A stretch of DNA of 33,204 nt, from NCBI GenBank assembly GCA_029561145.1, contig JAKQJM010000094.1:1-33204 (forward strand). Direction: 5' to 3'. The notes under the pieces are model-generated. The model had not been told where the DNA came from. It saw only the letters and a program-made list of their open reading frames with translations, and searched no databases. Shown piece by piece: positions 1 through 33,204 of this stretch. The DNA comes from Pseudomonadota bacterium (GTDB taxonomy: Bacteria > Pseudomonadota > Gammaproteobacteria > Xanthomonadales > Rhodanobacteraceae). Made by a program: the position numbers and the translations under genes. Position 1 is the stretch's first letter, and each line of letters opens with the position of its first letter.

Positions 1-23
1 AAGATCACACGTGATGACTGGTA

Positions 24-2891
24 TCAGAACTTGATGTTGGCTTCGACGTAGCTGTAGCGACCCGGCAGGTCATAGGTCGATGCGTCATAGCCATTGAGCG
101 AGCAGCTCTGGCAGATCGGCGGTTCCTTGCCGGTGATGTTGTTGACGCCGCCGGCGATCGTGAAGTTCAGGTCGGTTGGCAGCTTCCAGCTGGCGCGCAG
201 GTCGTGGAACGTGGTCGCACCGAGATGGTTCGAGCCTGCGGCCGCGTTGCTGCAGTTGTCGAACGATCCGACCGTCGTGCAGTCCTCGGTCAGGTCCGAG
301 ATGTAACGCGCCGACCAGCTCACGCCGACATCACCGAGCGTCCAGTTCAGGCGTGCGGTTGCACGCCACTTCGGAATCGCGCTGTCGTTGACTTCGACGC
401 CAACCACGCGCGGCTCGCTGAGGCCCGAGTCGGTGGCGATTGCTTCGTAGCTCGAGACGCGGGTTGCCGACAGGCTGGCTCCGAACGTGCCGATACCGGT
501 TTCGTTGCCGAGCCAGTTGATGCCGAAGTCGATGCCCTTGGTGTTGATCTTGCCGAGGTTGAACAGCGTGTTGTCGAAGCCGTTGATGTTGCCGCCCGAC
601 GAACGACTGATGCCGTCGCAGAACACCGGATCGAGCGTCGCTACGCAACGGTTGAGCTGGGTCTGTGCATCGGAGGCCTGGATCGCATCCTTGATCCGGA
701 TCCGATAGTAGGTGACTTCGAAATCGACCTTTTGCGACCAGCTCGTGTTCTCGCCCCAGCTCGGGCTGTACACCGCGCCGAAGGTCAGGCTCTTCGAGGT
801 TTCCGGATCGAGAGCGGCATTGCCGCCGGTGACCACCGAGATCTGCGAGTTGGCCTGTTCGAACGTGGCCGGATTCGGCACGCCGAGCGTCGCGCAGTTC
901 TCACCGGCCTGCCCGGTTGCGCCATTGCAGGGATCCTGGATCTGCGCGTCGAAGCGAGCGAACGTGCCGTACAGTTCGCCGATCGACGGTGCGCGGAATC
1001 CTTCTGCCCAGGTGCTGCGCAGGGTGAAGTCGTCGCTGAGCTGCCAGCGCAGGCCGATCTTGCTGTTGGTCGTGTTGCCGAAGTTCGAGTAGTCGGAGAA
1101 ACGCGACGCCACGCTCAGGTCGAGGCGCTTGGCGAATGCCAGGTCGGCGAGGATCGGCGCGTTGAGCTCCAGATAGAACTCGCTGACCGAGTATTCGCCG
1201 CTGGTCGGACCGGACGGCACGCCGTTCGATTCACCGGCCGTGACGATCGAGTCGGGCGTGTACGAACCGCTCTGCTTGCGATGCTCGTAGCCGCCCGCGA
1301 AAGCGAGTGCGCCGGCGGGCATTTCGAACAGGTCACCCGAGATGTTGGCCGTCCAGGTGGTCAGCTTCTGGCGGCTGCGATCGTTCTCGACGAACTGGAT
1401 GTAGTCGAGCATGTCCTGGGTGATTGAACCCGGGCCGCCGAACATGTCGAGCGGAACGCAGGGCGCGGTGCAATCGGCGATCGGACCAAGCGCCTGCTGG
1501 ATGTGGGCGATGTTGTAGGTGCCGTTGACGGTCTGGGTTGCCTTGTTCTCGGCGCTGACGAAGTTCACGTCCCAGAAGAACTGGCGGTCGCCAGCGCTGA
1601 AATCGCCGTTGAGGCCGGTCGTGAAATAGCTCGTGTCGACATCCTGGCGGAAGATGCGCGGTCCGCCTTCGACCGGGCGCCGCGTGATGAACGAACCTTC
1701 GGCGGAAATCGTGCCGAACGGGTTGTACGGGTTGCTCGCGTCGATACCGACGAAATCGGCAAGGCCACCACTGCCGGCTTCCGAACCGAGGAAGATCGGC
1801 TCGGGCGCGGCCTGGTTGACCGACTCGCGCTTGGTATAGGTGCCTTTGAGGTTCCAGTTGAGGTGGTCGCTGATGCGATAGGTGCCCTGGGCAAACAGGC
1901 CGGTGCGCTTGGACGGCGTCAGCAGCAGGTTGTACGGCGAGAAGTTGAAGCGCTCGGCATTCGTCCACGGACGGAATCCGCCGTTGCCGTCACCCGAAAG
2001 GTTGCAGAACGAGGCGCCGCCATCGATCGGGCAGAGTCCGCCAAAGGTCTCGTTCGGATCAGCCGGCGCGAATACCTGGCGGCCGTTCGGCGTGGCCGAA
2101 CTCCAGCTGCCCGGGTTGACCGTGCCATTGATGCCTGGCGTCGGATAACGCGACTGCTCCCAGTCGTTCGAGCTGATGCGCTTCTGATCGTAGTAGCTCA
2201 GGTCGACGAAGAAATCGAACTTGTCGTTGCTGCCGCCAAGCGAGATGTTGCCTTGTGTCGTCTCGCCATCGCCGGTCGAATAGTCGCCGTAGTAAAGGCG
2301 CGCACTGCCGCCATCCTGCTTCTTCTTGGTGATGATGTTGACGACGCCGGCAATCGCGTCCGAGCCGTACAGCGACGACGCGCCGTCGGTCAGGATCTCG
2401 ATGCGGTCGACCGCGCTCGACGGGATCGTGTTGAGATCGACGGCGGCGGAAACACCCGAGGCCGAGGACTCGCTGACCCAGCGCAGGCCATCGACGAGGA
2501 TCAGGGTGCGCTTCGCGCCAAGGTTGCGCAGTGACACCGTGGTCGAACCGGAACCGACGCCCGAACCGTCGGGACTGAAGCCGAAGTTGCCGGCCGAGTT
2601 GAACTTGGTATTGAGCGAGGAGCCGCTGACCGACAGGCGCTGGATCACATCGCCGATCGAGCCGAGGCCGGTGGCTTCGATGTCCGCGGCGGTGATCACC
2701 TGGACCGGGGTCTGTCCTTCGATCTCGGCCTTCTTGATGCGCGAACCGGTGACCTGGATCGCCTCGAGGCGCTGGACATCATCGCCACGGTCGGCCTGCT
2801 GGGCGAACGCGAAGCTGCTGGGAACAGCGATCAGACCGGCTGCCAGTGCGACATGCACGGACAGGCTGATGGTGCGAATCCGAAATTTCAT
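24..2891 (-). CDS. TonB-dependent outer-membrane receptor
   Basis: The 955-residue product is an outer-membrane beta-barrel that would import a substrate using TonB-ExbBD energy. Residues 1-30 form a signal peptide ending near FAFAQQ. A plug domain follows, with VQVITAADIEATGLGSIGDV near residue 65 and the plug hallmarks TLILVDGLRW and IPSSAVDRIEILTDGASSLYG. The barrel shows TonB-receptor strands such as LRSTWAEGFRAPSIGELYG and ends in phenylalanine (VEANIKF), as expected for BAM-dependent insertion. The length suits the large receptor class common in Xanthomonadales. The start is supported by GGAG eight bases upstream of the ATG. The gene is divergent from the transglycosylase gene. No TonB partner or substrate-utilisation gene lies beside it, so the substrate (carbohydrate, peptide, siderophore or other) cannot be assigned. 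The family call is secure. Confidence 0.95.
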   Translation of the reverse strand: MKFRIRTISLSVHVALAAGLIAVPSSFAFAQQADRGDDVQRLEAIQVTGSRIKKAEIEGQTPVQVITAADIEATGLGSIGDVIQRLSVSGSSLNTKFNSAGNFGFSPDGSGVGSGSTTVSLRNLGAKRTLILVDGLRWVSESSASGVSAAVDLNTIPSSAVDRIEILTDGASSLYGSDAIAGVVNIITKKKQDGGSARLYYGDYSTGDGETTQGNISLGGSNDKFDFFVDLSYYDQKRISSNDWEQSRYPTPGINGTVNPGSWSSATPNGRQVFAPADPNETFGGLCPIDGGASFCNLSGDGNGGFRPWTNAERFNFSPYNLLLTPSKRTGLFAQGTYRISDHLNWNLKGTYTKRESVNQAAPEPIFLGSEAGSGGLADFVGIDASNPYNPFGTISAEGSFITRRPVEGGPRIFRQDVDTSYFTTGLNGDFSAGDRQFFWDVNFVSAENKATQTVNGTYNIAHIQQALGPIADCTAPCVPLDMFGGPGSITQDMLDYIQFVENDRSRQKLTTWTANISGDLFEMPAGALAFAGGYEHRKQSGSYTPDSIVTAGESNGVPSGPTSGEYSVSEFYLELNAPILADLAFAKRLDLSVASRFSDYSNFGNTTNSKIGLRWQLSDDFTLRSTWAEGFRAPSIGELYGTFARFDAQIQDPCNGATGQAGENCATLGVPNPATFEQANSQISVVTGGNAALDPETSKSLTFGAVYSPSWGENTSWSQKVDFEVTYYRIRIKDAIQASDAQTQLNRCVATLDPVFCDGISRSSGGNINGFDNTLFNLGKINTKGIDFGINWLGNETGIGTFGASLSATRVSSYEAIATDSGLSEPRVVGVEVNDSAIPKWRATARLNWTLGDVGVSWSARYISDLTEDCTTVGSFDNCSNAAAGSNHLGATTFHDLRASWKLPTDLNFTIAGGVNNITGKEPPICQSCSLNGYDASTYDLPGRYSYVEANIKF

Positions 2892-3203
2892 GGGCGAGTC
2901 TCCAAGTGGATGGACGAGTGGACGGGCGAACGAACGACATTGAAAGAGAAGTGCCGGCCATCAGCGCGGCACCTTAAATAAAAAAAATGTAAATCAAACG
3001 TTCATAAAGCGCTAGAGCCGCTCGTCTTAATTCTGTCTCATTCCGCGTCCGGTTTGAAATATCTTTGATATTCATTGACTTACGATCATCGATCGAAATC
3101 CGGAAAGGCGCCTGCATGGAATGCAGGAGCTTGCATACACCTTGCGCCGGATCGCCCGCTCGGCCTGGATGGCCGGTTTGCTGCACCGCGTTACACTGGC
3201 GGC
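2892..3203. promoter_or_regulatory. Divergent intergenic region, AT-rich, with a small inverted repeat
   Basis: This 312-bp gap separates the divergent TonB receptor and transglycosylase genes. It contains an AT-rich stretch at about 2974-3003 with an A-run, unlike the GC-rich surroundings, and a 6-bp perfect inverted repeat AATATC-TTT-GATATT at 3058-3072. It presumably holds the receptor promoter, but no convincing -35/-10 pair with normal spacing was found. No gene was seen. Confidence 0.4.
3192..3197 (+). promoter_or_regulatory. Putative -10 hexamer TACACT immediately before the slt start
   Basis: TACACT lies six bases before the ATG at 3204 and no Shine-Dalgarno sequence intervenes. If it is the -10 element, the transcript would begin at or next to the start codon (leaderless). 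No matching -35 hexamer is evident, so this is inference from position and hexamer alone. Confidence 0.4.
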
Positions 3204-5237
3204 ATGCCTATCGAACGAGTTTTCCCGTGTTTTCTCCGCCTCGCCATCGGCGCCATCACCCTGATCTGCCTGGCGGCCCACGCCAGTCCGCCGAGCAAAC
3301 GCGGTGATCAGCGCCAGCACTATCGCAACGCGATGGATGCGATCGATCATGGACAACCCGACGCGTGGAAGCGCTTTGCGGTCGACCTGACCGACTACCC
3401 GTTGCTGCCGTATATCGAAATGGCCCTGCTCAAGCGCGGCAAGGGCAAGCCTTCGCTGGTCCAGGTCAGCGCCTTCGTCAAACGCTGGCCCGATACGCTC
3501 GTCGCGCGCGAGTTGCGCGAATCGACCCTGCGCGATTTGGCAAAAAGCAACGACTGGACGAACTTCAACGCACTGTGGACGGACAGCGACTCCGCGGATC
3601 TGCGCTGCTCGCGACAACTGGCGCGCATCGCGGCAGGCGAAAAGCCAGACTATGCGAAAGATATCGCCACACTGTGGATGCAGCCGCGACCGACACCGGC
3701 CAGCTGCGACCCGCTGTTCGGCTGGGCCCGGCAGAACGGGCAGCTCACCGACGCGAACATCTGGAGTCGCATCGAAGGCGCGGCTCAAGCAGCCAATCCG
3801 GCTACGGTATCGAGCGCCGCCAGCCTGCTGGATCCGGCAGACCGGATCGCGGCCGAGCGCATCGCCGCCAGCGTGCGCGATCCCGGCGTTGTCCTCGGCA
3901 AGGCCGCAAGCTGGCCCGACACGCCGCGCAATCGCGATGCGATCTCGTATGGCCTGCTCCGCCATGCGCGTCGCAACAGCAGCGCGGCCGAAACCCTGTG
4001 GGCCGATCTCGGCGATCGCTTCAAGTGGGATGCCGCACAGAAGGATCGCGTGCTCAACGCAATCGCGGTCTATCGATCAACCAGCTACGAAGCGGATGCC
4101 CTCGCGCGTCTGAAGGCCCTGCCCGCCGAGGCCGAGGACGATGTCTCGCGCGAATGGCGCGTGCGTGTCGCGCTCGCATTGAGTGACTGGAACGAAACTC
4201 TCGTCGCGCTTGACCGCATGAGCGACACGCAGAAAGCCGACGCGCGATGGCGATACCTGCGCGCGCGCGTGCTGACCCGTCTTGATCGGAAGGCCGAGGC
4301 CGAACCGATCTTCGCCGACGTGGCCAGGGAAGCGAATTTCCACGGCTTCCTCGCTGCCGACTGGATCGGCCAGCCGTATGCGATCTGCCCGCTGACGATC
4401 ACTGCCGACAAGGTCGCGGAACAGGCCGTCGCCGACCAGGCCGATCTCGCGCGCGCTCTCGAGTTCCATGCGCTCGGTGATCTGCACAATGCACGCCGCG
4501 AATGGAACTTCGCGATGCAGAAGCTCTCGGCCGACGAACGCCGCCTTGCCGCGGATTTTGCCTACCGCAATGACTGGTTCGATCGCGCTGTGTTCCTGCT
4601 CTCGGCCTCGCCGGATACCCTGGCCTACTACGAGCAGCGCTTCCCGCTCGCCGAGCGGTCGCACGTCGTGCGCTCGTCGCGCGATGGCGGAGTCGATCCG
4701 GCCTGGGCCTACGCGATCATTCGCGCCGAGAGTGCATGGATGAGCGATGCACGCTCCGCAGCCGATGCCTACGGCCTCATGCAGTTGTTGCCGAGCGTCG
4801 GCAAGAAGGTGGCGAATGCGGCAAAACTTCCCTATTCCAAACCCAGCGACCTGTTCGATCCGGACCTCAACATCCGCCTCGGCACCTTGTTCCTCGGCCA
4901 GATGGCCAGGCAGTATTCGGGCAGCCCATGGCTGGCCAGCGCCGCCTACAACGCCGGCGGTGCGCCGGTCGGACGCTGGCTTGCCGAGCGCAGCGCGATG
5001 GATCCCGATTTCTTCATCGAGACGATTCCGTACAAGGAGACCCGCGAGTACGTCGCCCGCGTGCTTGCCTTCAGCGTCATCTACGACTGGCGCCTGAACC
5101 AGAAAGTCATCCCGCTTGCCGCGCGCATGCCGAAATACGGACAGGCCTACGCGCCACCCAAGGACGACGCTTCGCGCAAGGCCGTCGTATGTCCGTCTCT
5201 TTCCAGTCGCTTGACGCAAGACTCCGCTGGCGAGTGA
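3204..5237 (+). CDS. slt: Soluble lytic murein transglycosylase (Slt-type, GH23)
   Basis: This is a periplasmic enzyme that cleaves the MurNAc-GlcNAc bond of peptidoglycan to give 1,6-anhydro products. The 677-residue length is close to E. coli Slt70. An N-terminal signal peptide (LAIGAITLICLAAHAS) is followed by a long alpha-helical superhelix of about 430 residues. The C-terminal SLT domain includes AYAIIRAESAW, whose glutamate (about residue 509) is the expected catalytic acid, then DAYGLMQLLPS and the SAAYNAGG motif. The ATG at 3204 is preferred because an upstream in-frame extension would bury the signal peptide. There is no Shine-Dalgarno sequence, but a -10-like TACACT sits six bases upstream. 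The family is clear; Slt against a close paralogue is less certain. Confidence 0.93.
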   Translation: MPIERVFPCFLRLAIGAITLICLAAHASPPSKRGDQRQHYRNAMDAIDHGQPDAWKRFAVDLTDYPLLPYIEMALLKRGKGKPSLVQVSAFVKRWPDTLVARELRESTLRDLAKSNDWTNFNALWTDSDSADLRCSRQLARIAAGEKPDYAKDIATLWMQPRPTPASCDPLFGWARQNGQLTDANIWSRIEGAAQAANPATVSSAASLLDPADRIAAERIAASVRDPGVVLGKAASWPDTPRNRDAISYGLLRHARRNSSAAETLWADLGDRFKWDAAQKDRVLNAIAVYRSTSYEADALARLKALPAEAEDDVSREWRVRVALALSDWNETLVALDRMSDTQKADARWRYLRARVLTRLDRKAEAEPIFADVAREANFHGFLAADWIGQPYAICPLTITADKVAEQAVADQADLARALEFHALGDLHNARREWNFAMQKLSADERRLAADFAYRNDWFDRAVFLLSASPDTLAYYEQRFPLAERSHVVRSSRDGGVDPAWAYAIIRAESAWMSDARSAADAYGLMQLLPSVGKKVANAAKLPYSKPSDLFDPDLNIRLGTLFLGQMARQYSGSPWLASAAYNAGGAPVGRWLAERSAMDPDFFIETIPYKETREYVARVLAFSVIYDWRLNQKVIPLAARMPKYGQAYAPPKDDASRKAVVCPSLSSRLTQDSAGE

Positions 5238-5447
5238 ATCCGGTGCCGTGCAACGCCGATCACACGGCTGCCGACGACGTGCCAGACGGCGCCCCATTTG
5301 ATCCGCGCTGGCGGGGCAAGAATGAAACTTGAATCCGAGGCAGGGTGCGTGGAGCCTGGACGAATCATTCTACCTTTCTGCCAGGCGGGTCGTTGATTGG
5401 CCTGCTAAACTGTGGACCTTTTTGAACATAAGTGGAGATTCAACGGA

Positions 5448-7628
5448 ATGAAAAAGCCATTTTTCAATCAAGTAGAACGAATCCATGGCAGATCCTATTT
5501 CACAGTTCGAATCGCACCCCTGTTGTTGGCTATCGCGACGTCGTCGGGATTTTTGCCGACAGCGTCAGCAACCAGCTTGGCCCCCATAGGCGAATTCGTT
5601 CCTGGCTACATGACGAGCACGCGCACCAAGGACATGCCGACCGCCGATTTCGACGGCGATGGACTACCCGATGTCATCATCGTCGGTAGTAAGAGCTACA
5701 GCGACCTTATACAGGTTGCAGGATTCCAATCGGGTCAGGGATGGAAGGTAAAGCAGCTGATCATCCCGTCGCCGGGATCCTATCTCTACGGCACGACGAA
5801 CCTCGCGGCATGGCAGGCAACAGACGGCCCGCATCTGCTTTACATACGAGGCGACCTGACCAGCGAATACTCGGGATGGCCACTCACGCTGGTCCGCCAG
5901 TTGCAACTTCCCGGTTCGCCCGAATTCAGCGATGTCCAGGTGGCCGATGTCGACAACAACGGCACCTTTGAACTCCTTGCAGCCTCGAGCTATGCGCAGG
6001 GCATTCGAGCAATATCTCTTGTTACGGGAGGGACGCTCTGGGAGACCAGCGATCCCAATGGCTACAACACCACCTTGCATGTCGCCCAGCTCGATGCCGA
6101 TCCGGCCCTTGAGATCATCGTTAGCGGAATGCCTGGAAGGGTCATCGATGGCGCCACGCATGCCATCGAGTGGCAATACAAGGATGGGTTTGGCCCTTTG
6201 ATCGAGCACGGCCGGTTTGGGGGTTCGTCGCCGCGTTTCGCTTCCTTGAGTGATCGTATCCTCATGTTCCAGTCCCAGCCCTGGTCGCCTCTATGGGACG
6301 CGAATGAATACTATGTGAGCGCATCGACCGTGGTCGACGCAGACGGCGACAACATTGACGAACTGGTCTGCAACACGAACTCATTTCCTGGAGGGATCAG
6401 GGTGTTCGACGTTCAGACGCAGACCACTCGCTCATCGTTCGCCGGCAGTGACGCATGGCAGATTGCCGCGACCGATTTCGACGGCGATCCTCAAAAGGAA
6501 ATTGCGCTCGGCCTAACGGTCGATAGTTTTGCGTCCTCGGGCAGCAGTTTCCGCGTCATCAACGCCACCAGCGGCACCAGTGAATTCGAGATTCCGGCCA
6601 CGGCGCCGGGACCCTATCTCGTCGGTGGTTTCATCCAGGACGGAGCGACTGTCGACACAGTATTCGGATCGGGAGGCGAGTCCCGATACGCGGGTGTGTT
6701 TGCACGCGCTGATTCGATTACCGGCGCTGTCCGGTGGCAAACGGCAGCGAACGATTCATTACTCGATATGAGTCAGGTCAACAATATCCTGATTGCAAAT
6801 CTGGCCGGTTACGCCCATCCGACGATCCTTGCTTCCGGAAGCGGACTGTATTCCTACCAGAAACGCATCGTAGCGCTGGATGCGGACGACGGCAGCGTGC
6901 TCTGGCATATTGACAGTGAAAACAGCGCGTTGCCTCAGTACGCCGCGATCAATGCCGTGACAGCCGTCGATACGAATGGAGATTCCACGGCAGATGCAGT
7001 CCTTGCGTGCACTTCGGAGCCACGCCTGCGCCTGTTCGATGCGGCCACCCGCGCGCAGATCTGGGCATCGGTCACGATGTCGGACAATTGTGGCGGTGCG
7101 ATGCAATTGACCAGCGGCGGAAACAAGCAACTTGTCGCAGTCCTTTCGGAGGCGCTACGTGCCTACGATGCACAAACGCATCTGTTGAGCTGGAGCCTGC
7201 CGTTCCCTTCGGGGATCTTCGGTGCAAGCTACCTTGAGCATGGCGCTGCAGGTGCCGAGTTGGCCGTGTTCTCCGAGCATGGAATCACCTTCTTCGATGT
7301 CGAGACACGTAACCAATTGCGTGAGCTCGTTCTGCCGGATCTCTATCCGATTCAGGCCGTCGCACAGGCTGCCGGCGTTTCGATTCGTGATCTGGTCGTC
7401 GCAGGCAATGGCAAACTCGTCGTCCTCGATGGCATCACCGGCGCAGTGAAGGCGACTTCCGCTGCGCTCGGGCTGAATGCCGGATTGAACAACCAGGTGG
7501 CATTGCGCGCCAATTCGGACGGCTCCGTCCTCGTCGGCCTGGGCAGCGATGTAGCGGTCTTCAGCCATCGTCTCGATGGGTTATCCGACGAAATCTTTAC
7601 CGACGGATTCGACCCAGGCATGCCGTGA
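5448..7628 (+). CDS. Secreted FG-GAP/VCBS repeat protein with IF-x-DGF tail
   Basis: This 726-residue secreted protein is probably a beta-propeller. The N-terminus has a basic segment and then a hydrophobic signal (TVRIAPLLLAIATSSGFLPTASA). Calcium-binding-like FG-GAP loops recur through the chain: DFDGDGLPDVIIVG, DVDNNGTFELLAAS, DADGDNIDELVCN, DFDGDPQKEIALGL and DTNGDSTADAVLAC. Such propellers mediate surface binding or adhesion in other proteins; no catalytic domain is visible. It ends in DEIFTDGFDPGMP, a tail shared with other secreted proteins here. The start ATG has GGAG upstream (5434-5437), and a GTG 36 bases earlier would only add a poor leader. Codon choice looks less GC-biased than in neighbouring genes. 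Exact role unknown. Confidence 0.85.
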   Translation: MKKPFFNQVERIHGRSYFTVRIAPLLLAIATSSGFLPTASATSLAPIGEFVPGYMTSTRTKDMPTADFDGDGLPDVIIVGSKSYSDLIQVAGFQSGQGWKVKQLIIPSPGSYLYGTTNLAAWQATDGPHLLYIRGDLTSEYSGWPLTLVRQLQLPGSPEFSDVQVADVDNNGTFELLAASSYAQGIRAISLVTGGTLWETSDPNGYNTTLHVAQLDADPALEIIVSGMPGRVIDGATHAIEWQYKDGFGPLIEHGRFGGSSPRFASLSDRILMFQSQPWSPLWDANEYYVSASTVVDADGDNIDELVCNTNSFPGGIRVFDVQTQTTRSSFAGSDAWQIAATDFDGDPQKEIALGLTVDSFASSGSSFRVINATSGTSEFEIPATAPGPYLVGGFIQDGATVDTVFGSGGESRYAGVFARADSITGAVRWQTAANDSLLDMSQVNNILIANLAGYAHPTILASGSGLYSYQKRIVALDADDGSVLWHIDSENSALPQYAAINAVTAVDTNGDSTADAVLACTSEPRLRLFDAATRAQIWASVTMSDNCGGAMQLTSGGNKQLVAVLSEALRAYDAQTHLLSWSLPFPSGIFGASYLEHGAAGAELAVFSEHGITFFDVETRNQLRELVLPDLYPIQAVAQAAGVSIRDLVVAGNGKLVVLDGITGAVKATSAALGLNAGLNNQVALRANSDGSVLVGLGSDVAVFSHRLDGLSDEIFTDGFDPGMP

Positions 7629-7644
7629 GAGATTTTCCGTCTGG

Positions 7645-7670
7645 TCGGCTTGCGCGATCACGCAAGCCGA
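7645..7670 (+). terminator. Strong hairpin after the FG-GAP gene
   Basis: TCGGCTTGCG and CGCAAGCCGA form a perfect 10-bp stem around the six-base loop CGATCA, beginning 16 bases after the stop codon. No T-run follows, so it may be a weak intrinsic terminator or an mRNA 3'-end stabiliser rather than a canonical terminator. Confidence 0.5.
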
Positions 7671-7771
7671 AACATGCGTGCCTGCTCCGCTCGCATTGAG
7701 TCGTTCATCATCTTTCCCTTCCTCTGATCGCCGCAACAGGCTCTAATGACCCCAATGTATCGGGAGCCTGC

Positions 7772-8719
7772 ATGAAGCCGCTCAACATCGTCATCCTTGG
7801 TGGCACCGGCTTTGTCGGCAGTCACCTCGTTCCCCGCCTACATGCGGACGGACATCGCATCCGCGTGCTTTCGCGCAACCGTGAGCTGCGCCGCGAGCTC
7901 GGCGTCCTGCCGCGCGTGAAGGTCGAGAACGTTGATGTGCATGATCGCGCCCGCTTGACCCGCGCCCTGCACGGGGCCGATGCCGTGATCAACCTGGTCG
8001 GCATCCTCAACGAGCGCGGCTCGGATGGCAGTGGCTTCGAGAAAGCCCATGTCGCTTTGACCGAGACCGTGATCACCGCTTGCACGAGCGCGCGCGTGCC
8101 GCGACTGTTGCAGATGAGTGCGCTGCGTGCGGGCGAGGGTGCCAGCCACTATCTGCGCACGCGCTTCGATGCCGATACACGCGTGCGCGACTCGCGGCTT
8201 GCCTGGACGATCTTCCGGCCATCGCTGATCTTCGGTCGTGGCGATGGGTTGTTCTTCCGCTTCGCCGGGCTGCTGCGCATCGCGCCGGTGCTGCCATTGG
8301 CGCGAGCGGACGCACGGTTTGCGCCGGTCCATGTCGGCGATGTCGCCGAGGCGTTCGCACGCGCGCTCGCACACCCGCACTCGATCGGCCATACCTATGA
8401 ACTGTTCGGCCCGCGCGTGATCAGCTTGCGCGAGATCGTGCGCTGGACCGCAAGCCTGATCGGCAAGCCGCGCTGGATCATCGATCTGCCCGATCCGCTC
8501 GGTTACCTGCAGGCGATGCTCGGCGAGTGGTTGCCGGGCAAGCCGATCTCACGCGACAACTTCCGTTCGCTGCAGGTCGATTCCGTGGGCGACAAGGACG
8601 GCCTCGGTGAACTCGGCATCGTCGCCATGCCGATGGAACTGATCGTGCCTGCGCTGCTCGGCAGCGATGTCCAGCAGAGTCGCCTTGACGCGTTTCGCGA
8701 AGCGCAGCGCCCGGACTGA
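7772..8719 (+). CDS. NAD(P)-binding epimerase-like protein (complex I NDUFA9 family)
   Basis: The 315-residue protein has a Rossmann fold of the extended/atypical short-chain dehydrogenase type. The dinucleotide-binding motif VILGGTGFVGSHLVPRL is at residues 7-23, followed by INLVGILNE near residue 72. The classic YxxxK catalytic pair is not evident (the corresponding region reads SALRAGEGASHYLRTR), as in the NDUFA9-like/atypical branch. The second half (TIFRPSLIFGRGDGLFFRFA) is typical of that branch. It may bind NAD(P)H as a structural or quinone-related protein rather than act as an epimerase. GGGAG lies seven bases before the ATG. It is 39 bases upstream of cca on the same strand; the two functions are not obviously linked. 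Confidence 0.85.
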   Translation: MKPLNIVILGGTGFVGSHLVPRLHADGHRIRVLSRNRELRRELGVLPRVKVENVDVHDRARLTRALHGADAVINLVGILNERGSDGSGFEKAHVALTETVITACTSARVPRLLQMSALRAGEGASHYLRTRFDADTRVRDSRLAWTIFRPSLIFGRGDGLFFRFAGLLRIAPVLPLARADARFAPVHVGDVAEAFARALAHPHSIGHTYELFGPRVISLREIVRWTASLIGKPRWIIDLPDPLGYLQAMLGEWLPGKPISRDNFRSLQVDSVGDKDGLGELGIVAMPMELIVPALLGSDVQQSRLDAFREAQRPD

Positions 8720-8746
8720 CAGCGGGATCGACCGCGCCCGCTCTGG

Positions 8747-8752
8747 CACAAT
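8747..8752 (+). promoter_or_regulatory. Putative -10 hexamer CACAAT immediately before the cca start
   Basis: CACAAT ends six bases before the cca ATG, and no Shine-Dalgarno sequence lies between. The arrangement matches the one in front of slt and suggests a leaderless transcript. This is inference only. Confidence 0.35.
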
Positions 8753-8758
8753 CGCCGC

Positions 8759-9997
8759 ATGAAGATCTATCGGGTTGGCGGCGCCGTCCGCGACAAGCTG
8801 CTCGGCAGGACGTCCAGCGACATCGATCGCGTCGTGGTCGGCGCCACGCCAGCGCAAATGCTCGATGCAGGCTATCGCCCGGTCGGCAAGGATTTTCCTG
8901 TCTTCCTGCATCCGCGCACGAACGAGGAATATGCGCTGGCGCGCACCGAGCGCAAGACCGCGCCGGGATACCACGGCTTTGCCTTCAATGCCGATCCCTC
9001 GGTGACGCTGGAGGAGGACCTCGAACGCCGCGACCTGACCATCAACGCGATCGCCGAGGACGACGCTGGCCATCTGGTTGATCCTTACGGTGGCGCCCGC
9101 GACATCGAGGCGCGCGTGCTGCGCCATGTCTCGCCGGCCTTTGCCGAGGATCCGGTGCGCGTCCTGCGTGTCGCGCGTTTCCTCGCGCGATTCGCCTCAT
9201 ACGGCTTTTCGATCGCCGACGAGACGATGGCCCTGATGCGCGACATGGTCGGTGCGGGTGAAGTCGATCATCTCGTCGCCGAGCGGGTCTGGGCCGAGAC
9301 GCGCAAGGCCCTTGCCGAACCATCGCCGTCGGCGTTCCTGCAGGTTCTGCGGGGCTGTGGCGCGCTGCGCGTCCTGTTTCCGGAAATCGATGCGCTGTAC
9401 GGCGTGCCGCAGCGCGCCGAGTTCCATCCCGAGATCGATGCCGGCGTGCACAACGAGATGGTCGTCGACATGGCAGCGCGCCTCGCCCCCGGCGACGACC
9501 TGATCGGCTTTTGCGCGATGACGCATGATCTCGGCAAGGCGCTGACGCCCGCCCAGGAATGGCCGCGGCACATCATGCACGAGGAACGCGGCGTGGCACC
9601 GCTGCGCGCGATGGCCGAACGCCTGCGCGTTCCGGCCGAACATGCCGAGTTGGCCGTGCTCTGCTGTCGCCTGCACTTGCTGGCCCATCGCGCTTTCGAA
9701 CTGCGCCCGGAAACCCTGCTCGGCGTGATCGAGAAACTCGATGCCTTGCGCAAGCCGCAGCGACTCGAGCAGTTCATCACGGTCTGCGAAGCCGACAAGC
9801 GCGGGCGTCTTGGACTCTCCGAATCGGACTACCCGCAAGGCGATCTGTTGCGCAGCGCCTACCAGCTCGCGATCGGGATCAAGGCCTCACCCTTCGTCGA
9901 GCAGGGCCTGCAAGGACCGGCGATTGCCGACGCGATGCGCAAGGCACGCATCACCGCGATCGCGGAGTTGAAACTCGCGAAAGGACATCGGGACTGA
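8759..9997 (+). CDS. cca: CCA tRNA nucleotidyltransferase with HD domain
   Basis: This enzyme adds or repairs the 3'-CCA end of tRNAs using CTP and ATP without a nucleic acid template. The 412-residue length matches the gammaproteobacterial multifunctional form. The class II nucleotidyltransferase head is at the N-terminus ([14 protein letters not shown], then SDIDRVVVG with the catalytic acidic pair). The [12 protein letters not shown] motif and [18 protein letters not shown] follow at about residues 90-125, and the nucleotide-selecting region includes [18 protein letters not shown]-terminal HD phosphohydrolase domain ([20 protein letters not shown], then [11 protein letters not shown]) is the part linked to phosphatase and 2',3'-phosphodiesterase activities in E. 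coli. The start is preceded by a -10-like CACAAT rather than a ribosome-binding site. Very secure assignment. Confidence 0.97.
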
Positions 9998-10011
9998 GGC
10001 CCTTCCCGCAC

Positions 10012-10029
10012 AAGCCGGCGAGCCGGCTT
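10012..10029. terminator. Hairpin after cca
   Basis: AAGCCGGC and GCCGGCTT form an 8-bp perfect inverted repeat separated by GA, 15 bases after the cca stop. It lies between convergent genes (cca on plus, amidohydrolase on minus) and could serve both directions. There is no T-run on the plus strand. Its right arm overlaps the TTCA-type repeat at 10021-10040. Confidence 0.4.
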
Positions 10030-10040
10030 CAGCGGCGATG
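10021..10040 (+). repeat. TTCA-loop repeat, copy A (degenerate)
   Basis: The 20-base unit AGCCGGCTTCAGCGGCGATG matches copy B (11466-11484) apart from one extra base and one change. The TTCA core and trailing GCGATG are kept, but the stem is imperfect, so this is the weakest member of the set. Confidence 0.45.
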
Positions 10041-10060
10041 CAAGGGCGCAGTCCGAAAGT

Positions 10061-11374
10061 CTATTGCCCCGTGTAGCCGAGGAAATCCAGGCTCGCCTGC
10101 AGCATCGCCTCGGTCGCCGTGCGCAGCGCGCCCTCATCGACGAAGAAGCGCGGCGAATGGTTGTAGGCGGCGGTCTGGGTATCCACGCCCTGCGGCGTGC
10201 CGCCGACGAAGAAGTACACGCTCGGCGCCGGCGCACCAATGCCGAGATGCGGGAAATCCTCGGATGCGGTCCAGCGCTGCGCTTCGAGCACCGCGTCGTC
10301 ACCGAGCACCTTTTTCATGCTCGCGGTGACCCGCGCGGTCAGCGCCGGATCGTTGTAGTTGACCGGGTTGCTGCCGGGCACCACCGGAACCTGCATGTCG
10401 ATCGTGGCGCCATGGGCGGCAGCCACGTGCTCGGCGAGATTGCGCAGTTCCGCCAGCGCCTGGTCACGCATGCCGGCGTCGAACGTGCGGATGGTGCCTT
10501 GCAGGGATGCGGTATCCGGCACGATGTTGAAACGCTGGCCGCCGTCGAAGATGCCGAAAGTCAGCACCGCCGGCTCCTTGTTGAGATCGAGCCGGCGACT
10601 GACGATGGATTGCGCGGACATGACGATATCCGCCGCCGCCACGATCGGATCGATGCCGCGCCAGGGTGTCGCGCCGTGGGTCTGGCGACCGTGCACGACC
10701 ATGCGGAACGTATCCGAACTCGCCATGATGCCGCCCGGCCGCACCGCCACCGTGCCGACCGGGTAGGCCGCCGTGACATGCATGCCGAAGATCGCATCGG
10801 GCTTGAAGTCCTTGAAGAGGCCTTCCTTGACCATCAGTTCGGCACCGCCCTCCTCGCCGGGAGGCGCGCCTTCCTCGGCCGGCTGGAAGATCATCATCAC
10901 CGAGCCGGCCAGATCCTTGCGCTGTGCGGCGAGCGCGCTGGCCACTCCAAGCGTGGTTGCCATGTGCACGTCGTGACCACAGGCATGCATGACGCCGACC
11001 TGCTTGCCGAGATACTCACCCCTGGCCCTGGACGCGAACGGCAGATCGACCTCCTCGGTCACCGGCAGCGCGTCGATGTCGGCGCGTATCGCCAGTTTCG
11101 GTCCCGGCTTGCCGCCCTTGAGCACGCCGACGACGCCGGTATGGGCGATGCCGGTATGCACTTCATAACCGAGCTTCTTCAGTTCGGCGGCGATGCGTTT
11201 GGCCGTTCGCGTCTCGCGATTGCTCAACTCGGGATGTTCGTGCAGATCGCGGCGCACGGCGGTGATGTGGGCGAGGCGCGCATCCACCATCGACTCGACC
11301 GAGGTTTCGGCCGCGAACGTGGCCGGTGTCGCGAAGCAGAGGCAAAGCGCGGTAGCGAGCAGGTTGCGGCGCAT
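10061..11374 (-). CDS. Secreted M20 family amidohydrolase (hippurate hydrolase-like)
   Basis: The 437-residue exported metallopeptidase-fold amidohydrolase probably removes acyl groups from N-acyl amino acids or related amides. The first 22 residues are a signal peptide (LLATALCLCFATPATFAA). The M20D metal-site motifs are present: MHACGHDVHMAT (Cys/His ligands, near residue 124) and FQPAEEGAPPGEEGG (general-base glutamate pair). A lid/dimerisation domain (GRQTHGATPWRGIDPI) and the C-terminal ASEDFPHLG complete the family pattern. GGGAG lies six bases before the ATG. A signal peptide is unusual compared with the cytoplasmic members but is seen in gammaproteobacterial homologues. The true substrate cannot be read from sequence. 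It lies downstream of zapE on the same strand, 98 bases away. Confidence 0.92.
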   Translation of the reverse strand: MRRNLLATALCLCFATPATFAAETSVESMVDARLAHITAVRRDLHEHPELSNRETRTAKRIAAELKKLGYEVHTGIAHTGVVGVLKGGKPGPKLAIRADIDALPVTEEVDLPFASRARGEYLGKQVGVMHACGHDVHMATTLGVASALAAQRKDLAGSVMMIFQPAEEGAPPGEEGGAELMVKEGLFKDFKPDAIFGMHVTAAYPVGTVAVRPGGIMASSDTFRMVVHGRQTHGATPWRGIDPIVAAADIVMSAQSIVSRRLDLNKEPAVLTFGIFDGGQRFNIVPDTASLQGTIRTFDAGMRDQALAELRNLAEHVAAAHGATIDMQVPVVPGSNPVNYNDPALTARVTASMKKVLGDDAVLEAQRWTASEDFPHLGIGAPAPSVYFFVGGTPQGVDTQTAAYNHSPRFFVDEGALRTATEAMLQASLDFLGYTGQ

Positions 11375-11465
11375 GGTGATCTCCCGGATTCAACACGCAG
11401 TCGAACTCAATCGCGCGCAGGATGCAACAGGGCGAGGCCCACGAGACTGTCGCCGGGGTGCAAGC

Positions 11466-11484
11466 AGCGGCTTCAGCCGCGATG
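11466..11484 (+). repeat. TTCA-loop hairpin repeat, copy B, overlapping the zapE stop
   Basis: AGCGGCTTCAGCCGCGATG carries a perfect 5-bp stem (GCGGC/GCCGC) with a TTCA loop. The zapE stop codon (TGA, read on minus) is formed by bases 11473-11475 inside the loop, so the last residues of ZapE are encoded by the repeat. Confidence 0.6.
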
Positions 11485-12570
11485 TTCGCGACCGAGATAG
11501 TCCTCGCTCTGCATTTCGATCAGGCGCGATTCGGTGCGTGCGAAAACCGCGCGATGGCGATGACCGTCGTAGAGATCGATGATCGGCACGGCCGCCGAGA
11601 GCACGAGTTTTACCGCGTGATCATACAATTCGTCGACGAGTTCGACGAAGCGTTGCGCCGCGTCTTCGGTCTGCGGCGTGAATTCGGGCACGCCCGAAAT
11701 CAGCACGGTATGGTACGAACGGGCAAGGAAGATGTAGTCGGCGACACCGCGCGGACCTTCGCAGATCGCATCGAAGTCGAACCAGATCGCGCCATCGCCC
11801 GCGCGCATCACGCGGACCGGACGCTCGTTGATCGAAAGACTGAAATCGGAACGCTCGCGCCCGCGCGCGACTCGCCGGAAGATCGCCAGCATCGCGCGCT
11901 CGGCGCGCGCGTCGGGCGGAGTCAGATAGACCGGCGCCTGTTTGAGCGCGCGCAGGCGCCAGTCGGTCGGCGAAACCAGTTCGGCGATCTCGCAATGCGC
12001 TTCGAGCAAGCCGATCGCAGGCAGGAACCGTTCACGCTGCAGGCCATTCCTGTACAGGTCCACTGGCGCGGTGTTCGAGGTCGTCACCAGCGTCACGCCG
12101 CGCGCGAACAAGGCCTTGAGCAGGTTGCCGAGGATCATCGCATCGCCGATATCGAGCACGAAGAACTCGTCGAGACAAAGCACGCGCGCCTTCGCGGCGA
12201 TGCGCTCGGCGACCGTGACCAATGGGTCGCTGCGTCCACCCAGCGTGCGCAGTTCGGCATGGATGTCCTGCATGAAGCGATGGAAGTGCACGCGCATCTT
12301 CTCCTCGATCGGCAACGACTCGAAGAACAGGTCCATCAGGAAGGTCTTGCCACGACCAACGCTGCCCCACAGGTAGAGGCCCTGCGGTGCCTCGCGCGGC
12401 TGTCCGCGCACGCGCTGCCACAGGCTCGGTCGAGCGCTGCCGGCCTGCAGCGCATCGAAAATGCGATCGAATGCAGCCAGCGCGGTTTGCTGGGCCGGGT
12501 CGGCCTGCCAGCTCCCGTCGGCCACGCCTTGCGCGTAGCGCGCGCCAGGACGCAACGCCGCGGAGGTCAT
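11473..12570 (-). CDS. zapE: Cell division protein ZapE (AFG1-like ATPase)
   Basis: The 365-residue AFG1-family P-loop ATPase is known in E. coli to associate with the division machinery and alter Z-ring stability under stress or low oxygen. Walker A is LWGSVGRGKTFLMD at about residue 70, and Walker B is VLCLDEFFVLDIGDA with a sensor-like TLVTTSNTAP after it. The family signature around HFHRFMQDIHAEL is present. The ATG at 12570 overlaps the stop of the upstream hydrolase gene (ATGA), which fixes the start and implies translational coupling. The final residues (REHRG) lie in a palindromic repeat, so the extreme C-terminus may be recently altered. Family assignment is strong. Confidence 0.95.
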   Translation of the reverse strand: MTSAALRPGARYAQGVADGSWQADPAQQTALAAFDRIFDALQAGSARPSLWQRVRGQPREAPQGLYLWGSVGRGKTFLMDLFFESLPIEEKMRVHFHRFMQDIHAELRTLGGRSDPLVTVAERIAAKARVLCLDEFFVLDIGDAMILGNLLKALFARGVTLVTTSNTAPVDLYRNGLQRERFLPAIGLLEAHCEIAELVSPTDWRLRALKQAPVYLTPPDARAERAMLAIFRRVARGRERSDFSLSINERPVRVMRAGDGAIWFDFDAICEGPRGVADYIFLARSYHTVLISGVPEFTPQTEDAAQRFVELVDELYDHAVKLVLSAAVPIIDLYDGHRHRAVFARTESRLIEMQSEDYLGREHRG

Positions 12571-13262
12571 GCGGGATCGTTCGACTTCGGCAGATGCATG
12601 CGCATGCCGTTCTTGATCGCGCCGCGCAGATCCATCAGGCGCCGATGAAAGAAGTGGCTGGTTTCCGGCATGCGTACCAGCTGTGGCGGTGCCGCGAGTT
12701 TCCCGACCCATTCGAAGACGCCTTCGGGGTCGACCACTTCATCCTCCTCGCCCTGGACGACCAGCCACGGACAGTCCGGCAGATCGATCGCAGCGAAGTC
12801 CCAGCGACCGACCGGCGGAGCGATCGTGATCAAGGCAGCCGCATCGAGTCGTTTTGCGTTGCGCAGCGCGACGTAGCTGCCAAACGAGAATCCTGCCAAC
12901 CAGAGTGCAGCGCCCGGGCGGACCGCGCGTGCCCATTCGACGACAGCGGCAAGGTCCTCGCTTTCACCGTCGCCTTCGTCGAAGCTGCCCTCGGATTTTC
13001 CGATGCCGCGAAAGTTGAAGCGCACGGTATCGAGGCCGAGTTCGCGCAGTGATCGCTCGATGATCGTCACCACCTTGTTGTGCATGGTGCCGCCGTGCAG
13101 GGGATGCGGATGGCAGATCACCGCGATACCGGCGTTCGCGTCCGCGCCACTGTCTGCCGGCTCCGTGGCCGCTTCGATGGCACCTGCCGGCCCCTGCAGC
13201 AGGAAGCTTGCCGACTCCGCCGGAAATGCCTGCGGTGCGGACTTGTCTGGAATCTTGCTCAT
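12567..13262 (-). CDS. Alpha/beta hydrolase
   Basis: The 231-residue cytoplasmic serine hydrolase resembles the dienelactone-hydrolase/YcjY-like group. Visible features are VICHPHPLHGGTMHNKVV near residue 45, FNFRGIGKSEGSFDEGDGE (oxyanion loop), nucleophile elbow LAGFSFGSYVAL, acid region VVQGEEDEVVDPEGVF and catalytic histidine in PETSHFFHRRL. It is upstream of and coupled to zapE through an ATGA overlap. The start at 13262 is chosen because TATCAT (13270-13275) would be a -10 element seven bases upstream, giving a leaderless message. An alternative ATG at 13271 has AAGG upstream and would add three residues. It is divergent from acpH with only 44 bases between. Substrate unknown. Confidence 0.88.
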   Translation of the reverse strand: MSKIPDKSAPQAFPAESASFLLQGPAGAIEAATEPADSGADANAGIAVICHPHPLHGGTMHNKVVTIIERSLRELGLDTVRFNFRGIGKSEGSFDEGDGESEDLAAVVEWARAVRPGAALWLAGFSFGSYVALRNAKRLDAAALITIAPPVGRWDFAAIDLPDCPWLVVQGEEDEVVDPEGVFEWVGKLAAPPQLVRMPETSHFFHRRLMDLRGAIKNGMRMHLPKSNDPA

Positions 13263-13269
13263 GGCGACC

Positions 13270-13275
13270 ATGATA
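13270..13275 (-). promoter_or_regulatory. Putative -10 hexamer TATCAT before the alpha/beta hydrolase start
   Basis: On the minus strand TATCAT is followed by seven bases and then the ATG at 13262. The same layout precedes slt, cca and the ECF sigma gene. The element overlaps the alternative ATG at 13271, which argues for the shorter protein. Inference only. Confidence 0.4.
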
Positions 13276-13306
13276 CCTTGAAGGTTGTCCAGCGCCTTTT
13301 GCCACG

Positions 13307-13897
13307 ATGAACCACCTCGCCCACGCGCTGCTTTCCGGCCCCGACGACGCGTTTCGGATCGGCGGCATGATGGGCGACTTCGTGCGCGGCGCAATCGACC
13401 CGGCACTTCCGCCCGGCATACAGCAGGGAATCGCGTTGCATCGCGCGATCGATTCGTTCACGGACAACCACGACGACATCCGCGCCGCACGTGCCGCGTT
13501 CGATCCGCCATTCCGACGCTACGCCGGCATCTTCATCGATATCTGGTTCGATCATTTGCTGGCCCGCAATTTCACGCTCTGGTCCGAAATGCCGCTGCAA
13601 CGATTCAGCGACGACATCGTGCTCCTGCTGCAGGACCACGATGCCTTGCTGCCCGATTCACTGCGCCGTTTCCGTCGCTATCTGCATGCGCACGATCTGC
13701 CGGCGGCGTACGCGGATCGCGGCATGATAGGCGAGGTCCTGCGCGGCGTCGGTTCGCGGCTCAGGCGGGACAATCCACTCGCGCAGGGCCTGCCCGAACT
13801 CGAACGCCTCGAGCCCGTGCTCATGGCCAGCTTCGGGCGTTTTTTTCCGCAGCTGGTTGGCTACGCATCGACGTGGCGCACATCGAATCTGCGCTGA
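13307..13897 (+). CDS. acpH: Acyl carrier protein phosphodiesterase (AcpH/DUF479)
   Basis: This enzyme removes the 4'-phosphopantetheine arm from holo-ACP. The 196-residue length matches E. coli AcpH (about 193). The hallmark N-terminus MNHLAHALLSGPDDAFRIGG, MMGDFVRG and GIALHRAIDSFTDNHDD carry the His/Asp residues expected for the HD-like metal site. SRLRRDNPLAQGLPELERLE is typical of the C-terminal helices. The gene is divergent from the alpha/beta hydrolase and its ATG is far too close to that gene for a long leader. Assignment is by family motifs; activity is not demonstrated here. Confidence 0.93.
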   Translation: MNHLAHALLSGPDDAFRIGGMMGDFVRGAIDPALPPGIQQGIALHRAIDSFTDNHDDIRAARAAFDPPFRRYAGIFIDIWFDHLLARNFTLWSEMPLQRFSDDIVLLLQDHDALLPDSLRRFRRYLHAHDLPAAYADRGMIGEVLRGVGSRLRRDNPLAQGLPELERLEPVLMASFGRFFPQLVGYASTWRTSNLR

Positions 13898-13950
13898 GCA
13901 TCGCGAAACGCAGTGGCCTGCGCTCGACCGCTGCAGCGGCTTCGTATCCG

Positions 13951-13967
13951 ATCGGCGTTGCGCCGAT
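13951..13967. terminator. Hairpin between acpH and glnA
   Basis: ATCGGCG and CGCCGAT pair perfectly over 7 bp around TTG. It lies 54 bases after the acpH stop between convergent genes. There is no U-run, so termination activity is uncertain. Confidence 0.35.
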
Positions 13968-13977
13968 GCCAGACAGC

Positions 13978-13996
13978 CATCGCCCGTGAACGGGCT
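13978..13996 (-). repeat. TTCA-loop hairpin repeat, copy D
   Basis: Read on the minus strand it is AGCCCGTTCACGGGCGATG, with a perfect 5-bp stem GCCCG/CGGGC around TTCA. The stem bases differ from copies B and C but still pair. Confidence 0.6.
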
Positions 13997-14024
13997 CCTG
14001 GCGGACACGACAAGCCGCCGTGTT

Positions 14025-14043
14025 AGCGCCTTCAGGCGCAATG
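14025..14043 (+). repeat. TTCA-loop hairpin repeat, copy C
   Basis: AGCGCCTTCAGGCGCAATG has a perfect 5-bp stem GCGCC/GGCGC around TTCA. It lies 29 bases from copy D in the opposite orientation. Confidence 0.6.
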
Positions 14044-14218
14044 CTTTCGGCAGCCGGAGGTCAAAGTGCGTCGACACCGGTCACCGTGGTGCCGGAGACC
14101 CCGGCTTGCGCCAGGGCTTCGCGGACTTCATCGCGCTCGAACGGCCGAGCGATGGCAGCGATCGGTTCGATGGCGACTCCGAGGCCGGATCGATCCGCTG
14201 CCACGTCCCGGCTCTTGA

Positions 14219-15628
14219 TCAGATCGAGTAGTACATCTGGTATTCCAGCGGATGGGTGGCCGCGCGGAAGCGCGTGACCTCGGCCATCTTCAGTTCGATG
14301 TAGCCATCGATGAAATCGTCCGAGAACACGCCGTCGGCCTTGAGGAAATCCCTGTCCTTGTCGAGCGCAGCCAGCGCCTGGTCGAGGCTCGAACATACCT
14401 GCGGAATGTTCTTTTCCTCTTCGGGAGGAAGGTCGTAGAGATCCTTGTCCGAGGGCGCGCCGGGATCGATCCGGTTGAGGATACCGTCGATGCCCGCCAT
14501 CAGCAGCGCCGAGAAAGCGAGGTAGCCCGAGTTCATCGGATCCGGGAAACGGATCTCGATGCGACGCGCCTTCGGGTTCGTCACGAACGGAATGCGGCAG
14601 CTGGCCGAGCGGTTGCGCGCCGAATAGGCCAGCATGACCGGAGCCTCGAATCCCGGCACGAGGCGCTTGTAGCTGTTCGTCGTCGAATTGGTGAACGCGT
14701 TGATCGCGCGTGCATGCTTGAAGATGCCGCCGATGTACCAGAGCGCGGTTTGCGACAAGCCCGCGTAGAGATCGCCGGCGAACAGGTTGACGCCGCCCTT
14801 GGACAGCGACTGGTGCACGTGCATGCCCGAACCGTTGTCGCCAACCAGCGGCTTCGGCATGAAGGTCGCGGTCTTGCCGTTGCGATGGGCGACGTTCTTG
14901 ACCACGTACTTGAGCGCCAGCAGCTCATCGGCCTTCTTGACCAGCGAATTGAACTGCACGCCGATCTCGCACTGGCCGGCGTTGGCGACTTCGTGATGAT
15001 GCACTTCAACGGTCTGGCCGAGCGCACCCAGCACGTTGCACATTTCCGCGCGCAGATCCTGCAGGGAATCGACCGGCGGCACCGGGAAATAGCCGCCCTT
15101 GACGACCGGGCGATGTCCGCTGTTGCCTTCTTCGTAGCGCTTCGACGAAGACCACGCGGCTTCCCCGGATTCGACCTCGAAGAACACCTTGCCCATGTCA
15201 TTCTGCCAGCGCACCGAATCGAACACGAAGAACTCGGGCTCGGGACCGAAGAAAGCCGTATCGGCAATGCCCGTGGATTTCAGGTAGGCCTCGGCGCGCC
15301 GTGCCAGCGAACGCGGATCGCGCGAATAGGCCTGCATCGTGTTCGGCTCAAGCACATCGCAGTAGAGGATCACGGTCGGATCGGCGAAAAACGGATCGAC
15401 CAGCGCGGTGTCCGGATCGGGCATCAGGACCATGTCCGATTCGTTGATCCCCTTCCAGCCCGAGATCGACGAGCCATCGAACATCTTGCCGTCCTCGAAA
15501 GTCGACTCGTTGATCGAAGCGGCCGGAAAGGTGATGTGCTGCTGGACGCCGCACAGGTCGGTGAAACGGAAATCGACGTAGGTGATGTTCCGATCCTTGA
15601 TCAGCTTGAGCACATTTGCAGCGGACAT
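14219..15628 (-). CDS. glnA: Glutamine synthetase, type I
   Basis: This enzyme makes glutamine from glutamate, ammonia and ATP and is central to nitrogen assimilation. At 469 residues it has the normal GSI length. Visible motifs are [20 protein letters not shown] at the N-terminus, [30 protein letters not shown] (metal site), [28 protein letters not shown] and NRSASCRIP. Tyr398 in [11 protein letters not shown] matches the adenylylation site, indicating the GlnE-regulated GSI-beta type. The ATG at 15628 follows GAGG; an upstream in-frame extension would cross the sigma-54 promoter and is rejected. Transcription is probably sigma-54/NtrC dependent (see upstream sites). No glnK, amtB or ntrBC is adjacent. 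Confidence 0.98.
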
Positions 15629-15663
15629 GGAAACCTCGGCTAGAGTGATTGTGGCTGACTCAC

Positions 15664-15679
15664 TGCAACCCTCATGCCA
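15664..15679 (-). promoter_or_regulatory. Sigma-54 (-24/-12) promoter of glnA
   Basis: On the minus strand TGGCATGAGGGTTGCA fits the consensus TGGCAYR-N4-TTGCW at every defined position, with correct GG-to-GC spacing. The GC of the -12 element is at 15665-15666, predicting a start near 15653 and a leader of about 25 bases ahead of the glnA ATG. Confidence 0.85.
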
Positions 15680-15751
15680 GATCTGCTGCGTCGCAAAACA
15701 CATGTAAATTCAACGAATTATGCGATATTCGCAGTCAGCATCCTTGCGCTC

Positions 15752-15770
15752 ATGCACCTTCTAGGTGCAT
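15752..15770. promoter_or_regulatory. NtrC-type enhancer site 1
   Basis: ATGCACC-TTCTA-GGTGCAT is a perfect inverted repeat matching the NtrC core TGCACC-N5-GGTGCA. Its centre is 108 bases upstream of the predicted sigma-54 start, the same position as a main NtrC site of E. coli glnAp2. Confidence 0.8.
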
Positions 15771-15783
15771 TTTTCCGTTACGT

Positions 15784-15800
15784 TTCACCAAGTTGGCTCC
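15784..15800. promoter_or_regulatory. Possible second, weaker NtrC site
   Basis: TTCACC-AAGTT-GGCTCC retains 8 of 12 NtrC consensus positions. Its centre is 31 bases (about three helical turns) beyond site 1, near -139, matching the paired-site spacing known at E. coli glnA. Confidence 0.45.
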
Positions 15801-15941
15801 ATGAAGGAACACGCAAACCGTGCCATCTTGAAAGCGATGCAGCGCTGTGGCGATCAGCGGCAAAAGCAGGCGTTGCCTTTCTGGCAACTTCAATGCACAG
15901 GTGGCTTGGCAGCGCGCGCGGTGCCGAGGTCGACGCGGGAT

Positions 15942-16220
15942 TCAGATCGACGTTCTGTTCACCGTGGCCAGGCGATTGGCCTGAATGACTGCCGCACGAA
16001 GCGAGCACGTGTTTTCACTGGTGTGGCAAACGCCATCGGCGATGTTGTCGTCGATCAGGTCGGCGGCGGTCGTGACACGGTAAATGATCGTCGTCGGTGG
16101 GTTTTGCGCGATGGTGCTTGCGGATATCAGAAGGGACCCGATCCCCATGACAACCGCGATTGTCCTGCCACGGACGCGGATGCGGTTCGTGGCTGCACCG
16201 CAAATCCGGGCGCGGATCAT
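15942..16220 (-). pseudogene. Truncated CSLREA-type secreted beta-helix protein (N-terminal fragment)
   Basis: The 92-residue reading frame starts with a signal peptide (hydrophobic core TIAVVMGIGSLLISAST, cleavage near IAQ). It continues into IIYRVTTAADLIDDNIADGV and CHTSENTCSLRAAVIQANRL, the recognisable CSLREA-type N-terminus of long right-handed beta-helix proteins. It then stops after NRTSI, where several hundred residues of beta-helix would be expected. No continuation was found in other frames toward glnA; the +1 frame runs on for some 60 residues without beta-helix character. Its ATG overlaps the stop of the upstream beta-helix gene (ATGA). Most likely a decayed gene; a short secreted protein cannot be excluded. 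Confidence 0.65.
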
Positions 16221-17923
16221 GGATCGAACCCGTTGCGGAAGATCAGGTCAGCGGACGAAACCACCGAGCGGCAGTTCGAGAACTCCGAAACGATGAAGGC
16301 CGAGGGACCGGGCGTCGCCGCGGAGCGGCGTGTCAGTGCGGTGAGGACCAGCCCTGCACCGAGCCCTGTCGACTGCCGCGTGAAGCTGGCATTGCCCGAC
16401 GCATCGGTCGTCACGTTGACGACGCTCGGCGGCGGATTGATCGGGAAGAATGATTGCCCGCCGCCGAAACCGCTCGCGTCGCAACTGCTGCTTACATAGA
16501 AATGGATTTCATAGCTGCTGTTGGGCGCCGCATTCAATGTTCCCGTGATTGTCGTGGAGGACAGGGAAGGATCGAAGATCACTGAGTGCAGGTCGGGTTT
16601 GTTGAGCAGTTCGTTCGGTCCACTGTCGCTATCGCCGTTGTCGTTGGGCGTCACCCCGATCGGGGCCAGATCGATTGCAGGACCGCCGTTGCCTCCGATC
16701 GAAGCATTGACGTCCACCTGCGCCAGGTCGCCAACGAAGAGTCCGGCGCCGGCGTTGTGCGAGATGCTCGCCGTGCCGAAGGCGGCGAAGCGGTAACGCA
16801 CACCGACGAATGCACCGGTCGTGTTTCCCGCGACGAGTACTCCATTTCCACCGTTGCCGATTGGCAAGCCGCCGACACCGATGCCGATCCCGTTCCCGAT
16901 CACCGTGGTCCCCGCAGTCGGGCTGTCGAATATCGCGACGCCATCGCCCAGATTGGCCGAGATCAGGTTGTCGTGGATCGCGATGTTGGTACTGTTGAGA
17001 TCAACCGTGATGCCTCTGCCGGCATTCGGCAGTGCGGTCGTTCCGCTGGCTGAAAGGCCGATGATGTTGTTGCGGATGCGATGGCTTTCGGCCCGCGCAT
17101 CGGCACGTGTCGATCCGATATGGATACCGTCGCCGCCAGCAGCCGAAATCAGGTTGCGGGTCTGTGCGAGCGGGGGGTTTGGACCGCCCAACTGCACGAT
17201 CTCGTCGCCGACGATGTTGCTCGTGCTGCCGCGCCCGAACACCAGATTGGCACGACCCAGGGCCACGCCATTTGCCCGGGCCAGCATGCCCGAGGCATCG
17301 GTACCGAAAAAGTTGCCCTGGATGCGCACGCCGCCGACCGGACAAAATCCGTTGCCCGGGCAGGACTCCTCGCCCATCGACACCGCGGCGCCAGCGAACC
17401 GGTTTATGACGAGGCCGCTGATCACACTGGTATTGCCGGAACACAACGGCGATGCCGGAATCGATGCGCCGATCACGATGGCGTCCGCGGCGCCGGCCAG
17501 GCTGCCATCCAGTTCGATCGTGATGACGGCATTGCTGCCTTCAGCAAGCGTGTTCAGGCTGGAACCCGCTTGCGTGTAACCGTCGAGCGTGATCGGGATG
17601 TTGAACACGGGCAGCGGCGAAAGCGGCTGGATCGTGTGCAGCCCCGTGCCGGGGATCGCAAATACGATGGAGTGCGGAGCACACCGGGTACTGCCGGTGA
17701 CCTGTTGCGCGTTCGCATCGACGATGGCCTGGCGCAGGCTTCCGAGGCCTGAATCGGCGGAGTTGGTGACGGTATAGATGTTCGCCCATGCGTCGCTGGC
17801 CAGCACGAGACCCAGCGAAAATGCGGCGCGTGCGAGAAGACGCACTGCGAGCGCGGAGACAGCCTCCTGCCTGCATGGCGTTGGCCGCAGCGGCATGCGG
17901 TGGGATCGGAACGGAATCCTCAT
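16217..17923 (-). CDS. Secreted right-handed beta-helix protein with IF-x-NGF tail
   Basis: This 568-residue exported protein is likely surface-located or secreted. A long signal region (LLARAAFSLGLVLASDAWA) is followed by IYTVTNSADSGLGSLRQAI, the typical entry into a parallel beta-helix. Repeated short strands with Asn/Gly turns (IQGNFFGTDASG, HRIRNNIIGLSASG, IAIHDNLISANLGDGVAIF, VIGNGIGIG) form the helix up to about residue 420. A beta-sandwich-like C-terminal region then precedes the tail DLIFRNGFDP. No polysaccharide-lyase catalytic residues could be assigned, so adhesin or glycan-binding roles are as likely as enzymatic ones. GGAGG is ten bases upstream of the ATG. It is a related, intact neighbour of the truncated fragment that follows it. 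Confidence 0.85.
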   Translation of the reverse strand: MRIPFRSHRMPLRPTPCRQEAVSALAVRLLARAAFSLGLVLASDAWANIYTVTNSADSGLGSLRQAIVDANAQQVTGSTRCAPHSIVFAIPGTGLHTIQPLSPLPVFNIPITLDGYTQAGSSLNTLAEGSNAVITIELDGSLAGAADAIVIGASIPASPLCSGNTSVISGLVINRFAGAAVSMGEESCPGNGFCPVGGVRIQGNFFGTDASGMLARANGVALGRANLVFGRGSTSNIVGDEIVQLGGPNPPLAQTRNLISAAGGDGIHIGSTRADARAESHRIRNNIIGLSASGTTALPNAGRGITVDLNSTNIAIHDNLISANLGDGVAIFDSPTAGTTVIGNGIGIGVGGLPIGNGGNGVLVAGNTTGAFVGVRYRFAAFGTASISHNAGAGLFVGDLAQVDVNASIGGNGGPAIDLAPIGVTPNDNGDSDSGPNELLNKPDLHSVIFDPSLSSTTITGTLNAAPNSSYEIHFYVSSSCDASGFGGGQSFFPINPPPSVVNVTTDASGNASFTRQSTGLGAGLVLTALTRRSAATPGPSAFIVSEFSNCRSVVSSADLIFRNGFDP

Positions 17924-18238
17924 ACGCCGGCTTCCTCCGCAACGCGAGCGGAAAGCGGTTCCGTGATGCCTGGAGAATTGACCATCTGCTGTTCCCTTGC
18001 GAGTTGTGCTTCAGAGTCCGTTCCTGGTGTCGACGGATGTTCGGGTGGCTGCACCGTGTGCTCCACATGCAGAACAGCAAGCGGCGCCGAATCCGGCCAG
18101 GCGTACCGTTCCGTTCACCATCGAGCCCGCAAAAGCTCGCCGATGCGAGGCAGGAGCAGCGATGCTGCTGCATCGACGCACAGGCACAAGAGCCCGGATC
18201 GGTCGCCACCCTTTTTCCGCGTTGCCTGACCGTCGCGA
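17924..18238. other. Intergenic region without recognised features
   Basis: This 315-bp gap lies between the membrane-protein gene and the beta-helix gene, both on minus. It should contain the beta-helix promoter. No convincing promoter, terminator with a U-run, or small gene was seen; the open frames crossing it lack protein-like character. Confidence 0.4.
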
Positions 18239-18958
18239 TCAGCGGATCAGCCATGTCGCGATCGACAGCCACGCGTCGGTGCGCATGACCAGCAAGCGAC
18301 CGATCTGGGAGAGCATCAGCAGGCCGATACCCCACAGAAAGGCAGGGTGGATCCTGCCGTAGCGGAGCTTGTCGACGATCAGGCACGGCACGAAGAAGAG
18401 ATCGGTCAGCAACAAGCCGAGGGGCGGCGCGGCGGCGCCAAAGCCGGAATGCAACAGCATGCGCGCGATCGCTGGCGTGAGGATGCCGATCGTGGCAACC
18501 AGCATGAGCCGCTTGTGGAAATCGCTGCGCCGGCGCAAGTGGATCGCGGTGCCGACCGTCGCTGCAAAAACCAGGATCGTGGTCAGCGGAATGGCGAGGA
18601 AACGCACCGCATCGACGCCTGGCGGTGCATGCCCGATCCGGGCCGCCGTGACCGCGGTCATGACACCGACCACGAGCAGGGCCAAAGCCAGCATGGCGCC
18701 GACTATGCCGAGTCGGCGATGGAGGGCCTTGTTTCCGTGGGCGATGAGCAAGGTCTGGGTCAGGAACAGCAGCATCCACGCGCTGAACAGGATCCCGTGC
18801 AAATGCACAAGCGGTGTCGCCGGAGGGCCTCCGAAGGCTGGGCGCAGGTAGAACGTCGGCGCGAAGCCGACGAACACCGTCAGCAGCATCACCAAGGCCA
18901 TGCCGGCATGGAAATAGCGATCAGAGGGCAGGCGGACCGATCCGGCGTCTACAGACAC
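18239..18958 (-). CDS. Polytopic inner-membrane protein (DUF2306-like)
   Basis: The 239-residue protein has about seven hydrophobic helices, for example ALVMLLTVFVGFAPTFYL, LFSAWMLLFLTQTLLIA, LGIVGAMLALALLVVGVMTAV and FLAIPLTTILVFAATVGTAIH. Conserved-looking histidines lie in LVHLHGILFSAW and NKALHRRLG, with FHKRLMLVATIGILTPAIAR further on. This arrangement resembles DUF2306-type putative membrane cytochrome-like or transport proteins; heme binding by the paired histidines is speculative. The GTG start is supported by GGAG seven bases upstream. Function unknown. Confidence 0.8.
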   Translation of the reverse strand: MSVDAGSVRLPSDRYFHAGMALVMLLTVFVGFAPTFYLRPAFGGPPATPLVHLHGILFSAWMLLFLTQTLLIAHGNKALHRRLGIVGAMLALALLVVGVMTAVTAARIGHAPPGVDAVRFLAIPLTTILVFAATVGTAIHLRRRSDFHKRLMLVATIGILTPAIARMLLHSGFGAAAPPLGLLLTDLFFVPCLIVDKLRYGRIHPAFLWGIGLLMLSQIGRLLVMRTDAWLSIATWLIR

Positions 18959-19121
18959 GTGATATCTCCAGCGAAAACAGCGGGCAAGGGCGTGCAGGCT
19001 TTAGAACAGCGAAAGGCGCGCGAAGCGGCCATGGATCGGGAAAATATGCCGCCCCGTGAGAGGGAATTCGCACGTCCCTGTTCGATCGATGCCTGGCTGC
19101 GGCAGGTCGCACCGTTCGCCT

Positions 19122-19139
19122 CGCTGCCTGCAGGCAGCG
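19122..19139. repeat. 18-bp perfect palindrome downstream of the esterase-GH5 gene
   Basis: CGCTGCCTGCAGGCAGCG is a perfect 18-base palindrome about 95 bases past the stop of the esterase-GH5 gene. It lacks both a loop and a T-run. It could be a regulator site or part of a 3'-end structure. The rest of the 275-bp gap (18959-19233) shows nothing else. Confidence 0.4.
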
Positions 19140-19233
19140 CGCGGGTCAGCGTGGACGCGCCCTTGCCCAGGGCTTCGCGGCGCGCCCCGCACGGATCCGA
19201 TCAGCGCGTACACCGCTCGCGCAGCAAGGCCCG

Positions 19234-21219
19234 TCAGAAATCGTTCTCGATCATGTCCATGTTCACGGTATCGCCCGTGTAGGTGGCCGGACTGGTCGGC
19301 GAGATCGAGAAGTGGCCGCCACCATTCGCGGCAACGTCGGGCCACCACAGCGGATCGCCGCCGGCGAACCAGGTGAATCCGAGGAACACGCCGGCAGCGG
19401 CATTGGCGTCGACCCAGGCAATGAAATCGGCCCAGGCCTGTGGCGCATTGTTTGCGCCCGCATACATCCCGATCTCGCCTAGGTAGACCTTGTAGCCGTG
19501 CGCGGCAGCTTCGTTGACGGCGACCGCGACGTGATCGCGAGCCGCCGTGATCGAGGTGATCTCGGTCGTGCCGCCACCCTGGTCGGTGTCGAGATAGGTA
19601 TGCACTTCGGCAGCCATGTTGGCGACGGGATCGTTGAGCGGCTGGCCGATCCCGTTCGCATTGAGCCATCCATACGCATTCGATCGCTTTGTCGCGGCGG
19701 TGTCGTAGAAATTCGAGGTCCAAGTGCTCGCCGCGCTGTAGCCATTGCCCGGCACGTGGATGCGCTGCGTCGACCCGGTGCTGCGGATCGCGTTGATGGC
19801 GGCCTGCGCGGCGCTGAACCAGGCCATCGTCGACATGTCGTTCGGTTCGTTGATCAGTCCATAGTCGACCCGCACGTTGCCGCCGAAGATCGTCGCCATG
19901 CGCGACCAGAAATCGGCGAAGGCCGAATTCGGTACCGATGCGGAGCCGACCACGTTGCCGCGGTAGCGGGCTCCGCCGGCACCGCCTGCCGTATTGGAAT
20001 CCCACGGCTCGACGACCACGCGCAGGCCCTTGACGTTGGTCGCGTAGTCGACGATGCGCTTGTAGTTGTCGAAGTAGGTCTTGTAGCGACCGGTCTGGGA
20101 AGCCGGAATCGGTCCGTTGAGGACCTGCTGCATGCACTCCCACGAGAACAGGAAGCGCAGTGTCGTCATGTGCTTGGATGCGAAGTAGTCGATCAGGCGT
20201 TCGTCATGACGCGGATATTGGGTTCCCTCGATCGGTCCACCGGCCTGGTCGCAGTTCTGATACGCCATCTCCATGCCGGCGACATTGGTTCCGCGGATTT
20301 GCGCGGAACCCGCCGGATCGAAGTCATCTGCGAAGATCGGATCCGGCAGTCCGGCCGGTGCCGATGCATCGATGAACTGCCAGAGCGCGGATGCCGCCTG
20401 CGCCCAGATCGAATGCCCCATCCCGGGAATCGCGCACCAGTCGAGCTCGCGCGCGCAGCCGTTGTACGACACGCACGGCGACACCAGGCTCGGGCTGGTC
20501 GCGCCTGCACAGCCCTGGGTGGCGGCATAGTTGTCACGCACGCCGAGGCCTTCGGCAAACGAAACATTCGGGGTATTGTCGAGTTCGCCCCAGATCAAGG
20601 CAGCGGCCGGCAAGGCGCATGAAACACCGCCATTGCCTGTATAGGTGAAATCCGCCACGCCCATGCCATTGTTGACCGGATACAGCGTTCCGGAATGGAT
20701 GCCGAGCCCGCGAATCACCGCTGGGCCCAAACGGCAACCGAGCGCATTGGCCATCGTCGCGCCGCCACTGAAGCCGATGACGAATACGCGCGTCGTATCG
20801 ATGCCGAACTCTGCATTCATCGCGGCGATCACGTCGGTGACGAAGACCGCCTCGCGCGAACGACCGTCATAGGTGTAGTACTCGAACGTGCCGCCAGGCG
20901 CATTCGGATAAATGAAGACAGCACCGCTCGTCGCCTGCCCTTCGAGCGGCAATGCGCCACGCATCGCGGCGCCATTGCCGCCATCCCCGTGCAGCGAGAA
21001 CACCAGCGGCAGCGCACTGCCGACCGGGGTCGTCGTCGGCCGGGCGAGCACGAAGCTGCGCGAGATTCCGCTCGAGACGATGCTGCGGTTCTCGGAGGCG
21101 TAGGCTGCGGATGCGCCGACGCTCCAGAGGCAGGCAAGGACCAGCCATGCGGCCCTGCCTCGCCCAAGCAGCGCACGCAACGGTCCTTTCCGCGGGCCCA
21201 GCGAAGAATTCACGTTCAT
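19234..21219 (-). CDS. Secreted two-domain hydrolase: PHB-depolymerase-like esterase + GH5 cellulase
   Basis: The 661-residue exported protein joins two enzymes. After a signal peptide (about residues 1-41) comes an esterase domain of the PHB-depolymerase/feruloyl-esterase type (about 45-290): LVFSLHGDGGNGAAMRG, GFSGG with nucleophile Ser151, GELDN with likely Asp214, and GMGHSIW with His269. The second domain (about 306-661) is a GH5 endoglucanase-like barrel, with acid/base Glu458 in GLINEPND and nucleophile Glu582 in YLGEIG. The junction, residues 293-302, reads DPIFADDFDP, the same motif that ends other secreted proteins here. Such a pair could de-esterify and cut plant polysaccharide. 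The ATG overlaps the stop of a possible 41-residue gene, and AGGAG lies nine bases upstream. Confidence 0.88.
   Translation of the reverse strand: MNVNSSLGPRKGPLRALLGRGRAAWLVLACLWSVGASAAYASENRSIVSSGISRSFVLARPTTTPVGSALPLVFSLHGDGGNGAAMRGALPLEGQATSGAVFIYPNAPGGTFEYYTYDGRSREAVFVTDVIAAMNAEFGIDTTRVFVIGFSGGATMANALGCRLGPAVIRGLGIHSGTLYPVNNGMGVADFTYTGNGGVSCALPAAALIWGELDNTPNVSFAEGLGVRDNYAATQGCAGATSPSLVSPCVSYNGCARELDWCAIPGMGHSIWAQAASALWQFIDASAPAGLPDPIFADDFDPAGSAQIRGTNVAGMEMAYQNCDQAGGPIEGTQYPRHDERLIDYFASKHMTTLRFLFSWECMQQVLNGPIPASQTGRYKTYFDNYKRIVDYATNVKGLRVVVEPWDSNTAGGAGGARYRGNVVGSASVPNSAFADFWSRMATIFGGNVRVDYGLINEPNDMSTMAWFSAAQAAINAIRSTGSTQRIHVPGNGYSAASTWTSNFYDTAATKRSNAYGWLNANGIGQPLNDPVANMAAEVHTYLDTDQGGGTTEITSITAARDHVAVAVNEAAAHGYKVYLGEIGMYAGANNAPQAWADFIAWVDANAAAGVFLGFTWFAGGDPLWWPDVAANGGGHFSISPTSPATYTGDTVNMDMIENDF
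20314..20343 (-). other. Internal IF-x-DDF motif at the esterase-GH5 junction
   Basis: These ten codons (DPIFADDFDP, residues 293-302) match the C-terminal tails of neighbouring secreted proteins, but here sit between two catalytic domains. Confidence 0.6.
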
Positions 21220-21341
21220 TCAAAATCGCTCCTGAAGATCGAATCGCCTGTGTCGAGCGACGCGTATGCCGCCGGCACTGCGCCGGCTGCGCAGCGGACC
21301 GTGCCCCGAGCGACGCACCGGCTTTCGAGTTCTGCGTGCAT
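21216..21341 (-). CDS. Possible 41-residue protein ending in the IF-x-SDF tail
   Basis: This short frame has an ATG with AAGGA eight bases upstream. It ends ASLDTGDSIFRSDFE, then TGA overlapping the ATG of the esterase-GH5 gene (ATGA). The tail matches the motif that ends the FG-GAP and beta-helix proteins. No signal peptide is visible; the body (ESRCVARGTVRCAAGAVPAA) is unrecognised. It may be a real small gene coupled to the next one, a leader peptide, or the surviving 3' end of a larger secreted-protein gene. The AGGAG that serves the downstream gene lies within the tail codons, which could also explain part of the similarity by chance. Confidence 0.4.
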   Translation of the reverse strand: MHAELESRCVARGTVRCAAGAVPAAYASLDTGDSIFRSDFE

Positions 21342-21452
21342 GACCCCGTTCCTTTGAGCACAGCGACGCCAGCGACTGGCCCCCAAGGGACTCCTGCAAC
21401 AGCCCTCGCCCCGGGTAACAGGAAACCACGCCAAATCCGGCCAGACCAGACG

Positions 21453-21458
21453 TATGAT
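21453..21458 (+). promoter_or_regulatory. Putative -10 hexamer TATGAT before the ECF sigma start
   Basis: TATGAT (5 of 6 to the sigma-70 consensus) lies six bases before the ATG at 21465 with no ribosome-binding site between, suggesting a leaderless transcript. No good -35 was found. Confidence 0.4.
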
Positions 21459-21464
21459 CCGCCC

Positions 21465-22043
21465 ATGGAAAGCAGCGCTGGCGGCTTGACGCGGATTCCG
21501 ACGAAGGAGTGGAGCGATTCGCTTGCTCCGGAAGTGCGCGTGCTTGCCGACCGGCTGCTGCCGCTTTTCTACTCTGATCTGAAGCGGCTCGCCCACAGGG
21601 AACGCAGCCGGGTTGGTGCCGGCGCCACGATGCAGACGACGGCGCTGGTCAATGAGGCCTATCTCAAGCTGCGGGCGAGCGAGGGCTGGAATACCGACGA
21701 GCACTTCCTGCGCGCCGCGGCGCTGGCCATGCGCCATGCCCTCGTCAACCACGCACTCGCAAGGCTCGCCGGCAAGCGCGGCGAAGGGGCACCGCACGTA
21801 TCGATCACCGCCGGGCTCGGCGTGGCCGCCGAGGACGACTCCGCCCTGGTGTCGTTGAATGACGCGCTCGAGCGGCTCGCCACGACCTCGATGCGCCTCG
21901 CCCAGGTTGTCGAATGCCGCTACTTCGCGGGTTATGGCGAGGGCGAGACGGCCACGGCGCTGGGCATCTCCGAGCGCACCGTGCGTCGCGACTGGACGCT
22001 TGCACGCGCATGGCTGCACCGCGAACTGGGCGAAGGTGCCTAG
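21465..22043 (+). CDS. ECF-type RNA polymerase sigma factor
   Basis: The 192-residue sigma-70-family factor has region 2 at about 22-90 (LLPLFYSDLKRLAHRERSR, then QTTALVNEAYLKL and FLRAAALAMRHALVNHA) and region 4 at about 125-185 (LAQVVECRYFAGYGEGETA, then ALGISERTVRRDWTLARAWL, the helix-turn-helix). The TALVNEAYLKL signature marks the ECF group often encoded next to Ser/Thr protein kinases rather than an anti-sigma factor; such a kinase is convergent and 11 bases away. No anti-sigma gene is present. The ATG at 21465 is chosen because the region 2 helices start shortly after it and a -10-like TATGAT precedes it. Target genes are unknown. Confidence 0.92.
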   Translation: MESSAGGLTRIPTKEWSDSLAPEVRVLADRLLPLFYSDLKRLAHRERSRVGAGATMQTTALVNEAYLKLRASEGWNTDEHFLRAAALAMRHALVNHALARLAGKRGEGAPHVSITAGLGVAAEDDSALVSLNDALERLATTSMRLAQVVECRYFAGYGEGETATALGISERTVRRDWTLARAWLHRELGEGA

Positions 22044-22054
22044 GGCAACACTGG

Positions 22055-24730
22055 CTATCCGTCCAGTTCGGCCCGCAGCGATTCGAGGCGACTGCGCTGG
22101 CGAGCCATGTCATGGCGGGAGTCATTCACCGCGCGTTCGCTTGCCTCGAAGAGCTGCCGGGCCTGGTCACGCTTGCCTTGTTCGACCAGGCAATGGATGA
22201 GCACCGTTGCGGTTTCGATCGAACGACGATCATTCGCACCGAATTCGCCCTCGAAGCGCGCCCTGGCCTCGGTCAATGGCTGTTCGGCCTCGGCACAGCG
22301 ATGTTGCGCTGACAGCGCCTTGCCCAGGCCAAGCCGCGCGGCTTCGGCATAGATGTGCCTGCCGTCACCGATCCGTGCAAACGCCGAAAGCGCGGCGCGA
22401 AAGCCGTCTTCGGCGCCAACCGAGTCTCCGGACGACAAGCGTGCATCGGCCAGCGCGATCGTTGCGATGACCGTATGCGCGTGCAGGGGACCCAGCGTCC
22501 TCGAGTAGATGTCCTCTGCCTTGAGCAGGGCCGCGATCGCCTCCTCGTGATTTCCTTCGGCACTCAAGGATTGCGCGAGTCCGGTCAAGGTGACCGCGAC
22601 ATAATTGTGGTCGCGTCCGAAATTGTGCTCGTACAGCCCGAGCGCTTCGCGAAATACCGGGATCGCCGCGGCGCCGTCACCGCTTTGACGCAAGGCCGAA
22701 GCAAGTTGATGCAGGGCGTTCGCCAGGTTCGGATGACGGTCGCCGAACAATTGCCGGGTCGAGTCGGCATTGGCCCGCAGCAGCGGGATCGCCTCGTCGA
22801 ATCGCCCGAGCGAGGTCAGCACCATGCCGAGATTTTCGCGGACGCCGAGCAAGGTGCCGAGATCGTCGAGCGACTTGTCGTCCAGCAATGCCAGGGCCGC
22901 GCGCAGCGGTTGCTCGGCGCCGGCGATATCCCCGTTGCGGAAGACAGAGGCCCCGCGATCGGAGAGCCCTTCCGCGAGCATCGCCCGCTTGATGCCGGGC
23001 TCCCTCATCAGGACGATGGCCTTGTCGATCCAATCGATCGAAAGCGCAGTGTTGCCGCGCTCGGATTCGAGCCGCGCGAACGCACGCAGTATCCGGATGC
23101 GCAGGACGAGCCGTTCGCCCCTGCCCTGACCGGCATGGCTGAGCGCGTTCTCGAGCAATGCCTGCGCCTTGTCGTAGGCTTGCGCGCTGATATCGGCCAC
23201 GGCCATGTCGACCTGCGCAACGATGCGACGTGGATCGTCCTCGGAATAGGCCTGCGCGGCCTGGTCGAGCCGACGTTTGAGCAGTTCCGCGCCGCGCGGA
23301 TACTCACCGAGCGCGCGATACAGGTTTCCGCTGACACCGAGCAGCTCGATGCGTGTGTCGATGTCGTCGTCGAAGCCGATCTCGATGCGCCGCGCACCGA
23401 TGTCGACGAGATCGCGCGCGCTCATCGAACGACCATTTCCCGCCTCGGGATCGTTCTGCCGGAACAGGTCGATGACGAATCCGCGAACCGCATCCGCGCG
23501 CTTGAGGGCCTGCTCGGTATCAAGCCGCGCGCTGTTCGCATACAGGGCAGCCGCGGCCATCGACGCGATCAGCAACAGCACGCCCGAAACCGGCAGCCAG
23601 TGACGCTGGACGAAGCGCCGGATCACATAGGCGCGCGCACCGCTGCGCGCCAATACCGGCTCGTTGCGCAGATGGCGTTCGATGTCACGCTTCAGTCCAG
23701 TGACGGTCTCGTAACGATGGACCGGCTCCTTGCGCAGGCACTTGCCGACAATCGCATCGAGGTCGCCCTTTACCAGGCGCCAGGAAACCGCATGGTCTGC
23801 GCCTGTTCGCGCCGCCTGGCTGGGACTGGGCGCCTCGCGATCGAGGACCAGCCTGAAGACCATGCCTGCTGGCAGCCCGCGCGTGTCGAGCGGTTTCTGC
23901 CCGGCAAGAAGTTCATAAAGGAGCACGCCGAGACTGTACACATCGGTACCTGTCGTCACGGACTCGCCGGTGAGCTGCTCGGGAGCGGCATAGTCCGGCG
24001 TGAATGGCGCCACGGTGCGATCGGCTTCGTCCGCTATCGCCGCCGCATCGATCAGCTTGGCGATGCCGAAATCGAGCAGCTTCACGACGCCATCGGCAGC
24101 GACCAGGATGTTGTCCGGCTTGAGATCCCGATGAATGATCAGATTGCGATGGGCGAACGCGACCGCATCGCATGCCTGCATGAACAACGCGAGGCGTTCA
24201 CGCAGGCTCGCGCCGCGCTGCCGGCAGTAGCGGGTCAGCGGGATTCCTTCGACATATTCCATCACCGTGTACGGACGCCCGTCGGCGGTCATGCCGCCAT
24301 CCAGCAATCGCGCGATTCCGGGGTGCTCGAGGCGAGCCAGGATGCGGCGCTCGGCATGAAAGCGTTCGACCTGGCCCGCGGCCTCGTAACGCAACAGCTT
24401 GAGCGCGGCGCGCTGCTCGAAGCTGGCATCGGTGCGCGTGGCGGCATAGACCTCGCCCATTCCGCCGCGGCCGATCAGATTGCCGATCTTCCAGGCGCCC
24501 ACCAGGGCGCCCTCGGCCAGCGACGGGGCGGCGGCGCCGGTTTTCGCAATGAACGGCAGGCGATCGAGAACGCCGGACCCGCCATGTGCATCGAGCAGGG
24601 TTTCGACCTCCTTGCGAAGATCGGGATCATCGGCGCACTGGCTGTCGAGGAAGGCCGGGCGCGCCGACTCGGGCAGGCTCAAGGTCTGCTCGAACACCTG
24701 TTCCAGACGTTCCCAACGCTCTCGCTGCAC
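22055..24730 (-). CDS. Membrane-anchored Ser/Thr protein kinase with TPR sensor region
   Basis: The 891-residue PknB-like kinase has a short N-terminal helical region (RWERLEQVFEQTLSLPESA and KEVETLLDAH), as in kinases encoded next to ECF sigma factors. The kinase domain (about 82-355) has the glycine loop IGRGGMGEVYAAT, the ALKLL lysine (about 111), HRDLKPDN (catalytic Asp about 202), DFGIAKL and APEQLTGESV. One transmembrane helix (about 378-398, VSGVLLLIASMAAAALYA) is followed by about 480 residues of TPR-like helical repeats, presumably periplasmic. The start GTG at 24730 is preferred for its GGGAG; a GTG at 24748 would add six residues. It probably phosphorylates or controls the convergent sigma factor, by inference from genomic pairing only. 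Confidence 0.93.
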   Translation of the reverse strand: MQRERWERLEQVFEQTLSLPESARPAFLDSQCADDPDLRKEVETLLDAHGGSGVLDRLPFIAKTGAAAPSLAEGALVGAWKIGNLIGRGGMGEVYAATRTDASFEQRAALKLLRYEAAGQVERFHAERRILARLEHPGIARLLDGGMTADGRPYTVMEYVEGIPLTRYCRQRGASLRERLALFMQACDAVAFAHRNLIIHRDLKPDNILVAADGVVKLLDFGIAKLIDAAAIADEADRTVAPFTPDYAAPEQLTGESVTTGTDVYSLGVLLYELLAGQKPLDTRGLPAGMVFRLVLDREAPSPSQAARTGADHAVSWRLVKGDLDAIVGKCLRKEPVHRYETVTGLKRDIERHLRNEPVLARSGARAYVIRRFVQRHWLPVSGVLLLIASMAAAALYANSARLDTEQALKRADAVRGFVIDLFRQNDPEAGNGRSMSARDLVDIGARRIEIGFDDDIDTRIELLGVSGNLYRALGEYPRGAELLKRRLDQAAQAYSEDDPRRIVAQVDMAVADISAQAYDKAQALLENALSHAGQGRGERLVLRIRILRAFARLESERGNTALSIDWIDKAIVLMREPGIKRAMLAEGLSDRGASVFRNGDIAGAEQPLRAALALLDDKSLDDLGTLLGVRENLGMVLTSLGRFDEAIPLLRANADSTRQLFGDRHPNLANALHQLASALRQSGDGAAAIPVFREALGLYEHNFGRDHNYVAVTLTGLAQSLSAEGNHEEAIAALLKAEDIYSRTLGPLHAHTVIATIALADARLSSGDSVGAEDGFRAALSAFARIGDGRHIYAEAARLGLGKALSAQHRCAEAEQPLTEARARFEGEFGANDRRSIETATVLIHCLVEQGKRDQARQLFEASERAVNDSRHDMARQRSRLESLRAELDG

Positions 24731-24794
24731 CCGCCCGCTCCCTTCCACCCGGCAGGAACGGAGTCTGCACTGGTCCGGCTTGCCGGGACACAGG

Positions 24795-24820
24795 AAAACG
24801 CCGCCTCAAGGGCGGCGTTT
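24795..24820 (-). terminator. Rho-independent terminator of the cytochrome c gene
   Basis: On the minus strand AAACGCCGCC and GGCGGCGTTT form a 10-bp stem with a short CTTGA-type loop, ending in TTTT, 31 bases after the cytochrome stop. This is the clearest intrinsic terminator in the window and separates the cytochrome gene from the kinase gene. Confidence 0.85.
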
Positions 24821-24851
24821 CACGAGGCTCGTCACATGCGGATCCGGCGCG

Positions 24852-25382
24852 TCACTTGATCTGGGTGATCATCCATTCGACGGTGGCCTTGACCTGCTCA
24901 TCGGTCAGCGACGGGTTGCCGCCCTTGGCCGGCATCATGCCGGCGCTGCCGGTGTAGCCTTCGATCGCATGCTTGACCAGGGTATCGACGCCTGCCGCGA
25001 GACGCGGTGCCCAATGTGCCTTGTCGGTCAGCATCGGTGCGCCGCCGGCACCTGTTGTGTGACAGGCATGGCAAAGATTGCCGAAGATCACGTTGCCCTC
25101 GAGCGTCCCGCCGTAGGCGACCTGCGAGGCCGCCGCCGCTTTGGCGGCTGCCGCGGCCGCCTCGATGGCGGCACGACCGGTATCGCCGGAATAGACCGCA
25201 CCGACCGGGGCCAGTCGTTGCGCGAGTACCTTGGCCTTGCCCGGGTTTTCCGGCGACGGATGGCGGCTGTAGATCGAATAGCCAAGCGCAATCAACAGCG
25301 CGCAGACCAGGACCAGGAACCCGATCAGCTGGGCGAAATGCTTGAGGAAGACCGCATCGGTCTGGGGTACGGGATTGGTCAC
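24852..25382 (-). CDS. Membrane-anchored c-type cytochrome (cytochrome c5-like)
   Basis: The 176-residue monoheme cytochrome has an N-terminal transmembrane anchor (FAQLIGFLVLVCALLIALGY, about 15-35). The heme-binding motif CHACH is at residues 104-108 (NLCHACHTTGAGG), with the probable axial methionine in AGMMPAKGG near residue 149-150. The C-terminal SLTDEQVKATVEWMI is typical of class I cytochromes of the c5 type. It would carry electrons between respiratory complexes on the periplasmic side. The GTG at 25382 is chosen for its GAGGTGG ribosome-binding site; an earlier in-frame ATG would add an implausible leader. A terminator follows the gene. Confidence 0.93.
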   Translation of the reverse strand: MTNPVPQTDAVFLKHFAQLIGFLVLVCALLIALGYSIYSRHPSPENPGKAKVLAQRLAPVGAVYSGDTGRAAIEAAAAAAKAAAASQVAYGGTLEGNVIFGNLCHACHTTGAGGAPMLTDKAHWAPRLAAGVDTLVKHAIEGYTGSAGMMPAKGGNPSLTDEQVKATVEWMITQIK

Positions 25383-25556
25383 GGAGCCACCTCGTGCGGG
25401 CACCGGAACCAGATTCCGGCACGCCAAAAAAGACGCGCAAGTATAGCCACGCCGGGGATTTCGCGGAAGTCTGTCACGCAGCTGTCGCCCTCGCCGGCCG
25501 ACACGGCCATCAAACTGCGGCAATACGTCGCGTGGCGTGCAGTCGGCAAGGCGCGA

Positions 25557-25958
25557 TCAGCCCAGCAGCGGCGCGACAAGGCCCCAGGGCGAATGCGCGC
25601 GCGCGACGCTGACGATGAACGCATAGACAAGGATCGCGGCGAAATAGCAGCTGACCTGGATGGTGCGCGTCCTGCCGCGCTTCAATGCCAGCACGCCGAG
25701 CACGATGTAGACCGCGAGCAGCAGCACCTTGACCGTCAGCCAGGCCTGCACGAATGGATACTGGTGCAGGACCGTGACCAGCATCAGCGCCGACGTCAGC
25801 AGGGTCGTGTCGATCGCGTAGGACAGCATGCGCAAGGCGACATGCTGGCTGAGCCGCGAGCGCGCCAGCATCATCATGCCGCGCAGTGCAAACAGGCTGC
25901 CCGACAGGATCACGCAGAGCACGTGGACAAACTTGATCTGCGGATAGAACTCGATCAT
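25557..25958 (-). CDS. SirB2-family membrane protein
   Basis: The 133-residue protein has four transmembrane helices: IKFVHVLCVILSGSLFALRG, TTLLTSALMLVTVL, VKVLLLAVYIVLGVLALKRG and CYFAAILVYAFIVSVARAH. Histidines in FVHVL and HVALRMLSYAIDT fit the SirB2 pattern of small invasion-regulator-like membrane proteins of unknown activity; some family members are thought to bind heme. Upstream in-frame residues lack membrane character, so the ATG at 25958 is used. It lies 49 bases after nnrS on the same strand and is probably co-transcribed with it. Confidence 0.85.
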   Translation of the reverse strand: MIEFYPQIKFVHVLCVILSGSLFALRGMMMLARSRLSQHVALRMLSYAIDTTLLTSALMLVTVLHQYPFVQAWLTVKVLLLAVYIVLGVLALKRGRTRTIQVSCYFAAILVYAFIVSVARAHSPWGLVAPLLG

Positions 25959-26007
25959 GGCGGATACCGCATCGGACGGAAGGTCCGCAAGTCTCGCATG
26001 CGGTGAA

Positions 26008-27330
26008 TCATCCCGGCTTGCCGTCGATGCGCGGAGTCGTGAAGATGCGCAGCGAACGGACGACCCAGGGCAGGAAGGCGACCAGCCAGGCCCAGGCCGC
26101 AATCACGAGCCACAGGGCCATGTTTGCGGAGAGCTCGGCGAACAGGCGGATCAGCACCACGCCCTGCAACAGGATGAAGGTGAGCCACGGGATGCGCCCC
26201 ATCTCAAGCGGTCGACCCGAATGCCCCTGGGTAACCCGCGTGACCATCGCGACCAGCATCGAACCGAAGAAGCCGATGGTCAGCGCATGCACCGGCGCCC
26301 GGCCGATCGAAATGCCCGAGTCGAAAAACAGCAGCAGGCTCTGCACGGCGTACAAACCCAGCGCGATCGGCAACCAGGCCGCGGCAATATGCAGTGCGGC
26401 GAGCAGGCCCGGGCGCATGCACTTCCAGGGCTGCCAGCGCAGCCAGTGGACAAGGAAGAACGCTGCCAGCGGCGCATCGGCCAGCCACAGCCATTGCGGT
26501 CGCTGGGCCAGTTCGAGGCCGAGATGGCCCAGCGCGAACATCCAGAAGAGCGGGAGACTCCAGGCCGGCTTGTACGGCACATAGCGCGCTCCGATCGCGC
26601 TCGCGCTGAAGAATGGCAGCATGCGATGGATGACCGTGAAATAGATCGGCAGAAGCAATCCGAAAGTGCCGATCCTGATGGCAGCCACGGCCAGCCCGGC
26701 CGATTCGCCGAACACGAATGCGGTGAACATGGCGAGCCCGCAGAAGCCGAGCACGAGGGCGCCGTAGCAGGACAAGGCGGTGCGGTCCCTCGCTCGATTG
26801 CGAAGCAGGATGCGGCCCAGCACGGTCAAGGCACAGGCCCAGCCGGCCAGCATCATCAGCAATCCCGCGAGCAACAGTGGCCGCATGTCGAGCAGGCCGG
26901 CATGGGACAGCAGATAACCGCCGAACACGCCGACAAAGACCGGCACGTAGTGACGCCGGCCCAGGGCAGGCTGCGCCATCCAGCGGGGAAACACGGTCAG
27001 CAGGAAGCCGAACATGAAAAGCGGCAGCATGCCGTACTGGGTAAACGCCGCATGCGCCCAGCCCGACGGTATCGGCGCGGCCGGCACGGTGAATCCGAAG
27101 TAGCCGCCAGACAGGACGCAGGCCCACCACAACATCGAGACGATGATCGCCGAGGCCCCGCCAAGGAACATCATCCGGTGCGGCGCACTGGCCAGCAGGG
27201 CCGGCAGATCGGCGAAGCGCGAGGTCGCATCGTCGCGCGACGAAAATTCCAGAATGAAGCCGAGATTCACGCTTTCCGCCTGGATCGTGCGCGCGCATGG
27301 AAATCGGAGCGACAGGGATTCCGTGGTCAT
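26008..27330 (-). CDS. nnrS: NnrS family heme-copper membrane protein
   Basis: The 440-residue polytopic protein has about 12 hydrophobic helices. NnrS proteins are heme- and copper-containing membrane proteins induced with nitrite and nitric-oxide reductases and linked to NO tolerance. Characteristic features are APHRMMFLGGASAIIVSMLWW near residue 45, HAAFTQYGMLPLFMFGFLLTVFPRW, VIHRMLPFFSASA, and MVTRVTQGHSGRPL near the C-terminus, where histidines are thought to act as metal ligands. The start has GGAG seven bases upstream of the ATG. An FNR/Dnr-like box lies 92-105 bases upstream, with a matching -10 hexamer. No nitrite or nitric-oxide reductase gene is in the window. Confidence 0.93.
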   Translation of the reverse strand: MTTESLSLRFPCARTIQAESVNLGFILEFSSRDDATSRFADLPALLASAPHRMMFLGGASAIIVSMLWWACVLSGGYFGFTVPAAPIPSGWAHAAFTQYGMLPLFMFGFLLTVFPRWMAQPALGRRHYVPVFVGVFGGYLLSHAGLLDMRPLLLAGLLMMLAGWACALTVLGRILLRNRARDRTALSCYGALVLGFCGLAMFTAFVFGESAGLAVAAIRIGTFGLLLPIYFTVIHRMLPFFSASAIGARYVPYKPAWSLPLFWMFALGHLGLELAQRPQWLWLADAPLAAFFLVHWLRWQPWKCMRPGLLAALHIAAAWLPIALGLYAVQSLLLFFDSGISIGRAPVHALTIGFFGSMLVAMVTRVTQGHSGRPLEMGRIPWLTFILLQGVVLIRLFAELSANMALWLVIAAWAWLVAFLPWVVRSLRIFTTPRIDGKPG

Positions 27331-27393
27331 CAACGTACTCCGCCGGGAGGAAGATCGCGGAGGCCTGGCCTGGCCGAAGTGCCGCTGGCCGGC

Positions 27394-27399
27394 ATGATC
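27394..27399 (-). promoter_or_regulatory. -10 hexamer GATCAT of the nnrS promoter
   Basis: Read on the minus strand, GATCAT begins 22 bases after the FNR-like box; centre to centre the distance is 32 bases, the class II activation geometry. It predicts a start near 27387. Confidence 0.5.
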
Positions 27400-27421
27400 G
27401 CGAACGATTCGCATCCATGCC

Positions 27422-27435
27422 TTGACCAGGATCAG
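27422..27435 (-). promoter_or_regulatory. FNR/Anr/Dnr-like box upstream of nnrS
   Basis: TTGAC-CAGG-ATCAG on the plus strand (CTGAT-CCTG-GTCAA in the direction of nnrS) matches 8 of 10 bases of TTGAT-N4-ATCAA. Whether an oxygen sensor (Anr/FNR) or NO sensor (Dnr) binds cannot be told from the sequence. Confidence 0.6.
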
Positions 27436-27580
27436 AACAAGCGCGGAAATCCTGCGAATCCCGCCGTGCATGCCGAATGGCTGCCCGGCATTCGAGAATT
27501 CCTGCATCGTCAGCGGAGAAAATGCGTATCGACATGCCGCGCGCGGCATCGCGGCGGCGGAATGACAGCGCGGCGGCCGG

Positions 27581-28972
27581 TCAGTCGATCTTGATCGGCT
27601 CTGCGGAACCCGGCAACTGGCAGGCAAACCCGCGCGCGATCAACACGTCCTGCAGTGCGCGCATGCCGCGCTCGATTTCGCCGTGGACGAGGAATACCTT
27701 GCGTCTCGGTGCATCGCCAAGCCAGCCGAGCAAGGCCGGCTGATCGGCATGCGCGGAGAAACCGTTGATCGTCCAGATCTGCGCGCGCACCGGGATATCG
27801 TCATTGAACAGGCGCACGTGGCTGGCTCCGTCGATGATGCGGCGGGCGAGCGTGCCTTCGGCCGCATAGCCGACGAAGACCACGCTGCTGCGCTCGCTCC
27901 AGAGATTGTGGCGCAGGTGATGGCGCACGCGACCTCCGTTGCACATGCCGGAGCCGGCCAGGATCACGGCGCCGCCCTGGATGCTGTTGATCGCCATCGA
28001 CTGCGCGGTTTCGCGGGTGAAATGCAAACCGGGCATGTCGAACGGATCGCCATGCTTGAGCTCCTCGATAAAGCCGAGGTCGAAGCATTCCGGATGGCGT
28101 CTGAAGATCTCGGTCGCCGAAATCGCCATGGGCGAATCGAGGAATACGCGCAATTGCCGCGGCAGGGCGCCGGTGCGGATGCCGAAATGCAGGTAGTAGA
28201 GGACCTCCTGGGTCCGTTCGAGCGCAAAGGTCGGAATGATCACGTTGCCATGACGCGCCGCGGTCGTGCGGATCGCCTCGTACAACTCCTCGATGGAGTC
28301 CGGCATCGAACGGTGAGCCCGGTCACCGTAGGTACTCTCCATGATCACGTAGTCGGCTTCCGGCGCAGGCATCGGATCGCGCACGATCGGCCGCCCCGGA
28401 TTGCCGAGATCGCCCGAAAAGAGCATGCGTCGCTGCCGCTTGCCGTCGTCGACTTCAAGCAGCACCGACGCCGAACCGAGAATGTGCCCGGCGTCGAGAA
28501 AGCGCGCCTGCATGCCTTCGACCACCGCCACCGTTTCGCCATAGGTGACATCCGCGGCAAAGAAATCGAATGCGTGCAGGGCGTCGTCGATCGTATACAA
28601 CGGTGGCCTGATTTCTTCGCCGGGACGATTGTGCTCGGCAGCGCGACGTGCCTGTTCTTCCTGCAATCCCGCGGCGTCGAGCAGGACGACGCGGGCCAGC
28701 TCGCGGGTTGCCGCGGTGGCGTGGATGCGCCCGCGAAAACCCTGCTTGACGAGCAGGGGAATGCGCCCGCAATGATCCAGATGGGCATGCGTGAGCAACA
28801 ACGCATCGACGCTGGCCGGGTCGAACTCGAACGGATCGGCGTTGCCGAGCTCGATCTCACGGCTGCCCTGGAACAGGCCGCAATCGATCAGCACGCGCCG
28901 GTCGTTGCAACTGACCAGATGACAGGATCCGGTGACCTGCTTGGCGGCACCATGGCAACTGTAGACGATCAT
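27581..28972 (-). CDS. Beta-CASP metallo-beta-lactamase-fold hydrolase (RNA nuclease-like)
   Basis: The 463-residue protein has the metallo-beta-lactamase core with the zinc site THAHLDHCGR (HxHxDH) near residue 60, HILGSASVLLE, SGDLGNPGRP, and MESTYGDRAH, typical of CPSF/beta-CASP nucleases. The beta-CASP and RMMBL parts follow: FALERTQEVLYYLHF, SGMCNGGRV and INGFSAHADQPALLGWL with the C-terminal HGE histidine. These enzymes usually cleave RNA. The ATG overlaps the stop of the upstream P-type ATPase gene (ATGA), so the two are coupled. Relatives paired with P-type ATPases are often part of low-oxygen stress regulons; that role is inferred here. Confidence 0.93.
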   Translation of the reverse strand: MIVYSCHGAAKQVTGSCHLVSCNDRRVLIDCGLFQGSREIELGNADPFEFDPASVDALLLTHAHLDHCGRIPLLVKQGFRGRIHATAATRELARVVLLDAAGLQEEQARRAAEHNRPGEEIRPPLYTIDDALHAFDFFAADVTYGETVAVVEGMQARFLDAGHILGSASVLLEVDDGKRQRRMLFSGDLGNPGRPIVRDPMPAPEADYVIMESTYGDRAHRSMPDSIEELYEAIRTTAARHGNVIIPTFALERTQEVLYYLHFGIRTGALPRQLRVFLDSPMAISATEIFRRHPECFDLGFIEELKHGDPFDMPGLHFTRETAQSMAINSIQGGAVILAGSGMCNGGRVRHHLRHNLWSERSSVVFVGYAAEGTLARRIIDGASHVRLFNDDIPVRAQIWTINGFSAHADQPALLGWLGDAPRRKVFLVHGEIERGMRALQDVLIARGFACQLPGSAEPIKID

Positions 28973-31512
28973 GGCATCTCCGCGACGGGGCCTGGTGATC
29001 TGGCGACGAACGCACGCATGGCAAGGCGCAAACCTTCCAGCCAGAGGAAGGACAATGCAAGCATGCCTGAGATGCCCACCAGTGCGGCGAAGCCGGGCAC
29101 GGCCAGACCCATGATCGAGCGCAGATACGGAATACCGATCGTCAGCAGCAGGATGAGCACGTTCGCGGCGAGCATGCGCGGCAGCCAGTGGTTGCGTCCG
29201 GCGCGGTGAGCGAAGAGCCCGTGCGCCGGGTCGCGGTTCGCCAGGATCAGCACGAACAGGCCAGCGACCAGCGCGACGAACACCGAAGTGCGGCTTTGCT
29301 GCGCATCGACTTCAAGCAGGAGGAGACCGAAGAATCCGAGCAGCAATCCGGCAAAGCCGAGGCCCTGGACAATGGCGAACGCCAGATTCGGCCATGCAAA
29401 GGGCGATGCGTCGATCGCCCGCGGCGGCCGCTGCATGATGTCTCCTGCTTCGGGCTCGGCCTCGAACAGGATCGAGCAGGCCGGATCGATCAGCAGCTCG
29501 AGCAGCACGATGTGCACGGGCATCAGCAGCACCGGCCAATGCAGCAGCGGAGGAATCAGGGTCAGGGCAATGATCGGCACGTGTACCGCGAAGACGAAAC
29601 GCGTGGCCTTGGTGATGTTGTCGTAGATGCGGCGCCCCTGGCGAATCGCCGCGACGATGCTGGCGAAGCTGTCATCGAGCAGGACCAGGGCGGCCGCCTC
29701 GCGGGCAACGTCGGTACCGCGCTCGCCCATGGCGATGCCGACGTCGGCCGCCTTCAGCGCCGGCGCATCGTTGACGCCGTCGCCGGTCATCGCGACGACC
29801 TCGCCGTTGCGCCGCAGGACATGCACGAGCCGCAGCTTCTGCTCGGGCTGCACGCGCGCGCACAGATCGACATGGCGCAGGCGTTCGGCGAGTGCAACGT
29901 CGTCGAGGGCGTCGATCTCGGCGCCGGTAAGCACATCGGGGCGTTCGCTGAGGCCGACCTGCTGCGCGATCGCGCGCGCGGTAGCCGGATGATCGCCGGT
30001 CAGCATGACGATGCGGATGCCCGCGCTGCGGCATTCGGCAATGGCGTCCGGCACGTCCGCGCGCGGCGGGTCGACGAACCCGAGCAGACCGAGAAACTCG
30101 AAGCTGAAATCGTGCTGGCTGCGTGGCCGCACCTGCCCTGTCCAGCGCCCGCGGGCGACGCCGAGCACGCGCAGACCGCGCGCGGCCATCGCGTCGACCT
30201 GGGCAAGAATGCGTTTGGCCGCCTCGGCGGGAAGATGGCACAGGTCGATCACGGCCTCGGGCGCGCCCTTGGTCGCCAGCAGATGCCGGTCCGGCGCTCC
30301 GGCCGGGAACACGCGCGTCATCGCCAGGATTTCCGGCGACAGGCCGTACTCGAATTCGGCCGACCATTCGGCGTGCACATGCTCGGTGCCTTCGAGCCAG
30401 CGATGGCCGAAGGCCTGGATCGCCTTCTCCATCGGATCGAATGGATCGGCAGGGGTCGCCAGCATCGCGAACTCGACCAGTGCGTGAAAAACCTCGGGTA
30501 GCTCGGTCGCTGCTTCATCGCGAAACTGGCCATCGGTCAACCGCAATTCGGCGACCTGCATGTGGTTGCGGGTCAGCGTGCCGGTCTTGTCGACGGCCAA
30601 TACCGAAATCGCGCCGAGCGCCTCGACCGCCGGTACGCGCCGGGTCAGCACCTTGCGCTGCGCGATCCGCCACGCGCCGAGTGCAAGAAACACGGTGAGG
30701 ATGACCGGAATTTCCTCCGGCAGGATGGCCATGGTCAGCGCGATGCTGGCAAGCAGGCTGTCGAGCAGCGCGTGTTCGTCCCACCACCAGTTGAGCAGGA
30801 AATACAGCGTGGCGAGCGTGAGACCGGCCAGGGTCAGGTTGCCGATCAGTCGACGCGACGCATCCTGCAGACCGGAACGCGGCTCCACCGTCCTCGCCAG
30901 CGCCTCGCCGATGCGACCGACGGCTGTGGCGCTGGCGGTGGCGGTGACTTCGGCGATGCCGATGCCGCGCGTGATCAGGGTACTGGCGAACAGCGCGCCG
31001 CTGTCCGCGCCGGGCAACTTCGCGACCGGAACCGCTTCGCCGGTCAACAACGATTCGTTGGCGTCGAGCTGACCCTCGATAAGTATCGCGTCGGCGGCGA
31101 CGCGATCGCCTTCATGCAATACGAGCAGATCGCCCAGAACGACATCGCGACCCGCAATGCGGACTTCCTCGCCTTGGCGCAGGACCAGCGCACGCGGCGC
31201 CGAAAGATCGCGCAGGGATTCCAGCGCGCGCTGGGTCTTGCGCTCCTGGACCAGGGTGATGCCGATGACGAGGAACACGGCGCTCAGCAGGAACATCGCC
31301 TCGGCGGTGTCGCCGAGCGCCAGATAAAGGCCTCCGGCAACCAGCAGCATCAGGAACATCGGCTCGGTGACCACATCGCGCACGATCCGCAGGAAGGATT
31401 TCGCGCGCGCGCCCGGCAAGGTGTTGGGACCGTTCGCGGCCAGGCGACGCGCCGCCTCGGCATGATCGAGCCCGCGCAGTTCCCCCGCGGCCGGCAGCTT
31501 CAACGGCGTCAT
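28969..31512 (-). CDS. P-type cation-transporting ATPase (Ca2+/P2-like)
   Basis: This 847-residue P-type ATPase has an N-terminal cation-ATPase domain (LDHAEAARRLAANGPNTLPG) and the actuator motif SLLTGEAVPV. TM4 reads ILPEEIPVILTVFLALGAW, with a PEEIP core where Ca2+ pumps have PEGLP. The phosphorylation site is DKTGTLTRNH with Asp308, followed by nucleotide-binding LLATKGAPEAV, then MLTGDHPATA and MTGDGVNDAPALKAADVGIAMG. The C-terminal membrane region lies after about residue 640. Ion specificity (Ca2+, Mg2+ or Mn2+) cannot be fixed. The start at 31512 is preferred because homology begins just after it, but it has no good ribosome-binding site; an ATG at 31554 is possible. It is coupled to the beta-CASP gene and divergent from an FNR-like box. 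Confidence 0.93.
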   Translation of the reverse strand: MTPLKLPAAGELRGLDHAEAARRLAANGPNTLPGARAKSFLRIVRDVVTEPMFLMLLVAGGLYLALGDTAEAMFLLSAVFLVIGITLVQERKTQRALESLRDLSAPRALVLRQGEEVRIAGRDVVLGDLLVLHEGDRVAADAILIEGQLDANESLLTGEAVPVAKLPGADSGALFASTLITRGIGIAEVTATASATAVGRIGEALARTVEPRSGLQDASRRLIGNLTLAGLTLATLYFLLNWWWDEHALLDSLLASIALTMAILPEEIPVILTVFLALGAWRIAQRKVLTRRVPAVEALGAISVLAVDKTGTLTRNHMQVAELRLTDGQFRDEAATELPEVFHALVEFAMLATPADPFDPMEKAIQAFGHRWLEGTEHVHAEWSAEFEYGLSPEILAMTRVFPAGAPDRHLLATKGAPEAVIDLCHLPAEAAKRILAQVDAMAARGLRVLGVARGRWTGQVRPRSQHDFSFEFLGLLGFVDPPRADVPDAIAECRSAGIRIVMLTGDHPATARAIAQQVGLSERPDVLTGAEIDALDDVALAERLRHVDLCARVQPEQKLRLVHVLRRNGEVVAMTGDGVNDAPALKAADVGIAMGERGTDVAREAAALVLLDDSFASIVAAIRQGRRIYDNITKATRFVFAVHVPIIALTLIPPLLHWPVLLMPVHIVLLELLIDPACSILFEAEPEAGDIMQRPPRAIDASPFAWPNLAFAIVQGLGFAGLLLGFFGLLLLEVDAQQSRTSVFVALVAGLFVLILANRDPAHGLFAHRAGRNHWLPRMLAANVLILLLTIGIPYLRSIMGLAVPGFAALVGISGMLALSFLWLEGLRLAMRAFVARSPGPVAEMP

Positions 31513-31641
31513 GCGTGTTGCATCGCACGGTCGTGCAAACGGCTTCGCCCCCATCGACGAGGATCGCGAGGCTCGGGATTCCAGTGCGAAGTTGCGCAAC
31601 GGCTCATGGCCCAGCTTGGCACAGGATGATCACGGGATGGT

Positions 31642-31655
31642 TTGATCTGGATCAG
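31642..31655 (+). promoter_or_regulatory. FNR/Anr/Dnr-like box between the ATPase and small-protein genes
   Basis: TTGAT-CTGG-ATCAG matches 9 of 10 bases of the FNR-type consensus TTGAT-N4-ATCAA. A GATCAT hexamer follows at the class II distance toward the plus-strand genes. No equally spaced -10 is seen toward the ATPase gene, although the palindromic box could act both ways. Confidence 0.75.
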
Positions 31656-31677
31656 GGCGCCCGCGTGCCGTCCTCCG

Positions 31678-31683
31678 GATCAT
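31678..31683 (+). promoter_or_regulatory. -10 hexamer GATCAT downstream of the FNR-like box
   Basis: GATCAT lies 22 bases after the box (32 bases centre to centre), identical in sequence and spacing to the nnrS promoter. It predicts a start near 31690 and a leader of about 37 bases to the ATG at 31727. Confidence 0.55.
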
Positions 31684-31726
31684 GGATGCCATGACCCGCA
31701 TAGAACGAATCCTGCCGGAGAATTGC

Positions 31727-32224
31727 ATGAAAACTTCCATGACCGTGCCGATCTCGGTCTTCGCCTTCCTCGTCGCCCTGAAGGCCGGCGCAATCCTGCC
31801 TGCCCACGCCGGGCATGCGCATCACGAACCGGCGCAAGCATCATCCGAAAGCAACGCGCCGGCGCAACGCCATGCCGCCGATGCGCCGCTGCGCGAAGGC
31901 ATGGCGCGCATCCACACCGCACTTGACGAGCTGCGTCACTATGAAATGGGTCACATGCCCCAGCCACTGGCCATCGAGCAGGTCGCCGCGATCAAGTCCG
32001 CCATCGACTCCGTGTTCGCCACCTGCAAGCTCGAACCCGAAGCCGACGCCGCCCTGCACGGCATGCTCGTTCCGCTGCTCGATGGCGTGCAGGCGTTCAA
32101 ATCGAATCCTGCCGATACCTCGTCGGTGGCCGCGATGCGCCAGGCGATCGCCGACTATCCACGCCTCTTCGACGACCCGAACTGGCCGCTGCACCCAGGC
32201 GTCGGTGCCGAACACGAGCATTGA
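31727..32224 (+). CDS. Exported small His-rich protein (DnrO-like)
   Basis: The 165-residue exported protein has a signal peptide (ISVFAFLVALKAGAILPAHA) followed by HAGHAHHE, a His-rich stretch that could bind metal. The helical body carries LREGMARIHTALDELRHYEMG, VAAIKSAIDSVFATCKLEPE, DAALHGMLVPLLDGVQAFK and ends FDDPNWPLHPGVGAEHEH. It resembles proteins that, from memory, Xanthomonadales annotations call DnrO and place beside denitrification/NO-response genes; this was not checked. GGAG is seven bases upstream of the ATG. It follows an FNR-like box and precedes a small Cys-rich gene by four bases. Function unknown, possibly metal or redox related. Confidence 0.8.
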   Translation: MKTSMTVPISVFAFLVALKAGAILPAHAGHAHHEPAQASSESNAPAQRHAADAPLREGMARIHTALDELRHYEMGHMPQPLAIEQVAAIKSAIDSVFATCKLEPEADAALHGMLVPLLDGVQAFKSNPADTSSVAAMRQAIADYPRLFDDPNWPLHPGVGAEHEH

Positions 32225-32228
32225 TGCC

Positions 32229-32507
32229 GTGGGCGACCCGATTCCGGCTTGGCAATGCATCGGTTGTGGACGCATCGAAGCGCCGCAGACCTGCATCGGC
32301 GTATGCCAGGATCGCAAGGTGCATCTTGTGGCGATGTCGGACCATCAGGAAGCCCTTGATGCGATCCAGCAATTGCTCGCGCAGATCGACGCGATGCAAC
32401 GCGTGCTATCTCGCCTCGCCCATTCGATACCGCGCGAAGGCCAGTGGGAAACCTCGTATCGGGCCGCGCAGGAGCAGGCGAGAATCGTGCTGGCTGCGAA
32501 TTCCTGA
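32229..32507 (+). CDS. Small Cys-rich protein (DnrP-like)
   Basis: The 92-residue cytoplasmic protein begins with the GTG of VGDPIPAW. The four cysteines of WQCIGCGRIEAPQTCIGVC form a compact CxxC/CxxxC pair suited to zinc or iron binding. The C-terminal half is helical (EALDAIQQLLAQIDAMQRVL, then AAQEQARIVLAANS). It begins four bases after the stop of the exported His-rich gene, so both are likely one transcript under the FNR-like box. No ATG is available in frame near the start; GTG is the only sensible choice, and the ribosome-binding site is weak. Resembles proteins labelled DnrP in related bacteria (recalled, unchecked). Function unknown. Confidence 0.75.
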   Translation: MGDPIPAWQCIGCGRIEAPQTCIGVCQDRKVHLVAMSDHQEALDAIQQLLAQIDAMQRVLSRLAHSIPREGQWETSYRAAQEQARIVLAANS

Positions 32508-32518
32508 GTCGCGACTCA
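32505..32518. repeat. 14-bp perfect palindrome at the DnrP-like gene stop
   Basis: TGAGTCGCGACTCA is a perfect palindrome that contains the stop codon of the Cys-rich gene. It has no loop or T-run. The remaining 32519-32672 gap shows nothing recognisable. Confidence 0.35.
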
Positions 32519-32672
32519 CCCGCACTACGCGCCTCCGCGATACCTCTTTCGCACATCGCGACACGCCTGTCTCCGCGCTATCGATACCGCGGATTCCACC
32601 GGGCGCGTCGCGAGGCTTGAATCGCCTGGGCATGGCGTCATGCGTGCTGCAGGTCACCGCTGCTCGTTCGTT

Positions 32673-33204
32673 TCACGCGGCGCCCGCCGGTGGATAAACC
32701 ACGTCGAGCCCGTCGATCGCTGCGCCGCGCGTCAGGCTGCCCGCCACGACCTGGCCCGGTCCCATGATGTGGACTACCTGCTCACCGCGAGCGATCAGAT
32801 GGTCGGCAATGATGCGTCGGTGACAACGCCACCAGACCGCCTCCGAACACATCAATGCGCAGCGTTGCCGGGCACTGCGCTGCACAAGCTCATCGAGACC
32901 GTTGGCGAACGTCGCGCTGCGCGCATGGGCCGCATAGCGCGCGAAGCTCGCATTGCTCCAGAAATTCTCGGGCGGAACGCCGTCGAGTTCGCCGACCGTG
33001 CGACGTCCGCACAGGGCCGGCACATGCCAATAGTCGATGCCCGACGCCGACAGGCTCGCAGCGAGTGCATCCGCGTTGTACTGCGGAAAACTGCGCGAAC
33101 CCGGCAAGCGACGCACATCAACCACGCACGCGATACGTGATTCGGCCAGCAGGCCAAGAAACACTTCCAGCGGCCGCGAAGAATGGCCGATCGTGAAAAC
33201 CGGA
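32673..33204 (-). CDS. DUF488 family protein, 5' end beyond the window
   Basis: The visible 177 codons run to the window edge without a start. The first readable residues, VFTIGHSSRPLEVFLGLL, are the classic DUF488 N-terminus (TIGHS). They are followed by VDVRRLPGSRSFPQYN, IDYWHVPALCGRR and CALMCSEAVWWRCHRRIIADHL. A GTG at 33164 would cut off the TIGHS motif, so the gene is treated as partial. DUF488 proteins are small conserved proteins of unknown function with a conserved cysteine/histidine region (MCSE...CHR). On the complementary strand to the preceding small genes, hence convergent with them. Confidence 0.9.
   Translation of the reverse strand, partial: PVFTIGHSSRPLEVFLGLLAESRIACVVDVRRLPGSRSFPQYNADALAASLSASGIDYWHVPALCGRRTVGELDGVPPENFWSNASFARYAAHARSATFANGLDELVQRSARQRCALMCSEAVWWRCHRRIIADHLIARGEQVVHIMGPGQVVAGSLTRGAAIDGLDVVYPPAGAA

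What the first reader, a model, noticed from the sequence alone, without database searches (positions are those of the whole stretch)
5448..21341. Shared IF-x-[DNS]-[GD]-F-[DE] tail on several exported proteins
DEIFTDGFDP (7587-7616), DLIFRNGFDP (16220-16249) and DSIFRSDFE (21219-21245) end three unrelated reading frames, and DPIFADDFDP occurs inside a fourth. The first two proteins have signal peptides and share no fold (FG-GAP propeller and beta-helix), so the short tail is not explained by common ancestry of the whole chain. It could be a sorting, secretion or anchoring signal, analogous in concept to other C-terminal sorting motifs.
Basis: partly seen in the sequence, partly recalled or inferred. 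Interest (0 to 1): 0.75.

Follow-up and report, generated by a model that had tools for sequence, protein, structure and literature searches.

The report
C-terminal export tag tied to T2SS
Dozens of unrelated exported proteins in this bacterium and its relatives end in the same nine-residue tail, and the genomes rich in it all keep one particular type II secretion machine, which suggests that the tail may be an address label for that machine.

Summary
Two of its three window 'tails' are genuine protein ends (7587-7616, 16220-16249); the internal copy (20314-20343) is genuine too; the third (21219-21245) is the ribosome-binding site of the next gene. The Dokdonella-like genome has 51 strict matches against 0 for the reversed pattern. 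Of 80 loose matches, 57 end open reading frames within 14 residues of the stop, mostly on signal-peptide proteins of unrelated folds. The tail is order-wide but patchy: 0 to 136 matches per genome. Of 121 genomes, all 33 with six or more matches hold a second type II secretion lineage (T2SS-A; one only after its GspE was found), and 0 of 51 without it reach six. Three genomes nested in the tail-bearing clade lack both. Rhombosortase does not fit. Best explanation: a short linear recruitment signal for T2SS-A cargo. Type II substrates are widely held to share no linear signal (PMC7949064), so this would be new and testable. Not shown: contact with T2SS-A, effect on secretion, fate of the tail. 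Against: ten T2SS-A genomes have no strict tails; five genomes without it keep one to five real ones.

The parts
5448..7628 (+). Exported FG-GAP/PQQ beta-propeller-like protein with signal peptide
   Evidence: Pfam PQQ_2 2.8e-13, FG-GAP_3 1.1e-10; signal peptide by heuristic
7587..7616 (+). C-terminal tail DEIFTDGFDP (4 residues follow the core)
16217..17923 (-). Exported right-handed beta-helix protein with signal peptide
   Evidence: Pfam Beta_helix 4.5e-6; heuristic signal peptide
16220..16249 (-). C-terminal tail DLIFRNGFDP
19234..21219 (-). Exported PHB-depolymerase-like esterase fused to GH5 cellulase
   Evidence: NF050058 2.9e-19 at 53-277 (69.6 bits, cut-off 150); Esterase_PHB 22.1 bits, cut-off 23, and Cellulase 7.2e-32 at 316-601
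20314..20343 (-). Internal tail DPIFADDFDP at the end of the esterase part, before GH5: probably a former C-terminus left by fusion (inference)
21219..21245 (-). NOT a tail: ribosome-binding site (AGGAG) and start of the 19234-21219 gene, reading DSIFRSDFE by coincidence

Best explanation
The nonapeptide D-x-I-F-x-x-[G/D]-F-[E/D] is a short linear targeting tag on proteins that reach the periplasm by Sec (or Tat) and are then recruited, folded, by one particular type II secretion lineage (T2SS-A, gspCDE(F) beside rho-trx-rhlB), as opposed to the Xps-type T2SS (T2SS-B) also present. It is normally appended to the C-terminus, but works as an exposed linear motif, so it is also found just behind signal peptides, between domains and inside one protease domain, and doubled in some genomes. 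Shown here: the tag, its position, its presence on unrelated proteins, its genome-level association with T2SS-A. Inferred: that T2SS-A reads it, most likely at the periplasmic GspC (PDZ) / GspD N-domain station, and that this decides secretion or surface display. Not known: whether the tag is cleaved or retained.
For: Own genome 51 strict hits, 0 reversed; 57 C-terminal tails; in the columns that the loose search left free, D in 49 of 57, I in 51 of 57, G (not D) in 50 of 57; the two F and the final acidic residue were imposed by the pattern. Signal peptides 42 of 51 against 67 of 132 control genes. Folds unrelated: S8, M28, M14, reprolysin, endonuclease I, DUF1501, beta-helix, FG-GAP and others; one carrier, DUF1501 L043, begins MTAIDRRDFLKGCGVAAIAGG, read by me as a Tat signal. 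Family sample, 97 genomes: 21 have 16-136 matches, 76 have 0-1; the high-scoring GspD class (545-589 bits) is in 19 of those 21, G079 has a fragment plus an 80%-identical GspE, G037 (85% complete) is unresolved; of the 76 only four genomes of genus g25 come close (527-542 bits). Order sample, 121 genomes: GspD-A in 69; six or more matches in 32 of 69 against 1 of 52, that one (G561) proving to have GspE-A beside a GspD-A fragment, so 33 of 70 against 0 of 51. Separate coincidences: G539 is the one genome of 18 in family f2 with GspD-A and the one with real C-terminal tails; G479 in tail-rich f189 has no match to the GspD-A or GspE-A query and no real tail; G008/G032/G061 sit inside the tail-bearing clade (100/100, and 99/99 with their two tailed genus mates) and have neither matches nor class-A GspD. 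DUF1501: tail, judged by eye, in 7 of 8 homologues from T2SS-A genomes, 1 of 22 from genomes without it. GspC-A has the T2SSC domain (1e-30) and a model of a close relative of it matches EpsC and PulC PDZ structures.
Against: Ten of 69 T2SS-A genomes have no strict match (f187 2 of 2, f190 6 of 18, G509, G532). g25 has a more distant A-like T2SS (GspD about 41% identical) and its loose-pattern hits are few and mostly unlike the tail; six f2 genomes with a GspD near 40% identity likewise have no match. So T2SS-A or its kin is not sufficient. Genomes without detected T2SS-A keep a few real C-terminal tails: G503 5, G516 4, G513 3, G544 2, G540 1; no GspE-A was recognised in them either, and only G503 (90%) and G513 (77%) could be excused by completeness. 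Tail genes are not enriched beside the gspCDE locus (6 against 4.9 expected in 34 loci, p 0.37). The Fisher tests are not corrected for phylogeny; independent changes number only a handful. Only gspC, D, E (and F in some genomes) of T2SS-A were located. Eighteen of the 22 A-minus DUF1501 homologues are distant (28-36% identity). No physical or functional evidence.
Confidence: 0.5

Rival explanations
1. Surface-retention tag: the proteins leave through T2SS-A (or also Xps) by other, structural signals, and the tail holds them on the cell surface or is attached to something by an unidentified enzyme or receptor that was lost together with T2SS-A.
For: Some carriers have NCBIfam choice-of-anchor domains, whose members elsewhere end in various sorting tags (that meaning of the name is recalled); T2SS substrates can be kept on the surface by a C-terminal tag, as GlyGly-CTERM (abstract of PMC13393428); same co-occurrence data.
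Against: The C-terminal tails end without a transmembrane stretch or basic cluster; internal and N-terminal copies do not suit C-terminal cleavage; rhombosortase over its cut-off is in 8 of 121 genomes, all among the 52 without GspD-A. No partner found, but exosortase and other sortases were not searched.
Confidence: 0.28
2. Assembly or matrix-binding peptide: the tail is an adhesive linear motif by which exported proteins bind each other, a pilus or a polysaccharide outside the cell; secretion is independent of it.
For: Linear motif tolerated at several positions, tandem copies in f189 genomes; hydrophobic I-F and F residues in an acidic frame.
Against: Carriers include enzymes and propellers of varied kinds; would not by itself predict joint absence with a secretion system in a nested clade.
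Confidence: 0.15
3. No function as a tag: the motif is a chance or fold-derived sequence, or a DNA element copied behind genes.
For: One window example is a coincidence (RBS); in other orders the pattern is background or housekeeping: all 8 hits fetched of the recurrent DxIFRSDF type lie inside one membrane-protein family.
Against: 51 against 0 reversed; synonymous variation; genomes of 64-65% and of 42-51% GC (stretches measured) share the peptide; orthologous proteases keep the tail while the residues before it vary.
Confidence: 0.02

Closest known systems
GlyGly-CTERM / rhombosortase (T2SS substrates such as VesB)
   Same: Short C-terminal tag on unrelated exported proteins of one genome, co-distributed with a machine, linked to type II secretion (abstract of PMC13393428)
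   Different: Known tag is tripartite (Gly/Ser motif, hydrophobic region, positively charged residues; abstract opening of PMC6219818 in the listing); this tail lacks the last two, may be internal, and no genome with GspD-A has a rhombosortase over cut-off (0 of 69)
MYXO-CTERM / myxosortase and PEP-CTERM / exosortase
   Same: Many tagged exported proteins per genome, sporadic C-terminal tag (abstract openings seen)
   Different: Those have a signature plus transmembrane helix and basic end (partly recalled); exosortase and myxosortase were not searched here
T9SS C-terminal domain (Bacteroidota)
   Same: C-terminal address for outer-membrane translocation (title and abstract opening of PMC4804311, listing)
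   Different: A folded beta-sandwich domain of a different secretion system; here 9 residues
PelI/Pel3 loop 3 signal read by OutC/OutD (T2SS)
   Different: That loop is described for one pair of homologous lyases, as one of several determinants; the same paper notes an apparent absence of common linear sequences among T2SS substrates

Membership tests
GlyGly-CTERM | Gly/Ser motif, then hydrophobic helix, then basic residues at the C-terminus | tested here: not met
   57 tails end 0-14 residues after the F-[E/D] core without hydrophobic helix and basic end; one carrier with an internal copy, L072, does end in a hydrophobic stretch and basic residues
GlyGly-CTERM | Rhombosortase in the same genome | tested here: not met
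   TIGR03902 over cut-off in 8 of 121 genomes, none of the 69 with GspD-A; own genome best 47.9 bits, cut-off 84
PEP-CTERM / MYXO-CTERM type tags | Signature, transmembrane segment, basic cluster | tested here: not met
   Same tail anatomy; their enzymes not searched
Type II secretion cargo | Sec or Tat signal for export to the periplasm | tested here: met
   42 of 51 scorable carriers by a crude heuristic that also scores 67 of 132 control genes; one carrier with a Tat-like start
Type II secretion cargo | Genome encodes the cognate T2SS | tested here: inconclusive
   gspC, gspD, gspE at L075:12309-17234; remaining T2SS-A genes of the own genome not located, cognate relation unproven
Type II secretion cargo | Secretion lost when the T2SS is removed | not testable with these tools
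   needs a mutant
T9SS cargo | Folded C-terminal domain and Por/Gld machinery | not tested
   tail is 9 residues; machinery not searched

The most novel reading that the evidence does not exclude
The tail is a general linear sorting code for type II secretion: one nonapeptide that marks dozens of unrelated folded cargoes for one of two coexisting T2SSs, kept or lost with it through evolution, and doubled in some lineages.
Probability: 0.4. Interest if true: 0.94.

Novelty: new variant of a known kind. Interest (0 to 1): 0.82.

Why it matters
How the type II secretion system picks its folded substrates is an old open question; the widely held view is that the determinants are structural, for want of a common linear sequence (PMC7949064, passages). 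A nine-residue motif that can be listed by pattern search in a genome, that tracks one T2SS lineage, and whose carriers include proteases, a nuclease and a polymer-degrading enzyme would turn the question into simple deletion and grafting experiments in environmental bacteria, would predict secretomes of this order, and could serve as a portable secretion tag.

Tried and rejected
Rejected: the third window tail (RBS of the next gene). Rejected: the recurrent DxIFRSDF hits in other orders as distant tails; all 8 fetched lie inside one membrane-protein family that I recognise from memory as CcmB-like. Rejected: physical linkage as evidence; tails are not enriched near gspCDE, although in single genomes a tailed or near-tailed gene adjoins gspC (L085 11301-13022 strict; L078 7593-9050 DLIFANDLE; L082 11926-13530 DIIFRYGHE).

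Led nowhere: a structure model of a tailed protease with four sequences was too poor to use (mean pLDDT 38.6). The first marker tree had rows that I judged to be in wrong reading frames and was replaced. Literature: the listed part of the searches (0 papers; 15 of 39; 15 of 43; 15 of 23; 12 of 5,904; 12 of 74; five spellings of the motif; 8 of 8) shows no paper on this motif by title and abstract opening. Papers: PMC7949064 and PMC12369372 seen as found passages, PMC13393428 as abstract and outline, the others in search listings only. NCBIfam: 62 carriers gave 73 families, of which only the first 25 were shown; none of those shown is a model of this tail by its description, and for the first carrier no match reaches the tail.

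Thresholds: GspD-A was called present at 45% identity or more over at least 55% of the query in one piece. Five f2 genomes whose match falls into two pieces (45-46% over the secretin half, 32% over the N-terminal half) and G514 (39%) were counted as lacking it. GspE-A was told from GspE-B by identity and by coverage of the first 60 residues, a judgement of mine. All Fisher p values ignore relatedness.

Full report
What is in the window. Two genes end in the tail: 5448-7628 (+), an exported FG-GAP/PQQ propeller, in DEIFTDGFDP-GMP, and 16217-17923 (-), an exported beta-helix protein, in DLIFRNGFDP. A third gene, 19234-21219 (-), has DPIFADDFDP between a PHB-depolymerase-like esterase part (matches below the curated cut-offs) and a GH5 cellulase domain, which looks like a former C-terminus overrun by a fusion (inference). 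The fourth case, 21219-21245, is the AGGAG ribosome-binding site plus start codon of that gene; the frame that reads DSIFRSDFE has no family match.

Genome-wide count. The strict DNA pattern for D-x-I-F-x-x-[GDE]-F-[DE] occurs 51 times in the own genome (3.6 Mb), the reversed pattern never; a looser one 80 times against 6. Of the 80, 60 lie within 14 codons of a stop; three were set aside (RBS artefact, a 10-codon frame, a divergent FFRVEFD), leaving 57 C-terminal tails, 46 of them with both D and I. The loose pattern imposes the two F and the last acidic residue; the columns it leaves free or half free show D in 49, I in 51 (L 4, V 2) and G in 50 (D 7) of 57; 19 end exactly at the acidic residue. 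A GFQ ending also exists (L076), so the patterns undercount. Synonymous codons vary. Of the 20 hits that are not near a stop I take six as real internal copies (below) and the rest as chance or ordinary matches.

Carriers. By a crude heuristic 42 of 51 scorable carriers have a signal peptide against 67 of 132 genes from the same stretches (p 9e-5; at a stricter cut 41 of 51 against 49 of 132, p 1.6e-7). The heuristic is loose, as the control rate shows. Of 62 carriers scanned (the window artefact and one near-duplicate left out, internal cases included) Pfam finds 45 families, none in more than six carriers: S8 6, InhA-like MAM 4, beta-helix 3, M28 2, reprolysin 2, with M14, endonuclease I, GH5, DUF1501, DUF1800 once each. 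NCBIfam finds choice-of-anchor Q in 9 and J in 4 (E up to 0.1). Six copies are not terminal: just after a signal peptide (L055; L067, read as the DUF1800 protein), near the start of an esterase-like protein (L058), inside a subtilase (L058), ahead of a hydrophobic, basic C-terminus (L072), and in the window fusion (the domain readings of these frames are mine). In f189 genomes tails can be doubled, e.g. DLIFEDGFDPFIDLIFIDGFE at an end. Four orthologous proteases keep D-x-IFA-x-GF while the residues just before it vary.

Distribution. Family sample: 27 of 97 genomes match; 21 have 16-136 matches, six have one, control zero throughout. Class sample: of the 364 genomes of other orders (of 369), 61 have one or two matches and none more, against 16 with one or two reversed matches; the excess is at least partly the DxIFRSDF segment of one membrane-protein family (8 hits fetched, all internal). 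Order sample of 121: f1 0-62, f183 25-45, f189 14-71 (one genome 1), f185 3-16, f191 9, f192 1-7, f186 3, f184 0-12, f190 0-6, f187 0, f188 mostly 0 (up to 7), f2 0 except G539 (5) and G543 (1, internal); reversed matches in two genomes, one each. The closest GspD-A of a named species is that of Dokdonella immobilis (91% identity); D. fugitiva has 71-72%. G059, placed in the own genus, has a contig of the same length, 333351, as the D. immobilis record, so I call the genome Dokdonella-like.

The co-occurring machine. GspD searched over the 97 genomes falls into two score classes: one up to 499 bits, and a high one, 545-589 bits in 19 of the 21 tail-rich genomes and 527-542 in four genomes of g25. 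Of the other two, G079 has a GspD fragment and a GspE 80% identical to the own one, G037 (85% complete, 770 contigs) remains open. g25 proteins are more distant (GspD about 41%, against 66-91% among tail-rich genomes), and g25 has 3 to 10 loose-pattern hits a genome against 0 to 4 reversed, few of which resemble the tail. The own T2SS-A locus is L075: gspC 12309-13271, gspD 13690-15744, gspE 15744-17234, beside rho-trx-rhlB; gspCDEF next to ftsEX recurs in several other families (one search was cut in the middle; the rho, trx, rhlB and ftsEX names are my reading of the sequences), which suggests an ancestral system lost several times. The other T2SS (L077) has the Xps-like order E...D (order recalled).

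Test over the order. GspD-A is present in 69 of 121; six or more matches in 32 of 69 against 1 of 52 (Fisher 5.6e-9, uncorrected). The single exception, G561, has GspE-A beside a GspD-A fragment, giving 33 of 70 against 0 of 51. In f2 the only genome of 18 with GspD-A (G539) is the only one with real tails, 4 of 5 hits C-terminal. In f189 G479 has no match to the GspD-A or GspE-A query and its one hit is internal. In the own family a tree of the other T2SS's GspD puts G008, G032 and G061 inside the tail-bearing clade (100/100; 99/99 with tailed G075 and G088); these three have neither matches nor class-A GspD. So the match is not one clade-wide accident, though the independent changes are few and the tree rests on one gene.

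Results against. Ten T2SS-A genomes have no strict match. Six f2 genomes with a GspD near 40% identity to the query, counted as lacking GspD-A, have none either. Five genomes without detected GspD-A or GspE-A hold real C-terminal tails: G503 5 of 5 hits, G513 3 of 3, G516 4 of 5, G544 2 of 3, G540 1 of 1; G503 and G513 are 90% and 77% complete, the other three 96-98%. Tails are not concentrated near gspCDE (6 seen, 4.9 expected).

Tail gain and loss on one family. DUF1501 homologues, 30 loci of 51 genomes searched: tail, judged by eye and with L for I in two, in 7 of 8 from T2SS-A genomes; among 22 from genomes without it, G516 has one, G544 ends in EIILKHGME (perhaps a decayed tail), 20 end without it. 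Eighteen of these 22 are only 28-36% identical to the query, so this is weak.

Mechanism. T2SS cargo folds in the periplasm after Sec or Tat export; GspC and GspD pick it up. In Dickeya a nine-residue exposed loop of PelI acts as a secretion signal and interacts with GspC and GspD (PMC7949064, passages); in Vibrio the EpsC PDZ domain is required for secretion of VesB (PMC12369372, passages). GspC-A has the T2SSC domain and a PDZ-like end (below Pfam's cut-off). A model of its Dokdonella relative (L149, 28 sequences, mean pLDDT 69) matches EpsC PDZ (2i4s, 2.6e-6), PulC PDZ (5hj1, 2.9e-5) and the GspC part of the E. coli GspC-GspD complex (3oss, 3.9e-4). That GspC or GspD reads the tail is inference; a g25 GspC, from a genome without tails, has a PDZ too.

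Judgement. That this is a selected, export-linked peptide tag I hold at about 0.95; that it is functionally tied to T2SS-A, as recruitment or retention signal, at about 0.75; that it is specifically the recruitment signal at 0.5.

Noticed in passing
window 21447-22043 (+) and 22055-24748 (-); L078 3339-6898; L085 13031-16628: ECF sigma factor (PF07638) with a Ser/Thr kinase-TPR protein beside tailed genes in the window and near gspCDE in two relatives; protein-kinase genes also lie near gspCDE in L082, L090, L091. Possible regulator of the tailed exoproteins.
   Followed up: partly
G504, G261, G544, G498, G510, G555, G552, G008: Rhombosortase over cut-off occurs in 8 of 121 genomes, all among the 52 without GspD-A (0 of 69 with it; Fisher 8e-4, uncorrected): one sorting system may stand in for the other.
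   Followed up: no
L244, L245, L248, L249: Tails in tandem pairs at protein ends in f189 genomes.
   Followed up: partly
L232-L239: DxIFRSDF[DE]DG is a conserved internal segment of a membrane-protein family (CcmB-like, recalled) in other orders and part of the background of the pattern there.
   Followed up: yes
window 5412-7628: Weak hit to TcdB_toxin_midN, below its cut-off; reads as a cross-match of FG-GAP repeats.
   Followed up: no
L034 (match at reverse-strand position 5001): IFSDGFD inside a multi-pass sugar-transferase-like membrane protein: an ordinary internal match, not a tail (the protein name is my reading).
   Followed up: no
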